Shown here: piece by piece, positions 1-64,000 of the stretch
Layout of the letters: each line of letters starts with the position of its first letter
Position numbering within the stretch: the first letter of the stretch is position 1
Virus record (IMG/VR): IMGVR_UViG_3300036766_000194
Coordinates: 124,001 to 188,000 of that record
From: a virus
Reading direction: 5' to 3' (one strand)
DNA: 64,000 nt
Position numbers and translations under genes: made by a program
The notes under the pieces: model-generated
Database searches by the model: none
What the model was told of the DNA's origin: nothing
The model's input: the letters and a program-made list of their open reading frames with translations, nothing else

Positions 1-104
1 GTAAGGATGATTTCCAGATTGTTACTTCTGACAAAACCCAAACCGATTTCCAACAACATAAGGCAGATCCTTTAGACCTGAGCAAAGGAACTAAAAAGAA
101 ATAA
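1..104 (+). CDS. C-terminus of a truncated CDS
   Basis: An open frame enters from the left edge and ends at TAA 102-104, reading about 33 residues rich in Lys, Gln and Asp (ending LDLSKGTKKK). The start lies outside the window. The charged tail has no recognisable domain, so no function is assigned. A short gap with a promoter-like sequence follows before the next gene. Confidence 0.6.
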   Translation, partial: KDDFQIVTSDKTQTDFQQHKADPLDLSKGTKKK

Positions 105-110
105 AGAAAA

Positions 111-140
111 CTACCCGAAAATAGAATTACAGGGTAGAAT
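111..140 (+). promoter_or_regulatory. Weak match to the recurrent phage promoter
   Basis: CTACCC at 111-116, 18 bases, then TAGAAT at 135-140. The -10 element and spacing fit the recurrent motif of this window (TTAACC-N18-TAGAAT); the -35 element fits poorly. It lies upstream of the 169 gene, which has a good ribosome site (AAGGAGAA). Confidence 0.35.
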
Positions 141-168
141 AAAAGAGCAGGAAAGAAGGAGAACATAG

Positions 169-555
169 ATGCCCGTATTAAAGTGCCCTGTATGTGAAAT
201 AGAGATGGACACCTTCGTCTTGAACGAGAGGGGGCGGTGTTCGTCTTGTGGAGCCACTACCGAGGACTATGTTAAGTTCATACATCTTTTAAAGAGTAAC
301 ATGAAGAAAGTTATTCCTAAAGAAGTGAACGTATTTGTAGATTTGGTGGCCGGGGAATTTGTTTCTTTGATAAAAGATAGGATTAATCCGATTCCTCGTG
401 GAGATAGGCGCAAAGATGTTCGTAAAAAGGACCGCCGTAATCGTTCTAGAACTCCTGGGAAGTTCAAGGCTGCTGTAGATGCTGTCTACATAACCGATAG
501 GAAATTAAAGGAGAAGAAAGATGGCAAAACAAATCAAACAAATCATAACAGTTGA
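169..555 (+). CDS. Small zinc-ribbon protein, function unknown
   Basis: A 128-residue protein. An N-terminal zinc ribbon is visible as CPVC at residues 6-9 and CSSC at 24-27. The middle is mixed helix and the C-terminal third is strongly basic (RGDRRKDVRKKDRRNRS), suggesting nucleic acid binding. The start is supported by AAGGAGAA 9-10 bases upstream. The 3' end overlaps the next gene by 35 bases. I do not recognise the family; a DNA- or RNA-binding accessory protein is an inference. Confidence 0.75.
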   Translation: MPVLKCPVCEIEMDTFVLNERGRCSSCGATTEDYVKFIHLLKSNMKKVIPKEVNVFVDLVAGEFVSLIKDRINPIPRGDRRKDVRKKDRRNRSRTPGKFKAAVDAVYITDRKLKEKKDGKTNQTNHNS

Positions 556-697
556 GTTGCTTTTGGACCCTGGACAAGAACCCTACTATTTCAACGAAGC
601 CAAAGTGGGGGGCATCAACTATATTGCCCTAGAAGAATTCTTCAAAGGCGTGGGATTCGTGGTGTTATCTTACGGGAGCAAAATCGAAACGAAGTGA
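521..697 (+). CDS. 58-residue hypothetical protein
   Basis: The ATG at 521 follows AGGAGAAGAAAG and sits inside the end of the previous gene. The product is a small beta-rich protein (MAKQIKQIITVELLLD...) with no Cys motif or membrane segment. Its TGA overlaps the GTG start of the kinase-like gene (GTGA), so the two are probably translationally coupled. Function unknown. Confidence 0.65.
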   Translation: MAKQIKQIITVELLLDPGQEPYYFNEAKVGGINYIALEEFFKGVGFVVLSYGSKIETK

Positions 698-1374
698 AGA
701 CTCTTATTCATATTCTCGGACCTGGTGCATCAGGTAAGTCTACGCTATCCCGAGCTATTCTTCAATATGGAAATCCTGTTCCTTATGTAGCAGAAGCATC
801 CGATGTTGTTCCTTGTACAAACAAAGGAGTGATTGGGACTGAGAAGATTTCCTACGTCTGGTCTAGTAATGGAATAGCACTTGCCGGGAATTCTAAGAGT
901 GGTACGGACAGTATCAATGCCATTGATGCTCTTCCTAACGTCTTAGAACTTTGCTGGGCTAAAGTCCCCGCTGTTATTGTTGATCCAGTACGTTGCAGTA
1001 AGAAATTTGTAGATTGGATGAAAACCTATCCAGAGCCGCTTACCGCATTATTTGTGTACTTGGACCTTTCCCTGGAAGAAAATGTTCGTCGGTTGATAAA
1101 TCGTCGTTTTGAAAACAACATGAGGAGAAGTAAGGGACTCGCTATTCCTGAAACTTCTCTCCCTGAGAAAACCTATAGCAATATGTTGGCTTTTCGAGAA
1201 CGTGCTCAAGGAGTCTTCACACACGCCGGCAATACCTATAACCGCTTCCCTAAACTGTGTTTAGCACTCCCTGAGAGACTGTCTACAGGGGAAGGGGCTG
1301 CGGCGGTGCATAGTGCCCTAAAATATTTAGAAGGGCTTAAAGAGGCTAAGAATGACCTAATCGTGAACACATGA
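694..1374 (+). CDS. P-loop kinase-like NTPase
   Basis: A 226-residue protein with a GTG start overlapping the previous stop. The N-terminus carries a classical Walker A motif, GPGASGKST, at about residues 9-17 after a hydrophobic strand (LIHIL). The sequence VPAVIVDPVRC may be a Walker B-like strand, and the Arg-rich stretch RRLINRRFENNMRR resembles the lid of nucleotide or polynucleotide kinases. Length and layout fit the adenylate kinase-like/PNK-like P-loop kinases. The exact substrate cannot be read. Its position just before the tRNA array and its promoter is compatible with a role in nucleotide or tRNA-end metabolism, but this is inference. Confidence 0.65.
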   Translation: MKTLIHILGPGASGKSTLSRAILQYGNPVPYVAEASDVVPCTNKGVIGTEKISYVWSSNGIALAGNSKSGTDSINAIDALPNVLELCWAKVPAVIVDPVRCSKKFVDWMKTYPEPLTALFVYLDLSLEENVRRLINRRFENNMRRSKGLAIPETSLPEKTYSNMLAFRERAQGVFTHAGNTYNRFPKLCLALPERLSTGEGAAAVHSALKYLEGLKEAKNDLIVNT

Positions 1375-1401
1375 GACGGTACGCACAACCAGAATCGCTA
1401 A

Positions 1402-1431
1402 TTAACCTTTTTCAGAAAACTACAGTATTAT
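1402..1431 (+). promoter_or_regulatory. Promoter of tRNA array 1
   Basis: TTAACC (1402-1407), 18 bases, TATTAT (1426-1431). This is the best + strand copy of the promoter motif repeated through the window. Expected initiation is near 1438, which is the A of the leader ORF start codon. Confidence 0.75.
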
Positions 1432-1437
1432 ATTAAC

Positions 1438-1521
1438 ATGAGACACATACTCTTATCATCGTATCTATCATCCAGTAGTTTGCTTACTGGATCCGAGCCG
1501 ATGAGAGGGTCTGTGGAATAA
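1438..1521 (+). CDS. Leader peptide of tRNA array 1 (attenuator peptide)
   Basis: A 27-codon ORF starting at the predicted transcription start, so probably leaderless; no Shine-Dalgarno sequence is visible. Residues 4-16 read ILLSSYLSSSSLL. The codons are Ile ATA; Leu CTC, TTA, CTA, TTG, CTT; Ser TCA, TCG, TCA, TCC, AGT, AGT; and Tyr TAT, so thirteen consecutive codons are all decoded by tRNAs of the downstream array. Only Leu(CAG) of the array is not sampled. By analogy with trp and his leader peptides (known), ribosome stalling here should report low charged tRNA (inferred). The stop codon lies between the antiterminator arms. Confidence 0.75.
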   Translation: MRHILLSSYLSSSSLLTGSEPMRGSVE

Positions 1522-1546
1522 AGACAGACACTTAGAAGTAGAATCG

Positions 1547-1585
1547 GCCTCGGACCAAAGTACACGGTCCGAGGCTTTTGTTTTA
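1547..1585 (+). terminator. Intrinsic terminator inside the attenuator
   Basis: A perfect 10-bp stem (GCCTCGGACC / GGTCCGAGGC) with a 9-base loop, followed at once by TTTTGTTTTA. It lies between the promoter and the tRNA array it would serve, so it is expected to be conditional. Confidence 0.85.
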
Positions 1586-1597
1586 GAAGTAAAGTTT

Positions 1598-1686
1598 GGA
1601 GCGGACGCCCTGTTGGAATGGGCACCTGTCTGTAAAACAGGAGTCCCCTGCGGATATTGTGGGTTCGAATCCCTCTCGCTCCACCA
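1598..1686 (+). tRNA. tRNA-Tyr (anticodon GTA)
   Basis: Cloverleaf with acceptor GGAGCGG/TCGCTCC, anticodon stem CCTGT/ACAGG, loop CTGTAAA, long variable arm as in bacterial tRNA-Tyr, A73 and an encoded CCA. First gene of array 1. Confidence 0.93.
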
Positions 1687-1698
1687 AGTTTTATCTTT

Positions 1699-1784
1699 GC
1701 GCGAGTGGTGGAATGGCAGACACGCTGTCCTCAGAAGGCAGTCCTCGAAAGAGGGTGGAGGTTCAAATCCTCTCTTGCGCACCA
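1699..1784 (+). tRNA. tRNA-Leu (anticodon CAG)
   Basis: Acceptor GCGCGAG/CTTGCGC, anticodon stem CTGTC/GGCAG with loop CTCAGAA, long variable arm, encoded CCA. This is the only array-1 tRNA whose codon (CTG) is absent from the leader peptide. Confidence 0.92.
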
Positions 1785-1786
1785 AT

Positions 1787-1873
1787 GCCGAAGTGGCGGA
1801 ACTAGGCAGACGCGGCTGGCTCAAACCCAGTTGGTTAACAGCCATGGGGGTTCAAATCCCTCCTTCGGTACCA
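1787..1873 (+). tRNA. tRNA-Leu (anticodon CAA)
   Basis: Acceptor GCCGAAG/CTTCGGT with a G1-U72 wobble, anticodon loop CTCAAAC, long variable arm with paired stem, encoded CCA. Reads TTG. Confidence 0.9.
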
Positions 1874-1942
1874 AGTTTTTGGAGTTTACTGTGGTTTAGT
1901 TTAGAAAGGAGTAAACTAGGATAAACTCAGTAACTAGTTTGT

Positions 1943-2029
1943 GCGGGTATGGCGGAACTGGCAGACGCGTTGGACTTAAAATCCAATGGCCGCAAGGCCG
2001 TGGGGGATCGTGGCCCTCTACCCGTACCA
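1943..2029 (+). tRNA. tRNA-Leu (anticodon TAA), unusual T-loop
   Basis: Acceptor GCGGGTA/TACCCGT, anticodon stem TTGGA/TCCAA, loop CTTAAAA, long variable arm, encoded CCA. The T-loop reads ATCGTGG, with A54 and U58 instead of the universal U54 and A58. Confidence 0.88.
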
Positions 2030-2042
2030 AAGTTTTGATTTT

Positions 2043-2126
2043 CGGCGAGTGGCGTAATGGCAGCCGCGCTAGACTTAGAATCTAGTCCTTAAATGGGTGT
2101 GGGTTCGAATCCCTCCTCGCCGACCA
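2043..2126 (+). tRNA. tRNA-Leu (anticodon TAG)
   Basis: Perfect acceptor CGGCGAG/CTCGCCG, anticodon stem CTAGA/TCTAG with loop CTTAGAA, long variable arm, normal T-loop TTCGAAT, encoded CCA. Confidence 0.92.
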
Positions 2127-2132
2127 AAATTT

Positions 2133-2218
2133 GCACCTGTGCCGGAACTGGCATACGGGCACGGCTGAGAACCGTGGAGCGAAAGCTCTTGTGAGTTCGA
2201 CTCTCACCAGGTGCACCA
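2133..2218 (+). tRNA. tRNA-Leu (anticodon GAG)
   Basis: Acceptor GCACCTG/CAGGTGC, anticodon stem CACGG/CCGTG with loop CTGAGAA, long variable arm, encoded CCA. Reads CTC and CTT, completing a full Leu isoacceptor set. Confidence 0.92.
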
Positions 2219-2224
2219 ATATTC

Positions 2225-2281
2225 GCTAAGGATGGCGGAACTAGGCAGACGCATCCTTTAGGAACCCCAGTAGCGAGTCCG
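2225..2281 (+). pseudogene. 5' remnant of a sixth tRNA-Leu
   Basis: Starts with an acceptor-like GCTAAGG, a normal type II D-arm and a degenerate anticodon region containing TTTAGGA (TAG-like). It continues into the variable arm (AGTAGCGA) and then stops: no T-arm and no 3' acceptor strand follow. This looks like a truncated tRNA-Leu(TAG) duplicate. About 55 bases of A/T-rich sequence separate it from the next tRNA. Confidence 0.6.
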
Positions 2282-2337
2282 GTTTTGATATGTGATATTA
2301 TATAGAGGAAGGGGTTTCTATATAAGATAACCTATAT

Positions 2338-2427
2338 GGGAAGTTGGCAGAGTGGCCTATTGTGCTGGTTTGCTAAACCAGAATGCTCGAAAGGGCATCA
2401 GAGGTTCGAATCCTCTACTTCCCGCCA
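2338..2427 (+). tRNA. tRNA-Ser (anticodon GCT)
   Basis: Acceptor GGGAAGT/ACTTCCC, anticodon stem CTGGT/ACCAG with loop TTGCTAA, long variable arm, G73, encoded CCA. Reads AGC and AGT. Confidence 0.93.
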
Positions 2428-2431
2428 ATTT

Positions 2432-2521
2432 GGACGGTTGACAGAGTGGCCTATTGTGCACGCCTGGAAAGCGTGATTACCCGAAAGGGTAACGAGTGTT
2501 CGAATCACTCACCGTCCGCCA
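2432..2521 (+). tRNA. tRNA-Ser (anticodon GGA)
   Basis: Acceptor GGACGGT/ACCGTCC, anticodon stem CACGC/GCGTG with loop CTGGAAA, long variable arm, G73, encoded CCA. Reads TCC and TCT. Confidence 0.93.
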
Positions 2522-2525
2522 GATT

Positions 2526-2675
2526 ATGAATCTAAAATGCAAGTGTGGTGAGGACAAATGGGAAGTTGTACAGAAAGCTGATGGTAAGAAGACTCTTACC
2601 TGCTTGTCTTGTGGTGCTGAGATTTTAATTTTCTTACTACTTCATCCTGAAAATAAGGATGTGAAGTGGGAGTAA
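2526..2675 (+). CDS. 49-residue zinc-ribbon protein inside tRNA array 1
   Basis: ATG at 2526, five bases after the CCA of tRNA-Ser(GGA). The protein starts MNLKCKCG and has a second Cys pair, CLSCG, at about residues 26-30, then a hydrophobic stretch (ILIFLLL). The four cysteines fit a small zinc ribbon. There is no clear ribosome site, so translation may depend on tRNA processing freeing the 5' end (inference). Function unknown. Confidence 0.6.
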   Translation: MNLKCKCGEDKWEVVQKADGKKTLTCLSCGAEILIFLLLHPENKDVKWE

Positions 2676-2682
2676 AGAGTTT

Positions 2683-2769
2683 GGAAGATGTGAGCGATGG
2701 CCGCTCGCTCGTCTCGAAAACGAGTCAAGCCGAAAGGCATAGGGTGTTCGATTCACCCATCTTCCGCCA
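2683..2769 (+). tRNA. tRNA-Ser (anticodon CGA)
   Basis: Acceptor GGAAGAT/ATCTTCC, anticodon stem CTCGT/ACGAG with loop CTCGAAA, long variable arm, G73, encoded CCA. Reads TCG. Confidence 0.93.
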
Positions 2770-2772
2770 AAT

Positions 2773-2855
2773 GGAAAGATCTGCCGACGGCAAAGGCAAT
2801 CTGTCTTGAAAACAGACGCACCGAAAGGTGCACGGTTCGACTCCGTATCTTTCCT
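2773..2855 (+). tRNA. tRNA-Ser (anticodon TGA), CCA not encoded
   Basis: Acceptor GGAAAGA/TCTTTCC, anticodon stem TCTGT/ACAGA with loop CTTGAAA, long variable arm. The 3' end continues TCAT, so the CCA must be added after transcription, and the discriminator is T rather than the usual Ser G73. Reads TCA. Confidence 0.88.
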
Positions 2856-2873
2856 CATTAGTGAACTTTCTAT

Positions 2874-3194
2874 ATGGGTATAAAGTTCACAGTGTACAAA
2901 ACAACGAATCTTAAGAATGCCAAATTCTACCTTGGCTCTCATAAGACCGTTAATCCGAACGATAGCTATCTGGGTTCGGGTACACTTATCCTACGGGCGA
3001 TAGCCAAGTATGGAGAAGAGAACTTCAAAAAAGAAGTTCTCTTCGTATACGATAACGCTGAGAAAGCATTTAAGAAAGAATTTGAATTGGTAGAGGCTGA
3101 GAAGCAGGATAAACTCTGCTATAATTTAAGGCAGGGCGGCAGCGGTGGATTTGGGTCTTTGGTCGAAAGGACAATTTATTCTTATCTTGCGTGA
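2874..3194 (+). CDS. GIY-YIG homing endonuclease
   Basis: A 106-residue protein. The N-terminal half fits the compact GIY-YIG nuclease fold of phage Seg-type enzymes: VYKTTNLKNAKFYLGSHK (GIY/YIG-like strands), then the conserved block LGSGTLILRAIAKYGEENFKKEVL and a Glu-rich helix ending in the Asn-containing CYNLRQGGSGG. The sequence stops soon after the nuclease core, so the usual C-terminal DNA-binding modules are missing. It lies between tRNA-Ser(TGA) and the UAU tRNA, a typical homing location. It may have carried the last tRNA with it (inference). Confidence 0.8.
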   Translation: MGIKFTVYKTTNLKNAKFYLGSHKTVNPNDSYLGSGTLILRAIAKYGEENFKKEVLFVYDNAEKAFKKEFELVEAEKQDKLCYNLRQGGSGGFGSLVERTIYSYLA

Positions 3195-3233
3195 AGATGG
3201 AAAACCTGATTTACAACTCGCTGAGTAGATTTC

Positions 3234-3322
3234 GCTGATGACCGTTGGTACGGGGAACCGCCTTATAAGCGGTCGCTCTAGATTAGAGCTTCTTTAGGGT
3301 TCGATTCCCTACGTCAGCACCA
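3234..3322 (+). tRNA. Class II tRNA with UAU (Ile-type) anticodon
   Basis: Acceptor GCTGATG/CGTCAGC, perfect anticodon stem ACCGC/GCGGT, loop CTTATAA (anticodon TAT), T-arm TAGGG/CCCTA with loop TTCGATT, A73 and CCA. The variable region holds a hairpin GCTCTA/TAGAGC, so this is a class II tRNA, although normal tRNA-Ile is class I. The D-arm is cramped and position 8 is A. It reads ATA, the first array-specific codon of the leader peptide. Amino acid identity is uncertain (Ile, Leu or Tyr charging are all conceivable). Confidence 0.75.
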
Positions 3323-3327
3323 ATTCA

Positions 3328-3356
3328 AGAGGCTACTCAGTTTCGCAGCCTCTTTT
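3328..3356 (+). terminator. Terminator of tRNA array 1
   Basis: AGAGGCT 3328-3334 pairs with AGCCTCT 3347-3353, followed by TTTT. It lies six bases after the last tRNA. Confidence 0.75.
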
Positions 3357-3398
3357 CTCAGCCTCTTTTCGCTTTTTCAACCTCTTATAGAGGGATAA

Positions 3399-5483
3399 AT
3401 GAAAGTATTCGTATTGATGGAAAATAGTAACCCTGTAGGGGTTACAAAATCCAAAACAAAGGCTGAGAAGTGGCTCTTCTCTCCCGACAACGACTACCTT
3501 ACGTTTGAAATGGAAGACGTCCTCAAGTCAGAAGAGAAAGCTCCCGCTGCTCCTGTTGAAGAAAAAGATAAGACTCCTCAAGAACATCTCCTCCGTAATG
3601 TGGATAAATTAGAAACTCAAATAGAACAAGCCGATAAGAAACTTAAAGAAAATATAGAGCAGTTGAAGAAGTTTAAGCGTAAGTCTAGCGTCCCTAAAGA
3701 AGCAGCTGTAAACTACAAAGAAATGTTTAAAAAATTTCTTGAAGCTGTTCCTAAATTTGAAGGGGCTGTAAATCAAGAAATTTCCTGGGCTAAGGAACAT
3801 TTAGAAAAGAAAGATCGTATCGTTTGGTATCTCCGTTGGATTCGTCTCGGTATGATACAAGATGCGGAAAACACCGAACAATTGCCCAAAGGAACCTTAC
3901 ATAAAGAGCTAGATGCTCTAAAAATTAAAAGTGGGAAGCAATACACCCCAGCGGACATCATTCGTGATGACTGGCGTTTTAAACGGGATCTTCAACACTA
4001 CATGAGCGTGGCCGATCAAGAAATGCAGTCTAAGCAATTTGGATATGAAACTCCTTTCGAACTCATGACTGAATTAAAGACCATTGACGATAAATTTAAG
4101 GAAAAGGTGCAGGAAGACGCTCGTCTATTAGAACCCCAAGAAGATGACAAAGTATTAATCAAGTTTCCTGATGGTTGGGCCTGGTGGGCATTGAACCGTG
4201 GAGTTTGCTCTGAGGAAGCTGAAGCAATGGGACATTGCGGTAATCAAGGAATGGTCACAGGAAATCAAATCATAAGTTTACGTGAGCCTAAAAGCAAAGG
4301 TGGTAAGAATTATTGGGTACCTCACCTGACTTTTATTCTTGACAAGGATACCGGGATGTTGGGAGAGATGAAGGGGCGGGGTAACGAGAAGCCAGCTGCT
4401 CGTTATCATCCATACATCATAGAATTGTTGGAAGGTGATCGTATCAAAGGAATTCGCGGTGGCGGGTATCAACCTTCCCACAATTTTGCTATGAATGACC
4501 TGTCGGAAGAAGATCGCACCAAGTTGGAAGAAGATAAGCCAGAACTTATGACTTTGCGTCGTTATATGGCGAAGAATAAAAACAAAATTGATGACTATGT
4601 TATTGAGAAGACTCAGGTTCTTCTAGGGCTAAATTCCGAAACATATGATGAACATAACAAGGGATGGACTATTGAAACTTGGAAAAGTGTAGAAAATTTT
4701 GTAGAAGAAAGGGGTAACAGGCAAGCTCGATGGCTTATGAAGTATGAAACTGGGAGAGAGACTCTAGATGTAGATTATGTAAATGAAAATGACGCCTTAG
4801 ATTTCATTGATCGTCTTCCCGATGCTGTGGTGAAGAATATTGGTTTATCATTAGAACAGAACCGTGCCGATGAATTAAAAAAATTCAGAGAAAACTATCG
4901 CCCGTCTGCGCCACATCCCCGGCGTCGGCAGTATACCTGGGAACCAGACAATAGTGGAGATATAAAAGACTTCATAAAATATCTAGAAGAAGAAGGAAAA
5001 AATTCAGAGGTAATGGATAACTTACGTACCGCTTATCGTTATGGGGTAGAAAGCGGAACCCTAAGTCGTATGTCTGAGGTTCTAACCAGAGCCGTGGAAG
5101 AAGCCACAGACAGTTTCGAACGTATTAAGATAGTGTATGAAGGAAACAATGTTTACTATGGCAAAATCTTCGCAGTTCTCAAATTGGTTGACGCTGTTGA
5201 CATAGCTATGGAATGTGAAGACGAGGGAAGCTGTACTTCTGATCCTACCGAAACTCTTGAGACCCTAAAAGTAGAGGCAAGTGAACAAGACGATTACTAC
5301 GATTTTGATGAAAAATATGCCATAAAGCACCTAATAGAAGTGTACGGCGAAGCTCCCGAAGTACCCGAAAAGACTAAAAAGCCAGTAGAGAATAAGAGTA
5401 GGAAGAAAAAGAAGAAACTCAAGTCTAGCTTTCTTTTAGAGGGAGATCAAATTGTCCGCCACACTACCAATACTGACACATAG
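3399..5483 (+). CDS. 694-residue protein with a PcfJ-like motif
   Basis: The N-terminus is followed by a charged coiled-coil region (about residues 60-130) and a long helical domain. At about residues 270-335 a compact conserved-looking block reads MGHCGN, ISLREP, PHLTF and GEMKGRGNEKP. This resembles the MxHC...ISLR...G..N..P pattern of PcfJ-type proteins known from phages and conjugative elements, whose biochemical role is unclear. The C-terminus is acidic and then strongly basic (KSRKKKKKLK). The 3' end overlaps the next gene by 32 bases. Confidence 0.6.
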   Translation: MKVFVLMENSNPVGVTKSKTKAEKWLFSPDNDYLTFEMEDVLKSEEKAPAAPVEEKDKTPQEHLLRNVDKLETQIEQADKKLKENIEQLKKFKRKSSVPKEAAVNYKEMFKKFLEAVPKFEGAVNQEISWAKEHLEKKDRIVWYLRWIRLGMIQDAENTEQLPKGTLHKELDALKIKSGKQYTPADIIRDDWRFKRDLQHYMSVADQEMQSKQFGYETPFELMTELKTIDDKFKEKVQEDARLLEPQEDDKVLIKFPDGWAWWALNRGVCSEEAEAMGHCGNQGMVTGNQIISLREPKSKGGKNYWVPHLTFILDKDTGMLGEMKGRGNEKPAARYHPYIIELLEGDRIKGIRGGGYQPSHNFAMNDLSEEDRTKLEEDKPELMTLRRYMAKNKNKIDDYVIEKTQVLLGLNSETYDEHNKGWTIETWKSVENFVEERGNRQARWLMKYETGRETLDVDYVNENDALDFIDRLPDAVVKNIGLSLEQNRADELKKFRENYRPSAPHPRRRQYTWEPDNSGDIKDFIKYLEEEGKNSEVMDNLRTAYRYGVESGTLSRMSEVLTRAVEEATDSFERIKIVYEGNNVYYGKIFAVLKLVDAVDIAMECEDEGSCTSDPTETLETLKVEASEQDDYYDFDEKYAIKHLIEVYGEAPEVPEKTKKPVENKSRKKKKKLKSSFLLEGDQIVRHTTNTDT

Positions 5484-5682
5484 AATTCCTCACATTGATC
5501 CAAGAATTTTTATCGGTATGTCGTATGGTGATGCTAAGACCCAAATTGAAGGATACGGTTATGTCTGTAAAGTTGTAAAATCTCCCACCAAGCCCCCTTG
5601 GCGTCAAATGAAAGATTACGACCCTCTCACCATCAATGTGTTCGTTATAGACAATAGGGTATCATCTGTCTATAGGGGATAA
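5452..5682 (+). CDS. I78-like small protein
   Basis: A 76-residue protein, TTG start after GAGGGAGATCAAA, overlapping the previous gene. The layout (IGMSYGDAKTQIEGYGY, a short basic loop, DYDPLTINVFVIDNRVSSVYRG) matches the pattern of the peptidase inhibitor I78 family: VG-x-x-x-x-x-AK, then D-R/D-P-x-R-INV and a final V-x-x-V-x-x-G. I78 members are small serine protease inhibitors or domains of unknown role. There is no signal peptide, so it would act in the cytoplasm. Function inferred from pattern only. Confidence 0.5.
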   Translation: MSATLPILTHRIPHIDPRIFIGMSYGDAKTQIEGYGYVCKVVKSPTKPPWRQMKDYDPLTINVFVIDNRVSSVYRG

Positions 5683-5843
5683 TTACAAACCGAAGGGATA
5701 ATCCTCTGCGGTGATGGACAGATGCCATTGCTCAACCGGGTGACGAAGTTAGCTTAGAACACCACTACTTTTAGATGTCGTACTAATGACGTGGACGAGT
5801 GTAGTAGGGAAGAATAGATGATCGTTTTAGCCAACTGAACGTG

Positions 5844-6623
5844 CTAGATAGGCGCAAAATGTCCAGTAGCTAGACCGCTCACAAACCCGGTTACGAATCC
5901 AAATTTAAGCCAGCCCCATCTAGACTTACGGTCCTTTTGCTTCTGTAGTTCAATCTGCTTCACGGTGTTGGCTTCACTGTCGGCCAATGCCTTGATCTGT
6001 TCTTTTACAGTTTCTTTCAACGTCCCTATTTGTTCTGCCTGAGCCATAACCACCGCTTGTAAACCCGCAATCTGAATATCCTTGTTCTTTAATTCTGTAT
6101 CTTTGGCTGTAATAATTTGTTTGGAAACAGGAACCGTTTCAAGGTCGTTCAATATCTGGTGAGAAGCAGCATTACTTAGGGAAAGCATATCTCCATTAGC
6201 TGTGGCATTACCAACAGGAAGATTTTCTAGCACGGATAGTCGCGTTGCCATACCAATAGCATCTAACTTATCGTTCGCTGTTTTACGAATTATGAGACCT
6301 GCTTGTAGTGTAGAGATTGTATTGGCGAGTTTTTCGTTCTGGGCCGTGAGCGTAACCACCATATTCTGATACTGTTGAACGGCTTGTTGTGCAGCGGCAT
6401 CCTTCTGTACTTGACTTGCCTGTAGTTGGGCGACTACTTCTTTTTGCGAGGCGAGGGCTTGCGCACTCGCGTCCGCTTTTCTTTGCGCGACACCTTCTTG
6501 CCAGTTAATAAAACGAGAGTACCCAAAATACCCTGTAGCGAGAACGGCAAGTACAATTATGAGTCGTTCGTGATGTTTAATAAAATCTGATATTCCTGCA
6601 AATTCTTTTAAATTAAATGTCAT
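5844..6623 (-). CDS. Membrane-anchored coiled-coil protein
   Basis: A 259-residue protein. One membrane helix near the N-terminus (LIIVLAVLATGYFGY, about residues 21-35) is followed by a long Ala/Gln-rich coiled coil to about residue 230 and a Gly-rich hydrophobic tail (FGFVTGFVSGLATG). The topology resembles an inner-membrane spanin or another envelope-spanning phage protein, but it is longer than a typical Rz and no lysis genes lie next to it. Its ATG overlaps the stop of a tiny upstream frame. Confidence 0.6.
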   Translation of the reverse strand: MTFNLKEFAGISDFIKHHERLIIVLAVLATGYFGYSRFINWQEGVAQRKADASAQALASQKEVVAQLQASQVQKDAAAQQAVQQYQNMVVTLTAQNEKLANTISTLQAGLIIRKTANDKLDAIGMATRLSVLENLPVGNATANGDMLSLSNAASHQILNDLETVPVSKQIITAKDTELKNKDIQIAGLQAVVMAQAEQIGTLKETVKEQIKALADSEANTVKQIELQKQKDRKSRWGWLKFGFVTGFVSGLATGHFAPI

Positions 6624-6709
6624 CTTGTCCTTTTCATGAAACGATAGAGTTTCCCAATTTCTTCTAGTGTAGAATCACTCTTTAGGATGTTAGCTCGATA
6701 GCTTATAAT
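6620..6709 (-). CDS. Tiny coupled ORF with a non-canonical start
   Basis: A coding-looking frame ends ...LEEIGKLYRFMKRTR with TGA overlapping the ATG of the membrane protein gene (ATGA). No ATG, GTG or TTG opens it. ATT (6709) or ATA (6706) lies a few bases after GAGGAAT. It may start at ATT/ATA or be the tail of a broken gene. Confidence 0.35.
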   Translation of the reverse strand: MISYRANILKSDSTLEEIGKLYRFMKRTR

Positions 6710-7039
6710 TTGAATATTCCTCGGAAGACATTTTCGGGAATCTCAGGGATATCTTCTATTTTCAAAGTGAACGAAATCTTATGTTCTTTAGCTCTAGATT
6801 TCGCTGAATGCCACATTATGTAACGGTATGTTCCTGTGATACCATGAGTGAGAAGATTTTTACGGGCTACTTCTCGCTGTGGACACCCACAACTTTTGGT
6901 GTAGTCCGTGTTTAAAGAAAATCCCTTAATAATTTTCTCCTTTCCACAGATACACAAACAAAGCCATCGAGTGTCGTGTTGACGGGTACTTTCCGCTTGT
7001 TTGATGACAAGTAGCCTTACCGAATTTTTGACCGACGAG
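6703..7039 (-). pseudogene. Frameshifted HNH/AP2-type homing endonuclease
   Basis: Two adjacent frames together give the typical phage zinc/HNH nuclease opening: KLVGQKFGK in one frame (7016-7039), then LLVIKQAES...RWLCLCICGKEKI...KSCGC in the next. A single extra base near 7015 (AAGG for AAG) separates them. The C-terminal part (HGITGTYRYIMWHSAKSR) ends early after PENVFRG, so the HNH core is also truncated. No start codon is visible, and the 5' part overlaps the 3' end of the upstream gene. A dead remnant is most likely. Confidence 0.7.
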
Positions 7040-7922
7040 TTTTGATTTTCTTCCTTGCACGTTTTTTCTTTCCTGGTGCTGCCGTTGCAGTAACTACCCG
7101 TTTTTCTGATTCTTGTAAATTCGAGATTAAAGGTTCCGATGCTCCTTTAGTAGACCCGATAGCCTCTTTCCATCCTAAAGACCAATTATACGCAGCACCT
7201 GCATGCTCTTCTCCCAATCCATTAGGTATATAAGGATTGTCTTTTTCTTCCACTCCATTAAGAGCTGCATCTACACCTTCACGATGGAAAACTTCAGACA
7301 AAACATAACCATTCAGCAAGTCATCCAAATCCAAAGTAGCTAATTCGTATTTTGAATCGGGAATTACAGCAAACTTTCCCTTGCCTAAATCGTAGTATTG
7401 TTGGGAGCGAATCTTCTGTAAAGTTTTGTCGTCTAACATAGACATCAATCCCGCACCGCGACTAATGACTTCATCCCCACTGACAACGGCACGAGCAAGT
7501 TTCAACTGAGCAACAACTTCGTGAATGCCACAGTTATACCCATTTAATAAATCACAATGACAACTAATGTCCACAATTTTATCTAGCAGAAGTTGTTCGT
7601 CTAATCCACGTTGGTGTTTTGGGTCTGGTATTACAACTGCCATGGCAAACGCGGCGTTAATCTCTTCCTGAGTAGCATAAGGATTAGACAAAATCTGTTG
7701 AGCTTCTACGGGCATAGCAACCGATGAATGCCTTTCTAACCCCACTTTTAAGCCTTCGGCATACCCACTTTCAAATCCTAGTATTTTACCCGTAGCAACT
7801 CCTATTGCCTTTCCTTCTTCCCTTCCTTGTACCCGACCAGCTTCCCTGCCTTTGGAGAAGGATTCACTAAAAATATCGTCCACAACAACTGGGAAGAGAT
7901 ACTCTATGAGTTGTCTTAGCAT
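7017..7922 (-). CDS. Protein with an Rmf/CrpP-like C-terminal motif
   Basis: A 301-residue protein. After a hydrophobic N-terminus comes a Gly-rich helical repeat region (GREAGRVQGREEGKAIG). Near residues 220-260 it reads GVDAALNG...NPYIPNG...YNWSLGWKEA. This fits the G-x-x-A-x-x-G...NPY...W-x-x-GW-x-x-A pattern of ribosome modulation factor and the related phage/plasmid CrpP proteins. The C-terminus is very basic (KKKRARKKIKTRRSK), suitable for rRNA or DNA contact. A ribosome-directed role is an inference; the first 200 residues are unassigned. Confidence 0.5.
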   Translation of the reverse strand: MLRQLIEYLFPVVVDDIFSESFSKGREAGRVQGREEGKAIGVATGKILGFESGYAEGLKVGLERHSSVAMPVEAQQILSNPYATQEEINAAFAMAVVIPDPKHQRGLDEQLLLDKIVDISCHCDLLNGYNCGIHEVVAQLKLARAVVSGDEVISRGAGLMSMLDDKTLQKIRSQQYYDLGKGKFAVIPDSKYELATLDLDDLLNGYVLSEVFHREGVDAALNGVEEKDNPYIPNGLGEEHAGAAYNWSLGWKEAIGSTKGASEPLISNLQESEKRVVTATAAPGKKKRARKKIKTRRSKIR

Positions 7923-7923
7923 G

Positions 7924-8319
7924 TTAATCCTTTAAGAAACCTTCCATCAATTTAGCATATTTTTCATTGTCTTTTGCTATGCGTTGAGTTTCTGCAAGTT
8001 CCAATAACCGGGGGAGATGGCTGGGGAAATTTTCCATCTTAAATTGTAGGATAGGATCGTATTTTGGGTTGGTTGTATCCACTACATCCAGGCGATCTGG
8101 GTGAAGGATCAAGTCTACAGCTTTGAAATCCAGGGGACTGAAACTCAAGGGGTTTACTTGTATGCGCTTAGGAAAAGCACAGATGTATGAAGAATTCTCA
8201 TCCGTATTCTCCGTTACCCACCAACTAAGCTCTCCTCTATCAGACTGTTGTATTAGATTGTTTAGGAACTTTTGGTCTAGTTCTTTTCGTTCCATTTCCT
8301 TGCGCTGAGGGTTTGACAT
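7924..8319 (-). CDS. 131-residue hypothetical protein
   Basis: A soluble protein with a basic helical N-terminus (NPQRKEMERKELDQKFLNN), a beta-rich centre and a helical C-terminus. No motif is recognised. Its start overlaps the 3' end of the NusG-like gene by 80 bases in another frame, so it is probably coupled to it. Confidence 0.6.
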   Translation of the reverse strand: MSNPQRKEMERKELDQKFLNNLIQQSDRGELSWWVTENTDENSSYICAFPKRIQVNPLSFSPLDFKAVDLILHPDRLDVVDTTNPKYDPILQFKMENFPSHLPRLLELAETQRIAKDNEKYAKLMEGFLKD

Positions 8320-9439
8320 TTTTAGTTTTGTCCTGATTTATAATACTGGCTTTTTCTTGTTCCGTCTTTTTGCGTAGTCTAGCTTCACGACTACGACCAT
8401 CTTTAGCTGGCTCTAGAGTGAATACTGGAATGTCCAATGTTGGGTCCAGTTTAGCAATAGCCTTGGCGCTGAATTTATACTGTCTTCCGTAGGTATGAAT
8501 GACTTCGCGATAATTGGTGAGTTTAGGATTGATCTTTTTGAAGTAATTCCGCATCAAATTATCTTTGATGATACAATAGACGATAAATAGATTCTTAGGA
8601 GTTTTAATGTCTTTGCGCTTTATGGCATCGATAACCGTTTTAGCGATTTGTAATGGGCTGTTTACGCCATCATTTACCAAACGTTTTACCAAAGCCGTTA
8701 CGGTGCGCTGACGACTATAACGACGAGGTTCGTCAGAGTTACTAGCTTGTTGAATCTCGGGGAGAGATTTAGATAAAGATTCTTCCTCGGTTATCTTTAG
8801 ATCATCTGATATTAAAAATCTACCTTGAGGATCATCGTTAACAAGGTTAGAAACAACTGGTCCATGGTAGAACACTCTTTGATCTTCAGGAATGTGGTTA
8901 AGATTGAGAAGATTTCTAACTGGAGTTTCTACCAGAATGCTCTTTGTCTTTAGATTTATACGAACACAAGCAACACCATTCTGCATTACTTCTATTTTCC
9001 CGCAATAGTCCCGTGTTTCCCCATCTATAACTCTTACAAAGTCTCCAGCCCTAAGATTCTTAGCACGTTCATAAAAAATCTTCTGTATGTCCCTGATTAC
9101 CTCTTGAACATAGGAATCTTGTGCCATAATGGCTTTGCTGGGATGGTTGGTTTCTCCCTCTGTCACTAGTGCCACCACCCCCGTGATAGACTTGAGTCTG
9201 AGTAAGGGATGGATAGCATTGGTACGAATGAATATATAGATGCCAGTTTTAAGTTCAAAAACATCTAAGTCTCTTACACAAACCGGGATGAATACTTCTA
9301 CAGGTTCTGAACGAAAGATACTAGGAATAGCTTTTCCTATACGGCGTAGAGTCTGTTCGATCGTCTTCTCATTGCTTAACTCCATCATATACCAAGATTT
9401 ATTCTTGAGCTTCTCTATTGCGCCATATTGAAAAAGCAT
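8240..9439 (-). CDS. NusG-like protein with a KOW domain
   Basis: A 399-residue protein. Residues about 15-110 resemble an NGN domain (KSWYMMELSNEKT..., FELKTGIYIFIRTN, then the loop leading to VVALVTEG). Residues about 150-185 contain a KOW motif (AGDFVRVIDGETRDYCGKIEV). The second half is basic and helical with a low-complexity Lys/Arg tail. NusG/Spt5-family proteins bind RNA polymerase and suppress pausing or termination (known). A phage copy could act as an antiterminator, which is relevant to the conditional terminators seen here (inference). A divergent promoter region lies upstream. Confidence 0.6.
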   Translation of the reverse strand: MLFQYGAIEKLKNKSWYMMELSNEKTIEQTLRRIGKAIPSIFRSEPVEVFIPVCVRDLDVFELKTGIYIFIRTNAIHPLLRLKSITGVVALVTEGETNHPSKAIMAQDSYVQEVIRDIQKIFYERAKNLRAGDFVRVIDGETRDYCGKIEVMQNGVACVRINLKTKSILVETPVRNLLNLNHIPEDQRVFYHGPVVSNLVNDDPQGRFLISDDLKITEEESLSKSLPEIQQASNSDEPRRYSRQRTVTALVKRLVNDGVNSPLQIAKTVIDAIKRKDIKTPKNLFIVYCIIKDNLMRNYFKKINPKLTNYREVIHTYGRQYKFSAKAIAKLDPTLDIPVFTLEPAKDGRSREARLRKKTEQEKASIINQDKTKNVKPSAQGNGTKRTRPKVPKQSNTTV

Positions 9440-9503
9440 GTAGTACCTCTCTTCTGATTCAATACTACGTTCAGAGAATTTCGGAATATTAATAAATTAT
9501 TCA

Positions 9504-9533
9504 ATAGCCTATCAGAAAATTCAGAGGTAGAAT
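9504..9533 (+). promoter_or_regulatory. Phage-type promoter, leaderless spacing
   Basis: ATAGCC 9504-9509, 18 bases, TAGAAT 9528-9533. The next ATG is at 9540, about the expected initiation point, so a leaderless transcript is implied. On the opposite strand GTAGTATTG precedes the NusG-like gene. Confidence 0.5.
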
Positions 9534-9539
9534 ACTAAT

Positions 9540-9704
9540 ATGGGATTACGGGAAGAGCTTCTACAGGATTTAAAACGGTGCGAAGAACGGGCTATTGAAA
9601 TCCGTAAGCTCCTCGGCCTAGAAAAATCTACATGTTCTGAGGCAAAATTGAAACAGTTGGAAAATGCTCGCATAAAAAAGAAATTGAAGAAAGAAAACTC
9701 ATGA
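9540..9704 (+). CDS. 54-residue helical protein
   Basis: ATG at 9540 with AGAGGT upstream. The product is one long charged helix (MGLREELLQDLKRCEERA...) ending in a basic KKKLKKENS tail, a likely coiled coil. Its TGA overlaps the next ATG. Function unknown. Confidence 0.6.
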   Translation: MGLREELLQDLKRCEERAIEIRKLLGLEKSTCSEAKLKQLENARIKKKLKKENS

Positions 9705-9775
9705 TGGACTCTGCTCTTTTTGTAGTATTTAAAACAGTCTGGTTGGAAAAGAAGAACAAGAAGAAGGAGCAATGA
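9704..9775 (+). CDS. 23-residue peptide
   Basis: Starts in a TGATG overlap with the previous gene and ends at TGA 9773-9775 overlapping the next ATG. It is a short hydrophobic segment (ALFVVFKTVWL) plus a Lys-rich tail. It may only serve to couple translation. Confidence 0.35.
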   Translation: MDSALFVVFKTVWLEKKNKKKEQ

Positions 9776-9948
9776 AAAACACAATAATCCGTAATCAACT
9801 TCTACAAGCCATGGGAATTTCTTCGTCTATCAGTCAGATTGATGTAACTGACGTTAGTCTTGAACATCTCATTGCCATAAAACAAACCGCTCAGCAATTG
9901 CACCAATTGTTGAAGGAAATCACTCTTTCTATCCCCAAGGAACAGTAG
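9772..9948 (+). CDS. 58-residue hypothetical protein
   Basis: ATG preceded by AAGAAGGAGCA, a strong ribosome site. The product is small and helical (MKNTIIRNQLLQAMG...) with no cysteines or membrane segment. Third gene of a four-gene + strand mini-operon between two - strand blocks. Function unknown. Confidence 0.6.
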   Translation: MKNTIIRNQLLQAMGISSSISQIDVTDVSLEHLIAIKQTAQQLHQLLKEITLSIPKEQ

Positions 9949-9997
9949 GATAGATAGAGGCAAAGGAAGCTGCCTGTGATCTCATGTATCTTCATGG

Positions 9998-10159
9998 ATG
10001 GGAAACCCTTGTATTGAAAAATGTTGGTTGGTCGAATGTGTGGATGCGCATCCCTTTCGTGTTTTTGTGATGAAGGATTACACTGCCACATTGGATCCGT
10101 GTGAAGCGCAGCGATTCGATACGAAAGAAGAAGCAGAGACTTTCATTAACACCAGGTGA
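9998..10159 (+). CDS. 53-residue hypothetical protein
   Basis: A frame starting MGNPCIEKCWLVECVDAH and ending ...ETFINTR. Codon content and its position at the end of the mini-operon support coding. Four cysteines lie near the N-terminus and centre, but not in a clear zinc pattern. It faces the clamp-loader gene tail to tail. Confidence 0.5.
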   Translation: MGNPCIEKCWLVECVDAHPFRVFVMKDYTATLDPCEAQRFDTKEEAETFINTR

Positions 10160-10197
10160 AAATGCAGGCAGTGGAGTTCACATTCTGGTAAACCTTC

Positions 10198-11352
10198 TTA
10201 TTCTACTTTAAATCCACCCATACGGGCAGCTTCCTTAGCTGTTAAGGCAGATCCTTCTAAGCCGCTCTTAATAGGGGCAGGTGCTGATGAGGTTATTTTA
10301 TACCCGCTCTTCGCCGCTCCTGCTGCTCCAGGTAGTTTAGGATCTCTTATACAAAACATCTCATACAGGAACAAGGGAAGCACATCGGAGGATAGAGTTT
10401 GACTCTGACTCCACTTCATAAAAAATTCTGTCATAGTGGGAACGTTGCCAAACTGAGTCAGAACATCACTCAGTTCATCGGTAAATACGCTCCGAGCATA
10501 ATAGCCAAACATAGCCTCAATGATCTTAGCAGGTTCATAGACGCGGGCTAGTCCATCTATAGCGAATATGGCTTCTTTCTGCTTCTTTTGTAGGACTAAC
10601 GTAAATAAGTCTACTACTCCATCTTCTAGGGTTGTCTCAAGTTGAGATTTCACCAGTTCAACCGTTACATTTCCTAGGGCTGCAATTATATCTAACATCT
10701 TTACCGCATCACGCACTTTGCCCTTAGAGGCACGTGCTATAGCCCTGAGTGCTTCTAGCTCATACGTTACACCATTCTCTACCGATACTGCCGAGAGCAG
10801 CCCGAGAATAGTCTCATCAGCCACTTTAGCAAACCGTATGCGACAACTGCGACTCTTTATCGTGCCTGGGATCTTTTCAGGAGAATTGGTTATGAATATG
10901 AAAATGGCGTCAGTATCAGCAGCTTCTAAGGGTTTTAGATAGACGTCAAAGGCTTCCCGACTAAGACGATGAGCTTCGTCAATCATAGTCACTCGTCTTT
11001 TTCCTAAAATAGGAAGGGATATTCCTACTTCAAGGATATTTCTTGCTTGTTCTACCCCAGAATTTGATGCGGCGTCAACTTCACGGAAATCAGGATGTTG
11101 GTCAATACCATTGGTATCTATTAGATTACAGCTTTCACACTTTCCACAACCAAGAGGATCACTTCCTGTACACATAAGAGCACGGCTGTGGATATATGCG
11201 GTGGTGGTTTTACCGACACCCCGAATACCTTCAAATATGAACCCTCGTAATAGGAACTTATTGAATTTGAGTAACGCCTGTAGAACTTTTATGGCGCGGG
11301 GTTGCCCTACTACTCCATTCCAGTCTTGAGGTCGTTTAGTTATCAGGCTCAT
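10198..11352 (-). CDS. dnaX-like: DnaX-like clamp loader ATPase (gamma/tau type)
   Basis: A 384-residue AAA+ protein that would load the sliding clamp onto primed DNA. Visible in order: Walker A GIRGVGKTT (residues 42-50); a zinc module with Cys61, Cys69, Cys72 and Cys75 as in bacterial DnaX; Walker B VTMIDEAH (121-128); sensor 1 ITNS (154-157); and the SRC motif (168-170) at the subunit interface. The C-terminal third would form the collar. It is shorter than host DnaX, which has a tau tail. It fits the polymerase, primase and possible clamp genes of the window as a replication set. Confidence 0.92.
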   Translation of the reverse strand: MSLITKRPQDWNGVVGQPRAIKVLQALLKFNKFLLRGFIFEGIRGVGKTTTAYIHSRALMCTGSDPLGCGKCESCNLIDTNGIDQHPDFREVDAASNSGVEQARNILEVGISLPILGKRRVTMIDEAHRLSREAFDVYLKPLEAADTDAIFIFITNSPEKIPGTIKSRSCRIRFAKVADETILGLLSAVSVENGVTYELEALRAIARASKGKVRDAVKMLDIIAALGNVTVELVKSQLETTLEDGVVDLFTLVLQKKQKEAIFAIDGLARVYEPAKIIEAMFGYYARSVFTDELSDVLTQFGNVPTMTEFFMKWSQSQTLSSDVLPLFLYEMFCIRDPKLPGAAGAAKSGYKITSSAPAPIKSGLEGSALTAKEAARMGGFKVE

Positions 11353-11367
11353 GGTAGATAATATTAT

Positions 11368-11484
11368 TTAATTTTTAATCTTCCTATCCCAGGCTCTGCT
11401 ATAGCACGAGTCGCACACCCAAATCTTACTGCCCTTATAGGTTTCTACTTTATGGTGTGCTGGCTTTCCACAAGAAATTTCTGA
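11368..11484 (-). pseudogene. Zinc-ribbon fragment without a start
   Basis: An open frame after a stop reads SEISCGKPAHHKVETYKGSK and continues IWVCDSCYSRAW. The paired CG/CDSC pattern parallels the WVCDYC segment of the gene just upstream, so it looks like a degenerate tandem copy. No start codon is present. Confidence 0.4.
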
Positions 11485-11633
11485 CTATGGCCGCTTTTAC
11501 AATAGTCACAGACCCAAAATGGATCTCCACTGGTAGCTGTAGCTTTTTCAAACGCAAGTTCACCGCAGGGCACCGGATGAGCGTGTACCCCACATTCACA
11601 TTTATGCTTTGGTTCTTTAAAATTCTTTGACAT
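11445..11633 (-). CDS. 62-residue zinc-ribbon protein
   Basis: Cys pairs CECG (residues 12-15) and CDYC (43-46) plus several His residues indicate a metal-binding ribbon. It overlaps the upstream gene. Function unknown; one of about a dozen such miniature zinc proteins in the window. Confidence 0.6.
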   Translation of the reverse strand: MSKNFKEPKHKCECGVHAHPVPCGELAFEKATATSGDPFWVCDYCKSGHSQKFLVESQHTIK

Positions 11634-11916
11634 TGGTGTTCATCTTAATCAATTCTACAGCAACCAGAAGAGGCACAGGTTCTCTATACATTAAACGCAT
11701 CTGTTCTGCGCGTTCATCGTTAGTAGAATGTTGTCGAAAAGGAAGAGGCATACAACGGAACCAAACCGCTACAACATTACCTTCTTTATCTAACTCTATA
11801 TCAAGATGAGTAGTACCATGAATCGTTTTATTATGCCCGTAGACAGAGATTTCTTCTTTTTGTTTTCTCTTATCTAGCCACATCATCAAATAACTCACCA
11901 ATTGGCGAATCTTCAT
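11617..11916 (-). CDS. 99-residue hypothetical protein
   Basis: The start is placed at the ATG following GGGAGGGAAGA (MKIRQLVSYLMMWL), 51 bases inside the longest frame. It has a helical N-terminus, then a beta-hairpin-like region (HLDIELDKEGNVVAVWFRC) and a helical tail. No family recognised. Confidence 0.6.
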   Translation of the reverse strand: MKIRQLVSYLMMWLDKRKQKEEISVYGHNKTIHGTTHLDIELDKEGNVVAVWFRCMPLPFRQHSTNDERAEQMRLMYREPVPLLVAVELIKMNTNVKEF

Positions 11917-12034
11917 TCTTCCCTCCCTCCCTGTGGGTGCGGCGGCCAAGACGGACTCCGTAAGCACCGTTTCGTTTTGTTTATTCCATCCGATGCTGTG
12001 AGTGATGACCGCACTTCCAGTGCATCATCTTGAT

Positions 12035-12244
12035 TTACTTTCGCACTTCCAGCCCGTCGATTTGAACCCAAGTTTCCGGGACATGAATGGACCGGGCTAG
12101 AAACGTGCCGCGTGCAGCCTTTACTTCGACGGCGCGAAACCAATTATCAACGTTCACGGAGTCTTTCCTGTGAGCCATGACAGGGGCAGTGCCGCCCAGC
12201 AACGCTTTCCTGGCCTCTTTGTATTCGCTGATTTCTATGGTCAT
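12035..12244 (-). CDS. 69-residue hypothetical protein
   Basis: The start is chosen at MTIEISEYKEARK because GGAGGT lies seven bases upstream. Small soluble protein with no cysteines; function unknown. Confidence 0.55.
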   Translation of the reverse strand: MTIEISEYKEARKALLGGTAPVMAHRKDSVNVDNWFRAVEVKAARGTFLARSIHVPETWVQIDGLEVRK

Positions 12245-12274
12245 TTGCGTGACCTCCATATAATATAAGTCCCC

Positions 12275-12385
12275 TTAAAATCCTTCACGTTTAATATCTT
12301 CAAAAATTTCTTCGTCGTCTTTGGAACGCATGAAACTCACAAGTACGATAGTAAGCAAAGTCCAAATGGTAAAAAATAGTCCCAT
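12275..12385 (-). CDS. 36-residue membrane peptide
   Basis: A single hydrophobic helix (LFFTIWTLLTIVLVSFM) followed by an acidic tail (RSKDDEEIFEDIKREGF). The ATG lies six bases after the -10 element of a phage-type promoter, so the mRNA may be leaderless. Small inner-membrane protein; function unknown. Confidence 0.55.
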   Translation of the reverse strand: MGLFFTIWTLLTIVLVSFMRSKDDEEIFEDIKREGF

Positions 12386-12391
12386 GTCTCT

Positions 12392-12421
12392 ATACTACCG
12401 TCCCCGCCGAATTAAGGTTAA
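12392..12421 (-). promoter_or_regulatory. Phage-type promoter
   Basis: On the minus strand TTAACC (12416-12421), 18 bases, TAGTAT (12392-12397). The spacer contains the repeated 15-mer ACCTTAATTCGGCGG. It lies within the 3' end of the upstream 50-residue gene. Confidence 0.6.
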
Positions 12422-12547
12422 TACAGCGTGCCAATAATTCTTAACAGCCAAGACCAAACCTACTGCTACTGACATGAGCAAAGGCCAATTAGCGGGGGAG
12501 AATATCCCGTGAACAGGGCAGAAAAAGAATTCATAAATAGCGTTCAT
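12395..12547 (-). CDS. 50-residue membrane protein
   Basis: A hydrophobic segment (WPLLMSVAVGLVLAV) in the middle and a basic C-terminus (LTLIRRGR). The gene end overlaps the promoter of the following gene. Function unknown. Confidence 0.5.
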   Translation of the reverse strand: MNAIYEFFFCPVHGIFSPANWPLLMSVAVGLVLAVKNYWHAVLTLIRRGR

Positions 12548-12592
12548 TTGTTTTCATCTTCTATGAACTTTGGAAACTTCACCAAAAATGCT

Positions 12593-12853
12593 TCATTGAA
12601 TTGCCCAAATGAGAAAACCCGCAGCAATCAGGGAGACTGCCAGACCGAAACTTACCCCATACAGAAAGGACCGAGCATCCATCTTTTCGGCTTCTTCTTT
12701 TATCATTGCCACGACTATGTCAGCCTCATCAAGGTGAATGCGCAGGTCATTTACGGTATCAAGAAGATGTCCCTCCAATATGTTATACACGCTGGGATGA
12801 CGCTTCCTCAAATCGTTGTGTTCTGCAATTCTCTCGCTATTCATTACGGCCAT
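12593..12853 (-). CDS. C-tail-anchored membrane protein
   Basis: The start is set at MAVMNSERI, preceded by GGGGAGAATAAC. It has about 60 residues of helical soluble region followed by a C-terminal membrane helix (FGLAVSLIAAGFLIWAI), a tail-anchored layout. It directly follows the RNA ligase gene. Function unknown. Confidence 0.6.
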   Translation of the reverse strand: MAVMNSERIAEHNDLRKRHPSVYNILEGHLLDTVNDLRIHLDEADIVVAMIKEEAEKMDARSFLYGVSFGLAVSLIAAGFLIWAIQ

Positions 12854-12854
12854 G

Positions 12855-13484
12855 TTATTCTCCCCTGGCAAAATCTTTGGTCTTGAGTTTCACAATCAGG
12901 CGTGCGCCGTTTTTGTCAAACAAGGTTTCCAGAGGACGACCTACCAAACCCTCAGCATCCTTGTCAGGATCCACTGAACAACGGGATTTGAACCCCTTAC
13001 GCACGAATTCGGTGGCTTCTTCCAAGGTCATTTCCCCAAAGTCGGGAACAACCCTAAGTCCGAGTTTACTTGCCACGTCGGCGACATTCTCATAAGAAAG
13101 CCACCATTTGTTGTCAACGAGGACGTCAAAGACGATAAATTTTTTAGTGGGAGAAAGCCCTCCGCCATTCTGGATTCCTGCGCCATATCCTTCACCGTAT
13201 ATTACAACATCAGTTTCGGGAAAGAGATCGTTCAACAGAACAGAACTGATATTTTCGTGAAGCCAGTTGGTCAAATCAGCGGGAAGTTGTGCGTTGTCTG
13301 TCTTACCACCAAAGGACCGACTGTTTGACTTCCAGATGCAGCGAATGTTCATTCCGTCCACTTTTTCCGACCAGCGCCAGGATTTCAAGAGGGAGTAGAC
13401 ACGATTCTTAAATACTCCTGGCTTGACCTTGAAAGTGTCGGCATCACGTTCGTACAGCGTTTCAATTTTATGATATTCATTCAT
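12855..13484 (-). CDS. RNA ligase (nucleotidyltransferase superfamily)
   Basis: A 209-residue protein that would join RNA ends through an enzyme-AMP intermediate. Motif I is KVDG with catalytic Lys41. Motif III-like VVIYGEGYG, motif IIIa FIVFDVLV, motif IV AEGLVGRP and motif V LIVKLKTKDF follow in the correct order. The length equals the catalytic core of Rnl2-like ligases without a C-terminal domain. In a phage with many tRNAs, repair of cleaved tRNA is a natural role (inference). The ATG lies after an 18-base sequence that is duplicated just upstream. Confidence 0.85.
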   Translation of the reverse strand: MNEYHKIETLYERDADTFKVKPGVFKNRVYSLLKSWRWSEKVDGMNIRCIWKSNSRSFGGKTDNAQLPADLTNWLHENISSVLLNDLFPETDVVIYGEGYGAGIQNGGGLSPTKKFIVFDVLVDNKWWLSYENVADVASKLGLRVVPDFGEMTLEEATEFVRKGFKSRCSVDPDKDAEGLVGRPLETLFDKNGARLIVKLKTKDFARGE

Positions 13485-13527
13485 GTAGGTTCCCCGCCGA
13501 ATTAAGGTTATTCATTCATGTAGGTTT
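13476..13527 (-). repeat. 18-bp direct repeat flanking a 15-bp repeated element
   Basis: AACCTACATGAATGAATA occurs twice, at the end of the upstream gene and at the RNA ligase start, separated by a segment containing ACCTTAATTCGGCGG. That 15-mer also occurs near 12404 and 18413. Confidence 0.6.
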
Positions 13528-13717
13528 TGTTTGCACCTTGAAAGGCTGATACTCCTGTTTGTAATCCTACGGAATTTTCTTGTTTCCAATTTCTAATAGG
13601 AGCTTCCCTATTGAGGATAAACTGATCGTCGTCAACAGGTTCATGACGAGGAGTGGTAAGGCTGGGTGCCTTGATATAAAGAACTTCCTCTTGTGCGTAG
13701 AATGACACTACCTCCAC
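13508..13717 (-). CDS. 69-residue hypothetical protein
   Basis: GTG start preceded by CGGAGG, overlapping the small ORF upstream. No motif. Its last residues (TYMNE) come from the 18-bp repeat that also forms the RNA ligase start, so the original 3' end may have been altered by that duplication. Confidence 0.5.
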   Translation of the reverse strand: MEVVSFYAQEEVLYIKAPSLTTPRHEPVDDDQFILNREAPIRNWKQENSVGLQTGVSAFQGANKTYMNE

Positions 13718-13800
13718 CTCCGAATGATTTCATACACATCCAGATAGTCCTTAGATTCCTGCTCAGAGCCATGAGAAGACTCTGATTGGTAGTTACTCAC
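13708..13800 (-). CDS. 30-residue coupled ORF
   Basis: GTG start overlapping the preceding TGA (GTGA). The product is acidic then basic (SSHGSEQESKDYLDVYEIIRRWR). Its end overlaps the next start. Probably translated by coupling; function unknown. Confidence 0.4.
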   Translation of the reverse strand: MSNYQSESSHGSEQESKDYLDVYEIIRRWR

Positions 13801-14057
13801 CGGACCCTCCGGTAGATTTCGACGCAGGCGAAACACGAATGTTTCAGGTGACCTTCGGTAATCTCAACTCCCAGATCCCAAGCAACCTTACGACCGCAAA
13901 GGGCCAGGGTATCGGCACCGCCGCCCAACATCTTACCCTTGTAGGTAAGAGGACGAATGTGCCAGCGAGCCGTCCTTCCGGATGTCACCGTCTCACAAAA
14001 ACTGTGAGGAGGTACTTCGTACATCTTTTCAAATTCGGGAGTGTTTTCGAGACTCAT
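13797..14057 (-). CDS. 86-residue zinc-binding protein
   Basis: A Cys pattern ALCGRKVAWD...HSCFACVEIY in the C-terminal half suggests one metal site. The gene follows a strong phage-type promoter 18 bases upstream. Function unknown. Confidence 0.6.
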   Translation of the reverse strand: MSLENTPEFEKMYEVPPHSFCETVTSGRTARWHIRPLTYKGKMLGGGADTLALCGRKVAWDLGVEITEGHLKHSCFACVEIYRRVR

Positions 14058-14075
14058 ATAGGTTCTTCCAATTAT

Positions 14076-14105
14076 ATTCTACCGGAACGAATAGAAAAAG
14101 GTTAA
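14076..14105 (-). promoter_or_regulatory. Phage-type promoter
   Basis: Minus strand TTAACC (14100-14105), 18 bases including a T-run, TAGAAT (14076-14081). One of the best copies of the recurrent motif. Confidence 0.7.
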
Positions 14106-14111
14106 CCTTTC

Positions 14112-14223
14112 TTATGTTTCTCTCGATTGATACCAGTACATATCAGCGTATAATCCTCGCCTACAAGAGTGACAACGTTCTCCTGTCTTTCAAAAACGTT
14201 AATTTACGAAATTTCTTAACCAT
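14112..14223 (-). pseudogene. Frameshifted zinc-ribbon microprotein
   Basis: Frame 0 opens MVKKFRKLTFL from an ATG overlapping the upstream stop. One base further on, the +1 frame continues KTGERCHSCRRGLYADMYWY to TAA 14112-14114. The total length is 37x3+1. The CHSC ribbon and sensible fusion suggest a single gene broken, or read, by a +1 shift near the TTTTTGAAA run. Confidence 0.5.
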
Positions 14224-14458
14224 TGTCATCACGCTCCAGCCGCATGTAGTGCCCGGCATAACCATCCTCTAATTTCACTTCTCCAACGATAAGACAAGTC
14301 TTTACGGAACCCTTCACCTTAGCAATGTGTCCGTCTTCGCCTACACGGTCACCAAACACAAAGTCTAGTTGTTCGCTTTCTACTTGGTCAGGAATAAGGA
14401 TGAGAAATCTCCGCTCATTAGATTTCCCTCGATCAAAAACTCTGGTTTCTACTTTCAT
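14216..14458 (-). CDS. 80-residue hypothetical protein
   Basis: A beta-rich acidic protein (FLILIPDQVESEQLDFVFGDRVGEDG...). No cysteine pairs or membrane helix. The terminator of the OmpA-like gene lies upstream. Function unknown. Confidence 0.6.
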   Translation of the reverse strand: MKVETRVFDRGKSNERRFLILIPDQVESEQLDFVFGDRVGEDGHIAKVKGSVKTCLIVGEVKLEDGYAGHYMRLERDDNG

Positions 14459-14490
14459 TTTCTATACCTCTACAGATGTAATACGGGAGT

Positions 14491-14524
14491 AAAAAGAAAA
14501 ACCGGGCGATTTTTAGTCGCCCGG
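14491..14524 (-). terminator. Strong intrinsic terminator
   Basis: Perfect 8-bp stem CCGGGCGA/TCGCCCGG (14502-14509 and 14517-14524), 7-base loop, followed on the minus strand by TTTTTCTTTTT. It ends the OmpA-like gene. Confidence 0.9.
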
Positions 14525-14543
14525 TGTTCTCACGCCTTGAAGG

Positions 14544-15791
14544 TTAGTTAGTAAGTGCAACGCCCTGCCAAACGAAGTGGACACGACGGTTAAGTTGATA
14601 ACAGGATTCGCTCTCTGTCGGAGTAGGACAGAAGATGTTCGTCTTGCCCTTGGTGTCAGCGGCAAGGATGCGATGCGCATCAATTCCAGCTGCCAAAATA
14701 GCCTTATGGACAGTGTTGACTCGGTTCCTGCCGAGTTTCAGGTTATGATCGCTAGACCCGCGAACATCACAGGCGCTAACGATGGTGAAAGTAACTGCCG
14801 GATGAGCAACGAGGAACGCAATGTTCTGCTCCAAAACATACTGTTGCTTACTGTCAACGTTTGCCTTGTCATAAGCAAAAAACACGTCCTGCATTCTCTC
14901 ATTGAAAATAACTTCACCCGTCTTCACAGGAAGAGGAGTGACCGGAGTTACAGGGGTTGGTGTCACCGTGACGATGGGTTGTTGAAGAAGCACCGTGACA
15001 GGTTCAATCTTAACCTGTATGGGCACCCGAGGAACTACTGCAGCCACCGGAGCAGGAGCAGGTTCCGTCATACAATCTGCCATCGTGATGCCAGCCTTCT
15101 TTGCATTGGGTTCCTGAACAAGCAGCTTACAAGCTGCCAGCTTGGAACCAAGCAAAGCAAAAGAGCGAGCCGTTTCACGAATGTCGCAACCCTTGTCAAT
15201 CTTACCCCCGCCCATAGAGAATCCGAATCCTGCAGCTTGACCCGCGCCGCCGTATCCCTTAATACAAGGGGCAGAAGGCAAAGCATCGGGAGCAATAGCC
15301 GAAGCGGTTTGACGAACCTGCTTGTAGGTCGTGTTCACCGTGGTCGAATTGCCCGAGGAGTTATTGGACTGTTCCTGACCCTGGCTGGAATTACCCGAGT
15401 TGCTCACGCCTGCCGTGGCAGACGCAGAGCCACCCTGGCCGCCAGTGGCGGTATTGGTGTTAGTATTGGACGAGTTGCCGGAATTCTTGATGGTAGCGTT
15501 TCCGCCCTCGCCAATTCCGATGCCAACTCCCGTTGAGGTTGAAGTTGAGGAAGAAGTCGAAGAACTGGAGCCGCCGTTTCCGACGCCGCCGTTTCCGACG
15601 CCGCCATTTCCACCATTTCCACCATTTCCACCATTTCCACCATTTCCACCGTTGTTGCTGTTGGGACAGTTGGGATTGCCATTGCCGTGATCCTGGTTAT
15701 TGCCACAGTCGTCAGCAAATGCTGTGCCGACAGTGAAAGCAAGAGCAAGAATCAGCATAGAGATACGAAAGATACTACGATTGATATTCAA
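14544..15791 (-). CDS. Exported OmpA/Pal-type protein with Gly/Asn-rich spacer
   Basis: A 415-residue protein, TTG start eight bases after AAGGAGAACA. A signal peptide (ISMLILALAFTVGTAFA) is followed by GGN tandem repeats (about residues 46-75), a Ser/Thr/Asn/Gly-rich low-complexity stretch, a short Cys-containing middle and a Pro/Val linker. The C-terminal domain (about 290-415) is OmpA-like: FFAYDKANVDSKQQ, ...CDVRGSSDHNLKLGRNRV..., ending RRVHF. OmpA C-domains bind peptidoglycan diaminopimelate (known). The protein should sit in the periplasm or outer membrane of a Gram-negative host. It could alter the envelope during infection (inference). It resembles bacterial rather than virion proteins. 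Confidence 0.75.
   Translation of the reverse strand: MNINRSIFRISMLILALAFTVGTAFADDCGNNQDHGNGNPNCPNSNNGGNGGNGGNGGNGGNGGVGNGGVGNGGSSSSTSSSTSTSTGVGIGIGEGGNATIKNSGNSSNTNTNTATGGQGGSASATAGVSNSGNSSQGQEQSNNSSGNSTTVNTTYKQVRQTASAIAPDALPSAPCIKGYGGAGQAAGFGFSMGGGKIDKGCDIRETARSFALLGSKLAACKLLVQEPNAKKAGITMADCMTEPAPAPVAAVVPRVPIQVKIEPVTVLLQQPIVTVTPTPVTPVTPLPVKTGEVIFNERMQDVFFAYDKANVDSKQQYVLEQNIAFLVAHPAVTFTIVSACDVRGSSDHNLKLGRNRVNTVHKAILAAGIDAHRILAADTKGKTNIFCPTPTESESCYQLNRRVHFVWQGVALTN
15602..15651 (-). repeat. 9-bp tandem repeats coding Gly-Gly-Asn
   Basis: About five copies of a 9-base unit (CCATTTCCA on the + strand) encode the GGN repeats of the OmpA-like protein. Copy number is likely variable. Confidence 0.8.
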
Positions 15792-15814
15792 ATGTGTTCT
15801 CCTTAGATGTAAGC

Positions 15815-15865
15815 CCCTTAGATAAGGGTTCTCCTTTTATAGTCTACTGCTGATTCTATAAAAGG
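15815..15865 (-). promoter_or_regulatory. Structured 5' leader of the OmpA-like gene
   Basis: A perfect 10-bp stem CCTTTTATAG (15833-15842) with CTATAAAAGG (15856-15865), then CCCTTATCTAAGGG. AAGGAGAAC occurs twice in the leader, and one copy lies between the hairpins. TTTACC-N19-TAGACT upstream may be the promoter. The hairpins could protect the mRNA or control access to the ribosome site. Confidence 0.5.
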
Positions 15866-15897
15866 GGTAAATTTTATTACATTAGGTAAATAATACC

Positions 15898-16125
15898 TCA
15901 ATCAATCAATCCGGCCAACCGAGCGTCGCTAACCAAGTTGCCCAAATTTGCGTATTCGCGAGGTTGGTTGGGAATGACATTGCGCCGGACTAACTGATAG
16001 TACAGCTGCCGAAGCGTAAGTTGGAATCCTTGTTCGGTGTAGTCATCAATGATTTGATTACATACGGATATCAATTGCCGCTTCGTGGCGCTGAAATTGA
16101 TATTCTGATATTGTATGACAGGCAT
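15898..16125 (-). pseudogene. Truncated N-terminus of a TOPRIM-type phage/ICE protein
   Basis: The 75 residues are similar to the opening of a widespread phage and mobile-element protein family: YTEQGFQLTLRQLYYQLV, then ANLGNLVSDARLAGLID. Complete members continue WD.IEDRTR and reach several hundred residues. Here TGA falls exactly at the expected Trp, and nothing similar follows. Either a short stand-alone domain or a decayed gene; the latter is favoured. It is coupled to the upstream gene by TAATG. Confidence 0.55.
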
Positions 16126-16358
16126 TATAACTCAATTCCTTCTGGAATAGTTCCCCACTTAACAAAATAATAGGCTGCCAGTAATCGTTGTAGTCTTTTA
16201 ATGCGCATTCTTTTCACGCGAGGAGGCAGCTTACTTTTACAAACTATCTCTAATTTAGCTGCTAGGACAAGTCCCTCGGTGCGAGGAAGAAATTTGCCGT
16301 TAATGTAATAGACGTTAATCCGTTCTTCCATTTTTATCCCTTCGTCATAAGACGTCAT
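16125..16358 (-). CDS. 77-residue basic protein
   Basis: Starts after GGAGACAAG; an alternative start, MEERINVYY, follows GAAGGGAT. It is rich in Lys/Arg in the middle (KSKLPPRVKRMRIKRLQRLL), suggesting nucleic acid binding. TAATG overlap with the downstream fragment. Function unknown. Confidence 0.55.
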   Translation of the reverse strand: MTSYDEGIKMEERINVYYINGKFLPRTEGLVLAAKLEIVCKSKLPPRVKRMRIKRLQRLLAAYYFVKWGTIPEGIEL

Positions 16359-16598
16359 CTTGTCTCCACTAACTCCACGAATGCGAAGAAAGGAGTTTTA
16401 GAAATTTTCTTGGCAATTTTCGTTTTCATGGAAGTTTGTGTAACTCCATGTTCAATATAGTCATGGATGATTTCTTCATCAGACAGACGTCGAACTAAAC
16501 GGAAGAAGGTTCGTTGCCGGATATCCTTTAGAAAGTTTACTGCGTAAATTAGCAGCTAGGTAGCGATTACCTGACACACGTTGTTGAATAGTTTTCAT
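16355..16598 (-). pseudogene. Frameshifted small gene
   Basis: Frame 0 begins MKTIQQRVSGNRYLAANLRS and stops early. The +1 frame continues NFLKDIRQRTFFRLVRRLSD...KKISKTPFFAFVELVETR to TGA overlapping the next ATG. Total length is 81x3+1, so one extra base near AAAGG breaks the gene. A phage-type promoter lies just upstream. Confidence 0.55.
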
Positions 16599-16604
16599 AA
16601 AGGT

Positions 16605-16635
16605 ACTCTACCGGGGAGCAGTAGTAAAGAGTTAA
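16605..16635 (-). promoter_or_regulatory. Variant phage-type promoter
   Basis: Minus strand TTAACT, 19 bases, TAGAGT (16605-16610). The ATG of the frameshifted gene follows at 16598. Confidence 0.45.
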
Positions 16636-16672
16636 TTTACCAAGACAATGAACCTTTCATAATTACGGCAAT

Positions 16673-16753
16673 TCAATCTCCCCGGTTCCCCGGCTTAGTA
16701 ATGAGAATGAACTCACTGTCACATTGCTGGTTGGCTTGGGATAGGGTTATCAT
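16673..16753 (-). CDS. 26-residue ORF, possibly shortened
   Basis: MITLSQANQQ...KPGNRGD, starting in a TAATG overlap and ending TGA. The same frame stays open for 11 more codons (IAVIMKGSLSW) to TAA at 16637, so the TGA may have replaced a sense codon. Function unknown. Confidence 0.35.
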   Translation of the reverse strand: MITLSQANQQCDSEFILITKPGNRGD

Positions 16754-16917
16754 TATTTGGCCTTTTCAAAAGCGATAGACGCACCCAAAAGGAAAGCATT
16801 TTCTATGATGAGATAATCCATAGGAGTGGGGTTAACGATGTTGTCTTCCACAAACACTCGAGACCGGGACTTTAGTTCGGACATCATTTCTTCCGTGATG
16901 TCAATGTAAGATTTCAT
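16753..16917 (-). CDS. 54-residue hypothetical protein
   Basis: MKSYIDITEEMMSELKS opening with good codon structure, ending AFEKAK. Its start overlaps the previous gene by 4 bases (ATGA). Small helical protein; function unknown. Confidence 0.6.
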   Translation of the reverse strand: MKSYIDITEEMMSELKSRSRVFVEDNIVNPTPMDYLIIENAFLLGASIAFEKAK

Positions 16918-17108
16918 GCCGGATTTACCTGATTCAGCAGTTTGCTGATCCTGTCTACAAAATTCATAAAGACAGCAAGCTGAAAATTAGGATCATCCAG
17001 AGCAGCCACGACAGCTTTTTCAACCATAGGATTGTGACGGAGAGTAATATGCTCCTTAGAATCACAATACAGACAAGGTCCATAAAGAAGTTCACTTTTT
17101 CCAATCAT
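16914..17108 (-). CDS. 64-residue protein with a Cys pair
   Basis: GPCLYCDSKEH near the N-terminus suggests half a metal site; the remainder is helical. It overlaps its upstream neighbour by one base, indicating an operon. Function unknown. Confidence 0.6.
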   Translation of the reverse strand: MIGKSELLYGPCLYCDSKEHITLRHNPMVEKAVVAALDDPNFQLAVFMNFVDRISKLLNQVNPA

Positions 17109-17698
17109 TAGTTTATCTCCGATACGTTGTCCAAGTCCTGTTCTGATTTAATGGTATTTAGAGGAAGTTCCTGTTGAACGGCAGGCTTGGGAAGTTTGAC
17201 TTTGGATTGGTCAATCACCGGGGTAATGGGAGACTCCACCAGGGGGAGTTCCATACGCTCTGAGCACTCAGGACCAAACCCCGAAGCGATAGACTCCGGC
17301 ACCGTCAGTTTACGACCGCAACGACCGCAGCGACCCTCGTGCCAGACTTCCAAAAGTTCGGGAATGATTCCCTTTTGAAAAGATTCCAATGCCCACATAA
17401 AAGTCTTTACCGGGACGCTGCTGATTCCCATTTTGGAAGCGCGGGTGGTGAACTTACCATCACGAATCATGCCAATATAAACGTAGTCGGCAGTGTTGTC
17501 AGCGCCAGCGAGAACCTTTACGAAGTGAACAGGACCAGCAGAAGGCCAAGCCACCCCACCGGGTGGGTTTGTTTTCCCCTCACGAATCTTGAAAGTATAT
17601 CGGTTTCCTGTTTTGGCGGAACGGAAGGTTATTGTGGAATTACCAGCGAACATGAACTTGAGGATTTGCTTGGTGTCGGTAAGCTGTCCTGGCATCAT
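17108..17698 (-). CDS. Phage protein with a GRCGRCGRKLT zinc module
   Basis: A 196-residue protein following a promoter and GGAGGAAC. The first 110 residues form a beta-rich domain. At about residues 120-150 the module EGRCGRCGRKLT...GFGPECSE matches the zinc motif CxxCGRxLTxPES...GxGPxC common in phage proteins of the DUF6011 type. The acidic tail has no motif. Role unknown; nucleic acid binding is possible. Confidence 0.65.
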   Translation of the reverse strand: MMPGQLTDTKQILKFMFAGNSTITFRSAKTGNRYTFKIREGKTNPPGGVAWPSAGPVHFVKVLAGADNTADYVYIGMIRDGKFTTRASKMGISSVPVKTFMWALESFQKGIIPELLEVWHEGRCGRCGRKLTVPESIASGFGPECSERMELPLVESPITPVIDQSKVKLPKPAVQQELPLNTIKSEQDLDNVSEIN

Positions 17699-17711
17699 AT
17701 AACGTTCCTCC

Positions 17712-17740
17712 AGTCTACCGAACAGAATGAAAAAGGTTAA
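17712..17740 (-). promoter_or_regulatory. Phage-type promoter
   Basis: Minus strand TTAACC (17735-17740), 17 bases with a T-run, TAGACT (17712-17717). The gene start is 14 bases downstream. Confidence 0.6.
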
Positions 17741-17767
17741 TGATCCGGGTACAGACTTTCCGAGTAC

Positions 17768-17866
17768 TCATACACTTCTCCAGATATAAGCGGCATTAAC
17801 AGCTAGAACGACGTATGTTTTCACTTCCATGGGGTATCTTTTACTTGCTTCCCAAAGCATCTTCAT
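17768..17866 (-). CDS. 32-residue ORF
   Basis: ATG after AAAGGACACTG, overlapping the end of the upstream gene. The hydrophobic C-terminal half (KTYVVLAVNAAYIWRSV) may be membrane-inserted. Confidence 0.4.
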   Translation of the reverse strand: MKMLWEASKRYPMEVKTYVVLAVNAAYIWRSV

Positions 17867-18194
17867 CAGTGTCCTTTTGAGACGTGTTGGATTCGTGATA
17901 CGCGGGTCCAATGTCCAGTTTGTGGCCACCGCGACCCTCTTCCCATTGCTGGATAACGTTCGCAACGACTTGAATGTCCGTCAACCCACCATGGTTGATG
18001 AGTAGCTTGTCAACTTCTAGGAGTTGATGGACCAAATCGGGGTGAATCCAATCGGGACTGAAAACAGAACCAGTTTCACGGTCGTTGAGCATTCGAGTTG
18101 CCAATAAGTGGTAAACCGGATACTGATAAAAAGGCCTCTTGAGTAGAGTCTCTTTAACGGGAGAGATTTCAATCGCAAGTTTACGTTTTTCCAT
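17841..18194 (-). CDS. 117-residue hypothetical protein
   Basis: A soluble, mostly helical protein with a basic start (MEKRKLAIEISPVKETLLKR) and acidic tail. No motif recognised. The upstream region contains TAGAAT preceding the ATG. Confidence 0.6.
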   Translation of the reverse strand: MEKRKLAIEISPVKETLLKRPFYQYPVYHLLATRMLNDRETGSVFSPDWIHPDLVHQLLEVDKLLINHGGLTDIQVVANVIQQWEEGRGGHKLDIGPAYHESNTSQKDTDEDALGSK

Positions 18195-18226
18195 GTGAAT
18201 ATTCTACCTTGTCTTTTTAGGATGAG

Positions 18227-18661
18227 TTATTCCAAACCAGAATTGCGTAGTATTCCTTGTATTACTGTCTCTCTGAGAAAATTATCCCAACGGGATATAG
18301 GTTGACGATAGCCCAACATAACGGCCCCAACATAGGATTTCATGGAAATCCTATTCCAAATATCTTCCCAAGTAGGACGGTGTATAGTTTTACCTATCAT
18401 CCTGAGTTTGGGCTCCGCCGAATTAAGGTCTCTTTGAGTATCTAGTTCCTCTGCATATTCTTCTATGGCTAGGTCAGCTAGACGACAAATACCTGGTAGA
18501 TCGGCCTTGTGAGGGATACGAAGGGCTATAATAGAATCAATAGAAACCTCTGCTAACAATGCTTGCTCCTGGGGACTGATACGCGGGGCATCATCCGTAG
18601 CAGGAAGCCCACAAGTAATACATAGTCCATTCTCATCTGCTAAGATATGTTCGCAGATCAT
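18227..18661 (-). CDS. 144-residue protein with N-terminal zinc site
   Basis: CEH (residues 3-5) and CITCG (14-18) form a plausible zinc ribbon, followed by a helical body. A copy of the 15-mer ACCTTAATTCGGCGG lies inside its coding sequence (18413-18427). GAGGGGTTAA precedes the ATG. Function unknown. Confidence 0.6.
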   Translation of the reverse strand: MICEHILADENGLCITCGLPATDDAPRISPQEQALLAEVSIDSIIALRIPHKADLPGICRLADLAIEEYAEELDTQRDLNSAEPKLRMIGKTIHRPTWEDIWNRISMKSYVGAVMLGYRQPISRWDNFLRETVIQGILRNSGLE

Positions 18662-18670
18662 TTAACCCCT

Positions 18671-18736
18671 CTAATTAGAGTTGAAAATTACAGGGTTTAT
18701 GGTAAGGTCATCCATATACGTCGTAACTCGTTTCAT
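18671..18736 (-). CDS. 21-residue coupled ORF
   Basis: Starts in an ATGA overlap with the upstream gene and encodes MKRVTTYMDDLTINPVIFNS plus Asn. No independent evidence of translation. Confidence 0.25.
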   Translation of the reverse strand: MKRVTTYMDDLTINPVIFNSN

Positions 18737-18900
18737 TCTTCTTTTTTAGCATCTTCACGAACTCTTTTAATCAGAAGAGCTAAAGATTGAATTTCATACT
18801 CATCATCGGGACAATCGGGACTAAAGTCCCTCCACCAATCTCTAGCTGTGTTCCATTCATAATCAGAAACAGCATTTCTCATATGTTCGGGAAGTTTCAT
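18733..18900 (-). CDS. 55-residue hypothetical protein
   Basis: MKLPEHMRNAVSDYEWNTAR opening, acidic centre (DFSPDCPDDEYE) and a helical basic end. It is coupled by TGATG to the 446-residue gene upstream. Function unknown. Confidence 0.6.
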   Translation of the reverse strand: MKLPEHMRNAVSDYEWNTARDWWRDFSPDCPDDEYEIQSLALLIKRVREDAKKEE

Positions 18901-20240
18901 CACGCTGGACCAAATTTAGGATTACATTCTAAACAATCGCATCCCTCAGAATGACTATCACTGAACCCTATTGGGAGGAGGTCTTTATTATAAATATCAT
19001 AGGTACCTTCAAATTGCTTACTCTCCAGGGGTTTTTGAATAGCAGCAATTTTCCTAACAAAGTCTCTAAATATTTCCTCTGTAACAACAAAGCCAGGAGC
19101 CTCAAATATATGAGCCAGAAGATCCGCCACCCCTGGATCCTTATCTTCTTCAGCCGCTTGATACAACATGAACAAGTCCTTCTTTAGGGGATTACTAAGA
19201 ATCTCATTCACTAACACGGCATGAGGATCCATAGTTACTTCAGCTTCGGGTTCAGTGTAGCGCGTAATAGGTTGGCGAGTGCCATTCTTCAAAGCGGTCA
19301 CTACTTCCTGAGAACGTTCTACAGAATTCCTCAATTGTTCTGCTTCACGCTCCTCGTAAGGACGTTTATTAGCCGACGCAATATATCCCACAACCGAAGT
19401 GAATATGGCTATCTTATTGTCTGGGTAATTTCCTTGATAGACCATTTGTAGAACAGCATCGCGTTCAAACTCGGTGAGAGTCCAATTCTCTTCTTCAGCC
19501 CACTTAGTAATTTCCATCTTCTCAAGTATTCTTGCTGCTGTAACGCGGAGCAAGGTGCGAAAGGTTAGAGCCTTTTCCAATAAGTCTACTTCTTGCCAGA
19601 CTATGGGATTATGCTCAGTGACCTCCACCGTAGTTATATCCTCTACTACAACTCCCGTATCAATATGAATCCACTCTTGTATATTGGCTACTTCGGCATA
19701 GTCTACAATCAATCCTAGCAGGTCACACTTTATACACGCAAAGATAGACTTAGCTAGTTTATTGGGGAGACCTGCTTCCTTAGAGAAATAATTAGGACAT
19801 TCCTGTTTAATAAATTGCCAGATGGTTACGTCGGGTTGGGTAAAGAACATCTTAGGATCATAACCCTCTTTGCGTACGACTTCAGCAAAGTGGCGACCGT
19901 TTTCAAGGATCTCAGCATATTGTTCAAGGTCTCCTGTAGAAGAACTGAACACTCCACTAGTCGTAACAAACTGCTTACCATAGCGGGCATCTCCCCCAAA
20001 TAGTGCTTTACGGTCATACACAAAGCAACATTCAATTTCACGAAAGCGAGGATCGTGAACCATCTCCCAAGTAGGACCCAGCGTCTTTACAACTCCAATG
20101 TGTTCGTCAAATAGATACCCGGTAATGATTTGACAATACTCATATTCTTCCTGAGTAACCTCCTGATCATCAGCCTGGATACGATATTCAAACTTGGCAT
20201 CATCTACTAACCCAAACAATCCTCGTAACTTACGATCCAT
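18900..20240 (-). CDS. 446-residue hypothetical protein
   Basis: A large mostly helical acidic protein with GAGGAC before its ATG. Only weak landmarks are seen: a hydrophobic segment ACIKCDLLGLIVDY in the middle and a C-terminal metal-like GCDCLECN. No catalytic motif is recognised. It heads a cluster of small coupled genes. Function unknown. Confidence 0.65.
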   Translation of the reverse strand: MDRKLRGLFGLVDDAKFEYRIQADDQEVTQEEYEYCQIITGYLFDEHIGVVKTLGPTWEMVHDPRFREIECCFVYDRKALFGGDARYGKQFVTTSGVFSSSTGDLEQYAEILENGRHFAEVVRKEGYDPKMFFTQPDVTIWQFIKQECPNYFSKEAGLPNKLAKSIFACIKCDLLGLIVDYAEVANIQEWIHIDTGVVVEDITTVEVTEHNPIVWQEVDLLEKALTFRTLLRVTAARILEKMEITKWAEEENWTLTEFERDAVLQMVYQGNYPDNKIAIFTSVVGYIASANKRPYEEREAEQLRNSVERSQEVVTALKNGTRQPITRYTEPEAEVTMDPHAVLVNEILSNPLKKDLFMLYQAAEEDKDPGVADLLAHIFEAPGFVVTEEIFRDFVRKIAAIQKPLESKQFEGTYDIYNKDLLPIGFSDSHSEGCDCLECNPKFGPA

Positions 20241-20252
20241 CGCTTTTGTCCT

Positions 20253-20418
20253 CTAGACTTTTAATACTGAATTCTTAACATGGGAAGGCAATTTGTCCCA
20301 ACATTCTAAACAAGCCGCCTTAACTGGTGGACCGGAGGATAATGTATGAACAAAAATGTGTTCAATTCTACTCGGACGGTCCGTAAGAAGTACATTTTAA
20401 ACAGTTAAGGGGGTGATC
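20253..20418 (-). pseudogene. Degraded two-Cys-pair zinc protein
   Basis: One frame reads DHPLNCLKCTS and the +1 frame continues TDRPSRIEHIFVH...ACLECWDKLPSHVKNS to TAG. Together they make a tidy CxxC...CxxC protein of length 55x3+1. No start codon precedes DHPL; TAG stands there. Probably a decayed gene. Confidence 0.4.
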
Positions 20419-20429
20419 CTAATATCTAG

Positions 20430-20471
20430 CACGATTTACCTCGGGTTGGACGGAGACCCGAGGATTTCGTG
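20430..20471 (-). other. Long hairpin in intergenic RNA
   Basis: Perfect 8-bp stem CCTCGGGT/ACCCGAGG (20439-20446, 20456-20463) with flanking CACGA/TCGTG, giving an extended hairpin with a small internal loop. No U-run follows on either strand, so it is not a standard terminator. Confidence 0.55.
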
Positions 20472-20500
20472 TGTTCAAATGAATAATTTCTTATTAAAGA

Positions 20501-20737
20501 TTATGTATAATCTGAAGATTGCCCTGCGCAATAGTCATGGTCCCAACAGAGATGTTCTACGCTTATGCGTGTCCAATCTCCATCTTCTTTTCGTTTCCAC
20601 TTAGTATTCATCCTAGTAGGTGTTTTTCCACAAAATTTATCACAATATCTAAACAGATATTCACAAGGACGGGAAGATTTGTATTCAGATTTGAGGACTA
20701 GGTTTTCTCTATCACACAAATTACAAGTTTCTGTCAT
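20501..20737 (-). CDS. 78-residue Cys-rich zinc protein
   Basis: The start is placed at MTETCNLCDRENLVLK. Further cysteines (CEYLFRYCDKFCGK, CWDHDYC) give two likely zinc sites. It is divergent from the gene at 20756 with an 18-base shared A/T-rich promoter region. Function unknown. Confidence 0.6.
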   Translation of the reverse strand: MTETCNLCDRENLVLKSEYKSSRPCEYLFRYCDKFCGKTPTRMNTKWKRKEDGDWTRISVEHLCWDHDYCAGQSSDYT

Positions 20738-20755
20738 GATAGTATTATTACTCAC

Positions 20756-20965
20756 ATGAGACCCTTTGAATGTAAAGACTGTAAAGAATCCTTCCCCACA
20801 GCAGAGTTCTTTGTGTATCACATTGACACCTGTAAACCGAAAAAGAACATAGATCTCACTCTAAAAGAACTGATAGAAATAAAGAATTACCTAGAGGCGT
20901 TCTCAATTCCGGGAGAAAGAAAGTTACATAAGTTGATTAAAAGACTCAACGAGGTGTTGTCATGA
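20756..20965 (+). CDS. C2H2-like zinc finger protein
   Basis: A 69-residue protein. FECKDCKESFPTAEFFVYHIDTC is a single C2HC-type finger (residues 4-26), followed by a Lys-rich helical tail. GATAGTATTATT just upstream may be the -10 region, leaving a very short leader. Small DNA- or RNA-binding protein (inference). Confidence 0.6.
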   Translation: MRPFECKDCKESFPTAEFFVYHIDTCKPKKNIDLTLKELIEIKNYLEAFSIPGERKLHKLIKRLNEVLS

Positions 20966-20969
20966 TCGG

Positions 20970-21131
20970 TTGGCTACTTTTCTCGGTGGTCGTAAAGAAT
21001 ACTACTACGACATTGCCGATTGGGTAAGTGACATGGAAGACTCTAAAATTCCTGAGTACATCCGTAGATGGATAGAACGTAATAATCCCGAACCAGACTA
21101 TGAAGAGGAAAATGAGCAAATTTCTACATAG
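20970..21131 (+). CDS. 53-residue protein, start possibly damaged
   Basis: The coding-looking frame runs ATFLGGRKEYYYDIADWVSD... to TAG 21129-21131 from TTG 20970. An ATG with upstream GAGGTG at 20962 opens MIGW in another frame; one extra G would join MIGW to ATFLGG. So this is either a TTG start or a one-base deletion. Confidence 0.45.
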   Translation: MATFLGGRKEYYYDIADWVSDMEDSKIPEYIRRWIERNNPEPDYEEENEQIST

Positions 21132-21321
21132 TGGATTTGAAATGCGTGAGGGACCGTCCAGTGACGATTATCGTTACGCGGCCCTTATCCCCGAGTCAGA
21201 ACGTTGTTCTACTTGTAAGGGGTTGAGGATCGTTAGAATACAACATTCCTGGACCGGGGAAGATTGGCAGGAATGTTACGTTTGCCGAGGGACGGGGAGA
21301 AAATCATATTCTTTATTGTAG
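21112..21321 (+). CDS. DnaJ-type zinc-ribbon protein
   Basis: The start is chosen at MSKFLHSGF after AAGAGGAAA. CSTCKG and CYVCRGTG form the CxxCxG pairs seen in DnaJ zinc modules; such 70-residue phage proteins are common. It overlaps both neighbours. Function unknown. Confidence 0.6.
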   Translation: MSKFLHSGFEMREGPSSDDYRYAALIPESERCSTCKGLRIVRIQHSWTGEDWQECYVCRGTGRKSYSLL

Positions 21322-21566
21322 GAGTAATTTTATTGTTGTGTTTCGGTATGTTTATGTCTTCTAGAGAAGACACCGTTCAGTCTAGAACGAATTCTTCACG
21401 TTTTGCTATCGTTTTCGAAGAACATCTGAACAGTCACATGATAGAAGTTTGGGAAGATAAAGAAACTCATCAAGAAATCGTTTGCGTCTATAATAAAATG
21501 GCTTCGCCTTCATGTTTCTTATCGGGAAGGTCATTTCCCCTTACAGAGACGCCAACCCAGCGTTAA
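21264..21566 (+). CDS. Single-pass membrane protein, start uncertain
   Basis: A membrane helix (IIFFIVGVILLLCFGMFM) followed by a soluble domain of about 65 residues with two Cys. The longest frame uses TTG 21264, and ATG 21273 is also in frame. However, GGGGAGAAA lies directly before ATC 21303/ATA 21306, so a non-canonical start at the membrane helix is possible. Confidence 0.5.
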   Translation: MAGMLRLPRDGEKIIFFIVGVILLLCFGMFMSSREDTVQSRTNSSRFAIVFEEHLNSHMIEVWEDKETHQEIVCVYNKMASPSCFLSGRSFPLTETPTQR

Positions 21567-21653
21567 TCCACATCCCGCCGCAAATCCGTAAGCAAACATA
21601 GAAATAAGTTGAAACAGAAGAAATTGCATAGATAATCCCCAATCTAAATTCAA
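21531..21653 (-). CDS. 40-residue membrane protein
   Basis: TTG start overlapping the stop of the exported-protein gene (TTGA); an internal ATG at 21629 is an alternative. It is hydrophobic (FLLFQLISMFAYGFAAGCGL) with a basic C-terminus. It overlaps the converging + gene by 36 bases. Confidence 0.45.
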   Translation of the reverse strand: MNLDWGLSMQFLLFQLISMFAYGFAAGCGLTLGWRLCKGK

Positions 21654-22273
21654 GACTTTACCCTTGGTTCTACTTCTTCGTGCTTCGGCTTATAGTGTCC
21701 GGTCGCCCATAAAGACATAATCTTTATAACATCTTCATCTTCATACCCCTGTACTTCTTTACACACGTCAAAAGTACTTTCGGAAAACGAAGGAAGTTTG
21801 TCTACATCTCCACGCTCCATTAAAACAATGCTACTCATCACAGTTGTGCCGTTGGAATCTTCCGTAAAGAACCCTACAACACGAGAACGAGAAGGATCAA
21901 CAAATATACTAACCTTAAAGGAAGAATCCTTATCAGGAATCCAGTGAAATTCTAATAGACGAATAGTGTCGTCATCGGGATAGATGTTTATGCTGGTTAG
22001 GTTGAACACAATAGGTTGCTTTAAGGACTGGGTAATTCCCGTCTTATTGTCATAATAAGATATCAATACAAAAGAGGGGTCAGAGTCGGCTAATTTTATG
22101 TGATAAGGAGTAAATTTTCCCTTCCCGCAAAATGAAGCATTGTATTCTCCAACCACTGGTTTAAGACTAGATTTCCATTCTTTTTGAGGGATTTCAATGT
22201 ATTCGGATTTTAATTGTTCACTTGTGATTGAAGGAAATAAGAAAATTGCTAGTATGATTGCTATAATCTTCAT
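21650..22273 (-). CDS. Exported protein, 207 residues
   Basis: A clear signal peptide (MKIIAIILAIFLFPSITS) and a beta-rich mature part with two Cys. No family recognised. It follows the tRNA array on the same strand and may be co-transcribed with it. Likely periplasmic. Confidence 0.65.
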   Translation of the reverse strand: MKIIAIILAIFLFPSITSEQLKSEYIEIPQKEWKSSLKPVVGEYNASFCGKGKFTPYHIKLADSDPSFVLISYYDNKTGITQSLKQPIVFNLTSINIYPDDDTIRLLEFHWIPDKDSSFKVSIFVDPSRSRVVGFFTEDSNGTTVMSSIVLMERGDVDKLPSFSESTFDVCKEVQGYEDEDVIKIMSLWATGHYKPKHEEVEPRVKS

Positions 22274-22346
22274 GAAGACTCCCGAACTACTCTTATGTTT
22301 TGTGGGTTTAAGTTTTTATTTATCTTGATTAGCGGGAATGAAGAAG

Positions 22347-22422
22347 TGGTAGGACCACAAGGATTCGAACCCTGGTATCGGAGGTAGAAGCTCCGCGCTC
22401 TGTCCGATTGAGCTATGGTCCC
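22347..22422 (-). tRNA. tRNA-Arg (anticodon TCT)
   Basis: Acceptor GGGACCA/TGGTCCT, anticodon stem CGGAG/CTCCG, loop CTTCTAC, normal T-loop, encoded CCA. Last tRNA of array 2. Reads AGA, present in the array-2 leader. Confidence 0.93.
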
Positions 22423-22426
22423 ACTT

Positions 22427-22502
22427 TGGAGGCCGGAGCGGGGTACGATCCCGCACACTTGGTTTAGGAAACCAGCGCACTGTCCATTTGTGCTATCCAG
22501 CC
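22427..22502 (-). tRNA. tRNA-Arg (anticodon CCT), unusual T-loop
   Basis: Acceptor GGCTGGA/TCCGGCC, anticodon loop TTCCTAA, T-stem GCGGG/CCCGC with loop ATCGTAC (A54, U58). Encoded CCA after T73. The only array-2 anticodon not sampled by the leader. Confidence 0.88.
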
Positions 22503-22507
22503 AAACT

Positions 22508-22582
22508 TGGTAGTCCCCACAGGACTCGAACCTGCAAAACGATGTTCGTAGCATCGTGTGATATCCATTTCACCAAGGGACC
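22508..22582 (-). tRNA. tRNA-Arg (anticodon ACG), copy 1
   Basis: Anticodon stem CGATG/CATCG with loop CTACGAA, normal T-arm, encoded CCA. Reads CGN codons if A34 is converted to inosine. Confidence 0.91.
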
Positions 22583-22585
22583 ACA

Positions 22586-22661
22586 TGGTATTCCCGGAGA
22601 GATTCGAACTCTCGTATCATCCTTCGGAGGAATGCGCCTGAGTCCACTAGGCTACGGGAAT
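22586..22661 (-). tRNA. tRNA-Arg (anticodon CCG)
   Basis: Acceptor ATTCCCG/CGGGAAT, anticodon loop CTCCGAA, normal T-arm, encoded CCA. Reads CGG. Confidence 0.91.
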
Positions 22662-22676
22662 AAACTCTATTAAACG

Positions 22677-22729
22677 CCGGATAGACTACAAAATTCTTCC
22701 GAAATCGTCTATCCGGTCACTATGACCGG
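22677..22729 (-). other. Alternative hairpins between tRNA genes
   Basis: CCGGATAGAC/GTCTATCCGG (22677-22686, 22707-22716) overlaps a second hairpin CCGGTCA-CTA-TGACCGG (22713-22729). The two stems share four bases and compete. They may guide processing or internal termination within the array. Confidence 0.5.
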
Positions 22730-22737
22730 GTATCTGG

Positions 22738-22812
22738 TGGATCCCAGAACTGGATTCGAACCAGTATGAATTCGTTCAGAGCGAATTAGGCTACCTATTG
22801 CCTCATCTGGGA
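22738..22812 (-). tRNA. tRNA-Gln (anticodon CTG), CCACCA end
   Basis: Perfect acceptor TCCCAGA/TCTGGGA, anticodon stem ATTCG/CGAAT with loop CTCTGAA. The discriminator is T, followed by CCA and immediately a second CCA. Confidence 0.88.
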
Positions 22813-22820
22813 ATTGAAAC

Positions 22821-22958
22821 TCATGTCGTACAAGATGAAAAGCGGTAATGATAAGGTTCACCGCCGTCATCATTACGGAGAGCTTCTGTGACCTTTGGCA
22901 ATGCGCATTCACACTGGTCATGCTCTTCCTGCGGACACCCGCCGTTTAAACGAACCAT
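22821..22958 (-). CDS. 45-residue Cys-containing protein inside array 2
   Basis: ATG after AAAGGAGTAATGAT, a strong ribosome site, so it is very likely translated although embedded between tRNA-Asn and tRNA-Gln. Sequence MVRLNGGCPQEEHDQCECAL... with clustered cysteines. Function unknown. Confidence 0.6.
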   Translation of the reverse strand: MVRLNGGCPQEEHDQCECALPKVTEALRNDDGGEPYHYRFSSCTT

Positions 22959-22979
22959 ATCATTACTCCTTTCTAAAAT

Positions 22980-23054
22980 TGGCTCTCCGAGTAGGACTTG
23001 AACCTACAACCTTTCGGTTAACAGCCGACTGCTCCGCCATTGAGCTACCGGAGA
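22980..23054 (-). tRNA. tRNA-Asn (anticodon GTT), copy 1
   Basis: Acceptor TCTCCGG/TCGGAGA, anticodon loop CTGTTAA, G73, encoded CCA. Confidence 0.9.
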
Positions 23055-23060
23055 ATTGAT

Positions 23061-23090
23061 AGGAGATGATAGTCGCGACTATCATCTCCT
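23061..23090. repeat. Perfect 30-bp palindrome
   Basis: AGGAGATGATAGTCG followed directly by its exact reverse complement, no loop. It lies six bases from tRNA-Asn in the array. It could be a dimeric protein site or a cruciform/RNA hairpin. Confidence 0.85.
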
Positions 23091-23096
23091 TCTTAA

Positions 23097-23171
23097 CTAG
23101 TCGGCCAATTCTTGAATTTTGGCATTTCCAGCTCTGCCAATGGCGGCTGGCGTCTTTCCGTTAAACGACGA
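23097..23171 (-). pseudogene. Ankyrin-like fragment
   Basis: A 24-codon frame reads FNGKTPAAIGRAGNAKIQEL, like part of an ankyrin repeat (G-x-T-P-x-x-x-A...G...I...L). No start codon. Probably a gene remnant between the two tRNA-Asn genes. Confidence 0.3.
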
Positions 23172-23176
23172 CTAAA

Positions 23177-23252
23177 TGGCTGGGGCGGGAGGACTCGAAC
23201 CTCCAAGTACCTGAGTAACAGTCAGGCGCTGTACCGATTGAGCCACACCCCA
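23177..23252 (-). tRNA. tRNA-Asn (anticodon GTT), copy 2
   Basis: Acceptor TGGGGTG/CGCCCCA, anticodon stem CCTGA/TCAGG with loop CTGTTAC, G73, encoded CCA. It differs considerably from copy 1, so not a recent duplicate. Confidence 0.92.
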
Positions 23253-23270
23253 ATTGAACTTCTACAACTC

Positions 23271-23346
23271 TGGTGGAGCAGATGGGATTTGAACCCACAT
23301 CCTTCGCATTGCAAGTGCGCTGCGCCGCCAATTGCGCCACTGCCCC
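23271..23346 (-). tRNA. tRNA-Ala (anticodon TGC)
   Basis: Acceptor GGGGCAG/CTGCTCC, anticodon loop CTTGCAA, normal T-arm, A73, encoded CCA. Confidence 0.91.
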
Positions 23347-23355
23347 AAAGTTAAG

Positions 23356-23429
23356 TGGTAGGGCTAGGGAGAATCGAACTCCCGTCTACTGATTAAGAGT
23401 CAGCAGCTTTACCATTAAGCTATAGCCCT
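23356..23429 (-). tRNA. tRNA-Lys (anticodon CTT)
   Basis: Acceptor AGGGCTA/TAGCCCT, anticodon loop CTCTTAA, normal T-arm, encoded CCA. Reads AAG. Confidence 0.92.
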
Positions 23430-23461
23430 AAAATTGCCCATATTTTTATCCCACGTCGGCT

Positions 23462-23575
23462 TTACGTTACCTTACGATAACGAGCGTGTGATGCCTTAGA
23501 CTTACGTCCGTAACAGGCGGCATCCACCCGGCTTATTTGCGTGAACGGAGGCAAGCTACCCCCGTCACGCTTCAT
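23462..23575 (-). CDS. 37-residue basic ORF inside array 2
   Basis: Opens MKRDGGSLPPFTQISRV and ends with a Lys/Arg/His-rich tail. No ribosome site; the ATG follows the CCA of tRNA-Arg(ACG) copy 2 by only four bases. Translation is doubtful. Confidence 0.3.
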   Translation of the reverse strand: MKRDGGSLPPFTQISRVDAACYGRKSKASHARYRKVT

Positions 23576-23579
23576 AAAA

Positions 23580-23655
23580 TGGTATCCCCGGCAGGATTTG
23601 AACCTGCGTATCTGGTTTCGTAGACCAGTACCTGAGTCCACTAGGCTACGGGGAC
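23580..23655 (-). tRNA. tRNA-Arg (anticodon ACG), copy 2
   Basis: Acceptor GTCCCCG/CGGGGAT, anticodon stem CTGGT/ACCAG with loop CTACGAA, normal T-arm, encoded CCA. Confidence 0.91.
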
Positions 23656-23666
23656 AAAGTAACTTC

Positions 23667-23742
23667 TGGTGGGTCCGGAGGGTTATGATCCCCCATAACG
23701 CTGTTTAAAAGACAGCTGCTTTGCCAGTTAAGCTACGAACCC
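23667..23742 (-). tRNA. tRNA-Lys (anticodon TTT), unusual T-loop
   Basis: Acceptor GGGTTCG/CGGACCC, anticodon stem GCTGT/ACAGC with loop CTTTTAA, encoded CCA. The T-loop is ATCATAA (A54, U58). Confidence 0.88.
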
Positions 23743-23752
23743 ATTTAAAACT

Positions 23753-23829
23753 TGGGGTGTAGGACGGGTCTCGAACCCGCTTTAACCGGATTCACAGTCC
23801 GGCGCGTCACCTGTTTCGCCTCCTACACC
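23753..23829 (-). tRNA. tRNA-His (anticodon GTG)
   Basis: Acceptor GTGTAGG/CCTACAC with an encoded G-1 facing C73, the His identity pair, anticodon loop CTGTGAA and encoded CCA. A small upstream ORF reads into its 5' half. Confidence 0.92.
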
Positions 23830-23898
23830 ATCGTTTAGTGCTTCCTTGTAAAAGGCAGTTTCAGTCCATTTCTTTTTCAAATGGGCATGAACAGCCAT
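23782..23898 (-). CDS. 38-residue ORF overlapping tRNA-His
   Basis: ATG nine bases after AGGAG. Opens MAVHAHLKKKWTETAFYKEA and then runs 48 bases into the tRNA-His gene before stopping. Either a small gene truncated by the tRNA or a true overlap; translation would conflict with tRNA folding. Confidence 0.4.
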   Translation of the reverse strand: MAVHAHLKKKWTETAFYKEALNDGVGGETGDAPDCESG

Positions 23899-23995
23899 AT
23901 CAGTTACTCCTAGTTTCCTAGCACACGGTCCACCATTGTTGTTTTCTCATGAACCCTTCAATGCCCTTTGTAAGAGATACTGAAAGTCACGAATG

Positions 23996-24067
23996 CAGGA
24001 TGGGAGGGACTCGAACCCCCGTAAACGGTTTTGGAGACCGTTGTCCTGGCCGCTGAACGACCATCCT
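23996..24067 (-). tRNA. tRNA-Trp (anticodon CCA)
   Basis: Acceptor AGGATGG/CCATCCT, anticodon stem ACGGT/ACCGT with loop CTCCAAA, G73. The 3' CCA is not encoded (GCA follows). First gene of array 2, directly after the alternative stems. Confidence 0.92.
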
Positions 24068-24073
24068 ATTAGT

Positions 24074-24194
24074 CTTACCGCCTGAGCGGTAAGCTGGGTT
24101 CTATTGATTTATGAGATTAAGTGAGTCGGTGGGAACTACGTTGACCCTCAACCTCGAAATTGCGAACCTCAGCTTACCGCCAGAAACACGAGCC
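24074..24194 (-). promoter_or_regulatory. Attenuator-like leader structure of tRNA array 2
   Basis: Transcribed order: arm A GCGGTAAGCTG (24180-24170), a hairpin GTTGA-GGG-TCAAC (24152-24140), arm B CAGCTTACCGC (24096-24086), arm C GCGGTAAG (24081-24074). B pairs perfectly with A (11 bp) or with C (8 bp, 4-base loop), never both. Arm A begins 15 bases after the leader stop codon, so a ribosome at the stop would crowd it. No U-run follows B:C, so termination would be Rho-type or the hairpin acts in processing. Confidence 0.65.
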
Positions 24195-24251
24195 TTACGC
24201 TCTATGCCACTGTCGCTTCGCTTCGCTCCGATTTCGTTTCGTTGAGTTCAT
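24195..24251 (-). CDS. Leader peptide of tRNA array 2
   Basis: An 18-codon ORF, MNSTKRNRSEAKRQWHRA, starting about 12 bases after the predicted transcription start. Thirteen of the 17 codons after Met are decoded by tRNAs of array 2: Asn AAC/AAT, Lys AAA/AAG, Arg CGA/CGG/AGA, Ala GCG, Gln CAG, Trp TGG, His CAT. The last eight codons are all of this kind. All seven amino acids of the array occur; only the Arg(CCT) codon AGG is missing. Same logic as the array-1 leader. Confidence 0.7.
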   Translation of the reverse strand: MNSTKRNRSEAKRQWHRA

Positions 24252-24269
24252 TTTATTGCTCTCGTATAT

Positions 24270-24299
24270 AGAATACGGGATATCTTTCAAAAAGGTTAA
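24270..24299 (-). promoter_or_regulatory. Promoter of tRNA array 2
   Basis: Minus strand TTAACC (24294-24299), 18 bases with a T-run, TATTCT (24270-24275). The same motif as the array-1 promoter. Confidence 0.65.
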
Positions 24300-24400
24300 T
24301 TAGCGATTTTCTTCTTAACAATGCCTTCTTTAACCCATTTCTTGTGACATTCGTTGATAACTTTAATTATCAGTTTTTCCATCTTCTTATTCTTCGTCAT
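24296..24400 (-). CDS. 34-residue basic protein
   Basis: MTKNKKMEKLIIKVINECHK..., Lys-rich, coupled by ATGA to the upstream frameshifted gene. Its end overlaps the -35 element of the array-2 promoter. Confidence 0.5.
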   Translation of the reverse strand: MTKNKKMEKLIIKVINECHKKWVKEGIVKKKIAN

Positions 24401-24649
24401 GATACATCCAAGGCAGTGTCGCGATCAGTCGGTCTCGTTCGCTCCTCTGGCGCAGGCGCTTCGGTCCCGGTTGGCTCTTCTGGGACCGACTCAAACTGTA
24501 TGTGAACGTCCTCCTCAAAAGCATGCCCATTCTGCCAACCCAACTGCCCAGAGAATTTTTGTTGAATTCTCTATTTTACGATGGCGCATCCAATAGAGAA
24601 GACCTATCGTAGCCACCACCCCAAGAACAACGATTATAAAGGTAAGCAT
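24397..24649 (-). pseudogene. Frameshifted membrane protein gene
   Basis: Frame 0 gives a membrane helix (MLTFIIVVLGVVATIGLLYW, then MRHRKIENSTK). The +1 frame continues FSGQLGWQNGHAFEEDVHIQ and an acidic Pro/Glu/Thr-rich tail. Removing one A from an A5 run joins them perfectly; length is 84x3+1. Start coupled by TAATG to the exported protein upstream. Confidence 0.6.
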
Positions 24650-25161
24650 TAGTTAATAATCACCCATACTCTAATACGCCATCCAGGATGATAAGGATTA
24701 TACACCCATAGAACCCCATCATCGTCCTGAACTATGTAATAGTCCTCGTAGTAACCCCAAAGCCATTGCTCCGAATAAGCAAACCAGTATCCACCATAAC
24801 GAAAATGGTTACAACCGTTGTAGTAATAGGGACGTCCTACACGGAACTTGTGATTGTATCCAAAGTGGTACGCATAGTATCTCTGGTCAAAACGTTTTCC
24901 ATCCCAATGACGTCTGTTGTAAGAATTCCATTCTCTTTCGTGACGGTCGGTACGATGCCACTCACGACGATCCTCTTTATTCCAGTGACGATTATCTTGC
25001 CGATTCTCCACACGAGGAGATTCTTGTCTTGGACGAACCTGTTCTTGCCGTTGGCGTCCCTCGCTACGGTGAGATTCTACTCGTCCGTGTCCTTGAGAAA
25101 AGGCCGGGACTACCACTAAAAAGGAAAGAATAAAACCAAAAATGAGATTCTTATTCATCAT
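24649..25161 (-). CDS. Exported Arg/His- and Tyr/Trp-rich protein
   Basis: A 170-residue protein with a signal peptide (NLIFGFILSFLVVVPAFS). A hydrophilic region very rich in Arg, Gln, His and Glu (about residues 25-90) is followed by an aromatic C-terminus (FGYNHKFRVGRPYYYNG, GGYWFAYSEQWLWGYYEDYY). The composition resembles small bacterial periplasmic proteins rather than virion proteins; no family can be named with confidence. Possibly acquired from a host. Confidence 0.6.
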   Translation of the reverse strand: MMNKNLIFGFILSFLVVVPAFSQGHGRVESHRSEGRQRQEQVRPRQESPRVENRQDNRHWNKEDRREWHRTDRHEREWNSYNRRHWDGKRFDQRYYAYHFGYNHKFRVGRPYYYNGCNHFRYGGYWFAYSEQWLWGYYEDYYIVQDDDGVLWVYNPYHPGWRIRVWVIIN

Positions 25162-25187
25162 TGTTTGCTCCCTTCTAAAAGAGGTGA

Positions 25188-26132
25188 CTAGTCCTTTTTG
25201 GTGGTATCGGAAAAGTTGACCGTGAATCCCAGGTCTCCGGATTTCTTAATCTTAGGAAAGTTTTTACGGTTGTCCTGTAGACGACAAAGAGTCTCGTCAA
25301 GATCCATACCTAGACAATGGGTGGCCACAATAAGTTCCCGTAGATGTGCCAGACCAAGACCCTGAGTCTTTTTGACCAACTCCTGCAGACTTTTCTCAGG
25401 CATGGTGTTCTTAACAATATTCTTCATGTAGGCGTAGCGAGCTTCCGCAACGGGAGGATTCAAACCAATAACCAAGTCAAAACGTCCTGGGCGCTTTACA
25501 AAGCGATCTTCCAAAACTTCTGGCTTATTGGTGGTTGCTAGATGTACTACGTGGTTGATTTGTTCTTCACCATCCAACAGAGATAGTATTTGACGAGGAC
25601 GGGAACCACTAGATTCCGTGTACTCTTCAATGTCCTCGATGATGGTGAGAATCTTACGTTCAGGTTCAACTTGACGAATATATTGCAAAGCAATAGAAGA
25701 ATTACTCACATTAGAAACATAGAGAACAACCCCGCCTTGCTCATGGATAATCTGATTACAAAGTAGACGGATGATAGAAGTCTTACCACAGCCAGCTGGA
25801 CCGTAAAGAAGGATCCCACGCTTGTGCAGGAATCCACACTTTTTGAATATATCTTCGCTCACCCAAAACTTAGCAATTTGTTTTAGTATGTAATCAATGG
25901 GCATGCCAGGAAGCACCAGAAGGTCGTCAGCAGGAAAGTCTACCTGAGATAGGTACAAACCCTCTCCATCCGTATCGGCCTCATAGATACCAGCAGGAAG
26001 ACGTTCAACAGTGCTTCCTACGGGACGAAATTTCCCCCCACGAACATACCAACGACTATAGGGAATATCTTCCGGTTCAGGCATGGAAGGTTCTGCTAGT
26101 TCTACTTCGTTTTCATCATCATTACGTGGCAT
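25188..26132 (-). CDS. AAA+ ATPase
   Basis: The start is placed at MPRNDDENE, after a good GGGAG; the longest frame begins 54 bases earlier. Counting from the longer start: Walker A GPAGCGKT (129-136), Walker B-like TIIEDIEE (181-188), sensor region ATTNKPE, and the arginine-finger segment RFVKRPGRFD of classical AAA proteins. The N-terminal 100 residues form a substrate or adaptor domain. Such phage AAA proteins remodel protein or nucleoprotein complexes; the target here is unknown. Confidence 0.8.
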   Translation of the reverse strand: MPRNDDENEVELAEPSMPEPEDIPYSRWYVRGGKFRPVGSTVERLPAGIYEADTDGEGLYLSQVDFPADDLLVLPGMPIDYILKQIAKFWVSEDIFKKCGFLHKRGILLYGPAGCGKTSIIRLLCNQIIHEQGGVVLYVSNVSNSSIALQYIRQVEPERKILTIIEDIEEYTESSGSRPRQILSLLDGEEQINHVVHLATTNKPEVLEDRFVKRPGRFDLVIGLNPPVAEARYAYMKNIVKNTMPEKSLQELVKKTQGLGLAHLRELIVATHCLGMDLDETLCRLQDNRKNFPKIKKSGDLGFTVNFSDTTKKD

Positions 26133-26160
26133 TGATGATTCTCCCTGATAGGATGTTTTA

Positions 26161-26502
26161 CTAGGCGGAGGCCACTTTTTTGCCACTTTTACCCCAGTAC
26201 ATTACGTGTGGATGTTCCACAGTAGGTAATACCTGAGAATGCCCAATATAGATTAAATGATGATACCCACAAATAGGACAATTCCCATGAGTATTTTGTT
26301 CTACCATATTTCCACAAGATTGACATTCTCTGTTTGCTAAAGAAGGGAGTGGAGGATTTAAAGGAAGGGGTTGTCCCATTAATTCCCAGCGTTTACGAAG
26401 AGAATTATAGAGATGACGGAAAAATTCTTTAGGAGTTATTTCTTCGGCCCACTGCTGCTCCCATGCTAGAAGACAACGATCCACAGGCTTTAGTTCAAGC
26501 AT
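26161..26502 (-). CDS. 113-residue zinc-ribbon protein
   Basis: Helical N-terminal half and a four-Cys ribbon CQSCG...CPICG (about residues 60-78). Just upstream is TATACAGT-ATG, so the leader may be very short. It lies next to the AAA+ gene and could be its partner (inference). Confidence 0.6.
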   Translation of the reverse strand: MLELKPVDRCLLAWEQQWAEEITPKEFFRHLYNSLRKRWELMGQPLPLNPPLPSLANRECQSCGNMVEQNTHGNCPICGYHHLIYIGHSQVLPTVEHPHVMYWGKSGKKVASA

Positions 26503-26560
26503 ACTGTATAGTACTCACTTGAGAGATATTTCTTTGTCTAAAGCAATGAATTGGGTACAC

Positions 26561-26686
26561 TCACGGTTGTTTTGGCTTTAGAATGCCATGCTCACAAAAA
26601 GTTATCTCAACCTTATCTACAGGTATGAAATGGCGTACCGTCTTGTGCTCGTATTTGGGATGTCCGCAAATACAGAATTCAATCAT
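26561..26686 (-). CDS. 41-residue Cys/His protein
   Basis: MIEFCICGHPKYEHKT opening with a possible metal site and a later CEHG. TAATG overlap with the upstream gene. Function unknown. Confidence 0.55.
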   Translation of the reverse strand: MIEFCICGHPKYEHKTVRHFIPVDKVEITFCEHGILKPKQP

Positions 26687-26988
26687 TAAATTTCTCCACT
26701 AATCAAAGCAGCGCGTCGGGAAGCTGTCCCCTTCTTATAGGTGGGCTTGGCTTCTCCCACAGTCACGTTACCCAGCTTGACCACGTTGATTTCGGCCAGA
26801 TTGCGCTCAACCCCTGTGCGGTTCGTTCGATAGCTGTAGTTCAGTGACGTGCTGAAATCTTCCCGAGAATTAATTTTGGGAGGAAATAAAAAAGAAAGAA
26901 TACGATCCAAGAAACTCTCACTGGTGTGTGCCAGGATTGCATGACTACGAACATCGCTGCGTCCCAGAGTAAGACAAAAAGTTGCCAT
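26686..26988 (-). CDS. 100-residue hypothetical protein
   Basis: Behind a strong phage-type promoter and GGAGGAAC. No cysteine pairs or membrane helix; basic C-terminus (KKGTASRRAAL). Function unknown. Confidence 0.6.
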   Translation of the reverse strand: MATFCLTLGRSDVRSHAILAHTSESFLDRILSFLFPPKINSREDFSTSLNYSYRTNRTGVERNLAEINVVKLGNVTVGEAKPTYKKGTASRRAALISGEI

Positions 26989-27005
26989 GGTGTTCCTCCA
27001 GTTAT

Positions 27006-27035
27006 ATTCTACCGAGTAGGACGAAAAAAGGTTAA
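27006..27035 (-). promoter_or_regulatory. Phage-type promoter
   Basis: Minus strand TTAACC (27030-27035), 18 bases with six T, TAGAAT (27006-27011). Confidence 0.7.
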
Positions 27036-27038
27036 TCG

Positions 27039-27330
27039 TTAGAACACTCCTGGAAAACTTACCGAGGAGAAATCCACATTCTCAAGATCACCTTCGATAG
27101 TTTCCAAGTTGTCAATCGCTTCCTGTAATTCATCAGCTTTGCTGGAGGACTGAAGATTTTCGGGCAAGTTGTCGTATCAATTCTGCAACTCGTCCTTGAG
27201 TTCGCTCACCCGGACGATCAGAGCGGCTAGAAGCCACATTGAGCTTTGTTACCGAGAGATCCATTTCCTTGCCAAAGACTTTCTTAGCGGCTTTCTCAAT
27301 GGTCTTGATGTTACTGCCCGTGACAGTCAC
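27039..27330 (-). pseudogene. Disrupted small gene (frameshift plus TGA)
   Basis: Frame 0 opens MTVTGSNIKTIEKAAKKVFG and runs to ASSRSDRPG. The +1 frame then reads VSELKDELQN, TGA, YDNLPENLQSSSKADELQEA... to TAA 27039-27041. Both parts look like one coiled-coil protein; a Trp (TGG) would fit at the TGA. Length is 97x3+1. Two lesions argue for decay. Confidence 0.5.
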
Positions 27331-27368
27331 CGTGATTTTGTAACTTGCTATGACGTTCCTCCTATAAA

Positions 27369-28346
27369 TTAACGAGCTAAAACTTCTTTGGTCATCTTAA
27401 TAATGAGGCTGTTGATTAGGTCGTAGTCCGGAGTCTTAGGAACAGCGAATTCTGTAAGGCTGTTGACTTTAGTGATCATTTCATCGGCGTAGGTTGTAAT
27501 TTGTTCATAAGACCAAGAACCTTGGCGGATAGCAAGTAACTCAGCAGCATCGGGGCGACGAACATGGCACTTGCCCTCAGTCAGGATTTCATACCCGGTC
27601 CTTAACAGCCGCACCAGATGAGCACCGTGTTTGGTGTCGTAACCAAACTTCACTTCCATCTCACGACGGTGGGGGTTACGTTCAGCCATCCAAGTGACAT
27701 ACTGATCCCGTTGCTTCTTTGCCATATCGTAAAGATGCTTTTGATACTGTTCACTGGGGCATACAATGCCTAATCCCTTTAGTTGCTCAAGATATTGGTC
27801 CTGCTGGACCATGCTTTGAAAAATAACAAATGGTTCCAACCGCTTGACCATGTTCTCACCAAAGCGCCAAGCCACCCAATCCCGACTGATCTTACCTTGA
27901 CGGACTAGGGGTTCAAGAACCTTTATCGCTTCAAATTCTTGAGCGATCCATTTTTGATGAGAACGGATTCTGTGAAGCTGTGCCTGGGCATACCCCACAT
28001 AGGTGCTAGCACACTTCTGAGAAAGAAAGCTGTCGCGATTGTAGCGTAGATGCCACATGATAGGATCTGCCAATATGACATCGCTATGGTTAACGAAGAG
28101 TAATTCCATAACGTTTGGATTGTTAGCAATAGCGAGGTTGGCAAACTTTCGCAGAGAATACAGAGTGGTGTCGCGTTCTTTAGACTGTTCAATCTGTTGA
28201 TCAAAAGCCTTTAAACCGAAGAAGTATTCTTCGGCGGGAACAAAGATTCCAGCGAAATCTTCATCAGACGTGGGAGTATTCATCCCGTAGGCGTGCGATC
28301 CTACACGGGTCTTGTAGATAACAGTATGTTCATTCCGTCCGTTCAT
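27369..28346 (-). CDS. YcgL-type nucleotidyltransferase
   Basis: A 325-residue protein. VGSHAYGMNTPTSDEDFAGIFV near the N-terminus gives the Pol beta-type signature GS...DxD (Ser17, Asp28, Asp30). The rest (LFVNHSDVILADP, then helical bundle) agrees with the COG3541-like predicted nucleotidyltransferases found in phages and bacteria. These are thought to modify RNA or protein with nucleotides; the substrate is unknown. With an RNA ligase in the same genome, an RNA repair role is possible (inference). Confidence 0.7.
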   Translation of the reverse strand: MNGRNEHTVIYKTRVGSHAYGMNTPTSDEDFAGIFVPAEEYFFGLKAFDQQIEQSKERDTTLYSLRKFANLAIANNPNVMELLFVNHSDVILADPIMWHLRYNRDSFLSQKCASTYVGYAQAQLHRIRSHQKWIAQEFEAIKVLEPLVRQGKISRDWVAWRFGENMVKRLEPFVIFQSMVQQDQYLEQLKGLGIVCPSEQYQKHLYDMAKKQRDQYVTWMAERNPHRREMEVKFGYDTKHGAHLVRLLRTGYEILTEGKCHVRRPDAAELLAIRQGSWSYEQITTYADEMITKVNSLTEFAVPKTPDYDLINSLIIKMTKEVLAR

Positions 28347-28351
28347 TACAA

Positions 28352-29245
28352 CTATTCTACTGGAATAGAAGGAGAAAAGCTATATTCAAAATAGGATTTA
28401 AGGGAAGCATCTTTCCACGACATTCTATGAGGACTTCTGCTGGTAGGAGCAAACTCTTCCTTAACGGCGTCTATATACATGGAAAAGGTAAAATCGTCCC
28501 CCATGTAAAACTTGTCCCAACCTTTTTGAGTAAAGAATCTCTTAATTTTCAATTGTTCAATAGCGAGGTTATCAAAGGATAGAACACATTTTCCAAAATA
28601 CTTGGCAATGTACATCTTCCATCGGTTAATTTCTTTTTCAATACCCTCATTGTAGAACGCCAACCCCCGTCCGTAATGCTTATAACCTAGGACGAGAATT
28701 TTAGCCTTTGAATCATATGCCAGTAGGTCGTTTATGACCTCAACTTTGTCTTTACCAGCGATAACATGGTAGACGATATTTTCTGTAAGGGATTTAACCC
28801 GACCAAGACAAGAAAGACTCTTAGAATTTAAAACCGAGATTCCCAAACCTTTGATGTATCCTTTTGAAATCAGGGACACCAGGTCGGTTTCGTATCTCTT
28901 AACATGACCTTGATTGACTGTCAGGTTTGCGATAAACCCCAGTTCTGTTAGACGTTTCAGAAATTCAGCCAGAGAAGGATGGGATAGAGGATTTCCTCCT
29001 CCTATAGCGAGTTCCGTCCCAACAGAAAGACCCTTTAACGTATCCAGTAAATGTCCCAAATCCGCATGAGTTCCCGCCGTAGTGGACATCTCATGACAGT
29101 AAGCGCACCCAAGATCACAATAGTTTGTGATCTTGATGTCTATGGACTCCGGAAATACAGGCATGGGAGTACCTTCATACTCCCGTGTCTTAGTTCCATC
29201 GTCCAGGATGGTGACTATTGTATTTCCGTTTTGGTATCTGATCAT
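28352..29245 (-). CDS. Radical SAM protein
   Basis: A 297-residue protein with CDLGCAYC (Cys43, Cys47, Cys50), the CxxxCxxC motif that binds the 4Fe-4S cluster, after the strand IDIKIT. GGGNPL at about residue 85 fits the SAM-binding GGE-like motif. The rest fits a partial TIM barrel; no auxiliary cluster motif is seen at the C-terminus. Reaction unknown. An operon with the nucleotidyltransferase is possible. Confidence 0.85.
   Translation of the reverse strand: MIRYQNGNTIVTILDDGTKTREYEGTPMPVFPESIDIKITNYCDLGCAYCHEMSTTAGTHADLGHLLDTLKGLSVGTELAIGGGNPLSHPSLAEFLKRLTELGFIANLTVNQGHVKRYETDLVSLISKGYIKGLGISVLNSKSLSCLGRVKSLTENIVYHVIAGKDKVEVINDLLAYDSKAKILVLGYKHYGRGLAFYNEGIEKEINRWKMYIAKYFGKCVLSFDNLAIEQLKIKRFFTQKGWDKFYMGDDFTFSMYIDAVKEEFAPTSRSPHRMSWKDASLKSYFEYSFSPSIPVE
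28354..28383 (-). promoter_or_regulatory. Variant phage-type promoter
   Basis: Minus strand TAGAAT (28354-28359) with ATAGCT 18 bases upstream. The nucleotidyltransferase ATG is seven bases from the -10 element. It lies inside the 3' end of the radical SAM gene. Confidence 0.4.
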
Positions 29246-29246
29246 G

Positions 29247-29315
29247 TTACCCTATTTCAGAAATTATGAAAGAAATATCTTTTCTTTCTAAGACTTTTTC
29301 CCAGATACTTAACAT
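29247..29315 (-). CDS. 22-residue ORF
   Basis: MLSIWEKVLERKDISFIISE plus Ile-Gly, ending one base before the radical SAM ATG. The upstream GGTAGGG is very close to the ATG. Weak support. Confidence 0.3.
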   Translation of the reverse strand: MLSIWEKVLERKDISFIISEIG

Positions 29316-29328
29316 CCCTACCAGGTGC

Positions 29329-29832
29329 CTACTGACTCTTCGGCTTGTAAAGATGAATGACATCGGGATCGACATCGTAAAAGTTTGCGGGCGCATCACC
29401 ATTGTCATTTCCCGTAAACAAAAAAGATTCCTTATTGAAAATAAAATTTCGGAGACTTTCATCTGAAGAAAAGACCTCTTGTGACGTGCCTGCGCTCTGG
29501 TGGTCAACATAGCTACCATGATTCTGACTCTGGTCTGTAGAAATCCGGCTAATGACGCCTTTCACACCTGTCTGTTCTTTGATAACCCTTTCCAACATCT
29601 CCAGATTATCGGGGTTCGTTTGCTGATCAACCGCGCAGTAATTGGCCTTTGTCAAGGCATCGTTGAAGCGGTTCCACTCCCATCCAAATTCTCCCCCAAG
29701 CAGAACAATGTAACCGTCTGAGTCAGGAACTAGGGAAGTATCCAGAACTTCCGTAGAGTCCAGTTCTTTGACGCTGATACTGTGCGTGCTGGAACTGTTT
29801 GTTTCAAAAATGTTTGGTCTTACTTTTTTCAT
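29329..29832 (-). CDS. Phage protein with NIFETNSSSTHS opening
   Basis: A 167-residue protein. The N-terminal sequence NIFETNSSSTHSISV is typical of a conserved phage protein family of unknown function, followed by an acidic body without cysteines. The C-terminal half is rich in Asn, Asp and Ser. Confidence 0.65.
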   Translation of the reverse strand: MKKVRPNIFETNSSSTHSISVKELDSTEVLDTSLVPDSDGYIVLLGGEFGWEWNRFNDALTKANYCAVDQQTNPDNLEMLERVIKEQTGVKGVISRISTDQSQNHGSYVDHQSAGTSQEVFSSDESLRNFIFNKESFLFTGNDNGDAPANFYDVDPDVIHLYKPKSQ

Positions 29833-29833
29833 T

Positions 29834-30094
29834 TTAATTCTCCTTGTACCTTTTAATCCCAGTCATTGTTGACGATTCGTTCACAAAATTCAGCCACTGA
29901 CGATTTTGATACTCAGCGTTATAGTGACCCAAGTGAATCTTTTTGCAATTCTCACAGAGATAAGGCCGCAGCTCAGGCTTGATAACCTTTTTCATCTTCA
30001 TGTCTTCCATTGCCCAAAGAGCTTCTTCCTTGGAATCAAATTTCTTCTTGCTCAGGCATCCGCGTCGAAGACGAAATCTCTCTACGGTTCTCAT
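29834..30094 (-). CDS. 86-residue zinc-binding basic protein
   Basis: A basic opening (MRTVERFRLRRGCLSKKKF) and YLCENCKKIHLGHY, a CxxC...HxxH-type half-ribbon common in phage proteins. The promoter -10 lies six bases before the ATG. Probably binds nucleic acid. Confidence 0.6.
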   Translation of the reverse strand: MRTVERFRLRRGCLSKKKFDSKEEALWAMEDMKMKKVIKPELRPYLCENCKKIHLGHYNAEYQNRQWLNFVNESSTMTGIKRYKEN

Positions 30095-30100
30095 TTAGTT

Positions 30101-30130
30101 ACTCTACTGTTACTTTCTGAAAAAGGCTAG
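30101..30130 (-). promoter_or_regulatory. Variant phage-type promoter
   Basis: Minus strand CTAGCC (30125-30130), 18 bases with a T-run, TAGAGT (30101-30106). Confidence 0.5.
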
Positions 30131-31464
30131 GGAAAGTTTATCTCAGTTTTCATCCTAGCTACGTCCGGTATACTGTGTACCACTTCTTCCTGAATTTCAT
30201 TTCCAGCCTCTATTAGCCCATAACTTCCATTAGTTCTATCCAATTCCAAAACGGTTGCTATGTTGTCAACGAGCGTATGGATACCCTCGTTCATAAGTCG
30301 TAACCATTGACTATAAAAGTAGGAGATAGCTTGCTCCTGCTTAGTCTTACGAATCTCCTTCATTATAGTACGTTTAAAATTGGGAATATCAAACCCCCGA
30401 ATCAAAGCCGCACCAGCATCCCATAGGGTACAATTAGGATTTATGTCAAAGGTGAAGAGATCAAACCTGTAGATCTTAGTTCCCTTTTTGGTGTCATGAG
30501 TGATAATTTCCTGAAAAGTTACACGAGCGGTGTTAATGACCATCTTGTCGTTCGCGTGTTCAAGATTCACCAGATCCGAAGGGTTAGCAACCGTAATAGG
30601 AGAACCCCCTGGATATAGAGTGGCTGTGGCTGTAGGAGAAAAAGCCATCTGAAGCCCTGTGCCCGGATCTTGAACAGAAAAATATTTCTCTACAATCTTA
30701 GCCACCGAAGGATCCTCTATGATAGCAAGTTCCCCTCCGGTGAAGGTGCGAATTTCCTCCGCACGTTTACCAATCTCCTCAACATACAAGGCACCAGAGG
30801 TTTTGTTATTGAGAAATTTCGTAACCCAATCGGCGTCGCCAAACTGCCACATGAGAGGGTAGGTTTCTACTCCCAGGTTCTTAATGAGATTAAGAACTGC
30901 TAAGATATTATCTTGATTAGAATTTTGGATATAGACGCGACCTGTGTGAAAATCCAGCAGCACTGGGAATTGGGTGCGGAGTTGCTCAGCCCATCCCTGA
31001 GCCATGGAATCAACGGTTTTCTTATCGTCTTTCCCGGTATACTTATAAGGACGGGACATCTTTGTGTAGGAAAGGTGTTCCCTAATGGAGTTCAAATCGC
31101 TGACATCTTCCTGAGTATTTAGGACAAACCAGAAACCATACCAGGGCATGTCAGGATTGATGCGATAGGAAACTTCACTATCGCCATAATAATCACGGTA
31201 ATCTTCAGTTACAACATTCTCATTCTTTAGAGAAGTATAGAGTTCTTCGTAGTGAGGAGTTATTCCTAGCTCCCGACCTTCATCTTTTCGCGGGTCGTTG
31301 AAAGGATTTATACCCACAGTATCCACGTTACCAAACTTGGCGCGGGTGTAGGCGACAAGTTGAGAAGAATCAAACAAGGCCGGAGTCTTTATTATACTGA
31401 CCCTAAAAGCATCCAGCGATTCAGGATTTAGTCCTACAATAGCCCATTGCGCTTTACCAAACAT
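30127..31464 (-). CDS. 445-residue hypothetical protein
   Basis: An acidic soluble protein with an N-terminal beta region (AQWAIVGLNPESLDAFRVSI), aromatic-rich middle (MPWYGFWFVLN) and helical C-terminus. A motif-level resemblance to recombination-type proteins was considered but not convincing. No membrane helix or metal site. Function unknown. Confidence 0.6.
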   Translation of the reverse strand: MFGKAQWAIVGLNPESLDAFRVSIIKTPALFDSSQLVAYTRAKFGNVDTVGINPFNDPRKDEGRELGITPHYEELYTSLKNENVVTEDYRDYYGDSEVSYRINPDMPWYGFWFVLNTQEDVSDLNSIREHLSYTKMSRPYKYTGKDDKKTVDSMAQGWAEQLRTQFPVLLDFHTGRVYIQNSNQDNILAVLNLIKNLGVETYPLMWQFGDADWVTKFLNNKTSGALYVEEIGKRAEEIRTFTGGELAIIEDPSVAKIVEKYFSVQDPGTGLQMAFSPTATATLYPGGSPITVANPSDLVNLEHANDKMVINTARVTFQEIITHDTKKGTKIYRFDLFTFDINPNCTLWDAGAALIRGFDIPNFKRTIMKEIRKTKQEQAISYFYSQWLRLMNEGIHTLVDNIATVLELDRTNGSYGLIEAGNEIQEEVVHSIPDVARMKTEINFP

Positions 31465-31472
31465 TGTTTCTC

Positions 31473-31670
31473 CTAGTCTACGTCTACAAGATACTCAATA
31501 TACATACCAAACCCTACACTGGTGTGAGTTGATTTTGAGAAAAATTCCTGTTTGATAAGAATACCACCCAATTTACTGATTTCAGAGTTATCAGCTAACC
31601 ATTTATTTACTTTCTTTTCCAAGTCTTCTGCTTCCCATTCAAAAAATACTTTTATTCGTCGTTGCCTCAT
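31473..31670 (-). CDS. Cse60-like small protein
   Basis: The start is placed at MRQRRIKVFFEWEAEDLEKK after AGGAGACAAC. The pattern KVFF...DLEKKVNKWL...I...EFF resembles small Cse60/DUF2758-type proteins, of unknown function. 65 residues, no cysteines. Confidence 0.5.
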   Translation of the reverse strand: MRQRRIKVFFEWEAEDLEKKVNKWLADNSEISKLGGILIKQEFFSKSTHTSVGFGMYIEYLVDVD

Positions 31671-31678
31671 GTTGTCTC

Positions 31679-32140
31679 CTAACTTAGTTGCGTTTCCAGA
31701 GTTCTCCTGCCGCTCTGAGCAAGCAATTTGTTCCAGCCAGACGCCTTTGCGCTCCATAGACAGTCAGCATCAAGGTTGTAAACGTATTCTTTATTAGGAC
31801 CGTGAAATTCGTACTGCTTTCGGCCGCCCCCGCTGTCCCATGCCCACGCAGCATTAATTTGTTCCCCGGTGAACGCCTTGCGAACTTCCCGCATCGTGGT
31901 CTTGAGAAGTTCACGACAGAAAGCGTGTTCACTTTCCGTTCCGTTGCGGCGTGGCGGAACTAGTAAGTAATCCTTACTTGTCGCTTCCGCAGTGAGGAGG
32001 GGGCACTTTTCCGAGTGGTTCAGCACGGTTTCGATGGCCAGGACTTCCCTTGTGCTCAGTGAGGCGTGGAAGGTGTCCTTGTTGTCGCTGTTCCTCTTGA
32101 GCATCTCGCGGATGGCGGCGATTGCGTCGGTAATAAACAT
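31679..32140 (-). CDS. 153-residue hypothetical protein
   Basis: Start at MFITDAIAAIREML after AAAGGAGAACA. Higher GC than surrounding genes. Helical N-terminus; aromatic C-terminus with AWAWDSGGG. No family recognised. Start of a GC-rich accessory segment. Confidence 0.55.
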   Translation of the reverse strand: MFITDAIAAIREMLKRNSDNKDTFHASLSTREVLAIETVLNHSEKCPLLTAEATSKDYLLVPPRRNGTESEHAFCRELLKTTMREVRKAFTGEQINAAWAWDSGGGRKQYEFHGPNKEYVYNLDADCLWSAKASGWNKLLAQSGRRTLETQLS

Positions 32141-32154
32141 TGATTGTTCTCCTT

Positions 32155-32505
32155 TTAATTGCATGTGGTTCCTTTCTCCTTGCGTGGCCTGTCGTTGAGA
32201 TAGGATACCAATGCAGCGACGCGCTCCGAGGATACGTCACGCCCGAAACGCCAGATGTGCACCGTCGCGGGATAACTATCCCCACAAAGGCTCGTTGCAG
32301 TGACGCGGAAACCATACCGTCCAATGTTGGTCGCTGATGCGTGATATGGTATCGTCTTTGCCAGGTCTCGCAATTGGCGGATGACAGACCGTATCTCATG
32401 GACATCCCCGGCCGTTTGGCGGATGACCAATGATCTGCCAATCTCCACAACCGCCGTACTGTATCCCCGCGTATTGTCTCCAATGCTGATTTTTGCGATT
32501 TTCAT
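32155..32505 (-). CDS. 116-residue hypothetical protein
   Basis: MKIAKISIGDNTRGYSTAVV... beta-rich, GC-rich codons, basic C-terminus (LNDRPRKEKG). The start overlaps the stop of the frameshifted gene upstream (ATGA). Function unknown. Confidence 0.55.
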   Translation of the reverse strand: MKIAKISIGDNTRGYSTAVVEIGRSLVIRQTAGDVHEIRSVIRQLRDLAKTIPYHASATNIGRYGFRVTATSLCGDSYPATVHIWRFGRDVSSERVAALVSYLNDRPRKEKGTTCN

Positions 32506-32616
32506 TTCGTTCTCCTCATTATTTGTTGAATAGATATATGCGGTGGTCTTGATTCGTCCGCACGCTCACCGACCGCGTACTCGGCACCGATACGGCTTTT
32601 TGTAGGTGACTAGCAT
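32502..32616 (-). pseudogene. Frameshifted small gene in GC-rich segment
   Basis: ATG 32616 after GGAGGACCAC opens MLVTYK. Removing one A from the A5 run gives SRIGAEYAVGERADESRPPH and on to TGA overlapping the next ATG. As it stands frame 0 stops after 16 codons. Length 38x3+1. Confidence 0.45.
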
Positions 32617-32657
32617 TTTAGTGGTCCTCCACTGCGCGGAGATGCGCACAGCGGAGG

Positions 32658-32861
32658 TCAAAGCGATACGGGCGCGATCTGGCCGGGGCGCGCCTTGCGC
32701 CAATGCCCGTCTTTTCGCGTATTGTAGAGATTTCCGGCGGCATCCCGCGCCCAGGAAACGCGATGGCGGCCAGCAAGGCCGTGGCCGTCCGTGTGCGGTT
32801 TAATCGTTCCGCCGATTTTTGCCACGATTTCGATTTCCGTTCCGTTCAATTTGATTTTCAT
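32658..32861 (-). CDS. 67-residue hypothetical protein
   Basis: MKIKLNGTEIEIVAKIGGTI..., basic, with a WARDAAGNLYNTRKDGHWR segment. The same frame is open upstream through CGRFFCQTCKGRHRR without a start codon, so a longer zinc-ribbon ancestor broken at its start is possible. Confidence 0.5.
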   Translation of the reverse strand: MKIKLNGTEIEIVAKIGGTIKPHTDGHGLAGRHRVSWARDAAGNLYNTRKDGHWRKARPGQIAPVSL

Positions 32862-32951
32862 TTTACCCCCCGCGTTTTCATTTTGTTCTCCCTGCCGTCG
32901 GTGCCGACCCTTACAGGTCTGGCAAAAGAACCGCCCGCATAGGCGCGCATT

Positions 32952-33116
32952 TTAATGGGCCTCCTCGCGCTCGACGAGGCGGCGGTAAGCGGCGTCGGTG
33001 ACCGCCATGACCTCCCAGACATCCATTTTGATGATTTTGGAGATTTGCGCCACGGATTTGCCCTCTTCCATATACAGCCTCAGGATTTGCTCTTTTTGTT
33101 CCTTGGTCATTTTCAT
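32952..33116 (-). CDS. Small HTH protein
   Basis: A 54-residue protein, ATG after AGGAGAACAAA. EQKEQILRLYMEEGKSVAQI is a helix-turn-helix of resolvase or transposase type (helix, G-x-S-V-A-x-I turn-recognition helix), making a minimal DNA-binding regulator likely. First gene after a phage-type promoter. Target unknown. Confidence 0.65.
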   Translation of the reverse strand: MKMTKEQKEQILRLYMEEGKSVAQISKIIKMDVWEVMAVTDAAYRRLVEREEAH

Positions 33117-33134
33117 TTTGTTCTCCTGTTAATT

Positions 33135-33164
33135 ACTCTACCGTCACCGCCAGAAAAAGGCTAA
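33135..33164 (-). promoter_or_regulatory. Phage-type promoter
   Basis: Minus strand TTAGCC (33159-33164), 18 bases with a T-run, TAGAGT (33135-33140). Drives the GC-rich accessory genes. Confidence 0.6.
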
Positions 33165-33226
33165 TTTTATCTCAGTTTTCATCCTATACGCACTGATCTT
33201 ATCTAACTCTTCCCATTTTCCTCCTG

Positions 33227-33976
33227 TCATCGTACCCCCGGTACTTCCATTTGTATTAACATGTTGTATAAATTACGAGCAGAACGTAAACTCTTTAGAG
33301 CACCGGAAGGATCTTCTCCGCCTCCGGTTTGTTCAAATATCGAGACATCAAACCCTTTTAAATCTTCTTGAAGATACTTCATACTTTCATCCCCTTGCCC
33401 ACTTTTCTCGTGATCAAAAAGCAGGTTAATCCGTTTGACTCCCAACATTCGTAACCATATGATGTGTTTCTTACCAATACGTTTGGTCAAAGGAGAAAGA
33501 ATAGGAAGGGAAGGAACTAGTAGTCTACAAGCGAGAAGATCAAATCCTCCTTCTACCAAAGTAACGGAACGAGTTTCTAGAATGTTTACCAATGTAGAAA
33601 TGTCATTTCCTATCCAAGTGGGACCTATAAATTGATCCCTATCCCCGAGCGTGTAATACTTAGTTTTGTTATTGTGTAGAACACTACCCGGTAATGGTTT
33701 TGTTTGTGCTCTACGGTACGACCCATCAACATCAATAAGAGGGAATACGAAACAAGGACCAGGCTGGAAAACTTTAGGGATATAGAAAAATCTTAATTTT
33801 TCTAGCTCTCTATCAAAATTAGCTTCTATCATAGGACGAGAAGGTTCCCATCCTCGTTCCTTATAAATCTTTTGTTTTGTCAAAGCGAATTTAGTGGGTT
33901 TACCCAATTCGACTAGACGAGAGTATATTACATCCGTCTGACTCAAAAGTTCCGGAACGTTGTGAAAATCGCTCAT
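33227..33976 (-). CDS. Primase TOPRIM half (split DnaG-type)
   Basis: A 249-residue protein with a TOPRIM core: LVEGGFDLLAC (catalytic Glu), INLLFDHEKSGQGDESM (metal-binding acidic motif) and a third strand followed by DPSGALK. This corresponds to the catalytic part of DnaG-type primases. The zinc-binding domain is absent here but exists as a separate gene at 48795-49406. The two products probably form one primase (inference). The stop overlaps the downstream neighbour's frame region, and an operon with the small membrane protein upstream is likely. Confidence 0.75.
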   Translation of the reverse strand: MSDFHNVPELLSQTDVIYSRLVELGKPTKFALTKQKIYKERGWEPSRPMIEANFDRELEKLRFFYIPKVFQPGPCFVFPLIDVDGSYRRAQTKPLPGSVLHNNKTKYYTLGDRDQFIGPTWIGNDISTLVNILETRSVTLVEGGFDLLACRLLVPSLPILSPLTKRIGKKHIIWLRMLGVKRINLLFDHEKSGQGDESMKYLQEDLKGFDVSIFEQTGGGEDPSGALKSLRSARNLYNMLIQMEVPGVR

Positions 33977-34248
33977 TGACAGTTTGTTTGTGGTTCTAAA
34001 AGTAGCTTTTCCTGATTAAGAATAGTCTCATTTTTCTGGACTAACTCTTGTTGTAAAACAACTTCATTTTTGTAAAAACTGATGATCATTCTTTTTTGTT
34101 TTAATACGACTTCACCTTGAAATATCAAAAGAATGGTCAACAAAGTCATTACAATAGCCAAAGCACCAATAACAAAACGTTCCGGTTTCATATTATCCCC
34201 ATCTTCATCTTTTAGAATAGCCCAAACGATTTTAATAAAGTCTATCAT
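33973..34248 (-). CDS. Small membrane protein with coiled coil
   Basis: A membrane helix (VIGALAIVMTLLTILLIF) and a C-terminal coiled coil of about 45 residues. An alternative start, MKPERFVIGA (34191), has the better ribosome site (GGGGATAAT). The stop overlaps the TOPRIM gene start. Function unknown; spanin-like topology. Confidence 0.55.
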   Translation of the reverse strand: MIDFIKIVWAILKDEDGDNMKPERFVIGALAIVMTLLTILLIFQGEVVLKQKRMIISFYKNEVVLQQELVQKNETILNQEKLLLEPQTNCQ

Positions 34249-34263
34249 ATCTTTGTCTTTCGT

Positions 34264-34671
34264 TCATTTAGGGATAACACGTTTTTCTAACTTCTCCATT
34301 GCTGAATGATCAATAATTTCCTCGTTCGTATCTACTACTCCCAATACCCATAGTAATACGCCAATTGCGGGATATTTCCGGAAAAGTATATGCTTATCGA
34401 AAAGTTCATCACGAAATTGTTGGTAGAGTTCTTCTTTGGTATAAATAGAAACAAATTCTTCATCGCGGATGCATAATTCTGGATTATAAGAATGACATTT
34501 TTTACACCCAGTCACTTCATTTCCATGTTGAGTAGCAAATTGACAATTAAAAGGACAAGGACGAGAGTTCTTTTTTAAGAACTTTCTACGCGCTCTATGT
34601 ATGACTTCACGACAACGAGCTATGATGTCCTGTTTAGAGCGAAGTTCTATATGTTGAGATGATATATCCAC
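34264..34671 (-). CDS. 135-residue Cys-cluster protein
   Basis: Basic helical N-terminus, then CPFNCQF...CKKCHSYNPELC (about residues 39-67), a five-Cys cluster that could hold zinc or Fe-S, and a hydrophobic helix (IGVLLWVLGVV). Function unknown. Confidence 0.55.
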   Translation of the reverse strand: MDISSQHIELRSKQDIIARCREVIHRARRKFLKKNSRPCPFNCQFATQHGNEVTGCKKCHSYNPELCIRDEEFVSIYTKEELYQQFRDELFDKHILFRKYPAIGVLLWVLGVVDTNEEIIDHSAMEKLEKRVIPK

Positions 34672-34721
34672 ATTACTTATTACTTCCTAATTCGAGGTTT
34701 GTCTTCATTTCGTTTTATGGC

Positions 34722-34946
34722 TTACGCTTGAACAATGAGATCTTCAGGAGAAGAAGCGTAGGTGGAAAGAACCGAAATCTGGAAATTCTGGCTGTACTTA
34801 CGAATTGCGTAAGAAAGGGCAGTTGTCCCTCTATGTTTCAAAGCATAGTTAACATGCTGTTTCCAACGATGCTCCGCATGAGTTCCCTGCCATTTACCAA
34901 TATAGACTTTGTTGTTAATCTTATTGCGAATCAGATATACTAACAT
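34722..34946 (-). CDS. Truncated GIY-YIG nuclease
   Basis: MLVYLIRNKINNKVYIGKWQ begins the GIY-YIG core (VYLI...VYIGK) with a following Arg/His helix. The frame stops after SPEDLIVQA, where complete enzymes continue with the catalytic Glu helix, so it is probably inactive. The start lies 26 bases inside the 3' end of the SMC-like gene. Confidence 0.7.
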   Translation of the reverse strand: MLVYLIRNKINNKVYIGKWQGTHAEHRWKQHVNYALKHRGTTALSYAIRKYSQNFQISVLSTYASSPEDLIVQA

Positions 34947-35571
34947 TTTCAACCCGTTCTAAACGAGGAAGTTGATCTTCCCCAGTCGTAACTACATATA
35001 CATTATTGGCTGCTGTTGCTAAGATTGGTTGATGCGTTATCGCTAGTATAGTCCAAGAGTGTTTAGAGCAAAGGGTTTGTAGCATTTCACTGACAGCTGG
35101 TAGGTATTCAGCACTGACATTGTTGAAGGACTCATCAACCGCCAGAAACTTGTAGAGCTTAAATCTCTTGAGCATGATAACACGTAAGAGGAACGCAACC
35201 ACATTCACTATGCCGCCCCCAAACGTATCCATAAGAGGTCCGGTGATGTTACCTTTTCTTCCTAACAAACGGTAGCTGTTACCGCGAACTCCTTCTTTTT
35301 TCTCTATTACAAAGCTGAGTTCCGGCCAGATAAGCTGTAGTCCACCACTAACGATGCTTTCTATTTTCCCAATTCCGTTGGCACTGATGATAGTAATGGC
35401 GCGGTCAATTACTCCTACAGCTTTTACCAGTTGCTTCTTTTCTTCCTCAAGAAGGGAAATCTTAGTCTTCAAACGCACAATATGGACGGCTTCATATTTC
35501 ACTTGTTCTTGGGTGAGGGATACAGCATTACGGAAGGATTGTATTCTAGGTTCAATCATGATTTTATACAT
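34921..35571 (-). CDS. SMC/Rad50-like ATPase, C-terminal half
   Basis: Start at MYKIMIEPR after GGCAGGAGA. After a coiled coil (about 45 residues) the protein shows the ABC signature-like TFGGGIVNVVAFLLR, Walker B FLAVDESF and a switch His in AITHQ. This is the C-terminal lobe of Rad50/SbcC (gp46)-type recombination ATPases. No Walker A lobe is present and none is recognised next to it, so a partner gene elsewhere or loss of function is possible. Confidence 0.65.
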   Translation of the reverse strand: MYKIMIEPRIQSFRNAVSLTQEQVKYEAVHIVRLKTKISLLEEEKKQLVKAVGVIDRAITIISANGIGKIESIVSGGLQLIWPELSFVIEKKEGVRGNSYRLLGRKGNITGPLMDTFGGGIVNVVAFLLRVIMLKRFKLYKFLAVDESFNNVSAEYLPAVSEMLQTLCSKHSWTILAITHQPILATAANNVYVVTTGEDQLPRLERVENVSISDSQ

Positions 35572-35705
35572 TCTCCTGCCTCCATTTCGCTGTAGACAGT
35601 TCTGCGGTCCAGAAGAACATTTTCCCAGATAGCCAAGACGCTCCAATTCGATGGTCCCCCATAGCCGGGGTAATAATGCATTTTAATAACTATTTTAGGT
35701 TTCAT
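35556..35705 (-). CDS. 49-residue hypothetical protein
   Basis: The frame reads MKPKIVIKMHYYPGYGG...WENVLLDRRTVYSEMEAGEC to TGA, with a second ATG at 35681. It contains the ribosome site of the SMC-like gene and overlaps it. Codon quality supports coding. It could be a remnant of the missing N-terminal lobe, but no Walker A is visible. Confidence 0.5.
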   Translation of the reverse strand: MKPKIVIKMHYYPGYGGPSNWSVLAIWENVLLDRRTVYSEMEAGECIKS

Positions 35706-35746
35706 TTCGGTTCTTTTGCTACTCCGAGGCGTCTAGACTCTCGTGG

Positions 35747-35986
35747 CTATAACCCAAAAAAGCTCACAACTCCGAGCCACGAAAAAGCCGCAGCCAATAT
35801 CATTGGAAACGCGGTGAAAACAACTTCCGCGATGAAAACAAATTTCTGCCAATAAGTGGTGGGATTGAGAAAGTGATAGGCAGCAAGGTCAATACCAGGG
35901 AAAATAGCCAAGAACATCAAGATGGCTAGAGTCATCCCGATAATATACTTCCTTTTGTACTGAGCAGTTTCTATTACGTTGAGCAT
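35747..35986 (-). CDS. Two-helix membrane protein
   Basis: A 79-residue protein with hydrophobic segments (YIIGMTLAILMFLAIF and VFIAEVVFTAFPMILAAAF), ATG after AGGAGGAGG. Holin-like topology is possible but no lysis partner is adjacent. Confidence 0.6.
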   Translation of the reverse strand: MLNVIETAQYKRKYIIGMTLAILMFLAIFPGIDLAAYHFLNPTTYWQKFVFIAEVVFTAFPMILAAAFSWLGVVSFFGL

Positions 35987-36028
35987 AACATCCTCCTCCT
36001 TTATTACACCAGAGATGTAGGATTAATA

Positions 36029-36424
36029 CTAACTTTTGTTCCAATCGCCTTGGAACAGACCAAAATATAGATTGTAGTTCCCTGCGAACTCCGCCCAATA
36101 CCGTTTTATAGGATCAAATCCCGTAGATAAAAGAGTCGCTGTCTTCTCCGCCACCGGGGTGAACTCTATAGGAAGGTTGTGTAGAATAAAATCTTGGGGA
36201 GGACGGTAGCTTATGGGAACGTTTATAAACTCTCCCCAAGTCATAGGTATATTTGACCACGACTGTAGGAGTTGGGTAAAGTACAAATTTTCAGGCAACC
36301 AGGTTTGAGAATACAGTAATGTGTCTCCCCAGAGAACAGTAGTCTGAACTCTCTTCTCTACAGCATTGACTGCTAAAACGGGAAGATAATGATCAGGGAG
36401 TTTGATGCTTAGAATTCTACCCAT
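36029..36424 (-). CDS. 131-residue hypothetical protein
   Basis: Hydrophobic and aromatic beta-rich protein (LYSQTWLPENLYFTQLL...). No motif. It immediately follows the possible clamp gene (8 bases), suggesting one operon. Confidence 0.55.
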   Translation of the reverse strand: MGRILSIKLPDHYLPVLAVNAVEKRVQTTVLWGDTLLYSQTWLPENLYFTQLLQSWSNIPMTWGEFINVPISYRPPQDFILHNLPIEFTPVAEKTATLLSTGFDPIKRYWAEFAGNYNLYFGLFQGDWNKS

Positions 36425-36432
36425 AAGGTCTC

Positions 36433-37419
36433 CTAGAATGTTTTGAAGGAAACCGCCCAGTTTCCTCTTTCAAGACGCATTGTAGGATGATTACCCACAT
36501 TTACACTATACAAGGTAATTTCATCTTCTTTAGTCTGTTCCAAAGCATCTACAATTAGCTTGGCTGTTTTGGTATAGATAGTGAATTTTGTATCTCCGGC
36601 TCCTCCTACTCCAAACTTAGAAGTTAAACCGTGATTATCCTTAACTCTTACTTCCTGACCTGTCAATTCTATATTTCCACTGACAATGCTTGCTGCCGCG
36701 TTTAGAGCATAACAGAGACGATCGGCGGGATAGGAAACTAATTTGGTCCCCGCCACATTGTAGAGTTTAAACAAAATGTCGCTGACATTGTGGGTTCCAA
36801 CAAATGTCAAAAGACTATCTGTGGAAGCTCCCCAATACCCTTTCTCAGTCAGATAGATTTCTTCTACAGAGGGAGATAGAAATTTTAGAAAGGTATCACG
36901 AGGCTGTAACTGAATCTTTTTCAATTCCTCTGGTCCTTGCCAAATGATAATTCCATACACGGTGGGAAGTAGAATTATTCCATTAGTAAGAGAAGGAAAG
37001 GCTACTACAGGGAAAGGTTTCGCATTAAACCCAGAAAATAAAGAAGGATCTAACTTCATTTTAACATCACCAATGGTGTGAGTTTTTAACCCGGCTTGTT
37101 CATGTTTTACGGTATGGACACGAAGTTCATTGTTCCAAGTGTTATTAATAGAAGAGATCTTCAATACACCATTGGGATCCAAATCTACATCTACCTGTTC
37201 TTCAGGAAGAACCCGTAATCTCTCCTGAAGTTGTAATAAACTAACACAAGTTCCCCTTACGCTTAAAGATAATTTTTTAGATTGAATGAATCCAAACGGA
37301 GAGGAACGATAAAAAGTTAGAGGCTCATCCACATAAATCGCAATATAGGGAGATCCATTATCAAATGCGGTCAGAGAACGAAGTGTCTTTAAGAGTTCGT
37401 TTTTGTCTACCAAGGGCAT
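36433..37419 (-). CDS. Possible sliding clamp-like protein
   Basis: A 328-residue soluble protein of repeated beta-rich modules with short helices. Segments such as LDPSLFSGFNAKPFPVV and the C-terminal DEITLYSVNVGNHPTMRLERGNWAVSF look like beta-clamp/PCNA-type domain strands. The size suits a two- or three-domain clamp, and the genome encodes a clamp loader. The similarity is by eye only, so this remains a hypothesis. Confidence 0.35.
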   Translation of the reverse strand: MPLVDKNELLKTLRSLTAFDNGSPYIAIYVDEPLTFYRSSPFGFIQSKKLSLSVRGTCVSLLQLQERLRVLPEEQVDVDLDPNGVLKISSINNTWNNELRVHTVKHEQAGLKTHTIGDVKMKLDPSLFSGFNAKPFPVVAFPSLTNGIILLPTVYGIIIWQGPEELKKIQLQPRDTFLKFLSPSVEEIYLTEKGYWGASTDSLLTFVGTHNVSDILFKLYNVAGTKLVSYPADRLCYALNAAASIVSGNIELTGQEVRVKDNHGLTSKFGVGGAGDTKFTIYTKTAKLIVDALEQTKEDEITLYSVNVGNHPTMRLERGNWAVSFKTF

Positions 37420-37431
37420 ACAATTTTAATA

Positions 37432-40400
37432 CTAGCTCACCGTAATTTGTGAGACAACATATATCGTAACACCTAGAGAATCGGTTATCTGGATGATAGG
37501 TGTTAACACCCCCACAGTGGGAGAATTGATACTCAAAACACCCGCCGATGACAAAGTCACTCCTGTAGGAGCCGTTCCAAGTATTGAGAATGTAAAGGGG
37601 GCATTTCCACCTATTATAGATCCGTTGGTGACTAGATTAAATGTCGAAAGCATCGCATGAACGGATGACACCCCAACAGAAGCCTGTAACGGGAATTTGA
37701 CTGAAATGACTTCAGAAGGAGCCGTATCTCCTACATTTGCTTTTAACATAGCTACCACACGAAAGTTAAACTGCGTACTCATAGTTCCCGAGTTCAACAT
37801 TTGAGGATTCAACGTAACGTTGTAAGATGTGATATCCGGACTATTTAAGGTTGTCAAGGTGGTATAAGACCCCGGAGGAGAACCTAGTATCTGCTGCTGT
37901 ACCCTATACCCAACGACGTTTTCCTTATTTTGTTGAGTCCATGTAAGCTGAGCGGATCCTACAATACGAGAAGGGATTTCTGATCCCCTGATACTCCATG
38001 ATCCCGACCCTGCTTGTGTAAAAGAAGGAGTGTACTGTCCTACGAATTCGCTAACAATATCTCCCAGACTAAAAAATCCTGCGTTAGCTAGAATAGAACT
38101 CAATCCTATCCCGAACGAATTAGCAATGAGAACGCCTGCGGTTTGAGTACTGATAATTTCCAAACTGTTTGGTGTGCTGGTGGAATAATTACCAGAGAAA
38201 CTACCTCCAGAGCCAGTTGATGAGAAAGAGTTCTTTAGAGGATCTGCATTTGCTATTTCGTACAAAAACACAGTTCCGCTTGTATAACTTGTCCCCGAGT
38301 ATGAAATTTTCAAAGATCCTGCTACTAGGTTAGTGGTGTAGTTAAAGATCCCAAATGCGTTGGAATATACAGCCCTGTTATTATCAGTAAGGCCCGGAGT
38401 AAAGTTAGGATTTGAATTAACAAACAAGAGCAAACTATTGGCTTTTACTAGGTTTGGTAGAGATATACTATCACTTGAAATTCCTTGAAAATTAGCCTGA
38501 GCAGATTGTAGGATAATCGGGGCGACATAGTCCGTTACCGCATAGGGGATAGTTAACACTGGAGAAGGAGTTGAAGTTATCGGTATCAGTGTCTGGATAT
38601 TAGAATCTGGAGATGTTCCATCGGCTGACACAGAATACATTTTAAACCTATAATTCTTAGTTACATCCAGTATTCCCGTCGTGTAGCTTAAAGCTACTCC
38701 TGATGTTATCGTAGCAAGAGTGTTATAAGGTCCCAAGTCAATAGAGACACTGATGACATAAGATTGAACCAGATCTGGACGCTCCTGAGTCCAACTCAGT
38801 GTTGCTACATAGTTGTTATCAGTAACAACAGGGTTTAGAACAGGAGCAGTCTGGAGTCCGACATACCCTGAGAAAGGTTCAAAAAGTATTTCCCCGCTTG
38901 TAACAATTTGGTTGCGTAGTTTTGTTTTGTCCCAAGTTCCTATGATCAATCCATGAGCCATGTCTATTAGAGTTTCATAAGTAGCCCCGTCGCTTCCTAG
39001 GGTTCCTATTAGCAGTTTACCTGTGTGTAGGCTCTCAAGGTTGGTTTGACGTACAAACTGAACATTGTCCGCGCCATAGATAAGTCCGGATTCTTTAGAA
39101 ATCTCCAATTTACCCTGGACTTCTAATGTGTCATTTTTAACTTGTAACAAGACGAGTCCATTAGGCCCACTCAGTATGAGGATGCGCTTATTAGCAATCG
39201 TCGCGGTGATGAATATACGATTGACTGTAAAGGACGTTAGATCAGGTAAATTCAAAGTAGCATCGGGGTTATCCGTGCTGATCAAGGGAGCAGTGCTGTA
39301 ACGATATAACTTTTGATTATTCAGCAAGACAAAGGTCTGATCTTGTTCTGTGTGTACTGCGTCTAAGATAGGCACGATGTTCGTGGAAGGAGGAAGTAAA
39401 CGACGCAAGATAGCTGTATTTATTTCAGGATTATACTGGTTTACGAGAACAGAACTTGGACTTATGGATATAAAACGATCATGTCCCTGTAGGGTTACAC
39501 TTCTACGAATAGAAGTCATGTTCGTATACAGACTAGATTTAATGGGAGAAGACCACATTTGGGTGGTATTTCGATAAGCAATATTTGTAGGAGTGAGATT
39601 ATTAGAGGTAGAAATGAAGTTGCTTCTAGCTAAAACGTGATCGTCAAACGTAATAAAAGTGTAGGCTACAACATCGACAGAAACTGTAGAAGAAACCGGA
39701 GTGTTAATTCCATCATTTACGGTTAAGCTAAAAGTTAGGGTTTCTCCATTAATATTGGCTCCCGATGTACTAAAAGTCAAGGTAGAAGAACTACCTCCCG
39801 TAGATACAATAGTCCCCGAGGTTTGGACAAAAGAATAGGTAGGAAATGTGTGAGAATCCACCGTTACTGTAGGGGTCAACGTTACAGTTGAATTTCTCGC
39901 CGCACTAACAGGATTGCTAGGCCAAGTGATAATCGGAATAGGTACAGCGGGAACTGTAATGACAGCTGTTGCTATTGCCATTCCTGTTGGGGGGAAATGA
40001 ATAGGGTTATTGTTGAAATCTATGTCCACAGCTCCTGCTGTAAGAGTGATAGAGAATCCCGCAGGTCCTACAGAATTAGACACAACTAAAGTAGCAGAAG
40101 AATTAGTGCTAAGAGGAGGATAATTAGGTATAAGAGAAACTCCTGTTAGTGAAGAAATACTCCATTCATACTGTAAAGGGTCTGCATTAGCATCACTACT
40201 CCCACTGGCATCAAAGGTGTAGGGAATGCCACGATAGGCTGTCAGAGTCAAGGGGGTGACAATAGCTATAGGAGTGACATTATAGCCAGAAAGAAACTGA
40301 ACTTTGTAGGAAGAATTTTCCCCAAAAATTAGCCAACCTGATGTACTAGGAACAACATCTCTAGTTCCCCTTAGGAAAGACAACCGAGGAGGATTACGAA

Positions 40401-41640
40401 AATCTTGACGAACGGTCAATTGAAAGTCTGTCACATTAAGGTCCGCTACTATAACAATAGAATCTGTCACTCCGGATAGCGTCATATCACGGATGAGATA
40501 GGTAAGAGTCACACTTGAAACGGGAGGGGACCCTCCTGTCATTACTGTCAGTGTTGGTTCTACAATACTCTGGGTGATTGTACCTAGAAAATCATTAAAT
40601 GTCCATGATCCCGCTAAAATACTTGCTAGATAACCTACCAGACTATTACCTATTAATCCTGAGCGGCTTTGGGTGTAATAGGCAAACGCAAGATAGCGCG
40701 AATTTCCATTGGCAATTACAGAAAATTTGGTAGAAGATTGACGACAGATTATGTTGCGTAAAGTAGTGGGAGAACCCCAGACCCCTGTTGTCTTTTTAAT
40801 GACGTTAACCTGCACTGTCATGTCAGTGAATTGAAAACTTTTAGGATGTTCGGTAAAGTATAACTCTAGATTGTCGCCATTCGTAGATACTAGAGATAAA
40901 GCTCCAAAAGTATCTCCTACACGGCTAGCAGAAGATAAGATTATGACAGAGTACACCACAACGCCCGAAGGAGTTATTTCATAACCTTTTAGAGCGTCTG
41001 CTGAGTCCGGAGTGATAATATCTAAGACAGCATAAGTATTCCCATTAACAAGAGGAACTATATCATAGTCTCCCTGAATTTCTTCTCCAGTTGTTAGGGC
41101 AAAAGGTCCTTGTAAAGCTGCCGCTACAAATGTCCACGTAACGCTACCCTCAGTCGTTGTACCAGAAGTAGACCAAGTAGGTTCTGTAATTCCCGAGGTT
41201 CCTGGCGTTGTTACAATTTGAATACTTCCGTTAAAATCGGTGACCTTGGCATTTAAAGCATAGGAATGATTTGCTATCCAACGAGGAGAACTATCTAGAG
41301 TAAATTTTACAACATCAAAAGTGCCACTTTTAACAGGAGGAGAACCTGCGTAACCTGTTCTAGTTCCAATGATATGAATGTAGCCATTGCTGTCCTGACA
41401 AACTGCTGGGTCAAAAGGAGTAGAATTTTTATTAGGAAAGGAGTAAGAACCTCCCTGAGTAAACGTGATGCCGTAATCATCGCTATAAAACCAAGAAAAA
41501 TCTGGTCCCGGAGGGGAACTAGAAACAGCTGAAGTACTTACCAGCCAAAGGATACCCTTGATAATGGTACAGTCAGAATTTCCTGTTAGCTGCGGATAGT
41601 TCCATGTACCTGGAAATGACCCCTGAATAGGACCAGACAT
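37432..41640 (-). CDS. Large fibre-like virion protein with Ig/FN3 domains
   Basis: A 1402-residue protein, the longest in the window. The N-terminal part has propeller-like repeats (FSWFYSDDYGITF) and the module RWIANHSYALNAKV...GTSGITEPTW. The middle has Ser/Thr-rich PKD/Ig-like beta domains. Two fibronectin type III domains follow (...LSWTQERPDLVQSYVISV; ...LTWTQQNKENVVGYRVQ), and the C-terminus is a putative Ig domain of cadherin-like type (FSILGTAPTGVTLSSAGVL). A role as tail fibre, baseplate or surface adhesin is inferred. No signal peptide. It lies upstream of a homing nuclease next to the portal. Confidence 0.7.
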   Translation of the reverse strand: MSGPIQGSFPGTWNYPQLTGNSDCTIIKGILWLVSTSAVSSSPPGPDFSWFYSDDYGITFTQGGSYSFPNKNSTPFDPAVCQDSNGYIHIIGTRTGYAGSPPVKSGTFDVVKFTLDSSPRWIANHSYALNAKVTDFNGSIQIVTTPGTSGITEPTWSTSGTTTEGSVTWTFVAAALQGPFALTTGEEIQGDYDIVPLVNGNTYAVLDIITPDSADALKGYEITPSGVVVYSVIILSSASRVGDTFGALSLVSTNGDNLELYFTEHPKSFQFTDMTVQVNVIKKTTGVWGSPTTLRNIICRQSSTKFSVIANGNSRYLAFAYYTQSRSGLIGNSLVGYLASILAGSWTFNDFLGTITQSIVEPTLTVMTGGSPPVSSVTLTYLIRDMTLSGVTDSIVIVADLNVTDFQLTVRQDFRNPPRLSFLRGTRDVVPSTSGWLIFGENSSYKVQFLSGYNVTPIAIVTPLTLTAYRGIPYTFDASGSSDANADPLQYEWSISSLTGVSLIPNYPPLSTNSSATLVVSNSVGPAGFSITLTAGAVDIDFNNNPIHFPPTGMAIATAVITVPAVPIPIITWPSNPVSAARNSTVTLTPTVTVDSHTFPTYSFVQTSGTIVSTGGSSSTLTFSTSGANINGETLTFSLTVNDGINTPVSSTVSVDVVAYTFITFDDHVLARSNFISTSNNLTPTNIAYRNTTQMWSSPIKSSLYTNMTSIRRSVTLQGHDRFISISPSSVLVNQYNPEINTAILRRLLPPSTNIVPILDAVHTEQDQTFVLLNNQKLYRYSTAPLISTDNPDATLNLPDLTSFTVNRIFITATIANKRILILSGPNGLVLLQVKNDTLEVQGKLEISKESGLIYGADNVQFVRQTNLESLHTGKLLIGTLGSDGATYETLIDMAHGLIIGTWDKTKLRNQIVTSGEILFEPFSGYVGLQTAPVLNPVVTDNNYVATLSWTQERPDLVQSYVISVSIDLGPYNTLATITSGVALSYTTGILDVTKNYRFKMYSVSADGTSPDSNIQTLIPITSTPSPVLTIPYAVTDYVAPIILQSAQANFQGISSDSISLPNLVKANSLLLFVNSNPNFTPGLTDNNRAVYSNAFGIFNYTTNLVAGSLKISYSGTSYTSGTVFLYEIANADPLKNSFSSTGSGGSFSGNYSTSTPNSLEIISTQTAGVLIANSFGIGLSSILANAGFFSLGDIVSEFVGQYTPSFTQAGSGSWSIRGSEIPSRIVGSAQLTWTQQNKENVVGYRVQQQILGSPPGSYTTLTTLNSPDITSYNVTLNPQMLNSGTMSTQFNFRVVAMLKANVGDTAPSEVISVKFPLQASVGVSSVHAMLSTFNLVTNGSIIGGNAPFTFSILGTAPTGVTLSSAGVLSINSPTVGVLTPIIQITDSLGVTIYVVSQITVS

Positions 41641-42140
41641 TAGACCCCCTTCTTCCTTTCTAGCACATGAAGATTAGATAAATTCTGTTGTTTCTTCAAA
41701 CAACCGCAGTTCTTTGTGTGCCCAATTCTAATACTGCTTCCTGCTGTCACAAATTCTCTCCCGCAATGACAACGACAAAGCCAAAAAGCATTGCCATCTT
41801 TATCGTTCTTAACTCTAGTTAATGCGGTTATACCGTTGATGACTACGTTCTTCATATCTTTGAATGGCGACCCTGGCCAAGATCCAATTTCTCTGTAGAT
41901 CCGATTTCGTTCATAAATACTTTTGATAGTTGCTTCAAGAGTTGGTTTGTGACCCTTAATTCGTAAACTTTTGCTAGTCTTCCTTTTGGAAATTTCAGAG
42001 TGCGGCCCGGTAAACCCTTCACCACCGCGACAAATATTGTAGCCGATATCGGGATGTTGGGCGCAAAGTGCCTTTATCAAAATCTTTTCTTGTTCGCAAA
42101 TTTCTTGATTGAGTAGTTTGAAAACGCGGGGACTAGACAC
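41640..42140 (-). CDS. Chimeric homing endonuclease remnant
   Basis: The start is set at GTG 42140, just before the portal stop. The N-terminal part EICEQEKILIKALCAQHPDI...NICRGGEGFTGP is the C-terminal half of a GIY-YIG nuclease with its modular DNA-binding helix (SEISKRKTSKSL). The C-terminus carries the AP2/HNH-type zinc module WLCRCHCGREF...TKNCGC. The catalytic GIY/YIG strands are missing because the gene begins where the portal gene ends, so it is probably inactive. Confidence 0.65.
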   Translation of the reverse strand: MSSPRVFKLLNQEICEQEKILIKALCAQHPDIGYNICRGGEGFTGPHSEISKRKTSKSLRIKGHKPTLEATIKSIYERNRIYREIGSWPGSPFKDMKNVVINGITALTRVKNDKDGNAFWLCRCHCGREFVTAGSSIRIGHTKNCGCLKKQQNLSNLHVLERKKGV

Positions 42141-44562
42141 CTTCGCCCGATCCCTCTGGTCCTTCGTCTTCCTTATCAACTTCGTCCAGTTGAAGACCCT
42201 TAGCCACACGCTTGAGAATATCTGTGCGCATAATAAGTTCAGGACCCAAGTTACCATAGATATTATCAAGAAGATTATTCATCTTACTATCGTTGACAGA
42301 CCAAAGATCATCTTCCAATTGACGTTTAACAGTTTCTGGGTCAATGTTTAAGAACTCCAAAATGGTGCTGACTGGGAGTGAACCTTTGCTGTAAAGATTG
42401 AACAACATGTCATACAGATCGCCAGAGTCACGCAGCGCCATACGGGAGAAGGAAACCTTGGGGTATATCCAACGAGGGCGACCGTACTTGTCCATCTCGT
42501 AAAAACCCTTCTTCATAGCGATAGGCTTGAAGATTTGTTCTTCTAATATGTTACTGACGATGTCACGGAATTGGAGATAGCTTGTATTCATGATTTCAAG
42601 TTGAATACGATTACCGGAGTAGAGACCTTCTCCTATTAGAATTTCAGGAGAGAATCCCAACCCTATGGCTATGTCAGAATTTGTGTGTTGCCACTCTCCG
42701 TCAAGAGCAAGGAGACGGCCTTCACTACCGATTTCATTCCACTGACATTCATAATTCACAACAACTGTATAGTCGGGATCCGCTACTGCCTCGTCAATAT
42801 GAGCACGGAGAGCCATAACTTCAGATGCGGGAATGTCCGGAGCCACAATGAGACGCTTAGGTGTCATATTGCGAGAAGCAATAGTAGACTGTACTTGGCG
42901 CAGCTTTTCACGATAAATAATAGTACGAAGACAACGCTGCAGTATAGAACGTCCATGTAATTCATAGTTGGACTTCTTACGCGCCATATGAATAACGTAA
43001 GAACCTTCAAAAGGATTCTGGTTAAGCATAATCTTACCCTCTTGGGCAAGAGTATCCTTAACATTAGAAGGGACATCAGGGTCTTCCATGTAAACTTGTT
43101 TCTGTTGGTCAGGTGGCTTGAAATAAATTGAAGGTCCATCACTTATCAAACCTTCATTAGCAATTTCTACTTGCTCAGGAGGTAGAACCTGTATACGATC
43201 AAAACCACTGTATTTAAAGTTGGTGATGTGACTGAACAATTCTAGTTGTTTATGTTTCTTCTCACGAATTTCTTGAAGCTCTTCTAGAAGTTCTTTCTTT
43301 TTTTTGAGCAGTTTTAACAAGTGCTTCATTTCAAGAAGTTCTCTCTGAGCCTTAGCACTAGCCCCCATTGCTAGAGCTTCTTGAATACTCTGCTCCGTTC
43401 CATCAGCCGAAGGAGGCATACCACCTCCACCTCCACCACCAGAAGAAGGTGCGGGACCACCCATATCAACATCGCCCATTCCGCCCGGTTCAGCACCTGC
43501 TATATCTTCAAGTCCTTCCGCACCCATGGGTGCGCCTTCATCGGTTACGTCTGCTGTGCCTTCTTCAGGCGCAGCACCAGGATCTCCACCCACAGCTGGA
43601 TCAGCAGCAGGTTCTGGTGGAGCAGCAGTAATTGAGATTAGTTTAGCGATCTTTTTAGAAAGTCGCTTTTCATTCATCGCAATTTTACGCCCGGTAACTA
43701 CAGGGTCTTCATCAATATCAAAAGATATTCCTACCTTTTTAAATTCAGGCATTAACAATGACGCCTTCTTCATTAAAGCACTTTGTTTGATAGGATTCAA
43801 CCAGTCAAGAAGTTTTGCGCTACCATCGCTAAGGGGAGAACCTTCATTTTCTTTTAAAGGTTCCATACCTTGAGGATCTTCATTCTTGTCTAAGATCTGT
43901 TGAGCCATCTTACAGGGCTTAACATTTTCCGCTTCTTCGACAAAGAGAAAAGTCTCACCGATCATCCAATATTCACGCACGGCAGCAATAAGGATTTGAA
44001 ACATCTTCGTATCATTGACCACACCTTGGAAAAAGTCAAATATGAAGTCAGCAAATTCTTCGTCAGAACACTTAGGCTTCTCTAAAACCATCTTACTGAG
44101 AGGAATTTCTGTGTGTAAGTCGATGGCACGACCCACGATAGGATCGCGGTCGTAAGCAAGGCGAAAAAACCGAAGCTCTTCAGCACGGGAAGCAGGAAGC
44201 TCTAACGCATCTACAGGAAATTCGTAGGAATAGTAACCAATGTTGTTAGAGTCTGCTATGTTAGCGTTACCTAATCCCCCATCGTTAAACAGCCCTGCAA
44301 CTTTATCCATACCACCACGAGCAGCTTCTTTAATCTGGCGTAGTTTATTACGGAATTCCGCATCTTCAGAGATATTATTGCCTTCCATCTGGGTGTATCG
44401 TCCTGCAGAAGCAAACTCACGAGTTACCGGAGCCTTTGGGCTACGAGTCTTGGCTGGAGACTTTTGAACTGTTACAGAACCATTACGGACACGGGTTGGG
44501 GTAGACTTCTTAGCTGCGGTCTTAGACGTATCGGGTGGTTTTGGAAGCTGTTCGTCGGCCAT
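42133..44562 (-). CDS. Portal protein
   Basis: An 809-residue protein. The portal core is recognised by RFFRLAYDRDPIVGRAIDLH and later HGRSILQRCLRTIIYREKLR, SRNMTPKRLIV, GLGFSPEILIGEGLYSGNR and the wing/crown region. A Gly/Pro/Ala-rich acidic low-complexity insert (about residues 315-395) is unusual. The dodecameric portal forms the DNA channel of the capsid and binds the terminase (known). Basic N-terminal extension (KKSTPTRVRNGSV...). A homing nuclease remnant overlaps its 3' end. Confidence 0.85.
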   Translation of the reverse strand: MADEQLPKPPDTSKTAAKKSTPTRVRNGSVTVQKSPAKTRSPKAPVTREFASAGRYTQMEGNNISEDAEFRNKLRQIKEAARGGMDKVAGLFNDGGLGNANIADSNNIGYYSYEFPVDALELPASRAEELRFFRLAYDRDPIVGRAIDLHTEIPLSKMVLEKPKCSDEEFADFIFDFFQGVVNDTKMFQILIAAVREYWMIGETFLFVEEAENVKPCKMAQQILDKNEDPQGMEPLKENEGSPLSDGSAKLLDWLNPIKQSALMKKASLLMPEFKKVGISFDIDEDPVVTGRKIAMNEKRLSKKIAKLISITAAPPEPAADPAVGGDPGAAPEEGTADVTDEGAPMGAEGLEDIAGAEPGGMGDVDMGGPAPSSGGGGGGGMPPSADGTEQSIQEALAMGASAKAQRELLEMKHLLKLLKKKKELLEELQEIREKKHKQLELFSHITNFKYSGFDRIQVLPPEQVEIANEGLISDGPSIYFKPPDQQKQVYMEDPDVPSNVKDTLAQEGKIMLNQNPFEGSYVIHMARKKSNYELHGRSILQRCLRTIIYREKLRQVQSTIASRNMTPKRLIVAPDIPASEVMALRAHIDEAVADPDYTVVVNYECQWNEIGSEGRLLALDGEWQHTNSDIAIGLGFSPEILIGEGLYSGNRIQLEIMNTSYLQFRDIVSNILEEQIFKPIAMKKGFYEMDKYGRPRWIYPKVSFSRMALRDSGDLYDMLFNLYSKGSLPVSTILEFLNIDPETVKRQLEDDLWSVNDSKMNNLLDNIYGNLGPELIMRTDILKRVAKGLQLDEVDKEDEGPEGSGEGV

Positions 44563-44589
44563 TACAATCCTGTCCTCTTAAAGGGTTTG

Positions 44590-45210
44590 CTAGTTTATTG
44601 GCTTAAATCCATCGGGGATCTTGTCTTTTTTAACCACTCTACTCGTAGGCTTCTCTTTATCCTTGATTTCTTTTTGTGCCGAGGCCAGGATCTCTTCTTT
44701 GGTCATCTCTACAGGAAGGGTACTAATCTCCTTCTTCCTCTGATTCTTTAGACGAACAACACGATGATTTTGAAACGTTTCCATAATCTGGCTTTCCATC
44801 TCTACAGCTAGACGTATATTTTGTTCCTTAATTAACTCCAATTTAGCAGAAGTTTTCTGTAAAATATCTAGAGTACTTACAAATTCATTTTGTTCTGCTT
44901 TTAATTGTGAGCGAAGTTCAGTTTCTTGGTTGTCTAGTTCTTGTAGCAATTTATGTCTCTTCTTATTTTCTGGATTCTCTCGTTCTTGCTTTATCTCTTC
45001 CAGACGACGCTTTATTTCTCTACCTACATAATCTTCCATCTTAGAAAAGTAATTCATAGCTAGATGAACTAATTCAGAAGACTTAGCCGAATACGCCATT
45101 TTATTGTAAGTAGAGCTAGAGTCTCTTCGTAACAATTGACGCTGTTGAGTAATCTCAATATCTGAACTAACCGGGTGTCGAAGAAATCTGAAAGAATTAT
45201 TGTTACCCAT
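44590..45210 (-). CDS. Coiled-coil protein next to the portal
   Basis: A 206-residue, highly charged helical protein with a coiled coil at about residues 60-150 (REIKRRLEEIKQERENPENK) and a Lys-rich tail. It overlaps the polymerase gene by 8 bases. It may be a scaffold or connector-associated protein; function unknown. Confidence 0.55.
   Translation of the reverse strand: MGNNNSFRFLRHPVSSDIEITQQRQLLRRDSSSTYNKMAYSAKSSELVHLAMNYFSKMEDYVGREIKRRLEEIKQERENPENKKRHKLLQELDNQETELRSQLKAEQNEFVSTLDILQKTSAKLELIKEQNIRLAVEMESQIMETFQNHRVVRLKNQRKKEISTLPVEMTKEEILASAQKEIKDKEKPTSRVVKKDKIPDGFKPIN

Positions 45211-64000: not shown

Follow-up and report, generated by a model that had tools for sequence, protein, structure and literature searches.

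The window analysed here, a stretch of 64,000 nucleotides, corresponds to positions 124001-188000 of a 299,875-bp IMG/VR virus record. Its terminase matches the one of Tunturi_5 (PP885688.1), a cultured Acidobacteriota phage of 309 kb, with about 50% identity when an intein-like insert is excluded; this in-frame insert of ~360 amino acids in the large subunit (51426-54422, minus strand) is probably an intein and is absent from Tunturi_5. On the plus strand lies an array of 11 tRNA genes (array 1), preceded in order by a promoter, a leader ORF and an intrinsic terminator. The array comprises tRNA-Tyr(GUA) (1598-1686), five tRNA-Leu with anticodons CAG (1699-1784), CAA (1787-1873), UAA (1943-2029), UAG (2043-2126) and GAG (2133-2218), four tRNA-Ser with anticodons GCU (2338-2427), GGA (2432-2521), CGA (2683-2769) and UGA (2773-2856), and, as final member, a tRNA(UAU) with a long variable arm (3234-3322). 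The initial annotation had confined the unit to 1402-2855, which was partly wrong, as the UAU tRNA lies outside that range. Interspersed in the array are a decayed tRNA-Leu fragment (2228-2290), a small zinc-ribbon-like ORF (2526-2675) and a GIY-YIG homing-type ORF (2874-3194), after which the UAU tRNA follows, and a spacer repeat, ggagtttactgtggtttagtttagaaaggagtaaact, is near-identical between array 1 (1877-1930) and array A of the same phage (locus L019, about 2868-2945). At 3399-5483 is encoded a 694-aa protein with a conserved GWAWW...AMGHCGN core and without Pfam match, which is present in many huge phages, sometimes in tandem copies.

The promoter of array 1 (TTAACC-N18-TATTAT; 1402-1431, plus strand) sits inside a 19-nt motif, ATCGCTAATTAACCTTTTT, which, allowing up to 3 mismatches, is confined in its own genome to the upstream regions of arrays 1, 2 and 3; searches for the motif elsewhere returned no confirmable related phage and no bacterial genome. 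Because 6 nt separate the end of the -10 element from the AUG of the leader ORF, the mRNA is probably leaderless, and transcription is predicted, from sequence alone, to start on or adjoining this AUG. The leader ORF (1438-1521, plus strand) has 27 codons, MRHILLSSYLSSSSLLTGSEPMRGSVE. Its codons 4-16 (1447-1485; ATA CTC TTA TCA TCG TAT CTA TCA TCC AGT AGT TTG CTT) are all read by array 1 tRNAs and sample 10 of the 11 anticodons, CAG being the sole miss. The initial annotation had described precisely this run of 13 consecutive cognate codons, including the ATA, and its claim held. The chance check that it had suggested showed that such a stretch occurs a single time across the six frames of the window, the runner-up among the 1,671 ORFs being a run of 8, and that none appears in 60 dinucleotide-shuffled windows, in which the longest run within ORFs was 11. 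When the upstream region of array 1 was itself shuffled, none of 1000 replicates reached the observed match.

Folding of positions 1438-1585, a further check that had been suggested, gave z = -5.5. A protector-type hairpin (1:2) pairs 1470-1477 with 1485-1492 and is extended to 1444-1515 in the MFE fold. Directly after the control codons lies segment 2 (1488-1503), the putative antiterminator, which is complementary to segment 3 (1542-1556), consisting of the terminator 5' arm and its flank. The intrinsic terminator with its T-rich tail (1546-1585, all on the plus strand) is formed by a hairpin at 1546-1576 followed by TTTGTTTT, with a free energy of -21.5 kcal/mol; the consensus terminator scanner missed it because its loop is 9 nt and the limit of the scanner is 8. 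The promoter, leader ORF, terminator and exclusive antiterminator proposed in the initial annotation all held, the antiterminator pairing of 1492-1502 with 1543-1554 being recovered as 1488-1503 with 1542-1556. Taken on its own, array 1 gave a modest result in the antiterminator test (p = 0.015) and a weak one in the switch test (p = 0.15). In the folding model without a ribosome, the terminator arm was 0.69 sequestered despite the protector-type hairpin, and thus the untranslated RNA would not be expected to terminate as in trp.

The same genome carries several tRNA arrays, with a matched leader that is strong at array 2 and weak at two small arrays (3 and B). Array 2 (22347-24067, minus strand) comprises Trp, His, Lys, Arg, Lys, Ala, Asn, Asn, Gln and four Arg tRNAs. 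It is preceded on the same strand by the shared promoter-region motif (24289-24307) and by a leader ORF (24195-24251; MNSTKRNRSEAKRQWHRA) sampling 10 of the 11 array 2 anticodons (shuffle p = 0.002). Competing stems follow at 24074-24180, where 24180-24170 pairs with 24096-24086 in alternative to a hairpin at 24093-24074; no clear T-run was seen there, and the terminator remains uncertain. The leader of array 3 (Gln, three Thr, Cys), MNTCRRTRTYQRTYTL, covers 5 of 5 anticodons, and that of array B (four Pro, Met) contains CCA, CCG and CCC, but neither match is significant alone (p = 0.16 and 0.46, respectively); the terminator of array 3 could not be resolved and array B has no convincing T-run terminator. 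No leader was found at array A (L019, G000:C1:6500-12500), whose tRNAs read mostly GNN codons, one being predicted to read UAA. Arrays for GNN codons recur in contigs G001, G003, G004, G022 and G023, which gives the impression of a codon table divided up among arrays. A lone UCA-anticodon tRNA of the same genome (G000:C1:239973-240046) is called tRNA-Sec by ARAGORN; it is only 74 nt long, so it is possibly a UGA suppressor.

Relatives were retrieved with the conserved core of the 694-aa protein as query (alignment A2), since a terminase-based search gave only three loci. Matching leaders precede three arrays in Tunturi_5, namely Leu/Cys/Tyr/Ser, Gln/Gly/Thr/Pro/His/Ala/Phe and one of 16 tRNAs. 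In the first of these a Cys tRNA has been added to the Leu/Tyr/Ser set, and Cys codons are present in the leader. Among related IMG/VR contigs, the anticodons covered by the leaders were 13/13 in G003, 11/11 in G004, 10/10 and 10/12 in G001, 6/6 twice in G017 (561 kb), 12/13 and 5/5 in G022, 9/10 in G023 and 6/7 in G020; further matched cases are G033, G027, LR745208 and Salicola phage SCTP-2. The leaders of Bacillus phage G and Agrobacterium phage Atu_ph07 cover 7/7 and 9/9 anticodons, respectively, a match reached by 0 of 500 shuffles for both. In six Microbacterium phages the order of leader codons is permuted and the codon set is kept, as in Zooman (TAT GAA CTA GAT TTC CAC CTG GAG CCT) and A3Wally (TAT GAA TTC GAT CTT CAC CTG GAG CCT). 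The peptide sequences are unrelated from array to array and from phage to phage. AUA codons occur in the leader wherever a UAU tRNA is present (3 phages), which suggests that these tRNAs are working AUA decoders, although the amino acid with which they are charged is unclear; the UAU tRNAs (window 3234-3322; L055 366-458; L056 2837-2930) have the length expected of type II tRNAs with a long variable arm. No match was found in T4, XacN1, Klebsiella phage IME260 or the unrelated contigs G008, G009 and G011, these negatives including a T5-like phage, nor was a leader found for most interspersed tRNAs of G015, G016, G030 and G037; Vibrio phage D479, with 24 anticodons in one cluster, was uninformative.

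The initial annotation had stated that its attenuator reading would be refuted if related phages kept the array without the ORF or the stems. Mostly the opposite was observed, with some arrays leaderless, one of them in the same genome, and the reading is strongly supported by the leaders of other arrays, in this genome and in unrelated phages, each of which fits the differing tRNA set of its own array. This specificity was quantified over the first 36 arrays: scoring each upstream region against its own array gave a summed score of 375, compared with 204.6 (SD 15.3) for permuted arrays, and none of 20,000 permutations reached the observed value. At 14 of these 36 arrays an upstream ORF was matched to its own array at shuffle p ≤ 0.002. 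The match also extends below the level of the amino acid. When, in 18 leader segments, amino acids were held fixed and synonymous codons were drawn at random, 139.6 (SD 4.2) anticodons were expected to be sampled and 159 were observed (p ≤ 5e-5). The codon choice of the leaders thus samples individual tRNAs more than amino-acid composition explains, with the caveat that the leaders were picked by codon match, which somewhat favors this result, and that the limits of the control segments were set by eye.

Analysis of the RNA structures across leaders revealed a T-tailed hairpin 13-42 nt after the stop codon in 23 leaders. The stretch of ORF that follows the control codons shows complementarity to the terminator 5' arm across these 23 leaders (Fisher combined p = 4e-12). 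When the ribosome footprint was masked in a folding model, sequestering of the 5' arm was high with the ribosome on the control codons and lower after its passage in 21 of 22 leaders, the modelled fall averaging 0.31 compared with 0.01 in shuffles (Wilcoxon p = 1e-6). Four related leaders show two-sided changes in both the antiterminator and the terminator helix (3 pairs each), and these helices collapse if slid by one column; the covariation evidence rests on these four sequences only. Little covariation emerged when five Microbacterium leaders were folded to a consensus, since their stems have shifted relative to one another, and some leaders elsewhere (G019, G023, LR745208) have no clear T-run terminator. 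The geometry of the leaders, as judged from sequence and model in the absence of expression data, is that of ribosome-mediated attenuation as modelled for amino-acid operons (PMC1183508).

The sequences themselves establish that codons and arrays match, that this match is replicated and co-varies with what the arrays contain, and that terminators and mutually exclusive pairings are present. On this basis, the reading that we favor, with a probability of roughly 0.86, is that array 1 is controlled by ribosome-mediated transcription attenuation and that the tRNAs under this control are also the ones sensed; translation of the leader, stalling, readthrough and purpose are all inferred, without support from expression, ribosome-profiling or RNA 3'-end measurements. 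In this mechanism, RNA polymerase would initiate at the promoter and a ribosome would translate the short leader, whose codon run is read by the array's own tRNAs, with about one codon per tRNA. Scarcity of any one charged tRNA would stall the ribosome within the control codons, so that the downstream segment pairs with the terminator 5' arm, formation of the terminator is prevented and transcription continues into the array. With all charged tRNAs plentiful, the ribosome would reach the stop codon and cover that segment, the terminator would form and the array would be off. Such an OR-type feedback loop would keep each tRNA group above a threshold, and could respond to host anticodon nucleases as well.

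The simplest function inferred for this loop would be tRNA homeostasis, group by group, in the course of infection. The loop might also sense tRNA-cutting defences, a possibility that is equally inferred and has no expression data behind it. Such sensing would fit the role proposed for phage tRNAs, which are regarded as countering anticodon nucleases and retron effectors by replacing tRNAs that the host loses (PMC10264068, PMC11555353), and also the RlaP-type RNA repair nucleotidyltransferase predicted in the window (27372-28346, minus strand; PF10127, E = 1.7e-26), which is possibly relevant to the repair of cut tRNAs. The sensing of anticodon-nuclease attack, as opposed to tRNA shortage in general, that was put forward in the initial annotation, and any response of termination to charging or tRNA level, remain inference. 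The sequences of many large phages with very different hosts suggest that the leader-array design recurs among them. A bolder reading, to which we would give slightly less than even odds, is that large phages of several bacterial phyla share a general principle of regulation: they would group their tRNA genes in modules, each with a leader reading every tRNA of the module, and would thereby monitor the pool one tRNA at a time, so that depletion of any member, including by host anticodon nucleases, would switch on the replacement module.

Other explanations were weighed against these data. The attenuator could be the same and its role be the sensing of amino acids (Leu/Ser/Tyr starvation), with an incidental per-tRNA match. 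The known trp, his and ilv leaders indeed operate by amino acid (PMC1183508), and the leader-array match lies mostly at that level. However, the leaders sample nearly all array anticodons, beyond what amino acids predict, AUA is included where the UAU tRNA is present (3 phages), as many as 15 unrelated anticodons are combined in one array, and amino acids are not what a tRNA array produces, so that this role appears unlikely. A post-transcriptional action, in which the position of the ribosome would affect how the tRNA precursor is processed or how stable it is, rather than termination, would account for arrays 2, B and several others that show alternative stems without a clear T-run; it is likewise improbable, given the canonical hairpin and T-run near the first tRNA in at least 20 leaders.

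Less probable still is that the leader ORF encodes a genuine small protein, or a peptide linked to phage tRNAs, with the codon match as a by-product. Annotations as hypothetical proteins do exist for some leaders (gp86 of phage G, gp308 of Tunturi_5 and AUZ95228 of Atu_ph07), but the peptides are unrelated, close relatives keep the tRNA set and permute the codon order, and the match is specific to the own array. Large arrays read a large share of all codons (p0 up to 0.4), by which low-complexity leaders covering many codons could match through chance or composition bias; dinucleotide shuffles, array permutations and the negatives in unrelated phages rule this out for at least 14 arrays, and it can be regarded as practically excluded. 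A T-box riboswitch, in which a stem I specifier loop and a T-box bulge bind the tRNA, was rejected as a candidate, no Rfam family other than tRNA being found in the window.

Attenuators of amino-acid operons (trp, his, leu, and the multi-amino-acid ilvGMEDA and thr) likewise have a short leader ORF, control codons, an exclusive antiterminator and an intrinsic terminator with the genes directly downstream. The phage units differ from them in that they regulate tRNAs, products that themselves decode the sensor, in that up to 15 tRNAs, picked per anticodon, are represented in one leader, and in that they are phage-borne, occur as several units per genome and are often predicted to be leaderless. 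The pheST (pheM) attenuator, in which leader codons control a tRNA synthetase, also governs a translation-supply gene, but it concerns one amino acid and a protein product and is bacterial. T-box riboswitches share with the phage leaders a control of termination responding to tRNA charging, a response that in the phages is inferred, but bind the tRNA directly and need no leader ORF. The studies on phage tRNAs as counter-defence (PMC10264068, PMC11555353) concern tRNA sequence or presence; neither leaders nor attenuation are mentioned in the parts of PMC10264068 examined, nor leaders in the Tunturi paper. No description of attenuation of phage tRNA genes was found in the open-access literature searched (open-licence papers only), and the initial annotation likewise knew of no described phage tRNA array so regulated. 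Attenuation itself is known; its use in phages for tRNA genes sensing their own products, with hosts in Acidobacteriota, Bacillus, Microbacterium, Agrobacterium and Salicola, appears to be new.

For decades it has been debated what purpose the tRNAs carried by phages serve. Should the leaders work as inferred, their codons would record which tRNA shortages phages expect and answer, tRNA modules would be expressed on demand and not constitutively, and codon compensation versus counter-defence would become directly testable by means of reporters in cultured phages such as phage G and the Microbacterium phages. Such leaders would also offer a programmable sensor for individual tRNA levels, extend textbook attenuation to tRNA genes and explain several hypothetical proteins. 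Gp86 of phage G (JN638751.1, 58381-58515) and AUZ95228 of Atu_ph07 (MF403008.1, 339118-339246) are better read as tRNA-array leader peptides, and gp308 of Tunturi_5 (PP885688.1, 251573-251722) as the leader of its third, 16-tRNA array.

Follow-up and report, generated by a model that had tools for sequence, protein, structure and literature searches.

Our analysis supports the amino acid carried, rather than the structural class of the tRNA, as the key by which the tRNA genes of a soil jumbo phage are sorted among its arrays. The window (i.e., the whole 64,000-nucleotide stretch of DNA analysed) belongs to a 299,875-bp record with 47 tRNA genes in total; a near-identity search of annotated phages returned no match. 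ARAGORN identified 11 tRNA genes at 1598–3322 on the plus strand (array 1: Tyr, 5 Leu, 4 Ser and one with a UAU anticodon), all 11 with variable regions of 13–21 nt, that is, long-armed by the class II criterion of an extended variable arm, which usually folds into a helix. Array 2, transcribed in the order Trp, His, Lys, Arg, Lys, Ala, Asn, Asn, Gln and 4 Arg, has variable loops of 4–5 nt in 13/13 genes (ARAGORN). The preliminary description of array 1 as entirely class II and array 2 as entirely class I was thus confirmed by ARAGORN (11 and 13 tRNAs, respectively). All 23 further tRNAs of the record outside arrays 1 and 2 are short-armed, and the split is complete genome-wide, with 11 long-armed genes, all in array 1, versus 36 short-armed ones everywhere else. 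The features are listed below (positions in the window, unless the record is named).

1393–1440, plus strand: predicted promoter of array 1, AATCGCTAATTAACCTTTTT motif, then a TATATT-like −10 region (motif search)
1441–1597, plus strand: array 1 leader, terminator-like hairpin at about 1546–1575 followed by CTTTTGTTTT (sequence and fold)
1598–1686, plus strand: tRNA-Tyr(GUA), long arm (ARAGORN)
1699–2218, plus strand: tRNA-Leu block of 5 genes, all long-armed (ARAGORN): Leu(CAG) 1699–1784, Leu(CAA) 1787–1873, Leu(UAA) 1943–2029, Leu(UAG) 2043–2126 and Leu(GAG) 2133–2218
2222–2280, plus strand: decayed tRNA-Leu (blastn)
2338–2856, plus strand: tRNA-Ser block of 4 genes, all long-armed (ARAGORN): Ser(GCU) 2338–2427, Ser(GGA) 2432–2521, Ser(CGA) 2683–2769 and Ser(UGA) 2773–2856
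2874–3194, plus strand: homing-endonuclease-like open reading frame between Ser(UGA) and the UAU tRNA (PHROG 314, E = 1.5e-32)
3234–3322, plus strand: UAU-anticodon tRNA, variable arm of 21 nt (ARAGORN structure)
22347–24067, minus strand: array 2, 13 short-armed tRNAs (ARAGORN; Rfam)
24068–24262, minus strand: leader of array 2, containing a long hairpin (sequence and fold, z = −3.0)
24262–24308, minus strand: predicted promoter of array 2, motif as in array 1 (motif search)
8836–10932, 38703–42998 and 231973–232900 of the record: further clusters of short-armed tRNAs
118072 and 239973 of the record: further single short-armed tRNAs

The genome thus carries about 5 tRNA arrays, not 2, nearly all made of amino-acid blocks, and the private tRNA set of the phage, spread over several arrays, is almost complete. 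Arrays 1 and 2 are dense (about 6.4 and 7.6 tRNAs per kb, with 11 and 13 genes, respectively), but every array in the record has fewer than 15 genes and falls outside the definition of a phage tRNA gene cluster, set at 15 or more genes with a density of 2 or more tRNAs per kb (PMC6409571).

The sorting is non-random, as had been claimed, and recurs in related phages. Under random placement of single genes, the observed split has a probability of 1/C(47,11) = 6e-11. A fairer null model moves whole amino-acid blocks rather than single genes; here, the chance that the 4 long-armed blocks exactly fill one array is 1/C(26,4) = 7e-5, and the chance that any one array receives all 4 is 0.7%, both calculated post hoc. 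Hence, by block shuffling, amino-acid blocks alone fail to explain the near-exclusive Tyr/Leu/Ser array. Such a perfect 11 versus 36 split would be expected if class sorting itself were selected, class II tRNAs being kept together for co-transcription ahead of class-specific processing, modification or nuclease protection. Consistent with this reading, amino acids of class I are almost never found in the Leu/Ser/Tyr arrays within the clade, Cys being the main exception.

The relatives nevertheless speak largely against selection on class, which we regard as very unlikely. According to the textbook rule, bacterial long-arm (class II) tRNAs are Leu, Ser or Tyr isotypes. The rule holds for 10 of the 11 tRNAs of array 1, with the UAU tRNA differing by its anticodon, and tRNA-rich phages depart from it both ways: their tRNA-Leu genes include ones with variable loops of 4–7 nt (also KVP40, Zooman and LR756501), and long hairpin arms, the stems of which change compensatorily between phages, are found on tRNA-Thr, -Gln, -Asn, -Lys, -Arg, -Pro, -Trp, -Cys and -Ile. 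Class sorting requires position to follow arm length where arm and amino acid disagree, and it does not: 11 of 12 short-armed tRNA-Leu genes of the relatives lie inside Leu/Ser/Tyr blocks, and 30 of 31 long-armed genes for Thr, Gln, Lys, Asn, Arg, Pro, Trp and other amino acids lie outside Leu/Ser/Tyr arrays, the sole exception being the UAU tRNA of array 1. Mixed arrays at the same loci of close relatives, which the preliminary description held to be decisive against class sorting, do occur with respect to structure though not to amino-acid content, because the arrays of G014, G015, G017, G018 and G019, which occupy one common locus, keep short-armed Leu genes inside and long-armed genes of other isotypes outside. 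Thus, of the class-sorting claim, the non-randomness stands, whereas structural class gives way as the key to the amino acid, which fits the relatives. Array 1 seems sorted by class because Tyr, Leu and Ser tRNAs are normally long-armed. An ancestor may originally have been sorted by tRNA shape; defence against class-specific nucleases is neither demonstrated nor needed to explain the sorting.

The UAU tRNA, the closest relative of which is a long-armed UAU tRNA in G025, is most likely a tRNA-Ile for AUA, judging from alignments with homologues in which AUA reads as Ile (232 codon positions). Reassignment of AUA to Leu, Ser, Tyr or Met, considered as a reason for the long arm, was rejected, the shares of Ile, Val and Leu aligned with AUA matching those for AUU and AUC.

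Sorting by amino acid extends beyond this phage. Our comparison set consisted of about 20 tRNA-rich phages; RNase P RNA genes are found in or near these tRNA arrays. Strong sorting was observed in the phage of the window, in 7 relatives with the same terminase and in several distant phages. In the phage of the window, 40 of 45 same-amino-acid pairs share an array, compared to 8.5 expected (p = 0.0002), and the excess reaches the shuffle floor (p = 0.0002) in W01, G014, G017, G018, G019, G026, W02 and G036, with p = 0.0002–0.0004 in G015. Phages beyond the group (W02, G036, LR756501, Zooman and CcrColossus) also have amino-acid blocks, with no grouping by class. The division of amino acids among arrays is nearly identical across the sorted relatives: Val, Gly, Asp and Glu are always in one array, often joined by Ala and Cys; Thr goes with Gln and often Ile, and Pro with Met and Phe; His, Arg, Asn, Lys and Trp are grouped; and Tyr as well as Ser accompany Leu. 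In several phages, the amino acids with GNN codons (Val, Ala, Gly, Asp and Glu) stay together. In an informal look, no logic based on codon boxes, synthetase classes or amino-acid biosynthesis accounted for the division in all arrays.

The joint occurrence of Tyr, Leu and Ser could also have arisen when blocks merged by chance in one ancestor and then persisted by descent only, a reading that has a real claim although we lean against it. The grouping is not seen outside the clade: W02, G036 and LR756501 each have separate arrays for Leu, Ser and Tyr, an arrangement that also counts against selection on class. G018 and G019 have Ser split off, and in the terminase tree the mixed phages G013, G023 and G025 fall on a single branch. 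A merger retained passively sits less well with the persistence of the grouping despite a reshuffled inner gene order and different flanking genes in the phage of the window and the G014–G019 group; a common locus for array 1 and its relatives was ruled out by the mismatch of these genes.

Phylogenetic analysis separates the ancestries of Leu, Ser and Tyr tRNAs. Descent of the whole array by serial duplication of one class II ancestor, one of the explanations offered initially, is highly improbable: a single clade for the ten Leu/Ser/Tyr tRNAs of array 1 was rejected (p-AU 0.0024, under the model used), and the nearest outside matches of its Leu genes, Ser(GCU) and Ser(GGA) are the cognate tRNAs of other phages. 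The proposal does survive inside the Leu and Ser blocks, where local duplication is visible: Ser GCU, GGA and CGA of array 1 form a local clade, and the D-arm of the decayed Leu copy (2233–2252) is identical to that of Leu(CAA) of array 1 over 20 nt (blastn). Trees built on about 85 columns follow the amino acid (4 changes, the least possible being 2) and not the genome (54 changes versus 55.5 when shuffled), and the Leu body sequence is unrelated to the anticodon (20 changes versus 20.4 when shuffled); anticodons have turned over inside the Leu and Ser blocks. The closest relatives of the Leu block are Leu tRNAs from other phages and, more generally, 64 of 78 Leu/Ser/Tyr isoacceptors resemble their counterparts in other phages more than their array neighbours; therefore, most duplication, if any, is old. 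Assembly of arrays from similar tRNAs of different amino acids was dismissed, same-array pairs being no more alike in 6 of 7 testable genomes (the exception is G018).

The promoter motif occurs in exactly 3 copies in the genome (0–1 mismatches, against 4 in the next-best site), and each copy precedes a tRNA array, namely array 1, array 2 and a third array (Gln/Thr/Cys). The two arrays had been described as separate regulons with separate leaders. The leaders do differ in sequence, but the motif common to the three arrays argues against separate regulons at the promoter level; it weighs against selection on class as well. Alternatively, arrays might be amino-acid-specific regulatory units, jointly induced, in which leader hairpins or terminators sense a shortage of charged tRNA. 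The strong leader hairpins would fit, including the array 1 leader (−55.0 kcal/mol, z = −4.4 versus mononucleotide shuffles) with its terminator-like hairpin ahead of the first tRNA. We consider such units unlikely given the motif shared by three arrays and the many amino acids held by several arrays; a 12-mer comparison found no conserved leader in relatives, and Rfam found no T-box in the sequence scanned. With near-identical promoters, arrays 1, 2 and Gln/Thr/Cys probably work jointly, as a single set, to supply tRNAs during infection.

Collectively, we favour as likely an explanation in which amino-acid blocks expand as genes duplicate locally and switch anticodons, and in which descent from a single ancestral arrangement accounts for the joint Tyr, Leu and Ser array within this jumbo phage group. 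Arrays would consist of isoacceptor blocks behaving as inherited cassettes, which would grow and turn over in place: a gene would be copied to an adjacent position and take on a new anticodon, but keep the body that the synthetase recognizes. Anticodon change would be easy in Leu and Ser because neither SerRS nor LeuRS depends on the anticodon. LeuRS is reviewed as independent of both the anticodon and the variable arm (PMC9976931). More tentatively, with a chance that we put just short of even, the escape of tRNA-rich phages from the class I/II rule in both directions could weaken recognition by host tRNA nucleases or modification enzymes through altered arms, and the amino-acid division of the Tunturi-like clade could itself be selected. 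That the division among arrays is conserved shows the amino acid to be the unit gained, kept and moved, while anticodons change within a block. Explanations of phage tRNA sets usually proceed codon by codon; their origin is now testable as cassette evolution, and the decoupling of arm length from amino acid provides natural tests of synthetase and host nuclease requirements.

Among known systems, jumbo phage XacN1 (PMC5852040) also covers all 20 amino acids, with some long-armed class I isotypes and some adjacent isoacceptors (5 versus 0.5 expected), but has mostly one mixed array in which long- and short-armed genes are interleaved. The uncultured 735-kb phage LR756501 and Microbacterium phage Zooman have 24 and 21 adjacent same-amino-acid pairs, respectively, versus about 2 expected, yet lack an array exclusive to Leu/Ser/Tyr. 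Dense clusters with an isotype order conserved within phage groups were surveyed by Morgado and Vicente in 2019 (PMC6409571), who counted single clusters with 15 or more genes, unlike the several arrays with a conserved amino-acid division described here. A further close system is Tunturiibacter phage Tunturi_5 (PP885688), a jumbo myovirus with a related terminase, for which the available part of the report gives 43 tRNAs by amino acid, without describing sorting or arm length (PMC11924767). Its Tyr/Leu/Ser genes lie in a single nine-gene array and are absent from the remaining two; in contrast to array 1, the Leu/Ser/Tyr array of Tunturi_5 also holds one Cys gene, and two of its Leu genes are short-armed.

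The window (bases 124001-188000) is part of a virus record of 299,875 bases, the source of which is a jumbo phage; no close match to this phage was found among the annotated phages searched. ARAGORN and Rfam agree on the tRNA genes of 2 arrays in the window, and reading of the rest of the record brought the total to 47 tRNAs.

1598-3322, + strand: array 1, 11 tRNAs (Tyr, 5 Leu, 4 Ser and a tRNA with the UAU anticodon)
22347-24067, - strand: array 2, 13 tRNAs

With the length of the variable region taken from the predicted cloverleaf, all tRNAs of array 1 have a long arm (13-21 nt). The split in arm length between the 2 arrays, pointed out in the preliminary description, is thus confirmed and extends to the whole record, with 11 long-armed tRNAs in array 1 and 0/36 elsewhere. 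The record also contains blocks dedicated to single amino acids (4 Pro, 3 Thr, 5 Leu, 4 Ser, and 4 Arg), and 40 of the 45 same-amino-acid pairs lie in one array, compared to 8.5 by shuffling (p = 0.0002, 5000 shuffles). When whole blocks are shuffled, the chance that the 4 long-armed blocks exclusively fill one array is 7e-5, a post hoc figure. Class grouping is present in this phage on top of the amino-acid blocks.

Relatives were gathered by a terminase search and a profile search of viral contigs, their regions were retrieved, and tRNAs were called with ARAGORN. Terminase genes of the window (51426-54422, - strand) and of entries L022 and L018 carry intein-like insertions which differ between relatives. 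The resulting clade comprises Tunturi_5 (PP885688), described as infecting an acidobacterium (PMC11924767), and metagenomic phages carrying up to about 69 tRNAs. Amino-acid sorting reaches the shuffle floor (p = 0.0002) in Tunturi_5, G014, G017, G018, G019, and G026, and likewise in the more distant phages W02 (485 kb) and G036 (619 kb), with p of 0.0002-0.0004 in G015; most of the relatives are metagenomic contigs, possibly incomplete, and the genomes compared are not independent. Sorting is weak or absent in G013, G023, and G025, each with 1 or 2 mixed arrays, which one branch of the terminase tree unites with G009. The sorted members have much of the division in common: one array always holds Val, Gly, Asp, and Glu, and the constant partners are Thr with Gln, Arg with Lys and Trp, and Tyr with Leu. 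Within this group of soil jumbo phages, the amino-acid division among arrays is largely conserved.

The relatives uncouple arm length from amino acid. Short-armed tRNA-Leu genes (variable loops of 5-7 nt) are present in Tunturi_5, G015, G017, G018, G019, and G026, and most of these phages carry long-armed Thr, Gln, Lys, Asn, Arg, Pro, and Trp genes. The unusual long arms are hairpins with compensatory stem changes between phages (GGA-GAAA-TCC, GGG-GAAA-CCC, and AGA-GAAA-TCT in Thr(UGU); GTC-GAAA-GAC and GCA-GAAA-TGC in Asn), so that most of the calls are unlikely to be folding errors; a few single calls are doubtful, e.g., G020 Glu, G021 Arg, and Tunturi_5 Pro at 245074. If sorting by class were real, such genes would be expected to change place, and these moves were not seen: 30/31 long-armed genes for other amino acids lie outside the Leu/Ser/Tyr arrays, and 11/12 short-armed Leu genes lie within Leu/Ser/Tyr blocks, the remaining one standing alone in G036. 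In this count, the Tyr/Leu block of G019, less than 3 kb from a Pro/Met/Phe block, was merged with it, and 3 short-armed Leu genes were scored by block. Because the genes flanking the Tyr/Leu array are common to G014, G015, G017, G018, and G019, the decoupling covers the same locus in close relatives. The proposed sorting by structural class therefore does not hold; in the relatives, including at this common locus, genes are placed by amino acid rather than arm length. By sequence comparison, the arrays are sorted by amino acid, the class reading being a real observation with the wrong key: Tyr, Leu, and Ser would be together in one array by descent, which would account for the class split in the window. 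An incomplete literature search yielded no description of amino-acid sorting across several arrays or of class-breaking phage tRNAs. Across G014-G026, Tunturi_5, and the controls, the long-armed set also includes Cys, and short-armed tRNA-Leu also occurs in KVP40, Zooman, and LR756501.

In a tree built from 77 tRNAs for Leu, Ser, and Tyr, which rests on a short alignment of 86 columns and is used for its broad result only, the grouping follows amino acid (4 changes; the minimum is 2) rather than phage (54 changes versus 55.5 shuffled). A single clade for the ten of the window's phage is rejected (p-AU 0.0024), which goes against the common descent previously raised as one option for array 1. 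Body sequence is unrelated to the anticodon in Leu tRNAs (20 changes versus 20.4 shuffled) and nearly so in Ser tRNAs (15 versus 16.5). The window's Ser tRNAs GCU, GGA, and CGA group in a local clade, and array 1 holds a decayed Leu copy with a 20-nt identity to Leu(CAA), which fits local duplication with anticodon change. LeuRS would tolerate such change, since leucine identity in Escherichia coli is independent of the anticodon and the long arm (PMC9976931).

The UAU tRNA of array 1, itself long-armed, is closest to a UAU tRNA of G025 that also has a long arm. The residues aligned to 232 AUA positions, taken from 38 phage genes that have homologues, include Ile at 0.32, Val at 0.21, and Leu at 0.16; AUU/AUC positions give similar values (0.37, 0.18, and 0.15, respectively), and Leu codons differ, with Leu at 0.53. 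By this alignment, AUA thus specifies Ile in this phage, and the UAU tRNA is most probably a long-armed tRNA-Ile.

The sequence AATCGCTAATTAAC(C/T)TTTTT has 3 genome sites at ≤1 mismatch (the next best has 4), which precede array 1, array 2, and the Gln/Thr/Cys array; the remaining 2 tRNA clusters have generic promoter-like sequences. Given the common motif, these 3 arrays look co-regulated. The array leaders contain predicted hairpins, that of array 1 resembling an intrinsic terminator, so that attenuation is possible. Other genes noted are as follows.

Genome 41519-41894 (L003:3519-3894, a stretch of that genome): full-length class A RNase P RNA gene of the window's phage, between Met tRNAs
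G014:252982-253290; G017:126418-126716; G018:305811-306131; G019:92128-92502: full-length class A RNase P RNA genes of relatives
Genome 234365-234626 (stretch L010:6665-6926), - strand: permuted tmRNA (RF04321; 51.6 bits, cut-off 47), with a tRNA array some 1.5 kb away
Genome 239973-240046, - strand: stop-codon tRNA, UCA anticodon
Genome 9571-9641, + strand: doubtful stop-codon tRNA, UUA anticodon
Window 25188-26186, - strand: AAA ATPase gene upstream of array 2; homologues adjoin the Tyr/Leu arrays in G017 and G018

The 5 RNase P RNA genes, in or near tRNA arrays, score 167-255 bits (cut-off 100); no paper describing such genes in or near phage tRNA arrays was found. Many relatives (listed: G008, G013, G017-G021, G023, and G025) have 1 to 3 CUA stop-codon tRNAs each.

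In a small control sample of unrelated phages, picked among those known or found to be tRNA-rich, amino-acid blocks are present in LR756501 (735 kb), Zooman, and CcrColossus, partial in XacN1, and weak or absent in KVP40, EniLVp02, DSS3_MAL1, VpD479, and Atu_ph07. In none of these controls do Leu, Ser, and Tyr have an array to themselves. Thus, amino-acid blocks appear to be the more widespread feature, and the array that joins Tyr, Leu, and Ser a trait of the Tunturi-like clade.
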